From Candidatus Kuenenia stuttgartensis (GTDB lineage Bacteria; Planctomycetota; Planctomycetia; Pirellulales; UBA1268): DNA of 44,196 nucleotides. Below the pieces are notes generated by a model. That model did not search any database. It was not told the origin of the DNA and was given only the letters and a program-made list of their open reading frames with translations. Made by a program: the position numbers and the translations under genes. The stretch spans positions 1 through 44,196 of the forward strand of contig CAMBSN010000016.1 in assembly GCA_945870505.1 (NCBI GenBank), written 5' to 3'. Below, piece after piece: positions 1-44,196 of this stretch (its first letter is position 1; every line of letters starts with the position of its first letter).

Positions 1-180
1 GCATGGTTCCGGAGCAGCGGGTCCGCACCTACCAGGTGTGCCGCATGGTCCCCGAGCAGCGGGTTCGTACCTGCTCGTACCAGGTGTGCCGCATGGTTCC
101 GGAGCAGCGGGTCCGCACCTACCAGGTGTGCCGCATGGTCCCCGAGCAGCGGGTTCGTACCTGCTCGTACCAGGTGTGCC
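1..180 (+). repeat. Two perfect 90-bp tandem copies inside the Cys-rich gene
   Basis: Bases 1-90 and 91-180 are identical, including third codon positions. Each copy encodes two repeat units, one short (RTYQVC) and one long (RTCSYQVC). The array continues with more diverged units to about 480. Identity at silent sites indicates recent duplication by slippage or unequal recombination. Confidence 0.95.
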
Positions 181-629
181 GCATGGTTCCGGAGGAGCAG
201 GTTCGCACCTGCACCTACCAGGTGTGCAAGATGATTCCCGAGCAGCGGGTTCGCACCTACCAGGTGTGCAAGATGGTTCCTGAGCAGCGGGTGAAGACCT
301 GCTGCTACAAGGTCTGCAAGATGGTGCCCGAGGAGCAGGTTCGCACCTGCGAATACCGCGTGTGCCACATGGTGCCCGAGCAGCGGGTCAAGACCTGCAC
401 GTCGAAGGTCTGCCGGATGGTCCGCGAGGAGCGGAGCCGGGAGGAGTGCTACAAGGTTTGCACGATGGTGAAGGAGGCCCACACCAAGCAGGTGCCGGTC
501 TGCACCACGCGGCCGGTGCACTACACGAAGACGGTCGACGTCGTCCGGATGGTGCCGAAGCAGGTTGCCTACACGGTGACCCGCTGCGTGCCCAAGACGG
601 TGGTCCGTGAGGTCCCCTGCTGCGAGTGA
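3..629 (+). CDS. Cysteine-rich VPEQRVRTC/YTV repeat protein, 5'-truncated by window edge
   Basis: The visible 208 residues are almost entirely a degenerate repeat of about 14-17 residues with core MVPEQRVRTCxYQVCxM, so Cys pairs recur regularly along the chain. The last 50 residues diverge and end KQVAYTVTRCVPKTVVREVPCCE-stop. The first in-frame Met is simply inside the repeat array, so the gene almost certainly begins before the window. Proteins with such repeats and a YTV motif are known from planctomycetes, where they have been associated with the proteinaceous cell wall; that role is inferred here from resemblance only. Regular Cys spacing suggests disulfide cross-linking. A strong hairpin terminator follows at 696-734. 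Confidence 0.75.
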   Translation: MVPEQRVRTYQVCRMVPEQRVRTCSYQVCRMVPEQRVRTYQVCRMVPEQRVRTCSYQVCRMVPEEQVRTCTYQVCKMIPEQRVRTYQVCKMVPEQRVKTCCYKVCKMVPEEQVRTCEYRVCHMVPEQRVKTCTSKVCRMVREERSREECYKVCTMVKEAHTKQVPVCTTRPVHYTKTVDVVRMVPKQVAYTVTRCVPKTVVREVPCCE

Positions 630-695
630 TCGCGGCTCGGTGACCGACCTGCACGGCCCGCAGCCGCGGGCGTGATGGAAACGACTGGGAAACGG

Positions 696-734
696 GGCGG
701 CCCGGGCCGAAAGGTCCGGGCCGCCTGCTTTTCC
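696..734 (+). terminator. Intrinsic terminator of the Cys-rich gene
   Basis: A 13-bp GC-rich stem (left arm 696-708, right arm 713-725, one G-T wobble) closes a GAAA tetraloop and is followed by TGCTTTT. It starts 67 bases after the stop codon at 627-629, which fits rho-independent termination. Confidence 0.85.
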
Positions 735-748
735 GATCCCTCCGCCAC

Positions 749-1012
749 GTAGCACAGGTTGTCAACCTGTGGCAAATCCCACCTCGTAGCACAGGTTGTC
801 AACCTGTGCAAACCCCGCCGCTCGGGGCTGCCCATGCCCCATCGCCGGACGTTCGCATCGGGCATCCTGCCCGACACTCACTGCATGTCCGCTGCGCTTC
901 GCCATCCTGGCTGCGCTTGCTTCCATAGCCCGGCTCCGGGGCACGGGCAGCCCCTCGCTCGTCGTTCTTGCTCCGATCCCCCCCGCCACGTAGCACAGGT
1001 TGGCAACCTGTG
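749..1012 (+). repeat. Repeat cluster 1: A, A, B, A
   Basis: This fills the 415-bp convergent gap between the Cys-rich gene and clpS. A hairpins lie at 749-771, 786-808 and 990-1012, each GTAG followed by CACAGGTT, three bases, AACCTGTG. The B element spans 824-954. Its terminal inverted arms are 824-840 and 938-954 (one A-C mismatch). Internal hairpins are at 858-874 (TCGGGCA-TCC-TGCCCGA, perfect) and 901-911 (GCCA-TCC-TGGC). Short frames read through the cluster have no credible gene; I see nothing else here. Confidence 0.9.
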
Positions 1013-1044
1013 CCGAACTCCGGCGAGGTCCGCCCGTTGCTCGG

Positions 1045-1407
1045 CTAGCCCGTGCTGGCTTCGGGCTCAATCGACGCCGACATCGAGCCCTTGGAGCGGG
1101 CGAGCAGCCGGTCGGCGCCGAAGGCGTGGATCTGTTCACGCTTGAGCTCCGCGTGCTCCTTGGTGGTCGTGAGCACGATCACGCGGCCGTCCTTGTCGAC
1201 CTGCTTCGCCAGCGTGAAACCCTTCTCGGGCGGATGGCCGAAGAGCTGGCGAAGCATGGCGACCACGTACTGGTAAGTGTGATCATCGTCGTTCCAGAGG
1301 ATGACGTGGTAACGCGGCTGCCGCTTTGGCCGGTCCTTGGGCCGAGGCGCGTCGGCCTCGGGCAGTGACACTGGCGGCTCGGTGATGGCACTGGCGGAGG
1401 CGGGCAT
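1045..1407 (-). CDS. clpS: ATP-dependent Clp protease adaptor ClpS
   Basis: A 120-residue adaptor that delivers N-degron substrates to the ClpAP-type protease. The ClpS core begins about residue 31 (RYHVILWNDDDHTYQYV) and carries the NDD-H binding motif and the later KEHAELKREQIHAFGAD segment with the second His expected in the N-degron pocket. The frame is open further upstream, but ATG at 1407 is chosen because GGAG lies about 12 bases before it and the extra N-terminus is unlike the family. The 30-residue Pro/Ala-rich leader is longer than in E. coli. No clpA is in the window. It is divergent from serS. Confidence 0.93.
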   Translation of the reverse strand: MPASASAITEPPVSLPEADAPRPKDRPKRQPRYHVILWNDDDHTYQYVVAMLRQLFGHPPEKGFTLAKQVDKDGRVIVLTTTKEHAELKREQIHAFGADRLLARSKGSMSASIEPEASTG

Positions 1408-1522
1408 GTGTCTGGCAAACTCCGGGCCCGGGCGATTCCCGGACGGTCCCACCCCCACAGTATAAACGTCGTCGCCGGGCCGCTCACGGCCCCCGCGCCG
1501 TCTCTTTTCGCCGGAGTTTGCC
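1408..1522. promoter_or_regulatory. Shared divergent promoter region of clpS and serS with inverted repeat
   Basis: The 115-bp gap is bounded by a perfect 12-bp inverted repeat: GGCAAACTCCGG at 1414-1425 and CCGGAGTTTGCC at 1511-1522. Each arm carries the GGAG used as Shine-Dalgarno for its own gene, so both mRNAs share the same ribosome-binding sequence. The only AT-rich patch, AGTATAAA at 1459-1466, reads TATACT on the minus strand (possible -10 for clpS) and TATAAA on the plus strand (possible -10 for serS). I see no good -35 for either. Confidence 0.5.
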
Positions 1523-2800
1523 GTGCTCGACCGCCGCTTTGTCGCCGACAACATCGATCTCGTCGCCGCTAACTGCCGGGCCCGCGGATCGTCGGCCGAC
1601 ATCGCGAAGTTTGCCACCCTCGACAAACTGCGGCGGCAGTTTCAGGCCGACATCGACCGTCTCAACGCCGCTGCCACCCAGGTGAGCAAGTCGATCGGCA
1701 AAGCGGCCGACGCGGCCGAGCGAGAGGCCAAGAAGACCGAGGGTCGCCGGCTCCGCGAGGAGATCTCCGCGCTCGAATCGAAGTCGGCGGAGATCGTGGC
1801 CGAGGCCGATGCCATCCTCCGCGCCGTGCCCAACCTCACGCATCCGGCCGCCCCCGTGGGTGGCGAAGACGCTGCCGTGGAGGTCCGCCGCGGACAGCAT
1901 CCGCCGCGGGCGTTCGACTTCCAGCCGCTCGACCACGTCGAGATCGGCGGCCGCCTGAAGCTCTTCGACTTCGAGGCAGGCGCCCGCGTGGCCGGGCACG
2001 GCTTCTACTTCCTCACCGGCGACGGGGTGCTGCTCGAACTCGCCCTGCAGCGATATGCCGTCGAGATCCTCATGCGCGAGGGCTTCACGGTGATGACCAC
2101 GCCCGACCTCGCCCGCGACTCGATCCTCGAGGGCACGGGCTTCATGCCCCGCGGCCCAGAGACCCAGATCTACTCGATCAACGACTCCGACCTCTCGCTG
2201 ATCGCCACTGCGGAGATCACGCTCGGCGGCGCCTACCACGAGCGAATCTTCGAGGCGGCCGAACTGCCGCTCAAACTCTGCGGCATCAGCCACTGCTTCC
2301 GCACCGAGGCCGGCGCCCATGGCCGTGCCACCCGAGGGCTCTACCGCGTGCACCAGTTCACGAAGGTGGAGATGTTTGCCTTTACTCTTCCCGAGCAGAG
2401 CGCGGCGATGCACGATCAACTCCTCGACCTCGAGTGCCAGATCTTCGACGGGCTGGGCATTCCCTATCGGGTGATCGATACCGCGTCGGGAGACCTCGGT
2501 GGCCCCGCTTACAGGAAGTTCGACCTCGAGGCCTGGATGCCCGGCCGCGGTGAGGCGGGGGAGTGGGGCGAGGTGACGAGCACCTCCAACTGCACCGACT
2601 ACCAGTCGCGGCGGCTCGCGCTCCGCTACCGGACACCGGGCGAAAAGGGGACGCAGTTCGTCCACACGCTCAACGGCACCGCCGTGGCGATCAGCCGGGC
2701 GATCATCGCGATCCTGGAGAACCACCAGAACGCCGACGGCACGATCACGGTGCCGGAGCCACTCGTGGCGTGGATGGGCAAGCGAACGATCGGCGGCTGA
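1523..2800 (+). CDS. serS: Seryl-tRNA synthetase
   Basis: A 425-residue class II synthetase that charges tRNA-Ser with serine in the cytoplasm, close to the usual family length. Residues 1-110 form the coiled-coil arm that contacts the tRNA long variable arm (QFQADIDRLNAAATQVSK, then charged heptads). The catalytic domain shows motif 2 (FRTEAGAHGRATRGLYRVHQFTKVE) and motif 3 (NGTAVAISRAIIAILENHQ), where the class-II arginines sit. The start is GTG (1523-1525), 8 bases after GGAG; no nearer ATG gives a complete N-terminus. Followed by a convergent hairpin region and the S1-domain gene. Confidence 0.97.
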   Translation: MLDRRFVADNIDLVAANCRARGSSADIAKFATLDKLRRQFQADIDRLNAAATQVSKSIGKAADAAEREAKKTEGRRLREEISALESKSAEIVAEADAILRAVPNLTHPAAPVGGEDAAVEVRRGQHPPRAFDFQPLDHVEIGGRLKLFDFEAGARVAGHGFYFLTGDGVLLELALQRYAVEILMREGFTVMTTPDLARDSILEGTGFMPRGPETQIYSINDSDLSLIATAEITLGGAYHERIFEAAELPLKLCGISHCFRTEAGAHGRATRGLYRVHQFTKVEMFAFTLPEQSAAMHDQLLDLECQIFDGLGIPYRVIDTASGDLGGPAYRKFDLEAWMPGRGEAGEWGEVTSTSNCTDYQSRRLALRYRTPGEKGTQFVHTLNGTAVAISRAIIAILENHQNADGTITVPEPLVAWMGKRTIGG

Positions 2801-2810
2801 CCGGTTTGGG

Positions 2811-2901
2811 AAAGCCGAAGGCCGTAAGGCCTCGGGCGCGGTCACGCGTGACGCAGCGTTTGTTTTGGCCGCGTCCCACGCCTTACGGCGTTGGGCTTGG
2901 A
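2811..2901. repeat. C-type nested hairpin between convergent serS and S1 gene
   Basis: An AAAGCCGAAGGCCGTAAGGC arm at about 2811-2830 faces a partly complementary CGCCTTACGGCG-TTGGGCTT arm at about 2879-2899. Each arm contains its own small hairpin (GGCC-GTAA-GGCC and CGCC-TTAC-GGCG). A related copy of the left half occurs at 12547-12598. Its position between two convergent 3' ends suggests bidirectional termination or mRNA 3'-end protection (inference). Confidence 0.6.
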
Positions 2902-2921
2902 CGCAGTCCGGATGCCGCTGC

Positions 2922-4580
2922 TCACCACCGCAGGCCGAACTTCTCGCCCTGCGACTGGTTCCCGCCGGTGCCGCCCTTGAGGGGCGTGTTCCGCTTCTTG
3001 GCCACCGGCGGCTGTGCCTCAGGCTCTTCGGCCTCCGGCTCCTCGGACCCAGGCTGCTCCTTCGCCGTGGGCGCCGGTGCGAGCGCCTTGATCGAGAGCG
3101 ACATCCGTTGTTCGTCGGGGTCGACCGCGATCACGCGGCACTCGACCTGCTGACCCTCGCGGGCCACGTCGCTGACGCTGCGGATCCGCCGCGTGGCGAG
3201 TTCCGAGATGTGCACGAGCCCCTCGACACCGGGCTCCAGCTTCACGAATGCACCGAACTGGGCGATCCGGCTGACGACGCCCCTCACCGTGGCGCCCACG
3301 TGATACTTCTCGTCCGCCCGCTTCCACGGGCTCTCGATCAGATCGCGGGCCGAGAGGCCGATCTTGCCGGTCTCGTGGTCCACCTTCTTGACGACCACGC
3401 GGACCTTCTCGCCGGCCTTGAGCACGTCGGCCGCGCTCGCCACGCGATCCCACGAGAGTTCGCTGACGTGGATCAGGCCCTCGACGCCATTGCCGATGTC
3501 GACGAACGCACCGAAATCGCGGACCGAACGGACGATGCCGTCGAACTCCACTCCGGGCTCGAGTGTTTCGAGCAGCTTGGTCTTGGCATCCGCCGCCTGC
3601 TTCTCGATGACCGCCCGCCGCGAGAGCACGAGCCGCCGGGCCTCAGGGACGATCTCGGTAACCAGGCTGTCGAGCGTCTGGCCCACCATTTCCTCGAGGT
3701 TCTCGATTCGCCAGGTGCTCACGAGGCTCGCCGGCATGAAGCCGCGGAGGCCGGCGACCTCGCACTCGAGGCCTCCCTTGTTGGCGGCCGTGACGCGGGC
3801 TTCCACGATCATCCCCGCCTGGATCTGCGTCCAGTCTTCAACGGAGACGGCGCGGTTGGCGAGGGCCACGTCGTAGAGGCTGTCGTCGTCATTGCGGGAG
3901 CCGACCGACACCTCGATCGAGTCGCCGACCGCCGGGAGATCGAGGCCAGCATCGAGGAGCCCAGCGAGTTTCATGGCACCCTGGCGGCGACCGCCGAGAT
4001 CCACGAACGCCGTGTCGGGTCCGATCGAGAGTACCGTCGCCATCAGCCGCGAGCCCGGGTCGATCGGCGCTTCGGCTTTTGCAGAGGCGCCGGCGTCGAG
4101 CAGGTCATCGATCGCCACGCCCTCGAGCGCCGCCTCGAAGTCGGCTTCGAGATCCTCGTCGAGGCCGCCGCGGATGCTGGGCACGGCGACACGGCGGGCC
4201 GGCGGCAGCACGTCGGTGAACGACCTCGGCTTGTCGTCACGGCGGCGGTCGCGGCGGCCACGGCCACCATCCCGCGGGCCGCGGCCTTCCGATTTCAGTT
4301 CGCCGCCACCCTGGGCTGGAGCACCGCCTTGCGGTGGAGCCGCGTCTGACGTCGGTGCGGCGGCATCAGCAGGTCCAGCGTCATCCGTCCGTGGTGCGGG
4401 CGGAGCAACGTACTGGTACTTCGGCGCGAGCGACGGCGGCGTCACCCCGGCGCGCTGCGTGCCGATCTGGATCCGACGCGGCGAGGCCGCAGCCTCTGAC
4501 TGGGACGCGGACTCGGACTGGGCCGTGGCGTCCACGGGCTCCGACGGGTCCGTGGGCGAGGGGTCTGGGTTCGTGGTCAT
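2922..4580 (-). CDS. Four-S1-domain RNA-binding protein, ribosomal protein S1-like
   Basis: A 552-residue protein. Residues 1-170 are low-complexity (acidic/Ser/Pro, then a Gly-Arg-Asp-rich stretch near 98-120). Four S1 OB-fold domains follow at about 176-242, 256-324, 343-413 and 428-499, the last two most canonical (GAFVDIGNGVEGLIHVSELS; GAFVKLEPGVEGLVHISEL). A short Glu/Pro tail ends the chain. S1 proteins bind mRNA at the ribosome. Four domains and a long N-terminal tail differ from the six-domain proteobacterial S1, so this could be the main S1 or a paralogue. ATG at 4580 is chosen because upstream codons run towards tRNA-Leu. It lies 51 bp after the tRNA on the same strand with no terminator between. 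Confidence 0.85.
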   Translation of the reverse strand: MTTNPDPSPTDPSEPVDATAQSESASQSEAAASPRRIQIGTQRAGVTPPSLAPKYQYVAPPAPRTDDAGPADAAAPTSDAAPPQGGAPAQGGGELKSEGRGPRDGGRGRRDRRRDDKPRSFTDVLPPARRVAVPSIRGGLDEDLEADFEAALEGVAIDDLLDAGASAKAEAPIDPGSRLMATVLSIGPDTAFVDLGGRRQGAMKLAGLLDAGLDLPAVGDSIEVSVGSRNDDDSLYDVALANRAVSVEDWTQIQAGMIVEARVTAANKGGLECEVAGLRGFMPASLVSTWRIENLEEMVGQTLDSLVTEIVPEARRLVLSRRAVIEKQAADAKTKLLETLEPGVEFDGIVRSVRDFGAFVDIGNGVEGLIHVSELSWDRVASAADVLKAGEKVRVVVKKVDHETGKIGLSARDLIESPWKRADEKYHVGATVRGVVSRIAQFGAFVKLEPGVEGLVHISELATRRIRSVSDVAREGQQVECRVIAVDPDEQRMSLSIKALAPAPTAKEQPGSEEPEAEEPEAQPPVAKKRNTPLKGGTGGNQSQGEKFGLRW

Positions 4581-4631
4581 GGGAACCGGGAGCGAGGCGG
4601 CCGGAGTTCGCGGAAGAAACAGAGAAGAAAC

Positions 4632-4715
4632 TGCGGGAAACAGGACTTGAACCTGCACGGTATTACTACCACCAGGCCCTCAACCTGGCGCGTCTGCCAA
4701 TTCCGCCATTCCCGC
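4632..4715 (-). tRNA. tRNA-Leu (anticodon GAG)
   Basis: Reading the minus strand, an 84-nt cloverleaf has a 7-bp acceptor stem (GCGGGAA with TTCCCGC), a D-arm, an anticodon stem CCAGG/CCTGG around loop TTGAGGG (anticodon GAG, reads CUC/CUU), a long variable arm typical of class II tRNAs, and a T-arm with TTCAAGT. The discriminator base is A. The 3' CCA is not encoded and must be added post-transcriptionally. It lies upstream of, and on the same strand as, the S1-domain gene. Confidence 0.96.
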
Positions 4716-4790
4716 GGCGAGATCAGGTCGTTGGAGCCCGAGAGGGCCACCACCAACCGAGGATCGCGTCATTCTCGACCGGTTTTCCGG

Positions 4791-5369
4791 TCAGTCAAGC
4801 GGCCGGGGTGAAACCGCCTGCGGACGGAGCCGGCGCGTGGCCGCAGCCTCCGCAGCCATCCTTGCGGCCACGATCAGCCCGAAGGTGGCGACCGTCCAGG
4901 CGGCGTCGCCCACGGGCATCCAGCGGTAGAAGGGCAGTGCCGCCACGAAGCACTCGCCGAGGCCAGCCATCGTGTGAGAGTAGTCGGCCGTGAAGGCCCA
5001 GTGGGCGAGATTGGTGCTCACAAAGAAGACGAGCGAGGTGGCGAGGCTGCCACCCACCACGGCCAGCCAGCGGGGCCGATGCCGGCCGAGGATTCCACAC
5101 GTGCCGAGCAGCACTGGCCAGGCCGTCGCGGCATAGACCACGGCGGCAACACCCAGGTTGCCGTAACCAGGCAGCAGCATATTGCTCAGCGCGAGGGCCG
5201 CCAGCGGCACGCTCGCGGCAACGAGTGGGTTGGCAAACAGAAAACCCGCGGCGAGGGCCACGGCAGCGAGCGGCGTGGCGTGCCAGAGCGGCTCACCGTT
5301 CCAGGTCGGCTGCCAGAGCCTGCCAGCAGCAGCGAGGGCGACGAGCGCAAGCCAGACAGCCGCCTGCAT
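4791..5369 (-). CDS. DUF6580-like integral membrane protein
   Basis: A 192-residue, strongly hydrophobic protein with about five to six predicted membrane helices. The segments FFVSTNLAHWAFTADYSHTMAGLGECFVAALPFYRW and PLAALALSNMLLPGYGNLG match what I know of the DUF6580 family, whose function is unknown. ATG at 5369 starts just before the first helix, with GAGG about 10 bases upstream. An in-frame ATG at 5447 with GGAGG nearby would add 26 polar residues and remains possible. A 6-bp hairpin GACCGG-TTTT-CCGGTC (4777-4792) overlaps the stop codon but has no U-run. Divergent from fadB. Confidence 0.72.
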   Translation of the reverse strand: MQAAVWLALVALAAAGRLWQPTWNGEPLWHATPLAAVALAAGFLFANPLVAASVPLAALALSNMLLPGYGNLGVAAVVYAATAWPVLLGTCGILGRHRPRWLAVVGGSLATSLVFFVSTNLAHWAFTADYSHTMAGLGECFVAALPFYRWMPVGDAAWTVATFGLIVAARMAAEAAATRRLRPQAVSPRPLD

Positions 5370-5538
5370 CGACACCGAACCTCGGGCCGATGTGGAGTCT
5401 CCGGTTAGTGGCCTCGTTCCGGCCGATTTGTGGGCGTGGTTCACCATGAACGCTGCATCCTCCGTGCCTCGAGGTCCGAGCCCATGTCATGCACCCGCAG
5501 CGGCAACCGCTGAGGCCGCTGTGGCCCGGGAAATCTGC

Positions 5539-5550
5539 CGATACACTACC
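5539..5550 (+). promoter_or_regulatory. Possible -10 region upstream of fadB
   Basis: CGATACACTACC contains a TACACT -10-like hexamer 49 bases before the fadB start. The identical 12-mer occurs on the minus strand at 33124-33135, upstream of the secreted Ntn-hydrolase. No -35 at 17 bp is recognisable in either place, so this is only a candidate. Confidence 0.25.
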
Positions 5551-5595
5551 GGTTTTGGTCCTGCAGGCAAGCGAAACGGACGAAAGCACCCCGAA

Positions 5596-7767
5596 ATGCC
5601 CGCGATCGACCGTGATCTGGAGACGCTGGCCCTCGAGCGAGACGCCGACGGGTTCGTGCGGCTCACCGTCACCGTGCCGGGCCATCGGCAGAACGTGCTC
5701 ACGCAGCGGGTGATCGAGGAACTCTCCCGCGTTCTCGACCAGCTTCATGCCGAACGGCCGCGAGGCGTGATCCTGCTGTCTGGTCGGCCTGGCAGCTTCT
5801 TCGCCGGGGCTGACCTCTCGCGGTTGGAAGAACTTGGCACGCTCCCGACCGCCGAGATCGCCGACCTGTGCGACCGCGGGAAGGCCGTGTTCGCCAAGCT
5901 ATCGGCGTCGTTTCCCACGGCGGCGGTCATCGACGGCACCTGCCTTGGTGGCGGTCTGGAACTGGCCCTCGCCTGCGATCTTCGGGTGGCGACGTCTGAA
6001 AAACACACCGTGCTTGGTCTGCCCGAAGTCAAGCTCGGCCTCTTGCCCGGCTGGGGTGGCACGGTCCGTCTTGCCCGGTTGATCGGGCCAGGCCCCGCCG
6101 TCGAACTGGCGGCATCGGGCGAGACTCTCGACGGTGCCGCCGCTGGGCGGCTCGGAGTCGTCGACGCCTGCGTGCCGGCCGCGGAGGCGGTTGAGTCGGC
6201 TCGCCGACTGCTCGTTCTTCGTGGCGACGACGGGTTTATCGCCGCCCGCCGTCGCCGGATGTCCGCGCCCGTCGATCTCGATTCGGTGGAGCGGGCGTTT
6301 CTCGAGGCCACGACCGCCGCGGTGATTCTCGGCCGTACCGGTGGCCACTATCCGGCGCCCCCCGCAATCCTCCGCACGATTCTCGCAGGCGCCTCGGTCG
6401 ATGCCGCGGCGGCGTCGCGGATCGAATCGGAGGCGTTCGCAAAACTCGCCGCAACACCAGTCGCCCGAAACCTGCTCCGGGTGTTCGCGATCGGCGAGCG
6501 GAATCGCCGCGACTCCGGGGTCGATACCACATCGTGCGGCGAGCCATCGCCGGCGGCCGCGCCGGCAGTCGTGGGTGCTGGGATCATGGGGGCCGGGATC
6601 GCCGCGAGCCACCTCCGGGCGGGCCAGCCCGTCACGGTTGTGGACATCAACCCCGAGGCCCTTGCCGCAAGCGTGCCGGGCATTCTCGCGGAAGCCGCGT
6701 GGGATCGCCTGGCAAAGCGGCCCGACGAGGCGCGTGCGCTCCAACTCACGGGCCACCTGCGGACCTCCACGAGCTTCGCCGCCCTCGCCGCCGCCGACAT
6801 CGTGATGGAGAGCGTGACGGAGCGGCCCGACATCAAGCAGCAGGTGCTCGCCGAAATCGAACGCATGGTGGGCCCCGGCACCGTGATCACCACCAACACC
6901 TCGACCAATCCGATCGGTCGCCTGGCCGCCGGCCTCACCGATCCCTCCAGGTTCTGCGGGTTGCACTTCTTCAACCCTGTGCGGCGCATGACGCTCGTCG
7001 AGATCGTGCGTGGGCCGGCGACGAGCGACGCCACGGTGGCGAGTGCCGTTGCCCACGCCAAGCGGCTCGGCAAGTGCCCGGTCGTGGTCAACGACAGCCC
7101 TGGCTTTCTCGTCAACCGGATCCTGATGCCCTACCTGCACGAGGCGGGCGAGTTGCTTCGCGAGGGCGTGTCTGCCGAGCGGCTCGACCGTGTCGCCCGC
7201 GGGTTCGGCATGCCGATGGGCCCGATCGAACTCTACGACATGATCGGGCTCGACACCGCCTTCTATGCGGGCCTCGTGCTCAGTGCCGCCTACGGAGACC
7301 GGATCGAGGCCTCGCCCGTGATCCCGGCCCTCGTGAAGGCGGGGAAGCTTGGCCGCAAAACGGCCGCAGGGTTCTATCGGTATGCGGAAGCCGGCCCGCA
7401 CGGTCGGATCGTGGGCCGCGACGACAAGGCGACCGAGGTGATCGCCCGCTATGCCTACCCGCCGCGCGAGTCGAGCGACCGCACGATCGTGGATCGTCTC
7501 TTCCTGCCGATGCTGCTCGAGGCCCTCCGCGGTCTGGATGAGAATCTCGTCCGCGACGGCCGCGACATCGACCTCGCCGTGATCCATGCCCTCGGTTTTC
7601 CGGCGTTTCGGGGAGGGCTGCTCGCCTGGGGTGACTCGCTGGGGGCTGCCGAGGTGGTCCGACGGCTCGAGCCGCTCGCCGAACTCGGCCTGCGGATGAA
7701 GCCCACCGAACGACTGCTCGCCCATGCCTCCAGCGGCCGACCGCTCACCGGGGAAGTCTTGCCATGA
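5596..7767 (+). CDS. fadB: Fatty-acid oxidation multifunctional protein (enoyl-CoA hydratase / 3-hydroxyacyl-CoA dehydrogenase)
   Basis: A 723-residue bifunctional alpha subunit catalysing hydration of 2-enoyl-CoA and NAD-dependent oxidation of 3-hydroxyacyl-CoA. Hydratase domain 1 to about 190: oxyanion segment FFAGADL (68-74) and both catalytic glutamates, E122 (GGGLE) and E144 (GLPE). Dehydrogenase domain: GAGIMGAG nucleotide fold at 327-334, catalytic dyad H457 (LHFFNPV) and E469 (VEIVRG), spaced 12 residues as in E. coli FadB. Two C-terminal 3HCDH domains follow. The long open frame upstream (from 5182) is antisense to the DUF6580 gene and not family-like; ATG 5596 gives the normal length. 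The stop overlaps the fadA start (ATGA). Confidence 0.95.
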   Translation: MPAIDRDLETLALERDADGFVRLTVTVPGHRQNVLTQRVIEELSRVLDQLHAERPRGVILLSGRPGSFFAGADLSRLEELGTLPTAEIADLCDRGKAVFAKLSASFPTAAVIDGTCLGGGLELALACDLRVATSEKHTVLGLPEVKLGLLPGWGGTVRLARLIGPGPAVELAASGETLDGAAAGRLGVVDACVPAAEAVESARRLLVLRGDDGFIAARRRRMSAPVDLDSVERAFLEATTAAVILGRTGGHYPAPPAILRTILAGASVDAAAASRIESEAFAKLAATPVARNLLRVFAIGERNRRDSGVDTTSCGEPSPAAAPAVVGAGIMGAGIAASHLRAGQPVTVVDINPEALAASVPGILAEAAWDRLAKRPDEARALQLTGHLRTSTSFAALAAADIVMESVTERPDIKQQVLAEIERMVGPGTVITTNTSTNPIGRLAAGLTDPSRFCGLHFFNPVRRMTLVEIVRGPATSDATVASAVAHAKRLGKCPVVVNDSPGFLVNRILMPYLHEAGELLREGVSAERLDRVARGFGMPMGPIELYDMIGLDTAFYAGLVLSAAYGDRIEASPVIPALVKAGKLGRKTAAGFYRYAEAGPHGRIVGRDDKATEVIARYAYPPRESSDRTIVDRLFLPMLLEALRGLDENLVRDGRDIDLAVIHALGFPAFRGGLLAWGDSLGAAEVVRRLEPLAELGLRMKPTERLLAHASSGRPLTGEVLP

Positions 7768-8972
7768 CGACGCGTCCCTCGTCCGCCGCCCGTGACCCAG
7801 CCTCGACACCAGTCGTGGTCGGCTGTTATCGCACTGCGATTGGTCGGGCGCACGCGACCAAGGGAATCTTCCGCAACGTTCGTGGCGACGAGCTCGCTGC
7901 CGCGGTGGTCCGGGCGGTCGTCGAGCGGAGCGGAGTTGCCTCGGAGACGATCGAAGACGTGGTGCTCGGGGCCACGCAGCAGCGAGGCGAGCTTGGCGGC
8001 AACGTCGCCCGCACCGTGGCGCTGATGGCGGGTCTCCCCTTCACCGCGGCCGCCACCACGGTCAACCGGCTCTGTGGCTCGTCGCTCCAGGCGCTTGCCC
8101 AGGCCTGCCATGCGATCGCCGCGGGCGCAGAGAACGTGCAGGTGGTCGGCGGCGTGGAGCACATGCATCACCTGCCGATGGAGTCGGCCGTCGACATCCA
8201 CCCGCAGGCCCTCGCCCGCACGAGCCGCGGCATGCTCTCGATGGGCCTCACGGCCGAGCAGCTCGCGTCGGTGCACGGCATCGACCGGCAGCGGCAGGAG
8301 GAGTTTGCCCTGGCGAGCCACGAAAAGGCCGCGCGGGCCGATGAGGCTGGCTTGTTTGACGACGAGATCGTTCGCGTGGTCGGCCACGACGAAGCGGGGG
8401 CTGTGACGGAGGCCGTGGCTGACCAGTCGATCCGCCGCGACACAAGGCTTGAGGCGATGGCGGCGCTCGAGCCGGTGTTTCTTCCGAAGATCGGCACGAT
8501 CACGGCGGCGACCAGCGCGCCTTTGAGCGATGGCGCCGCGGCGCTCGTGGTGATGAGCGAGGCCGAGGCGGCCCGGCAGTCGCTCGAGCCTCTCGCCCGC
8601 GTGGTGGCGACGGCCGTGGTCGGCGTGCCGCCGGCCGCGATGGGCACCGGCCCGATCCTGGCCATGAAAAAACTGCTCAATCGGATCGCCGGTCGCGGGA
8701 TCAGCTTGGCCGACATCGATCTCGTCGAACTCAACGAGGCCTTTGCGGCCCAGGCCCTGCACTGCATCGACGAACTCGGTCTCGATCCGGCGCGGGTCAA
8801 CGTCCGCGGCGGCTCGCTCGCCATCGGCCATCCGCTCGGCGCCAGCGGTGCGAGGATCGCCACCACGCTCCTCCACGCCCTCCGCGACGGCGGCGGCCGC
8901 TACGGCGTGGCGACCATGTGCATCGGCCTTGGTCAGGGAATCGCGGTCCTCTTCGAGCGGGTTGGCCGATGA
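7764..8972 (+). CDS. fadA: Acetyl-CoA C-acyltransferase (3-ketoacyl-CoA thiolase)
   Basis: A 402-residue thiolase that cleaves 3-ketoacyl-CoA with CoA, completing each beta-oxidation turn. The nucleophile is C104 (NRLCGSS). H356 (GHPLGASGAR) and C386 (MCIGLGQG) complete the active site. Several segments (FRNVR, GGVEHM-HPM-like loop, NEAFAAQ, CIGLGQGIAVLFERV) closely resemble E. coli FadA rather than acetoacetyl-CoA thiolases. It starts inside the fadB stop (ATGA), and its own stop overlaps the next start in the same way, so the three genes are probably translationally coupled. It should form a complex with FadB. Confidence 0.96.
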   Translation: MTTRPSSAARDPASTPVVVGCYRTAIGRAHATKGIFRNVRGDELAAAVVRAVVERSGVASETIEDVVLGATQQRGELGGNVARTVALMAGLPFTAAATTVNRLCGSSLQALAQACHAIAAGAENVQVVGGVEHMHHLPMESAVDIHPQALARTSRGMLSMGLTAEQLASVHGIDRQRQEEFALASHEKAARADEAGLFDDEIVRVVGHDEAGAVTEAVADQSIRRDTRLEAMAALEPVFLPKIGTITAATSAPLSDGAAALVVMSEAEAARQSLEPLARVVATAVVGVPPAAMGTGPILAMKKLLNRIAGRGISLADIDLVELNEAFAAQALHCIDELGLDPARVNVRGGSLAIGHPLGASGARIATTLLHALRDGGGRYGVATMCIGLGQGIAVLFERVGR

Positions 8973-11900
8973 ATCCCGCGGCGACGACGAGGCTCGACGC
9001 TTCGCGGCCGCAGGTCGGCCAGGCCGCGGCGTCGCTCGTCGAGTTCCTGGCTGCGCGGGCGGGCGACGCCTTCGACCGCCGCGCGATCGTCGACGGCCTT
9101 GCGGTCGCTGCGGCGGCCGGCCACGGACACCACGCGGGCGCGTGGACGTGGGGAGAGGTCATCGCGGCTGCGGTTGGACTCGCCGACGCGTTCGCCGCGG
9201 CGGGCCTTGACCGCGGCGACCGTCTCGCCCACGTCGGCCCGCACTCCCCTGACTGGATCCTCGTCGATCTCGCCTGCCTGCTGGCCGGCGTTGTCCACAT
9301 GCCGCTGCACGCCGACGCATCGCGGGAGGAGCACCGTGCCCACCTCGACTGGCTGGCTCCGAGGGGCGTCGTCTTCTCGGGCGCCAGCGGACCTCTCACG
9401 CCTCGGGATGTGGCCGGCAGGATCACGATCGATGTCACTCGGGGCGGGCCCGTGGCGGCGGCCGGGCTCAGCGGTGATGGCTGGCGCCGGCTCTGGGCCA
9501 CTCCCACCGCCGTCCGCGACCGCGTCGATGGATTCGCACGGCGGTGCGACCCCGAGGCCTGCGCGGTGATCGTGCTGTCCTCCGGCACGACCGGCGTGCC
9601 GCACGGCGTCATGCATTCCCAGCGGTCGCTCGCCGCCAACGCCCTCGCGGCGGCCGACGTGTTTCTTGGTGATCCGCGGGACGTGCGGCTTTCGTGGCTG
9701 CCGCTGAGCCACTCGCTCGCGCTCACCGGCGACCTGGGCACGGCGCTGGTTCGCGGCGGCTGTCTCAACGTGGTTCGGGAGCGGGGCCGCGTGCTCGACG
9801 CCTGCCGTGCGGCGCCACCAACCGCGATTCTCGGTGTGCCGGCGTTCTTCGAACGGCTGGAGCGGGCTGCGGACGCCGGGCGAATCGCCGACCTCGCCGC
9901 AGCCCTCGGCGGCGAAGTGCGGGTCTGCATTTCGGGAGGCGCGCCGCTCCGCCGCCGGACGGCCGAGTTCTTCGCGTCGCGGGGCGTGCCGCTCGTCGAG
10001 GGCTACGGGCTCGCGGAGGCGGGGCCGGTGGTCGCCCTGGCGAATCCGCGGATCGCCAAGGTCGGCACGGTTGGACCGCCGGTGCCCGGTGTCGAGGTCC
10101 GCATCGACGATCGTGCGGCGACGCGGGGCCAGCTCCTCGTCAAGACGCCGAGCCGGGCGATCGGTGTCGTCGCTCCCCACGGCGAGCCTTCGCGACCCGG
10201 CTCCGCTGAACTCGGCGACTGGCTCGAGACGGGCGACCTCGCCGAGATCGATGCGGACGGTCATCTGCGGATCGGGGGGCGTCTTGGTGAGGTGATCGTG
10301 CTTGCCAATGGCGTGAAGCTCCCTCCGGCGGCTGTCGAAGCGGCCCTCGCCGAAGATGACGCGGTAACGCAGGTGTGCGTGGTGGGGGCTGGTCAGCGGC
10401 GGCCCGCGGCGATCGTGGTGCCGGAGCCCACCGTGCTGCGAGCCGCGATTCGGCGGCTGGGGCTCGTGGTCTTGAGCCGCCGGCAGGCCGTCTCCCATCC
10501 ACGGGTGCGTGCATGGCTCGCCCGCCGCTTGGCCCGCCGTCAGGCATCGTTGCCGCGGTCATGGCGAGTGAAAACGTTCGTGATCGCCGACCGGGCGTTT
10601 GACGCGGCCCACGGCGAGACGACCCTCTCGCTCAAACTGAAGCGGGCGGCGATCGAGCGGCATTACCGCGACCGGGTGCTTCATGCGGCCGAGGCGATCG
10701 AGCGACAGGCGGCCGAGGAGGCACGCGGCGACATGAACGGCTCCAGGCACAAGGATGCGGTGGCAGTTGAGTGCCGGTCATGGGTCATGTCGGCACTCTG
10801 GCGTGGCGGCGACGGCGGTTTCGCGACGGCGGCAGCGGCGGCGGCCGAGCCGCTGCCAGACCGGATCGAGGCGGTGCTCGAGCGGGCTGAATCCGAGATC
10901 ACGAGGCTCCGCGCGGAGCAGAGGCTCTACGAGCCGCTCGCCGCGGATCGCTCCCACCCTGCGCCGCTCGCCGACGCCCCACCGCCACCCACCGGCGTGT
11001 TTTCCCGGGAGTCGGAGGAGGCTCTCGGTGACGCCGGACTCTGGGGGCTTGCGGTTCCGGAGGCCTTTGGCGGCAGCGGTGGCTCGATGCTCGATCTCGC
11101 CAGATCGATCACGCGATTGGCGGCGAGCGTGCCGACCGCGGCCGGCACGCTTGCTGTGCACTCCTCGATCGGCGCCGTCTCCACGGTCTTGGGCTTTGGT
11201 TCGGCCGAGCAGCAGGCGCGGCTGCTACCGGACCTCGCGGCGGGCCGGCCGCTCTCCATCTTCGCCGCCACGGAACCCGACGCCGGCTGCGATCTGGCGC
11301 GGATCGCGAGTGTGCTCGAGCACCGTGACGGCCGACTACTGCTGACGGGCACGAAGATGTTCATCACGGGCGCCACCTACGGGCGGTTCGTGAAGGTGTT
11401 GGCTGGGTGCGGGGGCAAGCCTGCCGTGGTGGTCGCTCGCCTGCCGGAGGCCGACACGCCGGAGTTTCAGCTGCGACGCTATGCGCTCCATCCGCTCAAG
11501 CATGCCCACAACGCTGCCCTCGAGTTCACCCGCTTCGAGGTCGATCCCCGCGATGTGATCGATCCGGGGGCGACTGGCGACGCGATGCGGATCATCTGGC
11601 ACGGCCTCAACCGCGGCCGCGTCACGCTCGCTGCGCAGGCGGCCGGCACGCTCCGGCTCCTGCTCGCGCAGGCCCGCGATCACGCGGCGCGGCGGATCAC
11701 ATGGAACCAGCCGATTGCGTCGCGGCAACTGATCCAGGGAAGGCTCGGTCGGATGGCGGCGTCGGTCGTCGCCTGCGACGCGCTTGCCACGTGGGCGGCG
11801 GCGGCGATCGACGGCGGCCAGAGCGGCGAGTGGGAGGCGATCACGGCGAAGGTGCTGGCGAGCCACTGCGTTCGCGATGCGGCGATCGACGCGCTCGGCG

Positions 11901-12463
11901 TGCACGGCGGTCGGGCCTTCCTCGTGGGCCATCCGCTCGGCGACTCGCTCCACGACCACTTCGCCGTCACGGTCTACGAGGGGGAGAGCGACCTGCTCGG
12001 CCTGGCGCTCTTCAAGGGCCTCTCCAAGCACCACCCGCTTGCGGCATCGCGCGACGCGGCGGCATGGCAGCGAGCGGGCTCATGGTTGGCCTGGCGGGTG
12101 GCGACCGCGGCCGGCTCCGCGCGTCGCGACATCACGATCCTCGACCGCCGGCTCCGCAACCACGCCGCGCGGGCCCGCCGGCAGTTGTCGCAGCTGGCCG
12201 TCGCCATCGACCGGGCGATCCGCCGGCACCGCCGGTCGCTCGCCGAACGGCAGCTCGAGGTGGGGGCCCTCTCGGCCGCCGTTCGCGACGCAGCCAGTGT
12301 CCTGGCGGTCGCCCACCACGCCGACGCTTCGGGCAACGACGCGATGCTCGCCCCCGCAGACGCCTGGTGCCGGCTCGCCCTGGCCCGAGCCGCCGGCCGC
12401 ATGTCGTCGGCCGACGACCTCACGGCCGTCGCCTCCGTGGGTGAAGGCGTATCCGCGCGGTAG
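8969..12463 (+). CDS. Acyl-CoA ligase / acyl-CoA dehydrogenase fusion protein
   Basis: A 1164-residue fusion. Residues about 20-570 form an adenylate-forming long-chain acyl-CoA synthetase: P-loop LSSGTTGVPHG near 200, VEGYGLAEAGPV near 344, TGDLAEID near 420, and a C-terminal LKLKR near 555 like the catalytic-Lys segment of long-chain ligases. An Ala/Glu-rich linker (570-660) leads to an acyl-CoA dehydrogenase at about 660-1050: FAATEPDAGCD, GTKMFITGA, and YEGESDLLG with E1004 at the catalytic-base position. A basic helical extension of about 110 residues follows, as in VLCAD-type enzymes. It would activate fatty acids and catalyse the first oxidation. ATG 8969 overlaps the fadA stop. No ETF genes are in the window. 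Confidence 0.88.
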   Translation: MNPAATTRLDASRPQVGQAAASLVEFLAARAGDAFDRRAIVDGLAVAAAAGHGHHAGAWTWGEVIAAAVGLADAFAAAGLDRGDRLAHVGPHSPDWILVDLACLLAGVVHMPLHADASREEHRAHLDWLAPRGVVFSGASGPLTPRDVAGRITIDVTRGGPVAAAGLSGDGWRRLWATPTAVRDRVDGFARRCDPEACAVIVLSSGTTGVPHGVMHSQRSLAANALAAADVFLGDPRDVRLSWLPLSHSLALTGDLGTALVRGGCLNVVRERGRVLDACRAAPPTAILGVPAFFERLERAADAGRIADLAAALGGEVRVCISGGAPLRRRTAEFFASRGVPLVEGYGLAEAGPVVALANPRIAKVGTVGPPVPGVEVRIDDRAATRGQLLVKTPSRAIGVVAPHGEPSRPGSAELGDWLETGDLAEIDADGHLRIGGRLGEVIVLANGVKLPPAAVEAALAEDDAVTQVCVVGAGQRRPAAIVVPEPTVLRAAIRRLGLVVLSRRQAVSHPRVRAWLARRLARRQASLPRSWRVKTFVIADRAFDAAHGETTLSLKLKRAAIERHYRDRVLHAAEAIERQAAEEARGDMNGSRHKDAVAVECRSWVMSALWRGGDGGFATAAAAAAEPLPDRIEAVLERAESEITRLRAEQRLYEPLAADRSHPAPLADAPPPPTGVFSRESEEALGDAGLWGLAVPEAFGGSGGSMLDLARSITRLAASVPTAAGTLAVHSSIGAVSTVLGFGSAEQQARLLPDLAAGRPLSIFAATEPDAGCDLARIASVLEHRDGRLLLTGTKMFITGATYGRFVKVLAGCGGKPAVVVARLPEADTPEFQLRRYALHPLKHAHNAALEFTRFEVDPRDVIDPGATGDAMRIIWHGLNRGRVTLAAQAAGTLRLLLAQARDHAARRITWNQPIASRQLIQGRLGRMAASVVACDALATWAAAAIDGGQSGEWEAITAKVLASHCVRDAAIDALGVHGGRAFLVGHPLGDSLHDHFAVTVYEGESDLLGLALFKGLSKHHPLAASRDAAAWQRAGSWLAWRVATAAGSARRDITILDRRLRNHAARARRQLSQLAVAIDRAIRRHRRSLAERQLEVGALSAAVRDAASVLAVAHHADASGNDAMLAPADAWCRLALARAAGRMSSADDLTAVASVGEGVSAR

Positions 12464-12546
12464 GCTTTTGGCAGGCGGGTGAGGCGAAACCTTTCGGGTT
12501 CGTCACCGTTCAACTGATACGGATCGCATATGAACCGTGTGGTATT

Positions 12547-12598
12547 GAAAAGCCGACCGGCCGTGAGGCCGCGGGCGTTCCTTCACGCAGGGCTTTTC
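12547..12598 (+). terminator. Hairpin after the beta-oxidation operon (C-type repeat)
   Basis: GAAAAGCC (12547-12554) pairs perfectly with GGCTTTTC (12591-12598), enclosing an inner GGCC-GTGA-GGCC hairpin. It lies 84 bases after the stop of the ligase-dehydrogenase gene. The left part (AAAGCCGA-GGCCGT-AGGCC-CGGGCG) resembles the element at 2811-2851, so this is a second copy of a dispersed hairpin family probably used as a terminator. Confidence 0.6.
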
Positions 12599-12624
12599 GC
12601 GGAGTGACCCACGAGGGTGATGTC

Positions 12625-14586
12625 ATGATCGGGCAGCGCGTGCGGACACGATTGGGCCTTGCTCTAGCCATGGCCGCCGTGGTGTTGGCCACAACGTGCC
12701 TGGCAGCCAACCGCGCGAAGCCCACCCGGGCTGCGCCGAGGTCTGGTCTGCCGGCCGCGGTGACGACACCGCCTACCGGGCCCGTGATGAAGTTGGCGGC
12801 GGTCGACGCCGGTCGCCGCGTTCGTGTGCATGCCGAGGCGGCCGAAATCGACGCGCATCTCGCCGCTCGCTGGCAGGAGCATGCCGTCGAGCCGTCGCCG
12901 CCCCTCGACGACGCCCAGTTCGTCCGCCGGATCCACCTCGAACTCGCCGGCCGGATTCCTACGTACGAGGAGACGGTGGCGTTTCTTCGCGACACCGCCT
13001 CCGACAAACGCGACCAGCTGATCGAGCGGCTGCTCGCGAGCTCCGACTACGTCAGCCACTTCTACAACTACTGGGCCGACGTGCTGCGTCTCTCCGAGCG
13101 GCCCCAGAAGAATCTCCTCTTCGAGCCCTACCTGGCGTGGGTCAAGGAGTCGATTCGCACGAATCGTCACTACGACGATTGGGTGCACGAGATGCTCACC
13201 GCCGACGGCCGGCTCTGGGAGAACCCCGCTGTGGGCTTCCAACTCCGCGACGACGGCATGCCGCTGCCGTATGTAGACAACACCGTGCGCGTGCTGCTCG
13301 GTACGCAGATCGGTTGTGCGCAGTGCCACGATCACCCATTCGATCACTGGACGCAGCACCAGTTCTACGAACTGGCCGCCTTCACGGCCGGCACGCGGAC
13401 GCGGCTCGGTGGAGCGCCGCGGTCGGGGAAACCCGGCGGGGAGGCAAAGCCGATCCCGCCGCCAGCCGTGCGAACGCTCGTCAAGGACGCGCGCGACTCG
13501 AAGGGGAAGAAGGCCGGGGCCCTGGTGCAGTTCATCCAGGCCAATGCCACGGCGGTGAGCTTCCACGACACCACGCTCAAGCTGCCTCGCGACTACCAGT
13601 ACGACGACGCGAGGCCGGCCGACCCGGTGGAGCGGGAACTGCTCTGGGGCAAGGTGCCCGCCAGTGTCCGGAATGCGAACGGCCGCGAGCAGCTTGCCGG
13701 GTGGATGGTGTCGCGGACAAATCGCCAGTTCGCCCGGACGATCGCGAACCGCTTCTGGAAGAAGGTCATGGGTGTGGGGCTCGTCGAGCCCATCGACGAT
13801 TTTCGTGAGGAGAATCCCGCGAGCGATCCGGAGCTGCTCGAGCACCTCACCGATCTCGTGCTCCGCCTCGACTTCGATCTCCGCGAGTATGTCCGCGTGC
13901 TCGTCTCGACCTCCGCCTACCAGCGGCGGGCGGTGATTCACGACACTACGGACGAGCAGCCGTTCCGCTACCCGGGGCCAGCCCTTCGGCGGATGACGGC
14001 TGAGCAGGTCTGGGATTCCATCGTGGGTCTCATTGCCCTCAATCCCTGGAGCGTGCAGCGGCCGACGGCGGTGGAGATTGCAAACGTGGCCGGCGTCGAC
14101 CTCCGCACCGCCACCATCGACGACGTCGAGCAGCAGTTCGACCGGTTCGTGGCGGAGTATGGACCCGGGGCCTACCAGCGGCGGCTCAGCAAGGTCTGCG
14201 GGTATCGGGGGCAGTGGCTCCTGAAGGCGAGCGAGATGCCGGCGCCGCTGCCGCTGGGCCACTTTCTCCGGCAGTTCGGCCAGAGCGACCGGGAGACGAT
14301 CGAGGGCGGGCGGACTGTTCCGACTATTCCGCAGACCCTGGCGATGTTCAACGGTCCGATCACTCACGCGATGCTCGAGGAAGGCTCCGTGGTGTATGAG
14401 ACCGTGATGGAACACGATGCCGACGAGACCATCGACATCGTCTTTCTCACGGTGCTGTCGCACGAGCCGTCTCCGGAGGATCGGCAGGCCGCCATCGACG
14501 AACTGACGGCCGCCGATCCCGCCACCGGTTGCGGCAACCTGATCTGGGCCCTGCTCAACACCCGCGAGTTCCTCTTCATTCAGTAG
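12625..14586 (+). CDS. Secreted DUF1549/DUF1553 protein with CxxCH motif
   Basis: A 653-residue protein with an N-terminal signal peptide (RTRLGLALAMAAVVLATTCLA). DUF1549 covers about 90-265 and carries CAQCHDHPFDHW, a CxxCH cytochrome-c-like motif (C231, C234, H235). DUF1553 covers about 345-630 (NRFWKKVMGVGLVEPIDDFREENPAS). These planctomycete-expanded proteins are usually encoded next to a DUF1501 protein, as here; their function is not established, though a role with extracytoplasmic redox or polymer degradation has been proposed. ATG 12625 follows GAGGGTGAT; a GTG at 12604 is also in frame. It is unusually close (6 bp) to the next gene. Confidence 0.92.
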   Translation: MIGQRVRTRLGLALAMAAVVLATTCLAANRAKPTRAAPRSGLPAAVTTPPTGPVMKLAAVDAGRRVRVHAEAAEIDAHLAARWQEHAVEPSPPLDDAQFVRRIHLELAGRIPTYEETVAFLRDTASDKRDQLIERLLASSDYVSHFYNYWADVLRLSERPQKNLLFEPYLAWVKESIRTNRHYDDWVHEMLTADGRLWENPAVGFQLRDDGMPLPYVDNTVRVLLGTQIGCAQCHDHPFDHWTQHQFYELAAFTAGTRTRLGGAPRSGKPGGEAKPIPPPAVRTLVKDARDSKGKKAGALVQFIQANATAVSFHDTTLKLPRDYQYDDARPADPVERELLWGKVPASVRNANGREQLAGWMVSRTNRQFARTIANRFWKKVMGVGLVEPIDDFREENPASDPELLEHLTDLVLRLDFDLREYVRVLVSTSAYQRRAVIHDTTDEQPFRYPGPALRRMTAEQVWDSIVGLIALNPWSVQRPTAVEIANVAGVDLRTATIDDVEQQFDRFVAEYGPGAYQRRLSKVCGYRGQWLLKASEMPAPLPLGHFLRQFGQSDRETIEGGRTVPTIPQTLAMFNGPITHAMLEEGSVVYETVMEHDADETIDIVFLTVLSHEPSPEDRQAAIDELTAADPATGCGNLIWALLNTREFLFIQ

Positions 14587-14592
14587 GATTCC

Positions 14593-15879
14593 ATGCGTTT
14601 CTCACCCGTGATCAGCGACGACCGACTCGCCCGCCGCACGTTCCTTGGCAATGCCGCGCGGGCCGCATTTGGTCTCACGCTCCTGGAATCCGTCACGGGG
14701 CGAGCATCGGCCGCAGCCGACACGGCCGCCGGTGGCGTGAACGTCATCACGCTGATGATGCGTGGGGCGATGAGCCACATCGACACCTTCGATCCAAAGC
14801 CCGGCCGCGAGGAGCAGGGGGAGACCGATTCGATCGCCACGAAGCTTTCGGGCATCCGGTTCGGCGAGCACCTGCCGCGGCTGGCCGGGCTCGCCGACCG
14901 GCTCGCCATCATCCGCTCGCTCACCACCGAGACCGGGGCCCACGAGCAGGGCACCTATCTCATGCGGACGAGCTACCCGCAGATCAACAGCATCCGTCAT
15001 CCGTCGTTCGGGTCGTGGGCCGTGCACGCGCTCGGCAAGCGGAGCGGCGACCTGCCGGGCTATGTGCTCGTGGGCAATGGCAACGAGCACCCGGGCTGCG
15101 GCTTTCTCGACCCCGCCCTCACGCCGGTGCCGCTCGCCGATCCCGCGCGTGGCCTGGAGAACATCACCCGCCCTGGCTACCTGACGCAGGCAAACTTCGA
15201 GCGGCGGCTGGCGCTCGCCGACCGGATCGACCACGACTTCAAGCAGCGGTACGCCGGCCGGCAGATCGAGGCCTACGACCGGATGTATGCCGATGCCGTT
15301 CGCCTGATGGGCAGCGGCGACCTCGCCGCCTTCGACATCGCCCGCGAGGACGACAAGACCCGAGAACGATATGGCCGTTCGCGGCTCGGCCAGGGCTGCC
15401 TGCTCGCGCGGCGGCTCGTCGAGAGTGGCGTCCGCTGCGTGGAGGTGGAGATGGGGGGCTGGGACATGCACCGCGACCTGTGGGAGGACCTGCCCGGGAA
15501 GGTCGGCGAACTCGACACCGCCATGGCGACCCTGCTCGAGGACCTCGACGCCCGCGGCCTTCTTGGCTCGACGCTCGTGGTGCTCGCCACGGAGTTTGGC
15601 CGTTCGCCCAAGATCAACGAGAACGCCGGCCGCGACCATCACCCGGCAGTCTTCTCGGCCGTGCTGGCCGGTGCCGGGGTGAAGCCGGGCGTGGTGCATG
15701 GCGCCAGCGACGCCGGCGGCCGCCTGCCCGACCGCGATGCTGTGAGCGTGGCCGACTTCAACGCCACGATCGCGGCGGCCTGCGGCCTGCCGTGGGAGAA
15801 GGAGTTCGTCGCCCCCAACGGCCGCCCGTTCAAGATCGCCAACGACGGCAAGCCCATCGCCGCCGTGCTCACCGGCTGA
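14593..15879 (+). CDS. DUF1501 family Tat-exported protein
   Basis: A 428-residue protein beginning with a twin-arginine-type signal (DDRLARRTFLGNAARAAFGL, R14-R15) that ends in an Ala-rich stretch. The body is a sulfatase/alkaline-phosphatase-like fold typical of DUF1501: MMRGAMSHIDTFDPKP near the start, and LVVLATEFGRSPKINENAGRDHHP near 335-358. It is the operon partner of the preceding DUF1549/1553 gene (6-bp gap). The pairing and Tat export suggest a folded, perhaps metal-bearing, periplasmic partner; substrate unknown. Followed immediately by repeat cluster 2. Confidence 0.93.
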   Translation: MRFSPVISDDRLARRTFLGNAARAAFGLTLLESVTGRASAAADTAAGGVNVITLMMRGAMSHIDTFDPKPGREEQGETDSIATKLSGIRFGEHLPRLAGLADRLAIIRSLTTETGAHEQGTYLMRTSYPQINSIRHPSFGSWAVHALGKRSGDLPGYVLVGNGNEHPGCGFLDPALTPVPLADPARGLENITRPGYLTQANFERRLALADRIDHDFKQRYAGRQIEAYDRMYADAVRLMGSGDLAAFDIAREDDKTRERYGRSRLGQGCLLARRLVESGVRCVEVEMGGWDMHRDLWEDLPGKVGELDTAMATLLEDLDARGLLGSTLVVLATEFGRSPKINENAGRDHHPAVFSAVLAGAGVKPGVVHGASDAGGRLPDRDAVSVADFNATIAAACGLPWEKEFVAPNGRPFKIANDGKPIAAVLTG

Positions 15880-15887
15880 CGTCTCCC

Positions 15888-16206
15888 GTAGCACAGGTTG
15901 CCAGTAGCGCAGGTTTTCAACCTGTGGCGCCCGGCACTCGCTTCGCGCTCGCTCGGGGCTGCCCATGCCCCGTCGCCGGACGTTCGCTGCGGGCATCCTG
16001 CCCTTCGCTCTCTCGATGCCGGCTGCGCTTCGGCATCCTGCCTGCGCTGGCCGCCAACGCCGGCTCCCGGGGCACGGGCAGCCCCTCACCGTCTTCCGTA
16101 GCACAGGTTTTCAACCTGTGGCGCCCCTCGCCGTCTCCCGTAGCACAGGTTGTCAACCTGTGCCCCCCTCGCCGTCTTCCGCCGTAGCACAGGTTTTCAA
16201 CCTGTG
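15888..16206 (+). repeat. Repeat cluster 2: half-A, A, B, A, A, A
   Basis: This fills the 338-bp convergent gap between the DUF1501 gene and sppA. A truncated A (15888-15900) abuts full A copies at 15904-15926, 16098-16120, 16140-16162 and 16184-16206. The B element spans 15955-16085 (arms 15955-15971 and 16069-16085), with internal hairpins GGGCA-TCC-TGCCC (15991-16003) and GGCA-TCC-TGCC (16032-16042). The second hairpin differs from cluster 1 by a C-G to G-C swap that preserves pairing. Confidence 0.9.
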
Positions 16207-16217
16207 CCCCCCCTTAC

Positions 16218-17255
16218 CTACTCGCTTCGCACGAGGGCGGGGAGCCAGTTGCAGAGATACCAGCCCCGCGGCGTGGTGAGTTCGGCGATCGCGGCGAGAT
16301 CGACGCGGCCCGTGGGCGAGGCCCCGCCGAGCACTTCGTCGAGCAGCCCCTTCGGCTTCGTGTATTTCACGACACGGGCCTTGTCCGCAGAGAGTCCGGC
16401 CAGTTCCACCGCGCGGTCGATCGCCTCCTCCTGAAACCCGATCCGGTCGACGAGACCTGCCTCGAGCGCCTGCCGTGCGGTGAAGATCTGCCCCGTGGCG
16501 ACCCTGTCGACCGCGGCGTCGTCGAGCTTCGGCCGACCGGCCTTCACGATCTCTTTGAACCGCCGGAACATGTCGTCGACCAGTTCCTGGATGATTTTCC
16601 GTTCCTTCTCCGCGAGTTCCGGCGTGCGGTCCTTTGAGACGCTGAGCATCTCCTTGAGCGGTCCGCTGGCGATCGAGTCGTCGCGGATGTCGTACTTCCG
16701 CAGCGCCTGCGAGATGTCGAAGTGCGGGATGATCACGCCGATGGAGCCGGTGAGCGTGGCTGGTTCGGCGAAGATCACGTCGTCCTTTCCGCGGTTGGCC
16801 ATCGCCACGTAGTAGCCACCACTGGCTGCGATGCCACCCATGCTCACCACCACGGGGATGTCTCGCTTCTCCACAAGCTTGGCGAGGCGGTGGTGAATCT
16901 CGTCACTGCCGCTGACCGTGCCGCCAGGGGAGTCGACCCGCAGCACGATCGCCTTCACCGCCTCATCCTCCTCCACCTGGTCGAGCTGCGCCCGCACGAA
17001 GCCGTCGCCGCCGAGAATGGCACCGGTGACGCTGACGATGGCCACCTTGTCGGCCGCGAGTTTGGAGAGCGAATGCCACTTCTCGACCACGCGGCTGTCT
17101 CGCTGGAAATACTTCGAAAAGGCACCGGCGCTCCCGATGGCCGAGAGCACCGCAATGCTGGCAACGATCCAGCCCGCTCGTGCGAACCAGCGACTCCAGG
17201 GGTTCGCCTGTTCGAGAATCACCCGCGTCGGTGGCTGCTGCGATTCGATCTGCAT
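16218..17255 (-). CDS. sppA: Signal peptide peptidase SppA (short form)
   Basis: A 345-residue membrane-anchored serine protease of the S49 family that digests cleaved signal peptides. One N-terminal transmembrane helix (about 27-46) is followed by the protease domain. The nucleophile is S145 (GGIAASGGYY) and the general base K201 (GPLKEML), at spacing like Bacillus SppA; DSPGGTVSGSDEI forms the upstream oxyanion region. The length matches the single-domain form rather than the tandem E. coli form. It is divergent from the TIM-barrel gene (208-bp gap); its 3' end faces repeat cluster 2. Confidence 0.94.
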   Translation of the reverse strand: MQIESQQPPTRVILEQANPWSRWFARAGWIVASIAVLSAIGSAGAFSKYFQRDSRVVEKWHSLSKLAADKVAIVSVTGAILGGDGFVRAQLDQVEEDEAVKAIVLRVDSPGGTVSGSDEIHHRLAKLVEKRDIPVVVSMGGIAASGGYYVAMANRGKDDVIFAEPATLTGSIGVIIPHFDISQALRKYDIRDDSIASGPLKEMLSVSKDRTPELAEKERKIIQELVDDMFRRFKEIVKAGRPKLDDAAVDRVATGQIFTARQALEAGLVDRIGFQEEAIDRAVELAGLSADKARVVKYTKPKGLLDEVLGGASPTGRVDLAAIAELTTPRGWYLCNWLPALVRSE

Positions 17256-17463
17256 GTGAGGCTGGTTCCGCTGGGGCCGAGGTTGGTCATCGGGGACGCT
17301 GCCAGGCGATTGTACGCCGATGCGTGTCGCGGCATGGGTTGGAGGTTGCCAGTTTGCGCCGGCTACCGCTACCCTTGCGAGGACTTGGCTGCGGCGGCCC
17401 CACCGGGCTGCGTCGCCCGGCCCACCCCCGCGTCCCGCCCATTCCCGTCAGGAGTCTTGCCAC

Positions 17464-18210
17464 GTGTTCGTCTGCGTCAGCACGGAATGCCTGCCCGACA
17501 TGCCGTTGGCCGCCGCCATGGAGCGGCTCGCCGAACTCGAGTTCACGGCGGTCGAACTGGACGTGCACGAGCAGGGGGGCCACCTGCAGCCCGCCGCCGT
17601 GGCGGCAAATCCCGAGGCCGCGATCGCTCAGTGCAGTGACCTCCAGAGGCTCCGTCCGGTCGCCGTGTCGTTCGCGGCATCCGAGACGCCGGCGATCTAC
17701 GACCAGTTCACCGCCTGCTGCAGGCTTGCCAAGTCGCTGGGCGTGGTCACGCTCGTCGTGGAGTCTTCGGAACTCGGCACGCCGTTCAACGGCGAGATCG
17801 AGCGACTGAGGAAACTCGTGGCGATCGGCTCGGGGCTCGGGGCCGTGGTGGCCGTGAAGACGTCTGCTGGACGGATGACCCAGGATGCCGAGACCACGGC
17901 GTCGCTGTGCCGCAACGTGCCCGGCCTCGGTGTGACGCTCGATCCGACCCACTTCATCTTTGGCCACAAGAAGCCGGCCTCATGGGAGCCGATCCTCAAG
18001 TACGTCGCCCACGTCCACCTCCGCGACACGAAGCAGGATGCGTTTCAGGTGCGGGTCGGCCAGGGCAACGTCGAGTACGGCAAGATTGTGTCGCAGCTCG
18101 AGCGGGCGGGCTACAAGCGGGCCCTGTGCGCCCACATGCCGCCCCTCGAGGGCGTCGATCAGGTGGCCGAACTCCGCAAGATGCGGCTGCTGCTGGAAAG
18201 CTTGCTGTAA
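17464..18210 (+). CDS. Sugar phosphate isomerase/epimerase-like TIM-barrel protein
   Basis: A 248-residue cytoplasmic protein of the xylose isomerase-like TIM-barrel (AP endonuclease 2) superfamily. Metal-site-like motifs are visible: ELDVHEQGG early, GVTLDPTHFIFG in the middle (D-x-x-H), and VAHVHLRDTKQD followed by GQGNVEYGKIVSQLERAGY near the C-terminus. The substrate cannot be told from sequence. The GTG at 17464 is taken as start because AGGAG lies 11 bases upstream and the protein then begins at the first beta strand (FVCVSTE). Its stop precedes repeat cluster 3. Confidence 0.82.
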   Translation: MFVCVSTECLPDMPLAAAMERLAELEFTAVELDVHEQGGHLQPAAVAANPEAAIAQCSDLQRLRPVAVSFAASETPAIYDQFTACCRLAKSLGVVTLVVESSELGTPFNGEIERLRKLVAIGSGLGAVVAVKTSAGRMTQDAETTASLCRNVPGLGVTLDPTHFIFGHKKPASWEPILKYVAHVHLRDTKQDAFQVRVGQGNVEYGKIVSQLERAGYKRALCAHMPPLEGVDQVAELRKMRLLLESLL

Positions 18211-18222
18211 GCGCGCCGCTCT

Positions 18223-18460
18223 GGGCTGCCCATGCCCGTCGCCGGACACTCGCTACGGACCTCCAGGCCTTCGCTCGCTCGATGCTGACTTCGCTCCGCC
18301 ATCCATGGCTGCGCTTGTCAGCAACGCCGGCTCCCGGGCACGGGCAGCCCCTCGCTGCCTCTTCTCGTAGCGCAGGTTTTCAACCTGTGTGTCTTCCCGG
18401 TTCGCATTGGGCTCGCGGCATCATCGCTTGCATGTGCGATTCCGGAAGGGGGAGCAGCCG
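18223..18460 (+). repeat. Repeat cluster 3: B, A and shared right flank
   Basis: This occupies the 258-bp convergent gap between the TIM-barrel gene and the TPR gene. The B element spans 18223-18351 (arms 18223-18237 and 18336-18351). A lies at 18367-18389, with GCGC replacing GCAC, which leaves a G-T wobble in the stem. The sequence to about 18460 (TCTTCC, GGTTCGCATTGGGCTCG, GGAAGGGGGAGCA) is nearly the same as at 31923-31987, so about 250 bp is duplicated between the two loci. The TPR gene stop codon (18469-18471) lies just beyond the shared part. Confidence 0.9.
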
Positions 18461-18468
18461 GTTGCGGC

Positions 18469-20625
18469 TTACCGGATCGTGCCGGTGGCCTCGGCGCGGC
18501 TCGCCATCTCGGCGTAGTTCTTCGACTGCTGGTCGTCGCCCTCTTCGGCATACATCGTCGCGAGGTTGCCGTAGGCCACGGCGAGGGCCCGTTCTTCAAG
18601 TTGGCTCTTATCGACCGCGGCCACCATCAGATCGACGCCGCGGCGGCTGAGCGTCACGGCGTCTTCGCGGCGGCCGACCTGCCAGTAGGAGATCGCCATG
18701 CTCACGTATGACTCTCCGAGCCGGCCGAGTTCACCGTCGCGATCGAAGCGGTCGTTGTCATCCCACAGCGGGATTGCCCGGTCGAACCAGGTGACGGCCG
18801 TGGGGTGATCGCCGCGTTGGAGGCTGTGCATGATCCCGATGCGAAACATGAGTTCGCCGAGGCCCTTCCGCTCGGTGGCAGTCAGTTCGCGGTGCTCGGA
18901 GCCCCGTTCCAGGTAGGCAGCGGTGAGCGTGGCGTTGTCGAGCATGTCGGTTGCGTCGCCCCCCTTCTGGGCGGCTGCGAGGGCGTCGGCGAGTGCCTGG
19001 CCCACATCCCAGTCGATCTGCCGCCGCCGCCACGGGTCGCCGATCCCGTCGCCCATGGTGTCGCGGAGTTCGAGGAGTCGCTTCACCCACGGCAACGGTT
19101 CGATTGCCTCGTTCGAGCCCGCCGACACGGCGAGCGCCCCGCGGCAGAGTTGCAGTTCCAATACCTGCCGCTCCTGCTCGTCGCCCGTGAACTCCTTGAC
19201 GACGGCGTCGGCCCGGCTGACCCACTTGGGAATCACGCGGCTCTTCTGCTGCCATGTGCCCTTGGCGATCGCCAGGGCCGTGCCGAGGTGGGCATCGAGC
19301 AACACTTCCCGGGCAGCCGCTTGTAGGGCTGGAGACTGCTTTGTGAGCAACGGCGACGCCCGTCGGATCGCCTCGCCAAACTGATCGACGGCCTTCTGGT
19401 AGTCGGGGCTCTTCTGGGCCAGGTGGATCCGGCCCGACAGCCGGGCGGTCTGGGCGAGCACCAGCGGCGACGAGGATGCCAGTGCCGTCGCACGATCAAG
19501 CACCACCCGGGCCTCTTCCGGTCGGTTGAGGGCCAGCAGCACGCCGGCGTGCTTCAGCTTCGTCCAGACGTCATCGGGGTCGAGTCGGCCGGCCGATTCG
19601 GCAAGCCGTAGCGCCTGCCGCCACTTCCCCTGGTCGCTGGTCATCGCGAGCAGGAGCCGTTGCGCCCGAACGTGCTGCGGGTCGATCTGGATCGCGTACT
19701 GCAGGTCGGCCACCGCATAGGCGGAGCACTTGTCGATCTCGCCCTCGGCGCGGAGCACGAAGGAGTCGGCATCGAGAGGCTCGATGAGGATCGCCGTGGC
19801 GTTGGATGTGCCGGGCTCCACGCTGATGATCACGCCCCGCTCGGGGTACACCTCGCCGATCCGGATGTCCTGTTCGTCCTTGACCGCGACGGTCCGCAGG
19901 TCGGCGATTTCGAGTTGGCGGGCGAGGTCGCCGAGCGGAACCGGATCGGCGAGCTTGATGCTGATGGAAGAGGCGACGTCGCCCTCGATTCCTACCTCGA
20001 CGCGTTCGAAAGGCTCGAGCGCCCACGCGAGCCCGGTCGTACCATCCCCGCTGGTGAACGCCTCGCCCGCACCCCACGTCGTCTCGATTTCCTGACGGGT
20101 CGTCTTGCCCGGAAGTGCCCCGCGGAAGCTCGCGGGATCGACCGACAGGGTCGGCATCTCGTCGGGTGTGACTGCGACGGGGGCGGTGACGGTTGGCTGC
20201 GGCTCCGCGACCGCCTGGACGGCCTGCGGTTCCACCGGAGGTGTCGAAGCCGACGGCTCGGTTGGTTTGGGTAGCGCGGCCACCCGCTCGTTGATCCAGC
20301 GGCGGAAGCTGCTCGTCGATCCGGCGGTAGCCGGCGGTGGTGTCGGCTTTGCGGCGGGGGCTGCGACGGGCGTTACGGTGCTCCACTCGGCGGCCGGCTG
20401 GGGGCCTGCCTTGGCGGCGATGTCGATCGGCACGCCGCGGCGCGGAACTGCTACGCGGTCCTGCGGCGAGGTGTCGGCCGCGTCATCACCCATCGACTCG
20501 ATCCATCCCGGCAGCCGCATCAGCGTCCGCGGTGGCGTTGAGGCGATGTCGTCGGCACGGCTGGTCGTGGGGAGGCAGGCTCCCGCGAGGATAAGAATCA
20601 GGAGCGAGATCCGACTCCGCAGCAT
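18469..20625 (-). CDS. Secreted tetratricopeptide-repeat protein
   Basis: A 718-residue protein. The N-terminal signal peptide MLRSRISLLILILAGACLPTTSRA probably ends at SRA-DD; the Cys at 17 lacks a Leu at -3, so a lipoprotein is less likely. Residues 25-165 are Pro/Ala-rich. About 165-290 is a globular domain (LPGKTTRQEIETTWGAGEAF). From about 300 to the end are TPR-like helical hairpins (AVADLQYAIQIDPQHVRAQRLLLAM; LAVAYGNLATMYAEEGDDQQSKNYAEMA). It is probably a scaffold in the periplasm; partner unknown. ATG 20625 and the GTG six bases upstream (better spaced from AGGAG) are both possible starts. Divergent from hemY. Confidence 0.8.
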   Translation of the reverse strand: MLRSRISLLILILAGACLPTTSRADDIASTPPRTLMRLPGWIESMGDDAADTSPQDRVAVPRRGVPIDIAAKAGPQPAAEWSTVTPVAAPAAKPTPPPATAGSTSSFRRWINERVAALPKPTEPSASTPPVEPQAVQAVAEPQPTVTAPVAVTPDEMPTLSVDPASFRGALPGKTTRQEIETTWGAGEAFTSGDGTTGLAWALEPFERVEVGIEGDVASSISIKLADPVPLGDLARQLEIADLRTVAVKDEQDIRIGEVYPERGVIISVEPGTSNATAILIEPLDADSFVLRAEGEIDKCSAYAVADLQYAIQIDPQHVRAQRLLLAMTSDQGKWRQALRLAESAGRLDPDDVWTKLKHAGVLLALNRPEEARVVLDRATALASSSPLVLAQTARLSGRIHLAQKSPDYQKAVDQFGEAIRRASPLLTKQSPALQAAAREVLLDAHLGTALAIAKGTWQQKSRVIPKWVSRADAVVKEFTGDEQERQVLELQLCRGALAVSAGSNEAIEPLPWVKRLLELRDTMGDGIGDPWRRRQIDWDVGQALADALAAAQKGGDATDMLDNATLTAAYLERGSEHRELTATERKGLGELMFRIGIMHSLQRGDHPTAVTWFDRAIPLWDDNDRFDRDGELGRLGESYVSMAISYWQVGRREDAVTLSRRGVDLMVAAVDKSQLEERALAVAYGNLATMYAEEGDDQQSKNYAEMASRAEATGTIR

Positions 20626-20848
20626 GGCCACGAGGGTGTCTCCTTGACGGTCGTTGACGGGCGTGAGGGAATGCGGCCGGGCCGGGCCGACGGAAAGGCG
20701 GCGGGAAGGTAGGGGGAGGGAGTTGCTGCGTCTAGACCAGCCAAGCCGGGCCTGCGAGGCTCTCCGGGAGCCCCCAGGATTCCCAGACCGCGCGTCTTCC
20801 GCGGCGGTCCGACTACCATGGCGGCTGCCGAGAGGAGACCGTCCGTCC

Positions 20849-22285
20849 ATGACAGCCCCCCGTTCCCATTCGCTCATCATCGGAGCAGGCCTTGCCGGGC
20901 TCGCGGCCGCCGACGTGCTCGCCGGGCAGGTGGGCGCGAGCGAGCATCAGGTGACGGTTGTCGAACCAAGCGGCCGCGTTGGCGGCGTGCTTGGGACCGT
21001 GCACCACGACGGGTGGCTCGTGGAGCGGTCGGCCGACTGCTTCCTGGCGGCGCGGGCCGAGGCGGTGGCCCTCGTCGAGCGTCTGGCACTCCATGCGGAA
21101 CTAATCGGTGTTGAGCCCCGCGCGCGTCGGGCGCTCGTCTGGCATGCCGGCCGCGGCGTGCCAGTTCCCGCTGGGTTTCGCCTGATGGCACCGGGCCGCG
21201 CCGATGGAATCCTGACGACGGCGCTTCTGTCGCCGTGGGGTCGGGCGCGGCTGCTCTTCGAGCGGTTCGTGCCGCGCCGCCTGCCGTCCACGAGCGACGA
21301 TGACGAGTCGCTGGAGAGTTTTGCCGTCCGCCGTCTTGGCCGCGAGGCCTTCGACCAGCTGGTGCAACCGCTGGCGTCAGGCATTTGGACGGCCGACCCC
21401 GCCCGGCTGAGCATGGCGGCCGCCTGCGGTGATTTCCTGGCCATGGAACGCGAGGTCGGCAGTCTCTGGGGCGGCGAACGGGCGCGGCTTCGGCGGCAGG
21501 GCGGTGTGCCTGAGGCGACGGGCGCCCGCTACGGGCAGTTCGTGACCTTGGCTTCCGGCATGGAGACGCTACCGCGTCGCCTTGCCGACAACCTGCGATC
21601 ACGAGGCGTACGTTTCGTCACGGGCTCGATCTCGACCCTCGAACGCACGGACGACGCTCGCTGGCGGGCTGAGGGAGCGGGCCTTGATGCAGCGACCACG
21701 ACGGCCGACACGGTGGTGATCGCCACGCCCGCGCACGTGGCGGCCAGGATCGTCGGCCACATTGACTCCTCGCTTGCCGCCGACCTGTCAGGCATCGACT
21801 ACGCGGGCTCGTGCATCGTGTCGCTCGGGTTCGCCCGCGACCGCGTGGCGCATCCGCTCGATGCCGCCGGGATGGTGATTCCGCGGGTTGCCGGCCGCCG
21901 CATTCTGGCCGTGAGCTTTTCGAGTTCGAAGTTCCCTGGGCGTGCCCCACCGGGCTGTGTGCTCATGCGGGTGTTTCTTGGCGGAGCCCTCGATCGCGAA
22001 GCGATGGACCTGAGCGACGACGCGATGATCGACCTCGCCCTCAGCGAAGTCGGGCAACTCCTCGGCGCGCAGGGCGAGCCGAAGCTCGTCCGCGTCGAGC
22101 GCTGGAACCATGCGATGCCGCAATACCACGTTGGCCACGTGGCCCGCGTGGCCCGGATCGAGGAGGCCGTCGCCCGCCATCCGGGCCTCGCCCTCGCCGG
22201 GGCCGCCTACACCGGCGTCGGTATCCCGCAGGTCATCTCCTCGGGTCAGGCAGCCGCTGCCCATTGCCTGAAAACCCGACGTTGA
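20849..22285 (+). CDS. hemY: Protoporphyrinogen oxidase, oxygen-dependent type
   Basis: A 478-residue FAD flavoprotein converting protoporphyrinogen IX (or coproporphyrinogen III, depending on branch) to the porphyrin in haem synthesis. The dinucleotide fold IIGAGLAGLAAADVLAG is at residues 9-25. GRVGGVLGTVHHDGWLVERSADCF follows as in the HemG/HemY family. LASGMETLPRRLADNL and the C-terminal AGAAYTGVGIPQVISSGQAAA FAD-binding end are characteristic. GAGGAG lies 12 bases before ATG 20849. The family is shared with other amine oxidase-like enzymes, but these motifs favour protoporphyrinogen oxidase. Converges on the small basic protein gene (39-bp gap). Confidence 0.9.
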   Translation: MTAPRSHSLIIGAGLAGLAAADVLAGQVGASEHQVTVVEPSGRVGGVLGTVHHDGWLVERSADCFLAARAEAVALVERLALHAELIGVEPRARRALVWHAGRGVPVPAGFRLMAPGRADGILTTALLSPWGRARLLFERFVPRRLPSTSDDDESLESFAVRRLGREAFDQLVQPLASGIWTADPARLSMAAACGDFLAMEREVGSLWGGERARLRRQGGVPEATGARYGQFVTLASGMETLPRRLADNLRSRGVRFVTGSISTLERTDDARWRAEGAGLDAATTTADTVVIATPAHVAARIVGHIDSSLAADLSGIDYAGSCIVSLGFARDRVAHPLDAAGMVIPRVAGRRILAVSFSSSKFPGRAPPGCVLMRVFLGGALDREAMDLSDDAMIDLALSEVGQLLGAQGEPKLVRVERWNHAMPQYHVGHVARVARIEEAVARHPGLALAGAAYTGVGIPQVISSGQAAAAHCLKTRR

Positions 22286-22324
22286 ATTGACGGACAAGGA
22301 GTCCCGCAGGCTTCCGCCGCGTTG

Positions 22325-22582
22325 CTACTTCTTCTTCGCCCCGGCTCCAGCAGCCGGCTTGGCCGCCGCCTTGCCTGCCGTGCCCTCGGCGCCCTCTTCC
22401 TTCTTCACTTTCTTCTTCTTCATGGAGAGTTTCAGCACGCGGACCTTGGGCAAGCCCAGCGGGCTGCGGCCTTCCGTCCACCGCTCCTGATCCTTGAGCT
22501 TGGCAATCCGCTCGGCACGGCTCAGCACGCCGCGGGCGCTCGACGAGCCCTTGCGCACCCGGAGGCTCTTGTCCATCGTCAT
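22325..22582 (-). CDS. Small basic protein (planctomycete/verrucomicrobial type)
   Basis: An 85-residue protein starting MTMDKSLRVRKGSSSARGVLSRAERIAKL, with a KVRVLKLSMKKKKVKK core and an Ala/Lys-rich tail ending GAKKK. The ARGVLSRAERIAKLKD segment is the hallmark I recall for the lineage-restricted small basic protein family of Planctomycetes, Verrucomicrobia and Chlamydiae; its function is not firmly known, but the charge suggests RNA or ribosome binding. ATG 22582 or 22576 could start; the longer open frame upstream is not family-like. The start is directly preceded by an unusual leader (see 22583-22594). Confidence 0.85.
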   Translation of the reverse strand: MTMDKSLRVRKGSSSARGVLSRAERIAKLKDQERWTEGRSPLGLPKVRVLKLSMKKKKVKKEEGAEGTAGKAAAKPAAGAGAKKK

Positions 22583-22594
22583 GGGAGGTGATCC
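22583..22594 (-). promoter_or_regulatory. Leader sequence identical to the 16S rRNA 3' end before the small basic protein
   Basis: On the minus strand, GGATCACCTCC (22584-22594) sits one base before the ATG at 22582. This 11-mer is the conserved 3' terminus of bacterial 16S rRNA, i.e. the anti-Shine-Dalgarno rather than a Shine-Dalgarno. The nearest SD-like bases are the AGGA overlapping its 5' end. This may be chance or a regulatory mimic. Confidence 0.4.
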
Positions 22595-22736
22595 TGCGTT
22601 CTCGAAAGGAGGGAAGGTGGGCGGTGGTTGATCCGCCAACGACCGCACGAAACTACGGAGAAAACCGGCCCGCTTCAAGACCTGCGGCGGTCCCGGCCCG
22701 CCGAGTGCTGTTTTCAGACCCCCCGCGACCTTCACG

Positions 22737-23597
22737 CTAGACCTTCACGGCCGAGATTGCCGTCAGAAACCGGGCCATCGACTCGGGCCGCCGGTCGGGC
22801 TCGGCCGATAGGCAGGCCATGATCGCCGTGGCGAGCGGAGACGGGATCTCGGGCCAGGCTTCGCGGATGTCGTTCGGGGGCGTGTCGTGGGCCATGGCCG
22901 CCTTACCGGTCGAGCCTTTCGGCCAGGGCGCCCGGCCGGTGCAGATCTCGTAGGCCGTGATTCCGAACGAGAAGATGTCGAGCCGCTTGTCAGCCTGCCG
23001 ACGTCGCACCACCTCGGGCGCCATGTAGTTGGGTGTACCGACGCGGTTACCCGGCTGGAGGAAGGCGGGCTTGTCCGGCACGGTGAGGCCGAAGTCGATC
23101 AGCACCAGTCGGCCATCTGGGCGGAGGATGTAGTTGCGGGGGCAGATGTCGCGGTGCACGAATCCCGCGTCGTGCACCGCGGCGATCGCGGTGGCAGCCT
23201 GCCGCACGAGATCGACCCGCTCGGCGGGCGAGAACTGCTTCTTGGCGGCGATCAGCGTGTGGAGCAGCGAGCCCTCGATGAACTCCTGGACGATGAACGG
23301 GTCGCCCGTCGTGGCCGTGCCCCACTCCTTGGTCTGCACGATGTTCGGGCCGCTGATCTGCTGGCCGATCTCTCCTTCGGTCTGCTTGCCGAGCGACTTG
23401 TAACGCCCTTCCACCGGCGCCGCCTTCGCGGCATCGACGACCTTGAGGCCGAGAATCGCCCCGGTCTTCAGGTCACGGACCTTGTAGAAGGTGGACATGG
23501 TGCCGGAGGTGCTCTCCCGCATCCGCTCGAACCGCTTCCAGAGGTCGACCTTGCCGGAGCCTCCGAACAGCGAACCGAAGAAGTCTCCAAGACCCAT
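22737..23597 (-). CDS. Soluble Ser/Thr protein kinase
   Basis: A 286-residue Hanks-type kinase without membrane or sensor domain. Catalytic residues are visible: K52 (LGLKVVD), D150 and N155 (HRDICPRNY), D168 of DFG (LIDFGL), and the activation-segment end GTPNYMAPE (188-195). The Gly-rich loop is weak ([12 protein letters not shown]), so ATP binding may be atypical. The chain begins with a Gly/Phe-rich segment ([17 protein letters not shown]). The coiled-coil microprotein ends 18 bp upstream on the same strand, suggesting an operon with that and the 4-TM protein. Substrate unknown. Confidence 0.92.
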
Positions 23598-23615
23598 GCC
23601 GCGTGCTTTCGCTGC

Positions 23616-23786
23616 TCAGTGTTGCTTCAGGGTCGCGAGTTCCGCATGCGCCGCGGCGAGATCCTTCTCGAGCCGGGGTACCTCGGCCGGGTCATCGGGC
23701 TGCTTCTTCGCCCCTGCCAGCAGTTGCTGGAGCTTCGCGATCTTCTGCTGCAGCACGTCGATCCGCTTCTTGTCCTTCTTGTCCAT
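23616..23786 (-). CDS. Coiled-coil microprotein, 56 residues
   Basis: The sequence [25 protein letters not shown], then [27 protein letters not shown], has heptad spacing of Leu/Ile/Ala and forms two short amphipathic helices separated by a Pro/Asp turn, a likely helical hairpin or dimer. I recall similar short planctomycete proteins but no function. The start at 23786 removes 11 unhelpful upstream residues. It overlaps the 3' end of the 4-TM gene by 95 bases in another frame and precedes the kinase by 18 bp, so it may be translated by coupling. Confidence 0.6.
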
Positions 23787-24345
23787 CGGTCTGCTCGCCG
23801 CGGTCGCGGCCTCCCTCAAGGCCCGGTTGAATCTCGATCAGCACACCGCCGTCACCGGCAGAGATTATGTTGGGCCCGGTGTGCAGCTGCCGCATCCAGC
23901 CGCTAATCATCACCACGGCCACGGCGAGCCCGAGCGTCAGCGAAAGCCACGTCGCCCGGTCGTTTCGCACCCACTGCGTGCCGGCGCCCCGCCCAACGAG
24001 CGCGCTGGCAAAGTAGAAGATCACGAGCGCGAGCAGGAGTTTGGCACCGAACAGCGAGTGGTAACTCGTCGCCCGCATCCACTCGCCCCCCGCCCAGCCC
24101 TCTGCCTTGACGCGGGCGTTGAACAAGAGGAAGTTCGCCAGGCCGCTCGCCAGGAGCAGCGTGATCGAGCCGATCACCCACGGCAGCCACCGCCTCCGGA
24201 TCCGGTCGTGGATCCGTTCGCGGGTTTCTTCGTCAAACTCCGCGATGGCCGGGAGCAGGCCGAACCGGGCGAAGACCAACCCTCCCACGGCAACGAGCGC
24301 GGCGAGCAAGTGGGCCCAGCGGAGCAGCAGGAGGGTCGGGTCCAT
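23692..24345 (-). CDS. Four-helix membrane protein, CopD-like
   Basis: A 217-residue protein with four predicted membrane helices: [66 protein letters not shown] and [19 protein letters not shown]. Conserved-looking His ([12 protein letters not shown]) recall CopD/cytochrome-b-like families, but assignment is tentative. After [15 protein letters not shown] the C-terminal 45 residues are Gly/Arg/Glu-rich and polar. These are encoded by the same DNA as the coiled-coil protein in another frame, so the family end may be the shorter core. ATG 24345; divergent from tadA with a 60-bp gap. Confidence 0.65.
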
Positions 24346-24405
24346 GAAAGTCCTTCGTGCGTGGGAGTGATCCGGCAATCGTACCCCATGGTACAGTGCC
24401 GCTCC

Positions 24406-24906
24406 ATGGACCTCCCGGAAGATCTCGACGACATCGACCCGGTCTTCCTGCCGGGTGGCCTTCCGCACGACCGCTGGATGCGGCTGGCGCTCGATGAGGC
24501 GCGGGTCGCGGCCTCCGAGGACGAGGTGCCGGTCGGGGCGATCGTGGTCGCAGGGGGCAGGATCGTCGGCACCGGCCACAACCAGCGGGAGCAACTCAAC
24601 GACCCGACCGCCCACGCGGAAATGATCGCTCTGACCCAGGCGGCGGCCACGCTCGGTTCGTGGCGGCTGGAGGGCTGCGTGCTCTACGTCACCCTCGAGC
24701 CCTGTCCGATGTGTGCCGGGGCAATACTCCAGGCGCGGGTGCCGACGGTCGTCTGGGGCGCGGCCGATCCGAAGGCTGGCGCCGTCGCAACGCTCTACCG
24801 GCTGTTTGACGACCCGCGGCTCAACCACCGGGTCGAGCACGTCGGCCACGTGCTCGCCGACGAGTGTGGCCGAATCCTCACCGAGTTCTTTCGCGGCAAG
24901 CGGTGA
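24406..24906 (+). CDS. tadA: tRNA-specific adenosine deaminase
   Basis: A 166-residue zinc-dependent deaminase that converts A34 to inosine in tRNA-Arg(ACG). The zinc and catalytic site is complete: H70-A-E72 and PC100-PMC103. [27 protein letters not shown] and the C-terminal [24 protein letters not shown] are typical of TadA rather than cytidine deaminases. The first 20 residues are an acidic extension. ATG 24406 was chosen because the frame before it is non-coding and GC-biased. It converges on gltA with only 15 bp between stop codons. Confidence 0.93.
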
Positions 24907-24921
24907 CCGGCGGCGCGACGC

Positions 24922-26283
24922 TCAGCCTCGGCGGTCGATCGGGAGGAACTCGCGGATGGTCTCGCCCGAGTAGACCTGCCGTGGCCGACAGATCTTCTTG
25001 GTGGGCGAGCGGTGCATCTCCATCCAATGGGCGATCCAGCCCGGCAGTCTCCCCATCGCGAACAGCACCGTAAACATCTGCATGGGAATGCCCATCGCTC
25101 GATAGATGACGCCCGAGTAGAAGTCGACGTTGGGGTAAAGCTTCCGCTCGATGAAGTACTCGTCGGCGAGCGCTACCTCCTCGAGTTGCTGGGCGATGTC
25201 GAAGAGCGGATCGTGTCGGGCGATCTTGGCGAGCAGCTTGTCGGAGGTGGCCTTGATCAGCTTTGCCCGTGGGTCGTAGTTCTTGTAGACGCGGTGGCCA
25301 AAGCCCATCAGGCGGAACCCCGAGTCTTTCTTCTTCGCGAGATCGACGTACTTTTTCACGTTGCCCCCGTCGGCCACGATCTTCTCCAGCATCTCCACGC
25401 AGGCCTGGTTGGCACCGCCGTGGAGCGGACCCCAGAGTGCCGAGATGCCGGCCGAGATGCTCGCGAAGAGGTTGGCGTCGCTCGAGCCGACCATGCGCAC
25501 GGTCGACGTCGAGCAGTTCTGCTCGTGGTCGGCATGCACGATCAGGAGCATGTCGAGGGCGTCGGCGAAGTCGGGATCGATGTGGTATTCCTCGCATGGC
25601 ACCGCGAACATCATGTGGAGGAAGTTTTCGCAGTAGTCGAGGTCGTTGCGGGGATACATCAGCGGCTGGCCGCACGACTTCTTGTGGCTGTAGGCGGCGA
25701 TCGTCGGCAGCTTGGCGAGCAGCCGGTGCACGCTCACCTCCACCTGCCGCGGGTCGCGGACGTCGAGCGAGTCCTGGTAGAACGTGGAGAGTGCCCCGAC
25801 CACGCTGCCCGCGATCGCCATTGGATGGGCGTCGCGGGGAAAGCCCCCATAGAAACTCCGCATGTCCTCGTGGATCATGGTGTGGTGCGAGAGCGACTTC
25901 CGGAAAGCGTCGAGTTGGGCGGAACTGGGAAGTTCGCCTTCGATCAGCAGGTACGCGACCTCGACGAAGTCACACCGCTCGGCCAGCACCTCGATTGGGT
26001 AGCCGCGGTAGCGGAGGATTCCCTTCTCGCCATCCAGGAACGTGATCGCGCTCGTCGTCGATCCGGTGTTGACGAAGCCCTCGTCGAGGGTGATCAGCCC
26101 CGTTTGGGACCGCAGTTTGGCGATGTCGATCGCCCGTTCCCCCTCGGTGCCCACGATCATGGGCAGTTCGCAGCGGCTGCCGTTGAACTCCAGCGAGGCG
26201 GTGCCGTCAGCCTTGGTGCCCGGCCACGGCGAGGTCGCCGGGGATGCAGCGGGGGACGAGGACGGGCGGGCGGTCGCGGTCAT
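24922..26283 (-). CDS. gltA: Citrate synthase (type II)
   Basis: A 453-residue TCA-cycle enzyme condensing acetyl-CoA with oxaloacetate. The catalytic triad is visible: H288 (PLHGGANQA), H330 (GFGHRVYKNYDPRA) and D387 (NVDFYSG). The N-terminal about 50 residues with a beta domain (LEFNGSRCELPMIVGTEGERAIDIAKL) mark the hexameric Gram-negative type. The first 25 residues are Ser/Pro/Ala-rich and may be disordered. ATG 26283 follows GGAG at about 11 bases. As consumer of acetyl-CoA it fits the beta-oxidation capacity of this genome, but it is not linked to it. Confidence 0.96.
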   Translation of the reverse strand: MTATARPSSSPAASPATSPWPGTKADGTASLEFNGSRCELPMIVGTEGERAIDIAKLRSQTGLITLDEGFVNTGSTTSAITFLDGEKGILRYRGYPIEVLAERCDFVEVAYLLIEGELPSSAQLDAFRKSLSHHTMIHEDMRSFYGGFPRDAHPMAIAGSVVGALSTFYQDSLDVRDPRQVEVSVHRLLAKLPTIAAYSHKKSCGQPLMYPRNDLDYCENFLHMMFAVPCEEYHIDPDFADALDMLLIVHADHEQNCSTSTVRMVGSSDANLFASISAGISALWGPLHGGANQACVEMLEKIVADGGNVKKYVDLAKKKDSGFRLMGFGHRVYKNYDPRAKLIKATSDKLLAKIARHDPLFDIAQQLEEVALADEYFIERKLYPNVDFYSGVIYRAMGIPMQMFTVLFAMGRLPGWIAHWMEMHRSPTKKICRPRQVYSGETIREFLPIDRRG

Positions 26284-26408
26284 TCGGTAGGTCTCCAGCG
26301 GCTCGAAGAAGGCCGCGACCGGTGGTCGCCGCCCCGCCGCCGAAGTCTAGCCCTGCCGGGCAGCGCGAGCAATCCGCGCGAGCGGAGCACGGCCCGTGCA
26401 ACGCGTCG

Positions 26409-27812
26409 CTAGCGAGTGACGGACGGGGACGGGCGGCCGGCGGTGAACTGGGGTGCCGCCGAAGATCCGCCCGGGTCGTCGAAGACCGTCCACACGGGAG
26501 TCCGTTGGCGAATCTTCTCAAGGTAGGCGTCGGTCGCCTCCATGCGGCGATCGGTGATCAGCGTGTCGCGGATTCCGACCTGAGCCTCTGTGAAGGGAAT
26601 GCGGCCCGCGTCCTTGCGCTCCACCACGCGGACGATATGCAGTTGCTCGCCGTCCGCGATGATGGCACTCAACTGGCCGACCGGCAGCGAAAAGATCGCC
26701 TCGTCGAGGGACGCCGATGCGAGGCTGCCCTTGCTCGTCCAGTCGAACTCACCGCCGCCGGAAGCGGTCGGCCCCTCTGACCGCCCTTTGGCCACCTCCT
26801 CGAAGGGTCGGCCGGCGAGCACCTCGTTGCCCATGTCGGCGAGAATCCCCCAGGCCTGCTGTCGCGACCGCTTGAGGCCCATCTTCACCGTCAACGCCTC
26901 GAAGCGGGCCTTGGCGGGATAGTCGTACTCGGCGAGGTGATTCTGGTACCACGCGATGAGTTCGGCGTGGGGAACCTCCTCGTCGGCTTTCACGTTCTTT
27001 CGCATCCACTCCTGGGCGAGGCCTCGTTCGAAGAACATTTTCCGCATCCGGTCGAGTGACGTGCCGCGGGCCCGCAGCGATTTCTCGAACTCCATCGAGT
27101 TGGGTGAGTTGGCCTCCTTCATCATCTTCGGAAGTTGCTGCTCGTCGAAGGCCCGGTCGACGTTCTTGCGAATCTCGGGAAGTTTGTCGGCGGGAATCTC
27201 GCGGCAGGCGTCGACGTAGACCAGCAGCGTCTCAATGTGCTGCGGCAGCACCTGCTGGCAGATCTGGAGCCGCAGTTCGCGGACCTTTTCCGGCGGCATG
27301 CCTGGCGTGACCTTCTCCAGGAAATCGATCGCCTTGGGAGTGAGCAGGTCGGCCTCGAGCACCACTTCCGGCCCCACGCGGGCGACCACTAAAGCCGTCT
27401 CCAGCGACTTGAACTCGAGTTCGCCGGATGTGCCCGTGGCGACCGTTGATTCGTACGCCGCCGGCACGACGCCCTCCCCTGAGCCGGATGCCACGGCCTT
27501 GGCGACCTCGCTGGCGATCAGATCACGGACCGGCCCGAGAGGCGCGCCAGGGTTGGCCCGGATGCTGGAGAGCACGTGGTTGTCGAGCGGCTTGTCGTTG
27601 TCGGAGTTTTTCGAGTCGGCGTTCGTCGGGGCGGCGGTGGGCCAGTCTGCGGGCCGCGAGGTTGCGGCTGGAATGGTGGGAACGTGCGCGGGCTGTACGG
27701 TGGCTCGCGGGGTCGCGTTTTGTGCCATCGCGTCGAGGGCGCAGGCGGCGATCACCGCGGCGACGAGGCCTCGAAGGAACGCGCGGCAGGTGCGGTGGCG
27801 TGGTAGTGGCAT
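26409..27812 (-). CDS. Secreted parvulin-like peptidylprolyl isomerase / chaperone
   Basis: A 467-residue protein with a signal peptide ending near AMA-QN. A low-complexity Pro/Thr/Ser/Asp linker runs to about 75. A SurA-like helical region (about 140-310) contains LETALVVARVGPEVVLEADLL. A degenerate parvulin domain (about 320-425) is recognised by KARFEALTVK, FEEVAKGRSEGPTASGGGEFDW and SLPVGQLSAIIADGEQLHIVRVVERK. It probably folds envelope proteins; whether it isomerises proline is uncertain. ATG 27812 starts the signal peptide; the open frame further upstream runs into repeat cluster 4. Lies downstream of mfd on the same strand, separated by the 473-bp repeat gap. Confidence 0.85.
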   Translation of the reverse strand: MPLPRHRTCRAFLRGLVAAVIAACALDAMAQNATPRATVQPAHVPTIPAATSRPADWPTAAPTNADSKNSDNDKPLDNHVLSSIRANPGAPLGPVRDLIASEVAKAVASGSGEGVVPAAYESTVATGTSGELEFKSLETALVVARVGPEVVLEADLLTPKAIDFLEKVTPGMPPEKVRELRLQICQQVLPQHIETLLVYVDACREIPADKLPEIRKNVDRAFDEQQLPKMMKEANSPNSMEFEKSLRARGTSLDRMRKMFFERGLAQEWMRKNVKADEEVPHAELIAWYQNHLAEYDYPAKARFEALTVKMGLKRSRQQAWGILADMGNEVLAGRPFEEVAKGRSEGPTASGGGEFDWTSKGSLASASLDEAIFSLPVGQLSAIIADGEQLHIVRVVERKDAGRIPFTEAQVGIRDTLITDRRMEATDAYLEKIRQRTPVWTVFDDPGGSSAAPQFTAGRPSPSVTR

Positions 27813-27917
27813 CGCGGGCCTGGGAGAGGGGGCGGGACTATAGGCCCGTGCTCTGGACGGTCGCAAGCCCGGGGAAAGGCTGGTTTCCGGCGAAAAAGCA
27901 GCCTGTCCCCATCGTTC

Positions 27918-28204
27918 GGGGCTGCCCATGCCCCGTCGCCGGACGTTCGCTGCGGCCATCCGTGGCCTCCGCTCACTCGATGCTTCCTGCGCTTCGCCGG
28001 GCACCGATCCGCCGCAGGCGGATTGGTCGTGGCTCCGCTGGGAAGCAACGCCGGCTACGGGGCACGGGCAGCCCCTCGCTGCGTTCGTTGCCTTGATTCG
28101 TTGCCTTGAGTAGCACAGGTTTTCAACCTGTGTCTGTCCAGCATGGCGGCTCGGGGTTGCCCCTCGCTGCGTTCTGTCTTCGTAGCACAGGTTGTCAACC
28201 TGTG
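27918..28204 (+). repeat. Repeat cluster 4: B with nested palindrome, A, B remnant, A
   Basis: The 473-bp gap between mfd and the foldase holds a 158-bp B element (27918-28075). First hairpin: GGCCA-TCCG-TGGCC (27954-27967). The second hairpin region is interrupted by an extra palindrome, CCGATCCGCC-GCA-GGCGGATTGG (28004-28026). A copies lie at 28110-28132 and 28182-28204. A collapsed B remnant (CGGGGTTGCCCCTCGCTGCG, from about 28152) looks like a deletion joining the two B arms. 27813-27917 is the foldase leader, and 28205-28285 shows nothing recognisable. Confidence 0.88.
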
Positions 28205-28285
28205 CCTGTCTGCCTCGCCGCGGTTCGCGTCTGCGCTGGCGATTTCAGAAAGCCCCGAGCGATAGGGAGGGGATGGAGGCTGGCG

Positions 28286-31200
28286 TCACGATTTGGCTGT
28301 GGGCTTCGTCGGCCGGCGCTGCGGCGCTTGTGGCTTGAGGAGCGTGCGGACCGCGGCGAGCAGTCGGTCAGGATCGGCGGCTGTCGATTCGTGCACCGGC
28401 ATCACGACCGTCTTCTGATCCACGATTCGCACGGTTCCGCCGCGCGTCCCGGCGGCGATGCGAAGCTTCTCCATGGCGGCGCGGTCGTGGTGGCCGATCA
28501 CCACTAGGCCCGGGTGCCGCGTGATTGAGTCGATTCCAAGTCCTACGGCGAGGGCCTTGAGCCGCGTGAACTCGAGCAGCCGCCGGGCCTCGTCGGGAAC
28601 CGGGCCGAAGCGGTCGGCGAGTTCGGTGGCGAGTTCGTCGATCTGGCTCTCGGCCGTGGCCCGCGACAGCCGGCGGTAGACGTCGATCTTCGCACGGAGG
28701 TCGGGGATGTAGTCACGCGGCAGCCACGCCTCGCCCGGTAGGTCGACGTTCACCGGCGGCGGTTCCGCAGGCGGCAGAGCCTTGATCCCGCGGACTGCCT
28801 GCTCCAGGAGCCGGCAGTAGAGTTCGTAACCGACCGTGGCGATGTGGCCGCTCTGCTGCGTCCCGAGGAGGTTGCCCGCGCCGCGGATCTCGAGGTCGCG
28901 CATGGCCAGCGAGAAGCCGGCCCCCATGCTGGAAAACTCCTGGATCGCGCGGAGCCGTTTCGCCGCGGTGGACGTGAGCCGCGCCGTCTCGTCCACGAGC
29001 AGGTAGCACCAGGAGCGGTGGTGCGAGCGGCCCGCACGGCCGCGGAGCTGGTGGAGGTCGGCAAGGCCGTAGGTGTCGGCTTCGTCGATGAAGATCGTGT
29101 TGGCGTTGGGGATGTCGAGGCCGCTCTCGATGATCGTGGTGGCGAGGAGGATGTCGGCCCGGCCGGCCACGAAGGCGACCATCTGCTCCTCGAGTTCCGT
29201 CTCCGAGAGCCGGCCGTGCACGATCGCGATCGTGGCCTCGGGCACGATCTGCTGGATGCGGTGCGACACCTTATGGATGTCATGGATCCGGTTGTGCACG
29301 AAGAACACCTGGCCGCCGCGCGAGAGCTCCCGCTCGATCGCGTTTCGGACGAGCCCCGTGTCCCAGCGAGCCACGCGGGTCTCCACCGCCATCCGATTGG
29401 TGGGGGGCGTGGTCAGGTTCGAGATGTCGCGGATGCCGAGCATCGACATGTGGAGCGTTCGCGGGATCGGCGTGGCCGTCATCGTGAGCACGTCGACGCT
29501 CGCCCGCAGGGCCTTGAGCCGCTCTTTCACGTCCACGCCGAACCGCTGCTCCTCATCGACGATCACGAGGCCGAGGTTGGCGAAGTGGATGTCGGCCTGG
29601 GCGAGGCGATGGGTGCCGATCACGATGTCAACGCTCTTGCGGGCCAGGCCCTCGAGCGTGTCACGCTCTTCGGCGAGGGGGGTGAGCCGCGAGAGGCAGC
29701 GGACGGTGAACGGAAACTCCGCGAACCGCGCGGTGAAGGTGCGGCGGTGCTGCTCGGCCAGCACCGTGGTCGGCACGAGGACGGCCACCTGAGCCCCGGA
29801 CTCCGCCGCCTTGAAGGCGGCGCGCATGGCCAGTTCGGTCTTACCGTAGCCGACGTCACCGCAGAGCAGCCGGTCCATCGGTCGCGGCCGCTGCATGTCG
29901 TCACGAATCGCCTCCATCGCCGTGAGCTGGTCGGGCGTCTCGTCGAAGGGGAACGACTCCTCGAACTGCCGCTGCCAGGGAGTGTCGGCGGGGAAGGGCA
30001 TGCCGGGCCGGCTCTCCCGCATCGCCTGGAGGCGAATCATGTCGGCGGCCATGTCGGCCACTGCCTTCTGCACCGCCTGCTTCTGCTTCTCCCAGCTTGT
30101 GCCACCGATCTTGGCGAGCTTCGGCGCGAGCTTCGTGCCGCCGACGTATTTCTGAACGAGCTCGATGCATGAGGCGGGCACGTAGATCCGCGTGCTCTCG
30201 GCGAACTCGATGTCGAGAAACTCCTCGGTCCGCCCGTGCTTCTCCAGGAGCTTGAGTCCCTTGTAGCGTCCGATTCCGTGCGATACGTGCACGATGTAGT
30301 CGCCCTCGTGCAGGTCGAGAAAGGTGTCGATCGCCCGGGTGAGTCGCTGCTTCGTGGGGCGGCGGACCGCATCCTCACGGCGGAAGAGTTCACCGCTCGA
30401 GACGATCACCAGCTTCTCCGGCACGAGTCGAAAGCCTGCCGACAGGTGGCCACGGGCGAAGTGGAGCCGCTTCCCGCGGGCGGGCGCCGAGTCGGCGAGC
30501 AGTTCCCCGAGCCGCTTCTCTTCGGCGTCGGACGGGGCCACAACCCAGACCTCCTGATCCTTGCCGACCGTCTCGAGTTCCTCCTTCACCCGGTCGAGCA
30601 CTCCGGTGAATCGCTCTACGCTTTCCACGGCGAGTGTGGCCGAGGCGTCGAGGCTCGTCGTGGCGATTGCGGAGAGGGCCACGGAGGGCAGCCGGTGCAT
30701 CCGGGCGAAGAGATCCTCCGGGGCGAAGAGGCCCGCTGCGACACCGAGCCGGTCGTGCAATCGCTTTGCCTCCTCGGTCACCTCGGCCGGCTCGACGAGC
30801 ACCCAGACCGACCCGGGAGGGAGCAGGTCGGCCAGATGCGTGTGCCTCGTGCCGGAGGCGACCGCCAGCGCGGTCAGATCGACGTGGTCGACGCTCGCCA
30901 CACTCCGTTGAGTGACCGTGTCGAACGTGCGAAGTGATTCGATCTCATCACCAAACAACTCGATGCGAACGGGCCTGTCCCAGTCGGCGGCGTACAGATC
31001 GACGATGCCACCACGGCGGGCGAACGTGCCCGGTGTGTCGATCGCATCGACCAGTCGCCAGCCACGGGCGCCAAGCCAGTCGGCGAGTTCTTCCGGGTCG
31101 AGCCGTCCACCCAAGGCGAGCCGACGTGTGCCGGCCTCGATCTCCCGTGGGTCGGCGAGCGGCGCGAGGAGCGCCTGGATGCTGGTCACCACGAGCGGCG

Positions 31201-31588
31201 GCCTTGGCCCGTCGGGAGTGGCGAGCCGTTTGACGACGGCGAGCCGCTCAGCGTCGGCGGGATCGTCCGTTGGTCCCCCGTCCTCGCCAAGACTCTCCAC
31301 CGCGGGGAGGAGCAGGGCCGGGAGGTCGCTGAACAGGGCGAAGTCGTCGACAAAGGCTTCCGCCTCCGCCGCGTGGGGCAGAACGACGACGAGCGTGCCA
31401 GCTTCGGAGGCCCGGGCCCTCACCACGGCCGCTAGCGCCAGCGCAGACGCCGATCCCCAGGTTCCACCGATCGTCCCGCCGTGTCCCTCGCGAAGGGCGG
31501 CGATCACATCGGCGAACCCACGGTGCGCGTCGAGTGTTTGAGCCAGGTCGAGCAGCCGTCGATCCGGCCGGCGGGCGTCATGTGCCAC
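28286..31588 (-). CDS. mfd: Transcription-repair coupling factor
   Basis: An 1100-residue translocase that removes stalled RNA polymerase and recruits UvrA. The UvrB-like N-terminal region covers about 1-330. The RNA polymerase-interaction (CarD-like) domain is near 420-490 (LHEGDYIVHVSHGIGRYKGLKLL). The helicase core has GDVGYGKTEL near 577 (Walker A), DEEQRFG near 677 (Walker B), TATPIPRTLHMSM, and QLRGRAGRSHHRSWCYLL. The TRCF domain forms the C-terminus. GTG 31588 (MAHDARRPDRRLLDLAQ) is chosen because the open frame beyond runs into B repeats and is not family-like; its SD is poor, so the exact start is uncertain. Confidence 0.95.
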   Translation of the reverse strand: MAHDARRPDRRLLDLAQTLDAHRGFADVIAALREGHGGTIGGTWGSASALALAAVVRARASEAGTLVVVLPHAAEAEAFVDDFALFSDLPALLLPAVESLGEDGGPTDDPADAERLAVVKRLATPDGPRPPLVVTSIQALLAPLADPREIEAGTRRLALGGRLDPEELADWLGARGWRLVDAIDTPGTFARRGGIVDLYAADWDRPVRIELFGDEIESLRTFDTVTQRSVASVDHVDLTALAVASGTRHTHLADLLPPGSVWVLVEPAEVTEEAKRLHDRLGVAAGLFAPEDLFARMHRLPSVALSAIATTSLDASATLAVESVERFTGVLDRVKEELETVGKDQEVWVVAPSDAEEKRLGELLADSAPARGKRLHFARGHLSAGFRLVPEKLVIVSSGELFRREDAVRRPTKQRLTRAIDTFLDLHEGDYIVHVSHGIGRYKGLKLLEKHGRTEEFLDIEFAESTRIYVPASCIELVQKYVGGTKLAPKLAKIGGTSWEKQKQAVQKAVADMAADMIRLQAMRESRPGMPFPADTPWQRQFEESFPFDETPDQLTAMEAIRDDMQRPRPMDRLLCGDVGYGKTELAMRAAFKAAESGAQVAVLVPTTVLAEQHRRTFTARFAEFPFTVRCLSRLTPLAEERDTLEGLARKSVDIVIGTHRLAQADIHFANLGLVIVDEEQRFGVDVKERLKALRASVDVLTMTATPIPRTLHMSMLGIRDISNLTTPPTNRMAVETRVARWDTGLVRNAIERELSRGGQVFFVHNRIHDIHKVSHRIQQIVPEATIAIVHGRLSETELEEQMVAFVAGRADILLATTIIESGLDIPNANTIFIDEADTYGLADLHQLRGRAGRSHHRSWCYLLVDETARLTSTAAKRLRAIQEFSSMGAGFSLAMRDLEIRGAGNLLGTQQSGHIATVGYELYCRLLEQAVRGIKALPPAEPPPVNVDLPGEAWLPRDYIPDLRAKIDVYRRLSRATAESQIDELATELADRFGPVPDEARRLLEFTRLKALAVGLGIDSITRHPGLVVIGHHDRAAMEKLRIAAGTRGGTVRIVDQKTVVMPVHESTAADPDRLLAAVRTLLKPQAPQRRPTKPTAKS

Positions 31589-31666
31589 GCGTGTGGTTGT
31601 ACCCGATCTCCGTCCGGCTGACGCGTCATGTGGGTTGCATTTGATCGTGAGGCGTTCACGAGGCTC

Positions 31667-31987
31667 GGGGCTGCCCGTGCCCGTCGCCGGACGTTCGCGA
31701 TGCCAGAAAGCCTCATCGCGTAAGCGATGGGGGCCTTCGCATGGTGCGCCGCTCGAGGCTGCCCATGCCCGTCGCCGGACACTCGCTACGGCCCTCCAGG
31801 CCTTCGCTCGCTCGATGCTGACTTCGCTCCGCCATCCATGGCTGCGCTTGTCAGCAACGCCGGCTCCCGGGCACGGGCAGCCCCTCGCTGCCTCTTCTCG
31901 TAGCACAGGTTTTCAACCTGTGTGTCTTCCGGGTTCGCATTGGGCTCGCCGCATCATCGGCCTCATGTGAATCCGGAAGGGGGAGCA
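31667..31987 (+). repeat. Repeat cluster 5: partial B, full B, A and shared right flank
   Basis: In the 464-bp gap between mfd and the Ntn-hydrolase, a left B fragment (31667-31756, with a perfect-type arm GGGGCTGCCCGTGCCC) precedes a full B (31757-31884) and an A copy (31900-31922). From about 31757 to 31987 the sequence is almost identical to 18223-18460, including the segment after A. The 25 bases before 31667 (GATCGTGAGGCGTTCACGAG) match 36102-36122, so B5 and B6 also share a left extension. Nothing else is recognisable in the gap. Confidence 0.88.
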
Positions 31988-32052
31988 TGCCTCCGGCCGG
32001 CTGCGGCTGCTTCTGCGGCGCAACGACGCGAGAGGTTCACGTGCGACGCGTG

Positions 32053-33093
32053 TCAGTCGGGCTTCGCCGGCAGGAAAGCAAACGGCTCGGCCGGTTTCAG
32101 CGACCCCGAAGCATCGCCGCTGTAGGTCTCGCCAGCCTTGAGGGCAAGTCGCTTCACTGGGGCGCCGGCGTCGAACGAGAGGCTCTCGAGCGGCAGCCAG
32201 AACACCGTGGGGCTGGTGGCCGAGTCGAAGTACATCACGCGGTCCTTGTGGTCATACACCGTGCGCCAGATGGTGCTGGCGATGTTGGGCTTGTCAGGCA
32301 CGGTGAATCCGAGCGGCACCGACACCCCGCGGATCACGCTGAAGATCTGGGCGACCGCCCGCTTCGGGTCAGCGGTCTGCGGGAGGTTCGACACATAGAA
32401 CGCCGCCCGAGCAAAGCGGTCGGCCGCCCGGTTGGTGCCGGGGAGCATCGTCAGGCCGCCGATCTCCTTCCAGTAGGCGTTGAGGGCGAGCTGCTGGTCG
32501 AACGTGGGCGAGTTGGTCATCACCTGGAACTGCCGGCCGTGATGGACGACGAGTTCCCCCTTCACGTATTCAAGGATCGCCGAGTCGCCCGTGGGATCGG
32601 AGATCGCCATGTGGCCGACGGCCGGTTCACCATTGGGCAGGATCGGGGCGCTGAGCGCGAAGGGTTCCTTCTCGAGCGCCGCCACCGCCTCGTTCACCGT
32701 GGCGAACGAGTCGAGCACGTACTGCGTCCAGCAGGCGATCGACATGTTCGGTCTGCCTGCCGCCGATCGGCCGTAGTCACTCTCGACGAGGTAGAGCGTG
32801 TTGGCCACGAGGCCCTTTTCGTTGATGCCGTCCACGGCGGCGATCCCGTAGAAGGAGACGACCGCCGAGCCGTAGCGGCTCGTCCATTCGAGCGAGCCTG
32901 GGCCGGCGGCGCCGTTCCGCTTCATGCCGCGGGGAAAGACCCAGACTTCCGAGCCGGGGTCCTCGACCCAGTCCATCGATCGGGCCACCAGCACGGTGTC
33001 GTTCGGTCCGAGATAGACACACCGCGTGCATGCCTGGGCGGCGGTGGCGAGGGCCATGAGCACAGCGGCGGCGACAAGGAACTGACGATGCAT
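32053..33093 (-). CDS. Secreted Ntn-hydrolase, choloylglycine hydrolase / penicillin V acylase family
   Basis: A 346-residue linear-amide C-N hydrolase. The signal peptide ends AQA, and the next residue is Cys22 (CTRCVYL), the expected N-terminal nucleophile. Signal cleavage would therefore expose the catalytic Cys directly. Further family signatures are ARSMDW (Arg and Asp near the nucleophile), GINEKGLVANTLYL, HMAISDPTGDSAILEYV, QVMTNSPTFDQQL and TIWRTVYDHKDRVMYFDS. It could act on bile-acid-like amides, N-acyl amino acids or N-acyl-homoserine lactones; sequence does not decide. ATG 33093 follows GGAG at 10 bases. Divergent from the FAH-family gene. Confidence 0.9.
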   Translation of the reverse strand: MHRQFLVAAAVLMALATAAQACTRCVYLGPNDTVLVARSMDWVEDPGSEVWVFPRGMKRNGAAGPGSLEWTSRYGSAVVSFYGIAAVDGINEKGLVANTLYLVESDYGRSAAGRPNMSIACWTQYVLDSFATVNEAVAALEKEPFALSAPILPNGEPAVGHMAISDPTGDSAILEYVKGELVVHHGRQFQVMTNSPTFDQQLALNAYWKEIGGLTMLPGTNRAADRFARAAFYVSNLPQTADPKRAVAQIFSVIRGVSVPLGFTVPDKPNIASTIWRTVYDHKDRVMYFDSATSPTVFWLPLESLSFDAGAPVKRLALKAGETYSGDASGSLKPAEPFAFLPAKPD

Positions 33094-33280
33094 GAAAGGA
33101 ACTCCCGATTTGAGCGAATCCAAGGTAGTGTATCGCTTCGATAGGTGGAGAGCGCCGCCGCCGGGCGGGCGGTGAAAGCCTCGCCTTCGGACGGGAAGGA
33201 TATCCCGACTCGGCTCGACTTCCCCCGACCCGCCAGGCTGCCGAGTTCTGACGGCACTCACGAGTGAGGAGCAAACACCC

Positions 33281-34081
33281 ATGAAGATCGTCCGGTTTCT
33301 TTCTGGTGGTTCCGAGCACCTCGGTCGGTTGCACGATGACGGTCCAGTAACGCTCTTGGAGGGTGAGCTCTTTGGGACGCTGCACGACACTGGTCGGCAG
33401 GTCGAGGTGGAAAAACTTCTCGCCCCGCTCGAACCTCGCGACATCATCTGCGTGGGGCTCAACTACAAGAAGCACGCGGCCGAGAGCGGCGCCGAACCAC
33501 CCCTGCATCCGGTCATGTTCATGAAGAACTCGGGGGCGGTGCAGAATCCTGGCGACCCGATCCTCCTGCCGCGGCGGCTCCGGAGCGACCGGGTGGATTA
33601 CGAGGCGGAACTCGCCGTGGTCATCGGGAAGACCTGCCACAACGTGCGCCGCGAGGACGCCTTCGTCCACGTCCTCGGCTACACCTGCGGCAACGACGTG
33701 TCGGCCCGCGATTGGCAGCGAAACGGCGGCGGCGGGCAGTGGTGCCGGGGTAAGTCGTTCGCCACCTTCTGCCCGCTCGGCCCGGCGATCGTGACCACCG
33801 ACGAGATCTCCGATCCGAGTACCCTTGGCATCCGCACGATCGTCGGCGACCGGGTGCTGCAGGATTGCACCACGGCCGACATGATTTTCGACGTCCCGGC
33901 GATTGTGGAGTTCTTCTCGGCGAGCATGGTCCTCCGGCCAGGTACCGTGATCCTCACGGGCACCCCCCACGGGGTCGGCTTCGCCCGGAATCCGCCGGTT
34001 TTCCTCCAGTCGGGCGACACGGTGACCGTCGAAATCGACCGGATCGGCCGCCTGACCAATCCGGTGGCGGAAGAGGCGTAG
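33281..34081 (+). CDS. Fumarylacetoacetate hydrolase-family enzyme
   Basis: A 266-residue protein with a short N-terminal domain and an FAH catalytic domain from about 55. Divalent-metal ligands are visible in [12 protein letters not shown] (Glu-x-Glu) and [14 protein letters not shown] (Asp). [16 protein letters not shown] and [23 protein letters not shown] are typical of the 5-oxopent-3-ene/2-oxo acid hydrolase or oxaloacetate tautomerase/decarboxylase branch, so the substrate is open. ATG 33281 has TGAGGAGC about 10 bases upstream. ilvB follows after 88 bp on the same strand. Confidence 0.92.
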
Positions 34082-34169
34082 CGGCAGGGGTGGCGGTTTT
34101 TCGGGCCGTTTTCATCGTGTATGGTTGAGGGACTGTCTTCCGGTCCCAGTCGCCCTCAGGAGCCTCCCC

Positions 34170-35948
34170 ATGGCCACCGTCTCCCGTCCGTCGAAAGCGT
34201 CCGAAGCCTTCGCTTCCGGGGCCGATGTGGTCGTTGAGTCGCTCGTGCGGCACGGAGTTGATGTGATCTTCGCCTACCCGGGCGGGGCGAGCATGCCACT
34301 CCACCAGGCGCTCACTCGTTACAAGGATCAGATTCGCACGATCCTGCCGCGGCATGAGCAGGGAGGCGCCTTTGCGGCCCAGGGCTACGCCCGCACGACC
34401 GGCAAGCCGGGCGTCTGTATGGGAACGAGCGGTCCTGGTGCCCTGAACCTCGTCACCGCGATCGCCGACGCCAAGCTCGACAGCATTCCGCTGGTGGTGC
34501 TCAGTGGGCAGGTGGGCACCAGCGTGATCGGCACCGACGCGTTCCAGGAAACGCCGATGGTGGAGGTCTGCCGCGGAATCACGAAGCACCACTACCTCGT
34601 GACCGACGCCAACGACATCGCCAGGGTGATGAAGGAGGCCTTCCACATCGCGACGACTGGCCGCCCCGGCCCGGTGCTCGTCGATCTGCCGAAGAACATC
34701 CAACTCACCCAGATCGTGCCCGACTACGACTGCCCGATGAATCTACCTGGCTATAAGCCGGAGCAGCGGAAGTCGGCCCCGGCCGAACAGATCGCGCAAG
34801 TCGTCGCGGCCATCAAGCGGGCCAAGAAGCCGGTGATCTACGCCGGCGGCGGCGTGATCGCTTCGGATGCCTCTGAGGAACTGCGAGCGCTCGCCCGGAA
34901 GACGGGGATCCCGGTCACCATGACGCTCATGGGCCTCGGAGCCTACCCGGGCGATGACCCGCTCTCGCTCGACATGCTCGGCATGCACGGCAGCGTCTAC
35001 GCCAACTACGCGGTGGATGAGGCCGACCTGCTGCTCGCCATCGGCGTGCGGTTCGATGACCGTGTGACGGGTAAGGTCGAGGCCTTCGCCGAGCACGGGT
35101 TCATCGTCCACATCGACATCGATCCGTCCGAGATCAATAAGAACAAGGTCGTGCATGTGCCGATCGTGGCCGACGTGAAGACAGCCCTCGGGCAGCTCAA
35201 CGCGATCGTCGAGCGGCCGGTGGCCGACCTCGCTCCCTGGCACGCCCAGATCGCCGAGTGGAAGAAGGAGGATCCGTACTCCTTCGACACCTCGTATCCA
35301 GGCATCCTTGCCCAGGAGGCGATTCAGGCCCTTTCCCGGCTCACCGGCACGCGGGACACCGTGATCTCGGTGGGCGTGGGCCAGCACCAGATGTGGGCTG
35401 CCCAGTTCTTCACGTTCCGCGAGCCTCGCACCTGGCTCTCCTCCAGCGGCCTGGGCACGATGGGCTTCGGTCTGCCAGCAGCGATGGGAGCCAAGGTGGC
35501 CCGGCCCGAGGCGATCGTCGTGGACATCGACGGCGACGGCAGCATCCTGATGAACATTCAGGAGTTTGCCACCTGCAAGACCGAGAACATTCCGGTGAAG
35601 GTGCTGCTTCTCAACAACCAGCACCTCGGCATGGTCGTGCAGTGGGAGGACCGGTTCTTCAAGGGTAACCGGGCCCACACCTACCTCGGCCCGGTCGATC
35701 ATCCGGAGGCCTTCGGCGAGGGCGACGGCATCTCGCCGGGCGACCGCTACCCCGACTTTGTGATGGTCGCGAAGGGCTTCGGGTGGCAGGCCGAGACGAT
35801 CTCGGCGAAGAAGGACCTCGTGCCGGCGCTCGAGCGGCTCATCGCCGCCGAAGGGCCGGCGATCCTCGACGTGCAGGTGCCCTATCAGGAGCAGGTCCTG
35901 CCGATGATCCCGTCGGGCATGACGGTCCGCGACCTGATCAAGAAATAG
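34170..35948 (+). CDS. ilvB: Acetolactate synthase large (catalytic) subunit
   Basis: A 592-residue ThDP enzyme, first step of branched-chain amino-acid synthesis. Catalytic Glu63 (PRHEQGGAF) contacts ThDP. The ThDP/Mg motif [19 protein letters not shown] begins near 455. The FAD-binding middle domain includes [16 protein letters not shown]. The N-terminal fold is [20 protein letters not shown] lies 8 bases before ATG 34170. The regulatory subunit ilvN, often next in the operon, is absent here; the gene is followed instead by a hairpin and repeat cluster 6. Confidence 0.96.
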
Positions 35949-35949
35949 C

Positions 35950-35980
35950 GCGGCCGGGGCATCCATACCCCCGGCCGCTT
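35950..35980 (+). terminator. Hairpin directly after ilvB
   Basis: A perfect 10-bp GC stem, GCGGCCGGGG (35950-35959) with CCCCGGCCGC (35969-35978), closes a 9-base loop, right after the stop codon. It is followed by only TT, so U-run support is weak. Confidence 0.65.
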
Positions 35981-36003
35981 GGCCCTTCGCTGGCCCGAGA
36001 AGT

Positions 36004-36332
36004 GGGTGCAGGTTGTCAACCTGCACACGCAACCCGCGAAGTCCCGCAGCCGGCCGGCGACATGCTCGGCTCTTTCGGCAAGCGAGTCATACCGGTCACG
36101 CTTGATCTTGAGGCGTTCACCAGGCTCGGGGCTGCCCGTGCCCGTCGCCGGACACTCGCTACGGCCTTCCTGGCCTTCGCTCGCTCGATCCTGACTTCGC
36201 TCCGCCATCCATGGCTGCGCTCGTCAGCAACGCCGGCTCCCGGGCACGGGCAGCCCCTCGCAACCTCCCGTCGCACAGGTCTTCAACCTGTGTTTGTCCT
36301 CTGCCCCCCGTAGCACAGGTTTTCAACCTGTG
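36004..36332 (+). repeat. Repeat cluster 6: variant A, B, A, A
   Basis: In the 454-bp convergent gap between ilvB and the secreted helical protein, a variant A (GTGCAGGTT-GTC-AACCTGCAC, 36005-36025) shows two base pairs exchanged on both sides of the stem. The B element spans 36128-36257 (arms 36128-36143 and 36242-36257, perfectly complementary), with inner hairpins GGCC-TTCCT-GGCC and GCCA-TCCA-TGGC. A copies follow at 36270-36292 (one loop-adjacent mismatch) and 36310-36332. 36333-36402 shows nothing further. Confidence 0.9.
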
Positions 36333-36402
36333 TATCTTCCCGGTTCGCATCGGGATCGGCTGCGCTGGTCCTATGGCGCGCGAGGATCAACTGCTACCCG
36401 GA

Positions 36403-37758
36403 TCAGTTCCCCGCGCCGAATGGATCGCTTCCCGCGGCAGGCTCTGTGGCCGGGGTTGCCGCGGGCTTCGTGGCAGCCGGGGCGCGGGATCCTGCCGCCT
36501 GGCCGAGTCGCTCGATGGCGGCGAACGCCTGTTTCATCGCGGCCGCGTCTGGCGACTGATCGAGGGAGAGAGCCGACTCCCGCAGGGTCTGTGCGATGCC
36601 CTTGGCCCGGGCAGCCGCCTCATCGGCGAGAAGCGAGGCCAGGCCTGCCGTGCCGTCGGCGGTCGCCACCGCCGTGGCGAGTGTCATGAGCCTCCACGCG
36701 TCCCGTCGAACGACGAGCGAGTCGATCAGATCTTCGACCGTGGCACCCGCACCGAACTCGCCCCCGGCTCCCGGAAACCCGGGCGGCATCATTCCTTCGG
36801 ATCCCGGCGAGGCCATTGGCATCATGGGCTGCCCGCTCATCCGGGCCGTCAGGGCCCGTTCCATGGCAGAGGCGATATCGGCCTTGAGAGCCTCAGCGGC
36901 GAGGCTGCGGATCTTTGCCACTGCGTCGCCGGCGTCGATGTTCGAGGTGGTGGTCGCCGTGGCCCCGAGCGCCGCCGCTGCCCGCACGCGAACATCGATC
37001 GGCCGGCCGCCATCGGCCAGGATCGCCATCAGGGCCGCGGCCGCCTCGGGCGTCGACTTCCCCGCCACCGTCGGCAGCATGTCGAGAGCCCGGGAGACGA
37101 GCCAGTCACCGGCAGCACCGTCGGCCGCCGATGCAGGGGACGCGATCACGGCGAGGAGTGGCTTGGTTGCCACCTGTGCGAGCCCCGGATCGGGTGTGCC
37201 CGCGGCCTTCGTCGCCTCCACGTGCTTCGCCAAGCCGGCGGCAGCCGCCACCCGCACGGCCGCCGGAAGTGCGGCGTCGCCCATGACGGTGGCCAGAGGA
37301 CCGATCGCCTCATTCCACGGGCGGCCATCCCTGCCGCGGATCTCGCCGACGAGCAGCATGGCGTTCACGCGGACCACCGGCTCCGCCTGCGGGTTGCGGG
37401 CCTGCGCCACGAGCCAGTCGGCGGCCGTTTTCGCAGCCTTGTCGAGGGCTGTGGCCTCGGTCGTCTTTTCGTTGAGCAGCACGTCCCGCATCCGGCGGCG
37501 AATCCGCTCGATCTGTTTGCGGTTTCCTTCGACGGCAAGTTGCGGGAGGGCGATGCGCTCGAGAAACGCCTTCGACCCGGCGTCGAACTCGCCCTTCTTG
37601 ATTTGGTCGAAATACTTTTTCGCGTCGTCCGAACCCTCGACCTTCGGCCAGGAGCTGAACTGCGGGTCGTCCTGGGCAAACGTCGGCGCGGACGTCACTG
37701 CGGCGATTCCAACGACGGCGCCCGCCAACAGCATCACGATTCGGCGGTGGATCTTCAT
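36403..37758 (-). CDS. Secreted alpha-helical repeat (HEAT-like) protein
   Basis: A 451-residue protein with a signal peptide ending at TFAQ-DD. It is mostly Ala-rich amphipathic helices with HEAT-like hairpins (PVVRVNAMLLVGEI; AALPAAVRVAAAAGLAKHV; RPIDVRVRAAAALGATA). A Met/Pro/Gly-rich insert occurs near 305-335 (SGQPMMPMASPGSEGMMPPGF), and the tail is Ala/Pro-rich. It is the last gene of the PilMN operon; its ATG overlaps the stop of the upstream gene by 4 bases (ATGA). It probably contacts the periplasmic parts of that complex (inference). I do not recognise a named family. Confidence 0.72.
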   Translation of the reverse strand: MKIHRRIVMLLAGAVVGIAAVTSAPTFAQDDPQFSSWPKVEGSDDAKKYFDQIKKGEFDAGSKAFLERIALPQLAVEGNRKQIERIRRRMRDVLLNEKTTEATALDKAAKTAADWLVAQARNPQAEPVVRVNAMLLVGEIRGRDGRPWNEAIGPLATVMGDAALPAAVRVAAAAGLAKHVEATKAAGTPDPGLAQVATKPLLAVIASPASAADGAAGDWLVSRALDMLPTVAGKSTPEAAAALMAILADGGRPIDVRVRAAAALGATATTTSNIDAGDAVAKIRSLAAEALKADIASAMERALTARMSGQPMMPMASPGSEGMMPPGFPGAGGEFGAGATVEDLIDSLVVRRDAWRLMTLATAVATADGTAGLASLLADEAAARAKGIAQTLRESALSLDQSPDAAAMKQAFAAIERLGQAAGSRAPAATKPAATPATEPAAGSDPFGAGN

Positions 37759-39905
37759 TTGTTGGATCCTCGCCGCGGAACCGGAGGCAGGAGTTCGGGC
37801 ACGTCGTTGACCGGAACGGCAGGCGGCTCGAGCGTGGGCATGTAGCGGTCGGCGATCCGCTGCGAGTCGGCAGCCGAGACAAACTCAAACGAGCCGTCGT
37901 CCTTCAGGAAGAGCATCTCGAGGGTCTCGGGCGGCGTGCCGGGTTTGCCGGGCTCCTCCTGCCGGCCGCGGAAGTCGACGAGCACGCGGCCAGTCGTCAC
38001 CTCTTCCCCCTTCATCCGTATGTCCCCCGGCTTGTTGAGGCTCGAGTCAACGTTGGCAAGACCGCCGGTCTCGGTGATCAGGGAGCGAAGCGTGTAGTTG
38101 CCGGTGTTGGAAGTCGGAGCCAGCACGAGCACCTGCAGCGAGCCCGACTTCAGCTTCTTTTCCTTGATCTCCTCCTTGGTCAGGGTCTGCACGAGCAGGG
38201 TGGTCGCATCGGGCACGCTCACCGGTGGCGTTTCGTTGCTCTCTTTGGAGGGCAGCAACTCACCCTTGGCCGACGCCGGGTCGGCGAGGTGCTGGCGATC
38301 GATGCCAAAGTTCGGATTGCGGACCGAGAGTCGCACGCGGTAGCGGTATCGCTGGCCGGCCTTCACGGTCGTGTCGATGAAGCGGAAGAGCCGGAACTCG
38401 GCACCATTTCGCGTGGCGCCCCCCATCTCGCCGGCACCGCCGAACGCAAGGTCGCCGCCCCCGCCTCCGGCCGCAAACGGGAACGGTGATGGATCAACGA
38501 GTTCCTCCTCCGCCCCGCCGTCGGCCGCTGGATACGTGATGCCGAGAATATGGGCCACAGGCACCTTTCCGATCCGCTCCATGCGCACCCGAAGACTGCA
38601 GTTCGTGTCGCGCTTGGGGCCATTGTCGAACTCGAGCGAGCGTGCCCATGCCGCCGACATCACGAACACGGGCTGGTCGCCTGTGCCGAATGCCTCAGTC
38701 GGAAAGGTCACGGAGCCGTCGGCGGATGTGACCTTGAAGGCGACGATGGGGCCATTTCGCAAAGGCTCGTCAACAAGTTGCATGTCGGCGAGCACGCCAA
38801 TCTGACCGTCAAACTCAGCCGCAGAATCCTTGAGCCGCTTGGCGTCGATCGGCACAGCCGGAGAGTCACCCAGCACGCCCGGGGCCGCCTCCTCGAGCAG
38901 CTTCTTCAACTGTGAGCGAAACCAGGGATGAACGGCCTCGAGTCCCCACGGTTCGTCGATCCGCTGCGGGAGCGGGGCGACGTAGCCGATGTCGGTTTCG
39001 GTGCTTCCGAGCACAAAACCTGCCGGTAACGGATCCTGCTGCATAGCTTCAGTGGCCTGACCGGGCGGCGGCGCCATCCCGCCGTCCTGGCCGAAGAGTT
39101 CCACGTTCCTGAGCTTGAGCGGCTTCCACTCGGGAGGTGCCCCGGTGGGGCCGACCACGGCGCGCTCGACGCGGTACTGGTTCCAGTGTGGCAGATCGAG
39201 TTGCGGATCGCGGAATCCCGCCGAACCAAACGCCCGAAGATACTCGTCCTGCTGTTTGGCCGCGGGCACGAGCCCGGTGACCAGCACGTACGGCACGACT
39301 TTTACGCGCTGCCCGGCGGCCATCGCGGGATCGAACTCAGCTGGCGGTTGCTCAGGCACTGGCTCGTCGCCTGGCTTTGGCCGGCGGCCACCAGGGCGAC
39401 GGGGCTGCGTTTCCGGCGCCGGGGCGTCAATCGCCGGACCACGTCCGGGCGGCTGCATCATCGCGGCGGGATCGGTCGTGTCGGGGAGCACGGCGACACC
39501 GGCGATGGCGCGGAGATCCTCGATTGGCAGCACGTCGGGCTTGGCTCGCTTCGCGAGTTCCTGCATGAGCGGCCGATCGAAGAGCGACATGTCGGGTGCC
39601 GGGGCGATCTTCACCTGCTGGGGCCGCCACGGATCAATCGTCGCGGCCAGATCGCCACCCTTGCGGATCGTGTCTGCAGGGGGTTTTGCGGCCGCGTCGA
39701 TGTGCTGGACGGTCTGCGCCGTCAGCTGCGAGACCGCCTCCGGCGTCTGATCGCTCCGGACAGATTTCAATCGCAGGGCGTTAACGCCGTTCCACGCCAG
39801 CCCGAGACCGATCAGGCCGATCAGGCCAACGACGAACTTCTCGCAATGGTTGAGCAGGAAGCCAAGGATGGCATCTTTGTCGAACTTCAGGCTGGGCCGT
39901 TTCAT
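37755..39905 (-). CDS. Large single-TM protein of the PilMN operon
   Basis: A 716-residue protein with a short cytoplasmic basic N-terminus (KRPSLKFDKDAILGFLLNHCEK), one membrane helix (about 24-42, FVVGLIGLIGLGLAWNGVNAL) and a large periplasmic part. A Pro-rich linker near 150-200 contains QPRRPGGRRPKPGDEPVPEQPP. Later come a Gly-rich island (AAGGGGGDLAFGGAGEMGG) and beta-rich segments (QRYRYRVRLSVRNPNFGID). The C-terminus is again Pro-rich. Start and stop both overlap neighbours by 4 bases. The topology suits a pilus/secretion alignment component in a PilP or PilO-like position, but I cannot assign it to a family. Confidence 0.7.
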   Translation of the reverse strand: MKRPSLKFDKDAILGFLLNHCEKFVVGLIGLIGLGLAWNGVNALRLKSVRSDQTPEAVSQLTAQTVQHIDAAAKPPADTIRKGGDLAATIDPWRPQQVKIAPAPDMSLFDRPLMQELAKRAKPDVLPIEDLRAIAGVAVLPDTTDPAAMMQPPGRGPAIDAPAPETQPRRPGGRRPKPGDEPVPEQPPAEFDPAMAAGQRVKVVPYVLVTGLVPAAKQQDEYLRAFGSAGFRDPQLDLPHWNQYRVERAVVGPTGAPPEWKPLKLRNVELFGQDGGMAPPPGQATEAMQQDPLPAGFVLGSTETDIGYVAPLPQRIDEPWGLEAVHPWFRSQLKKLLEEAAPGVLGDSPAVPIDAKRLKDSAAEFDGQIGVLADMQLVDEPLRNGPIVAFKVTSADGSVTFPTEAFGTGDQPVFVMSAAWARSLEFDNGPKRDTNCSLRVRMERIGKVPVAHILGITYPAADGGAEEELVDPSPFPFAAGGGGGDLAFGGAGEMGGATRNGAEFRLFRFIDTTVKAGQRYRYRVRLSVRNPNFGIDRQHLADPASAKGELLPSKESNETPPVSVPDATTLLVQTLTKEEIKEKKLKSGSLQVLVLAPTSNTGNYTLRSLITETGGLANVDSSLNKPGDIRMKGEEVTTGRVLVDFRGRQEEPGKPGTPPETLEMLFLKDDGSFEFVSAADSQRIADRYMPTLEPPAVPVNDVPELLPPVPRRGSNK

Positions 39906-41383
39906 GCTCCACCCTCCCCGGCGGCAGGCGAGCCCCCGCCGATTGCGTTCTTGTCAGGAGGTGGCGCGAGGCCCACCGTGCCACGCAGTTCCACCGTCAC
40001 GTCGAAAGGCCGTAGTCCTCCGTTGTCCGTGAACGCCGACATGGCACCAGCTCCGCCTCCGAGGCCAGCCGCTTGCTGCGAGGGGTTGATCCGCACCTGC
40101 CGCACGTCGATCGGGACAACGCTGGTCGCAAGATCGGCGAGGAGCGTATCGAGTTTCCGCTGATCCATCGTGACCCGGAGCACGAACGGCATGAGGTGCA
40201 CCATCTTCGCGGCAGGAACAGTGGCGAGTTCCGCGGCGCTGAGCGGCTTGCCGGAGAAATCGACGTAGATCCATTCCTTGAGTTGATCATCGGGTGAAGC
40301 GACTGGCGCCGCGGCGGGATCGATGCCGCCCTCGCCCCCCATCATCGGTCCACCGCCCATGGCCGGGCCACTGCCACTGCCGAATCGCGGATTGAGCGGT
40401 CGACCTACGGCCCCACCCTCGCCAGGCATCCCCATCCCGGGATCCATCCCCGGGGGCGGCATGCCCTCGCCGCCAAACTCTCCGCCCCCACCGGCCCCCG
40501 ACGCGGCCTGGATAAAGACCCGCCCGGTGCCCTGACCGCCGGGCTGCTCCTCCGCCGCGGGATAGCCGACGGCGAGTTCGATGACGGAACTCACCGGCGC
40601 GTTGAACGGGCCCGCGGCACCCTCGTTCATCTTCTTGATGACGTCGGCGAACAGCCCATAGACCCAGAGTTCTTCCTGGGCCAGAAGCACCTGCGTGGTC
40701 GACGGCGGCTTCTCCCACTTGAACGAGTCGAAGAGACGCTTCTGATCGCTCGCCGACCAGGCCACGACCGCGTCTGAGCCGCTCGGCGCGGGGCCGGCAC
40801 CGCCGGGCCGTTGGCCCAACTCGCCGCCCATCCCGGGCCGCTGGCCAATCCCACCCAAGCCTCGCGGGCCGGGGCCTGCGTCGAGCCCCGCCGCTCCGGG
40901 TGCAGCTCCCTCGACCATGAAGTCGTCGGCCCCCATTCGCTTCGGCAACTCGCGGACCAGTTCCGGCGCGGTGTTCTGGTAGCGGAGGAGAAGGTCTCGC
41001 TTCAGCGAGCCGCCCGGCTTGAGCGCCGTGACCGCCTTGAGGAAATCGTCTCCCAGTCGTTGCGGCCACGACCGAAGAAACTGCTGGGCCTGCCAGAACT
41101 TCTGCCACTCGGCGAACGTCTCCTCGCGAATCTTTTCCGTCTGCGCCTCGACCGCCTCCGACCAGCCTTCGTTGGGGTGCTCGGCGATCCCCTGCACGCT
41201 CTTAAGCGCCGACACGCGGCTCTCGATCTGCGACCGCTGGCCGCCGATGAGTGTGTCGAGACTGCCGGTGCCGAGCATCAGCATCGGCACCAGCACGACA
41301 GGCACGATCGCCGCGAGGATCCAGAAGTGATACTTCGCGATCGCCGCGACAACCGGGCGGATCTGTTCGGGGATTTGAGGCAT
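39902..41383 (-). CDS. PilO-like inner-membrane protein
   Basis: A 493-residue protein with one N-terminal helix (about 18-38, FWILAAIVPVVLVPMLMLGTG), then a charged helical segment (60-110), two Gly/Pro/Met-rich linkers (about 165-200 and 300-350), and a C-terminal domain with a PilO-like beta-alpha-beta pattern (HLMPFVLRVTMDQRKLDTLLADLATSVVPIDVRQVRI). This order, together with its place directly after a PilM-PilN fusion (17-bp gap), suggests a PilO role in a type IV pilus or type II secretion alignment complex. Sequence similarity to PilO is weak, so the call rests mainly on topology and context. Confidence 0.6.
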   Translation of the reverse strand: MPQIPEQIRPVVAAIAKYHFWILAAIVPVVLVPMLMLGTGSLDTLIGGQRSQIESRVSALKSVQGIAEHPNEGWSEAVEAQTEKIREETFAEWQKFWQAQQFLRSWPQRLGDDFLKAVTALKPGGSLKRDLLLRYQNTAPELVRELPKRMGADDFMVEGAAPGAAGLDAGPGPRGLGGIGQRPGMGGELGQRPGGAGPAPSGSDAVVAWSASDQKRLFDSFKWEKPPSTTQVLLAQEELWVYGLFADVIKKMNEGAAGPFNAPVSSVIELAVGYPAAEEQPGGQGTGRVFIQAASGAGGGGEFGGEGMPPPGMDPGMGMPGEGGAVGRPLNPRFGSGSGPAMGGGPMMGGEGGIDPAAAPVASPDDQLKEWIYVDFSGKPLSAAELATVPAAKMVHLMPFVLRVTMDQRKLDTLLADLATSVVPIDVRQVRINPSQQAAGLGGGAGAMSAFTDNGGLRPFDVTVELRGTVGLAPPPDKNAIGGGSPAAGEGGA

Positions 41384-41400
41384 GGGAGGGGGTCTCGCGG

Positions 41401-43536
41401 CTACTGGACCGCCGCCTCGCCAGCCGCAGGCTGCGGTGGGGGCGGGAGCTTCGACCCGGGAGTGGTCGGCTGCCAGGTGAACTGGAGGATGAAGTCGTAT
41501 CGCTTCAGATCGACGGTGCCCGCCGATGGGTCGCCGGCGCCACCATCGAACCTCGGGCCGGGGCCGGGGGCGACGCCGGTGGCTCCCGTCTGGACCTGAA
41601 ACTTACGGAGCGGCGAAGAGAGCACCAGCACCGGGTACCCGATGCCAAGATCGGCGACGGACACGAGGTCGCCTGACTTCTCGCCGGCGGCGACCGGAAC
41701 CTTGTCGCCCTCACCGAGCAGGTTCTTCACGAGTGTGGAGCGGACGAACTGCTCTCCCTCGTTGCCTTGCTCTTCGTTGTGAAAGTGATGCCCCGTGATC
41801 TGGACAACCCAGCCCGGTCCCGTCGGACCTCCAGCGAACGCGGCCGCCGTGCCATCGGCGGCGGCTGGATCGGCCGGTGGCGTCTCTGCGACCGGCACAG
41901 CCCCGTCCGCGGAAGCCGCAGCCTGCTCGCCCTCTGCCGGGGTGGCCGGCTCACCCTCAGGACGTTCTTTCTCCGCCGCGGCCTTCGTTTCCGCCCAGTT
42001 GCCCTGCACTCCCGCGAACCAGGTCGAGAGATCGGGAAAGAACTGCATGTCGAGACTGTCCACATGGATGTCGCGACGATCCGCGATCTTCTCGGGAAGC
42101 TTTTCTCCGGGATCGCGGGGCAAGATCGCCCGAATCGCCCGCATCAGGTCGAGCGACTGGAACCGGCGCTCCTGAGTCTGCACGAGAAACTGCTGCCAGG
42201 ACGCCGCTTCGTCCTGCTTCTGCTTGACGGCGTCGAGGGCCGAGACGGCCGCCGCCGAACGCGTCTTCGCCTGGTCGGCCGCTGCGAAGGCCTGGGAGTA
42301 TTTCGCCGGAGCGTAGCTCTGCCACGCCAGGAACATGCCCACGAAGTTCACCAGCGCCGCCGAGAGCAGGCCGAGCATCGCCGCCACCGCCCACGGCTTC
42401 TTCGCGGCGATCATCCGGTCGCGGACGATCTCCTTGGGCACAAGGTTGGTCTGGAGGCTCGAAGCCCCGGCCGCCTGCAGCGCCAGGCCGTAGGCCGTGG
42501 CGAAGGCGAGGCGATTCTCGCGGAAGCCGTTCGCGGCGACCGCCGCCCCGTCGAGAGCGTTGTACTTTTCCAACCGCTGGACGTCGAGGTTCAGCTGCTT
42601 GGCCATGAAATCAGAGAGGCCGCGAAGCCGCGCCGCATTTCCAACAAGCAACACCTTGCCGATCTTCAGCGACCTGTCGTTGCTCGTGAAGAACGTCAGC
42701 GACCGCTGGACATCCGAGGTGAAATCGGTGAACACCTGCCGCATCGCCTTGAATACGGCGCGCGGATCGGCCGCCCGGACCGCGTTCCGCTTTTCCTGTT
42801 CGGCCTTCTGGAAGGTGTATTGCATCTCCTTCACGAGTGCCTTCGTGAAGGTGCTTCCGCCGATCGGGACACTCCGCTGGGCCATCTTCAGGCCGTTGGT
42901 GACCACCACGTCGGTCGAATCGACGCCGATCGAGATGAGCACGATCGAGGGCGGAGGCTCGTCGGGATCGATCGATTCGGGGGCGGGCAGCTGGTCGAAC
43001 ATCACCATGTTCGCCAGGGCAATCGGCTGGAGTTGGAGGACGTCCACCTCAATGCCGGCGTTGGTGAGCGGCGCGAGGGCCTTGTTGACCTGCTCCTTCT
43101 TCATCGCGAAGAGCGCCACCTCGGCGTCCATCACGAAGCCGCTCTCCTCGATACCACCCGCGAGCCGCTGCCAGGCCCACTCCACCTGCTCGAGTGGGAA
43201 GGGGATCTGCTGGCTCGCCTCGTAGCGGACAATGTCGGGGATCTTCTTCGCCTCGATGGGCGGCAGCTTGATGAACTTGGAGAGGCCGGACTGGCCCGGG
43301 GCGGCCACGGCCACCCGATCGCCCTCGAGCGAGTGCCGCGAGAGGAACTCCTCGATCGCGGCCTTCACCAGTTCCACCGGATCCGCTTCCGGCTGCGAGA
43401 GCATCATCGGGTATTCGATGTACTCAAACGTGTCGGCGATCAGCTTGCGCGGATCCGATGGCGACACTTGGCAGCGCAGGGCCTTGAGGCCGCACTTGCC
43501 GATATCGATTCCCCAGGCGTACGGACTGCGAGCCAT
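41401..43536 (-). CDS. pilM: PilM-PilN fusion protein (type IV pilus alignment complex)
   Basis: A 711-residue protein. Residues 1-355 form a PilM actin-like ATPase: WGIDIGKCGLKAL at 8-20 (phosphate 1), IVLISIGVDSTDVVV at 198-212, and KVLLVGNAARLRGLSDFMAKQL at 294-315. Residues 361-370 (LQTNLVPKEI) match the PilN N-terminal NLxP motif that normally docks into PilM. A membrane helix follows at 382-404, then a helical stretch, an Ala/Glu/Pro-rich linker, and a PilN-like ferredoxin-type domain from about 572 (GWVVQITGHHFHNEEQG). The two usually separate proteins are thus one chain. First gene of a coupled four-gene operon; no pilB, pilC or pilQ in the window. Confidence 0.85.
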   Translation of the reverse strand: MARSPYAWGIDIGKCGLKALRCQVSPSDPRKLIADTFEYIEYPMMLSQPEADPVELVKAAIEEFLSRHSLEGDRVAVAAPGQSGLSKFIKLPPIEAKKIPDIVRYEASQQIPFPLEQVEWAWQRLAGGIEESGFVMDAEVALFAMKKEQVNKALAPLTNAGIEVDVLQLQPIALANMVMFDQLPAPESIDPDEPPPSIVLISIGVDSTDVVVTNGLKMAQRSVPIGGSTFTKALVKEMQYTFQKAEQEKRNAVRAADPRAVFKAMRQVFTDFTSDVQRSLTFFTSNDRSLKIGKVLLVGNAARLRGLSDFMAKQLNLDVQRLEKYNALDGAAVAANGFRENRLAFATAYGLALQAAGASSLQTNLVPKEIVRDRMIAAKKPWAVAAMLGLLSAALVNFVGMFLAWQSYAPAKYSQAFAAADQAKTRSAAAVSALDAVKQKQDEAASWQQFLVQTQERRFQSLDLMRAIRAILPRDPGEKLPEKIADRRDIHVDSLDMQFFPDLSTWFAGVQGNWAETKAAAEKERPEGEPATPAEGEQAAASADGAVPVAETPPADPAAADGTAAAFAGGPTGPGWVVQITGHHFHNEEQGNEGEQFVRSTLVKNLLGEGDKVPVAAGEKSGDLVSVADLGIGYPVLVLSSPLRKFQVQTGATGVAPGPGPRFDGGAGDPSAGTVDLKRYDFILQFTWQPTTPGSKLPPPPQPAAGEAAVQ

Positions 43537-43708
43537 AAGGGGCCAAGTTCCCGGTGCGGTGGTCGGAGGTGGGTGGGCCGGGAAAAGGACGATTTGGACG
43601 GGCTAAATCCCGCCTCCTCATCACTTTACGAACGCGTTCCCGGGGGTGTCAAACCGTCCCCACTCGCGCCCGGCCGGTTGACGATCGCGATCAACTACAC
43701 TCCCAGCC

Positions 43709-44196
43709 ATGGCTCTCGAACGCACGACGGTCTTCCTCCCCTGCCACACGCTCGATGACTTCCCGACGTGGCTGGAGGAGGCTGAGGCCGACGACCTCCT
43801 GGCCGCGTGGACGGCGGCCTGGCATCCGGCCCTCGTGGCTGCGGTTGGCACGGCACCCCAGTGGGCGAGCATCGACCTGCCTGTGCAGCAGGGGCCGCTG
43901 CTCGGGATCGTGCCGACCACGTGGGACGACCGGTTCGCCGCCCAGTTCGACGCCGTCTGCACGGTTGGCTCCTCGTTCGTACGGCGGGCGGTCGGCGTGG
44001 AGGCGATCGAGCGGGCCGCAGCCGACCGACTTGGTCTGCCCGCCGGCCCGCTGGCCGGAGCAAAGTGGGCAGACGACTTTCGGGCAGTCGGGTTCGCCGC
44101 CTTGCTGGCGGGGCTGCTTGCGCGTCGGATGCGGTCCCACGCCGACTTGGAAGCGACCGGCTTCTTCACCGCCGTGGTCGCAGCTGCCCGGGCCGT
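43709..44196 (+). CDS. Unidentified protein, 3'-truncated by window edge
   Basis: From ATG 43709 the frame stays open to the end of the window (162 codons): MALERTTVFLPCHTLDDFPTWLEEAEADDLLAAWTAAWHPALVAAVG, then VRRAVGVEAIERAAADRLGLPAGPLAGAKW. It appears cytoplasmic and has no signal peptide or membrane helix. It resembles planctomycete proteins I cannot assign to a function. Third-position GC bias matches real genes nearby. No Shine-Dalgarno is evident. TACACT lies only 8 bases before the ATG, so a very short leader is possible, and the true start could be internal. Confidence 0.7.
   Translation, partial: MALERTTVFLPCHTLDDFPTWLEEAEADDLLAAWTAAWHPALVAAVGTAPQWASIDLPVQQGPLLGIVPTTWDDRFAAQFDAVCTVGSSFVRRAVGVEAIERAAADRLGLPAGPLAGAKWADDFRAVGFAALLAGLLARRMRSHADLEATGFFTAVVAAARA

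Follow-up and report, generated by a model that had tools for sequence, protein, structure and literature searches.

The window is the whole stretch of DNA that was analysed (44,196 nucleotides). It carries six copies of a dispersed element (B) of about 130 bp (~131 bp), together with a partial left end and a related empty site. Their coordinates are shown in Table 1. The sequences confirm all six loci of the preliminary description with small shifts of the start in two of them. Copy 3 starts with T in place of the first G, and copy 5 starts with GAGG. The extra left part that had been noticed beside copy 5 was identified as a partial left end by the HMM that was seeded with the six copies, and the same HMM retrieved many more copies.

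Table 1. Copies of B, their parts, and a related empty site in the window. The minus sign denotes the strand that is kept foldable.
Feature	Position	Strand	Remark
B copy 1	824..954	-	flanks GCTC / TCGC
B copy 2, anatomical reference	15955..16085	-	flanks GCTC / TCAC
B copy 3	18222..18351	-	left part of dispersed composite unit 18218-18461
B copy 4	27918..28075	-	extra 26-nt hairpin within hairpin 2 loop
B copy 5	31755..31884	-	sequence and genome-wide model
B copy 6	36128..36257	-	sequence and genome-wide model
B remnant, solo left end	31667..31701	-	HMM
Left-junction TC, copy 2	15953..15954		clean empty sites related to other copies carry TC once
Right-junction TC, copy 2	16086..16087		sequence
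P1 terminal stem, left arm (copy 2)	15955..15972		alignment, folding
P1 terminal stem, right arm (copy 2)	16068..16085		alignment, folding
P2 stem, left side (copy 2)	15976..15979		partner 16060-16063
P2 stem, right side (copy 2)	16060..16063		partner 15976-15979
Arm P3 (copy 2)	15982..16012		hairpin 1 at 15991-16003
Arm P4 (copy 2)	16014..16059		hairpin 2 at 16032-16042
Related empty site	18373..18436	+	GGGCTCGCGG; L005, in the same repeat, reads GGGCTC-B-TCGCTG

At least 145 full copies of B were identified by the genome-wide model in the 3.35-Mb assembly the window belongs to, which rules out chance. Most copies are 127-135 nt long. The model re-found all six loci, one of which (18218-18355) is among the 59 sequences it was built from. 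B was found in all 21 genomes of the same genus and in 12 of the 15 other genomes of the same family that were tested, and it is nearly confined to this one planctomycete family of uncultured members. G022, G023, and G034 gave no match to B. The observation is confirmed and is larger than first described. No description of B was found in the open-access literature, as judged by titles and the openings of abstracts. A phage or plasmid origin was rejected with zero matches in the phage or plasmid collection. A known RNA was also rejected since Rfam returned only a tRNA for the window and only chance-level matches for copy 2.

The preliminary description had proposed an architecture of three hairpins. 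The conserved fold stands, and it is better described as a long terminal stem (P1) and a short stem (P2) that close a junction carrying two hairpin arms (P3 and P4). The P1 arms are the inverted ends of 17-18 bp, and the flanking tetranucleotides GYTC and TCRC also take part in the fold. The substitutions reported inside the arms are present in the sequences. Hairpin 1 is GGGCA/TGCCC in copies 1 and 2 and of GGCC type in copies 4-6, with one mismatch in copy 3. Hairpin 2 is GGCA/TGCC in copy 2 only.

The alignment omits copies with long insertions and consists of 135 of 148 copies that were reduced to 96 non-redundant copies and then to 59 in alignment A1. Stem positions do not vary independently, and 97.8% of the stem cells are paired. 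Both sides have changed in 22 of 36 pairs, compared to 8.3 when shuffled and 3-9 with slid partners. The top nine of 9870 covarying column pairs all lie within the fold, which was partly derived from the same covariation table, and arm P4 contains seven of them. The internal loop of P3 is TC/TC (GA/GA on the minus strand) in 95 of 96 non-redundant copies and in 99 of 106 copies from the own genome. RNA folding of four copies on both strands gave eight of eight folds better than all 200 shuffles. DNA folding gave seven of eight, the plus strand of 18218-18355 being equalled or beaten by one shuffle of 200. B has the fold and the covariation that are asked of a structured RNA family. Covariation in a dispersed repeat alone is not proof of a functional RNA.

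The mismatches are one-sided. The plus strand exhibits 204 A.C mismatches (G.U on the minus strand) and 39 G.T mismatches among 106 non-redundant own-genome copies, which indicates that the minus strand is kept foldable. The lean is toward A.C on the plus strand in 85 of these copies and opposite in three. These counts were restricted to own-genome copies because L050-L149 had been fetched by the left-arm pattern, which biases the arms, and they exclude the copies with long insertions (10 of 144). Columns 15/135 of alignment A1 are G-C in 22 copies, A-U in 20, G-U in 15, A-C in one, and C-G in one. B has a conserved fold plus a constraint on one strand. The earlier remark that A-C mismatches in terminal arms become G-U pairs on the minus strand applies throughout the family, and it provides the strongest of the individual clues. 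The proposal that the paired substitutions reflect a folding constraint is likewise borne out by the double changes and the one-sided mismatches. A CsrA-type sponge with GGA loops was rejected, as TCG stands in place of TCC in the hairpin 1 loop of at least 10 of 96 copies and in the hairpin 2 loop of at least 7 of 96. The hairpin module is also rare outside B (three intergenic cases in 793 kb).

The location of B was counted on the calls of a home-made gene caller in 41 stretches picked for holding B. B is present in 36 of 73 convergent gaps and in none of 82 divergent gaps. One of 86 copies lies inside a called gene and no reading frame is common to the copies, thus a coding role was rejected. 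The gene strand is the foldable strand in 24 of 40 copies in co-directional gaps and opposite in 16 (p 0.27), so the fold strand is not clearly linked to transcription. The orientation of B agrees with the sign of the skew in 63 of 86 copies. The agreement is 209 of 384 for target-like GYTCRC sites and 182 of 332 for copies of repeat A. This control is qualified by the short motif CTC, which is slightly biased in the other direction (1459 of 3079). The link between orientation and composition persists after gene-strand correction. Orientation is clustered along contigs at 1-30 kb, and no such clustering is seen at 30-120 kb (15 of 27, p 0.37). The orientation bias of B is tied to strand composition beyond that of the target motif, and it could arise through biased hairpin loss.

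The presence of B at the same gene pair varies between species, through either gain or loss. The gap at window positions 15880-16217 holds B in G000, its counterpart in G009 has B at a different position, and B is missing from it in G015, G021, G004, G010, G017, G002, and G014. None of the copy pairs with unrelated flanks is at least 98% identical, and their maximum of 97% means that recent movement is not demonstrated. Identical copies could be hidden where contigs break within B.

These distributions bear on the possibility that B is mainly an RNA selected by the host, a structured 3'-end element made from the minus strand that would terminate transcription, stabilise mRNA, or act in trans. 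Such an RNA would agree with the G.U-type constraint limited to one strand, with the occupancy of convergent but not divergent gaps, and with the conservation of the loops and the tandem-GA internal loop. However, the foldable strand only partly coincides with the gene strand, species differ in whether the element is present at the same gene pair, Rfam matches do not rise above chance, and orientation tracks strand composition even when gene strand is corrected. We regard a role mainly as RNA as unlikely.

The target core of B is YTC on the plus strand with the consensus GYTCRC, which is a short dyad. The junction dinucleotides of 144 own-genome copies are TC/TC in 104, GA/TC in 17, TC/GA in nine, GA/GA in none, and others in 14. 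TC/TC is found in 38 of 66 copies and GA/GA in none of 66 when related left flanks are removed. B has this junction pattern and a fixed insertion polarity. TC may be part of B rather than a target duplication since the junction dinucleotide is nearly always TC. Most of the 18 candidate empty sites are not clean: eight are of the GGCTCGGGGCC type and are perhaps deletion scars, two equal the junction of B itself, and three are weak or without TC. Clean related empty sites with a single TC were identified for five copies in two repeat contexts.

The paired changes might be largely mutational, through template switching between hairpin arms, rather than selected, and this may co-exist with a mobile origin of B. 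The junction counts of 17 GA/TC, nine TC/GA, and no GA/GA are the expectation from arm-templated correction of TC/TC, and L287 has GGCGA where related sites have GGCTC. Template switching should not prefer G.U to A.C on one strand, however, and the states of columns 15/135 follow the path expected of a step-wise pairing constraint. It is rather improbable as the main source of the paired changes. Some arm matching can stem from templated correction (TC/TC to GA/TC) without selection. This process was missing from the options listed in the preliminary description.

The inverted ends and the TC at both junctions could also suggest a classical MITE, the remnant of a DDE transposon that is moved as double-stranded DNA via its 17-18 bp ends with a 2-bp target duplication. 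This would predict TC/TC and GA/GA in equal numbers where 104 and none were observed (n=144), and it leaves the one-strand fold constraint without a reason. It also expects a larger element with the same ends. The 63 isolated B-end-like matches in 793 kb of the own genome give four nominal facing pairs that enclose seven called genes, metabolic by Pfam, and zero transposases, one pair being geneless. No autonomous parent with B ends is found among these isolated ends, and a MITE is very unlikely.

No mobilising enzyme was found for B. Genes for Y1, Y2, IS110, and serine recombinases do not lie beside B more often than chance allows, and RAYT, IS91-like Y2, IS110, and serine recombinase were rejected as a neighbouring mobiliser on this basis. 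All 27 Y1 and four IS110 matches were inspected, and 30 loci each were fetched from the longer lists of Y2 and resolvase genes. Y1_Tnp genes are present in 18 of 40 family genomes and absent from B-rich G012, G013, G017, and G032 (93-97% complete), and B is absent from all 27 Y1 loci. Repeat A is also absent near Y1 genes, which says little as its presence in those genomes is mostly unconfirmed. IS110 transposase, which an IS110 / bridge-RNA element would require, is present in four of 40 family genomes (G000 not among them). The 30 Y2 (IS91-like) loci exhibit no better association with B. Large serine recombinases with a GA core offer a comparison for the TC/GA core of B. Movement by a serine recombinase, in which TC/GA would be a crossover of 2 bp and GGGCAGCCCC-GA-GGGGCTGCCC, the junction of the circle, its dyad site, would fix polarity through the non-palindromic core and suit the short dyad of the target, but it is highly improbable given the confinement of resolvase genes to 20 of 40 genomes, one partial B in 30 of their loci (91.6 kb) against about four expected from the density in G000, a physically awkward duplex circle of 132 bp, and an unexplained folded interior.

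We consider B to be, somewhat more probably than otherwise, a REPIN-like non-autonomous mobile DNA that is inserted with fixed polarity and moved as single-stranded DNA by a trans-acting enzyme. Among the three possibilities raised earlier, a hairpin mobile unit is favoured by the related empty sites, the fixed insertion polarity, and the presence or absence between species, while a structured RNA and a protein-binding DNA fold are less so. The minus strand folds into the branched structure of P1, P2, and the two-armed junction. B would then move in this folded single-stranded form, probably at replication forks, by means of an HUH-type or comparable structure-recognising enzyme that acts in trans. 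It would enter at a YTC target in one polarity with TC left at both junctions. The copies would survive mainly at the 3' ends of genes because insertions between divergent promoters may be harmful. A bolder and doubtful version is a single-stranded DNA element of an undescribed kind, where the two tandem G.A internal loops in the branched minus-strand fold serve as a recognition code and B is fork-copied into YTC in one polarity by a structure-reading enzyme other than Y1, Y2, IS110, or serine types.

The REPIN-like mobile DNA can be compared with known systems. REPINs are described by Bertels and Rainey 2011 (PMC3116915) as non-autonomous mobile elements with two inverted end motifs, a long hairpin of the whole element, about a hundred copies per type, and common compensatory changes. 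B is similarly dispersed and intergenic, folds as one long hairpin, and exhibits compensatory changes. It differs in lacking two GTAG-type REPs, in ends that bear GYTC/GYGA-type tetranucleotides, in a conserved branched junction where REPINs have a free spacer, and in having no adjoining RAYT-type gene, whereas RAYT genes are usually flanked by the repeats. The ends of many copies read GGGGC-loop-GCCCC beside the tetranucleotide, with different tags on the left (GYTC) and the right (complement GYGA).

GTAG/CGTC REPs are tagged palindromes of 20-40 bp that are found in planctomycetes as well, according to Di Nocera 2013 (PMC3733652), where the CGTC class is likewise without a known transposase and the TIR repeats of RAYT-like genes have the motif GGGGWSAS. 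B is several times longer than these REPs, and its ends (GGGGCTGC) misfit GGGGWSAS with no adjacent transposase. Repeat A in the window resembles a GTAG REP as outlined there. B resembles the IS200/IS605 and TnpA-REP systems (PMC8266576) in that its DNA folds strand-specifically, has a fixed polarity at a short target motif, and is linked to the replication strand, but it has no Y1 enzyme nearby and several B-rich genomes are without Y1. ERIC and NEMIS, which are bacterial MITEs with structured transcripts, are similar in length (70-300 bp), inverted ends, gene-adjacent location, and strong folding (PMC3733652), but the fixed polarity and one-strand constraint of B are unpredicted by double-strand transposition. 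B is REPIN-like in design.

How small palindromic repeats, which are common in bacteria, spread is poorly understood. With some 145 natural copies in a single genome and dozens of related genomes, the fold, junction, polarity, and strand bias of B can be measured, so that single- versus double-strand movement becomes testable for a repeat for which no RAYT partner was found.

The preliminary description had claimed six copies of a 130-letter dispersed repeat, B, with compensatory folding, and had proposed a structured RNA, a hairpin mobile unit or a protein-binding DNA fold. All six copies were found at their claimed positions in the window, and the compensatory folding was borne out and strengthened. 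Its interpretation proved partly right: the folding is constrained, the constraint lies on the minus strand, and the best-supported of the proposed roles is that of a mobile element.

The covariance model R1 was built from alignment A1, which consists of 59 diverse B copies. In A1, 97.8% of stem cells were paired compared with a shuffled mean of 88.9, and both-side changes occurred at 22 of 36 pairs compared with 8.3 after shuffling. None of 500 shuffles matched any of the five pairing measures, and pairing fell to 35-44% when partners were slid. Nine fold pairs, part of the fold having been taken from the same column-pair table, held the top ranks among all 9870 column pairs (96 sequences; tree-based null of 40 simulated alignments). 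Owing to the subfamily structure, which makes the null heavy-tailed, only two fold pairs surpassed every null value, and five reached E values of 0.025 or less. Strand counts were made on own-genome copies because the pattern used to fetch L050-L149 fixes the left arm. The plus-strand stem cells of 106 non-redundant own-genome copies showed A.C 204 times versus G.T 39 times, corresponding to minus-strand G.U and A.C respectively; 85 copies leaned to minus-strand G.U versus 3 in the opposite direction. A previous count on 44 own copies, of which 40 are non-redundant, stood at 66 to 14. Plus-strand B tends to lie on the G/T-rich strand, and a C-to-T bias there would act in the opposite direction.

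On the minus strand, all four copies folded as RNA form a closing stem of 16-18 pairs (P1) and the short stem P2. In copies 820, 18218, and 36124 these lead into a three-way junction from which two arms extend, P3 bearing hairpin 1 and P4 bearing hairpin 2; copy 15951 has both hairpins and its minimum-energy junction is drawn differently. The minus strand is also more stable than the plus strand in all four copies with DNA parameters. The fold reaches into the flanks, where GY-TC precedes and TC-RC follows B; the G-C and Y-R pairs formed there surround an internal loop that reads TC/TC on the plus strand and GA/GA on the minus. This outer loop is TC/TC in 56 of 96 copies and TC/GA or GA/TC in 23. 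The same motif recurs at the base of P3, where 95 of the 96 non-redundant copies and 99 of 106 in the own genome have TC/TC. Tandem G.A pairs placed in this way are stable both as RNA and as DNA. TNCGCT-like motifs flank each hairpin. An identical 26-nt hairpin (CCGATCCGCC..GGCGGATTGG) occupies the loop of hairpin 2 in the 27918-28075 copy, in 8 of 144 own copies in all and in some other genomes; different hairpins replace this loop elsewhere, and the G005 orthologue of the 27918-28075 copy is without the 26-nt hairpin.

Features of the window and RNA fold energies (kcal/mol) of the four folded copies of B
Feature	Window position	Strand	Minus-strand energy	Plus-strand energy
Tandem repeats	1-438
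ORF	3-629
Repeat A	747-797
B copy 820			-95.4	-76.5
tRNA-Leu (gag)	4632-4715	minus
Repeat A	15902-16232
B copy 2 (15951)	15955-16085		-94.3	-84.6
Composite (B, repeat A, and tail)	18218-18461
B copy 18218			-81.3	-68.3
Repeat A	28180-28230
Solo B end	31667-31701
B copy 36124			-88.5	-76.2
Repeat A	36268-36358

The tandem repeats have 42/48-nt spacing and lie within the ORF, which, if coding, specifies a repetitive protein. Repeat A (GTAG with CACAGGTT/AACCTGTG) resembles a GTAG-type REP. The composite is 244 bp long and is itself dispersed in the source genome (G000) and G015 at roughly 81-95% identity.

The source genome is a planctomycete draft of 3.35 Mb in 180 contigs, one of them the window, and is 87% complete. 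Scoring with the covariance model identified at least 150 B places there, at least 146 of which span the whole model, one with only 57 bits. By DNA similarity, B was matched in 35 of 60 genomes: G000, all 21 genomes of its genus, 12 of 15 others from its family, and, weakly, one of 23 from other families. Under stricter filters, G000 alone was matched in a phylum-wide sample of 246 genomes. The exact left-arm pattern was found in at least 100 stretches, the named records being planctomycete MAGs by title except for one isolate titled only 'bacterium' among the matches listed; several isolate names among these hint at lakes. Phage and plasmid collections gave no match to B. Contig breaks often fall within B, as at ends in G000 (L366, L367) and in MAGs with names (e.g. 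L095, L104), and the number of identical copies is therefore probably underestimated. Solo B ends of about 14-50 nt also recur at L006 (1412), L117 (6406 and 6489), L345, L357, L359, L343, and L346.

The gene context was taken from 41 stretches (792,792 nt) picked for holding B, with a home-made gene caller. A less likely reading is that B has an RNA function at gene ends. Among convergent gaps 36 of 73 contained B, among co-directional gaps 36 of 253, and among divergent gaps none of 82; a single copy of 86 fell in a called gene. Where the gap was co-directional, the minus strand of B coincided with that of the genes in 24 of 40 cases (p 0.27). Repeat A has 332 copies in these 793 kb and lies no further than 150 nt from 74 of the 86 B copies. 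Of the convergent gaps 51 of 73 contain it, as do 43 of 253 co-directional gaps and 2 of 82 divergent ones. In 63 of 86 copies the orientation of B agreed with the GC minus AT skew sign, and the same was true of 27 of the 33 stretches that have a majority. The count was unchanged (63/86) with B itself removed and with gene-strand correction; of the 43 copies in the strong-skew half 35 agreed, compared with 28 of the other 43. Agreement was 209 of 384 for intergenic sites of the target consensus GYTCRC (Fisher p 0.0016 versus B) and 182 of 332 for repeat A. Pairs of B on single contigs shared orientation in 83 of 126 cases versus 63.9 expected (p 0.002), a clustering seen at 1-30 kb and not at longer range. 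This bias suggests a tie to replication strands, through entry or biased loss.

The junctions were examined in the 144 own copies whose flanks reach 20 nt or more. The left/right dinucleotides were TC/TC in 104, GA/TC in 17, TC/GA in 9, GA/GA in none, and other in 14. TC/TC made up 38 of 66 copies after removal of related left flanks and 38 of 59 after removal of related right flanks, again with no GA/GA. GA/TC and TC/GA without GA/GA would be the outcome expected of arm-templated correction of TC/TC, a known quasipalindrome process. B often lies inside other repeats, which may show the empty version, and a candidate related empty site was identified for 18 of the 144. Five of these are clean, each with one TC: L242, L040, and L262 share one repeat context (empty GGGCTC-GC, occupied GGGCTC-B-TCGC), and L272 and L014 share a second (empty GGCGGATC-GC in L033, occupied GGCGGCTC-B-TCGC). 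Eight are of the GGCTC-GGGGCC type and may be deletion scars. The candidates for L279 and L308 are weaker yet compatible, those for L282 and L299 merely equal B's own junction, and that for L295 is without TC.

Comparison of gaps between species gives presence or absence, and a difference may be gain or loss of B. In the gap at 15880-16217, B is present in G000, at a different position in G009, and absent from G015, G021, G004, G010, G017, G002, and G014. In the gap at 18211-18468, G000 and G015 carry B of different subfamilies at one and the same left junction, and G005 also has B with a different left flank.

Several enzymes were considered as mobilisers among 40 family genomes. Y1_Tnp (RAYT type) was found in 18; the 27 Y1 loci, taken with up to 1.5 kb on each side, contained no B, and G012, G013, G017, and G032 have many B copies and no Y1 match. 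IS110 was found in 4 genomes, and its 4 loci had no B. Serine recombinase was found in 20, and the 30 loci fetched held one partial B, at or below the density expectation. Y2_Tnp was found in 27, frequently as short fragments, and the 30 loci fetched had no B. Many scattered short IS91-like Y2_Tnp fragments were seen in G030, G018, and G017 (L411, L420, L421, and others). Isolated B-like ends in 793 kb formed four nominal facing pairs, and the seven genes between facing ends were metabolic.

A REPIN-like non-autonomous mobile element is the best-supported reading of B, which would be moved as single-stranded DNA by an enzyme. B differs from REPINs in that no RAYT-type gene was found beside it at the 27 Y1 loci, and from MITEs in its insertion polarity. 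It is thus treated as a variant that would work like REPINs and MITEs.
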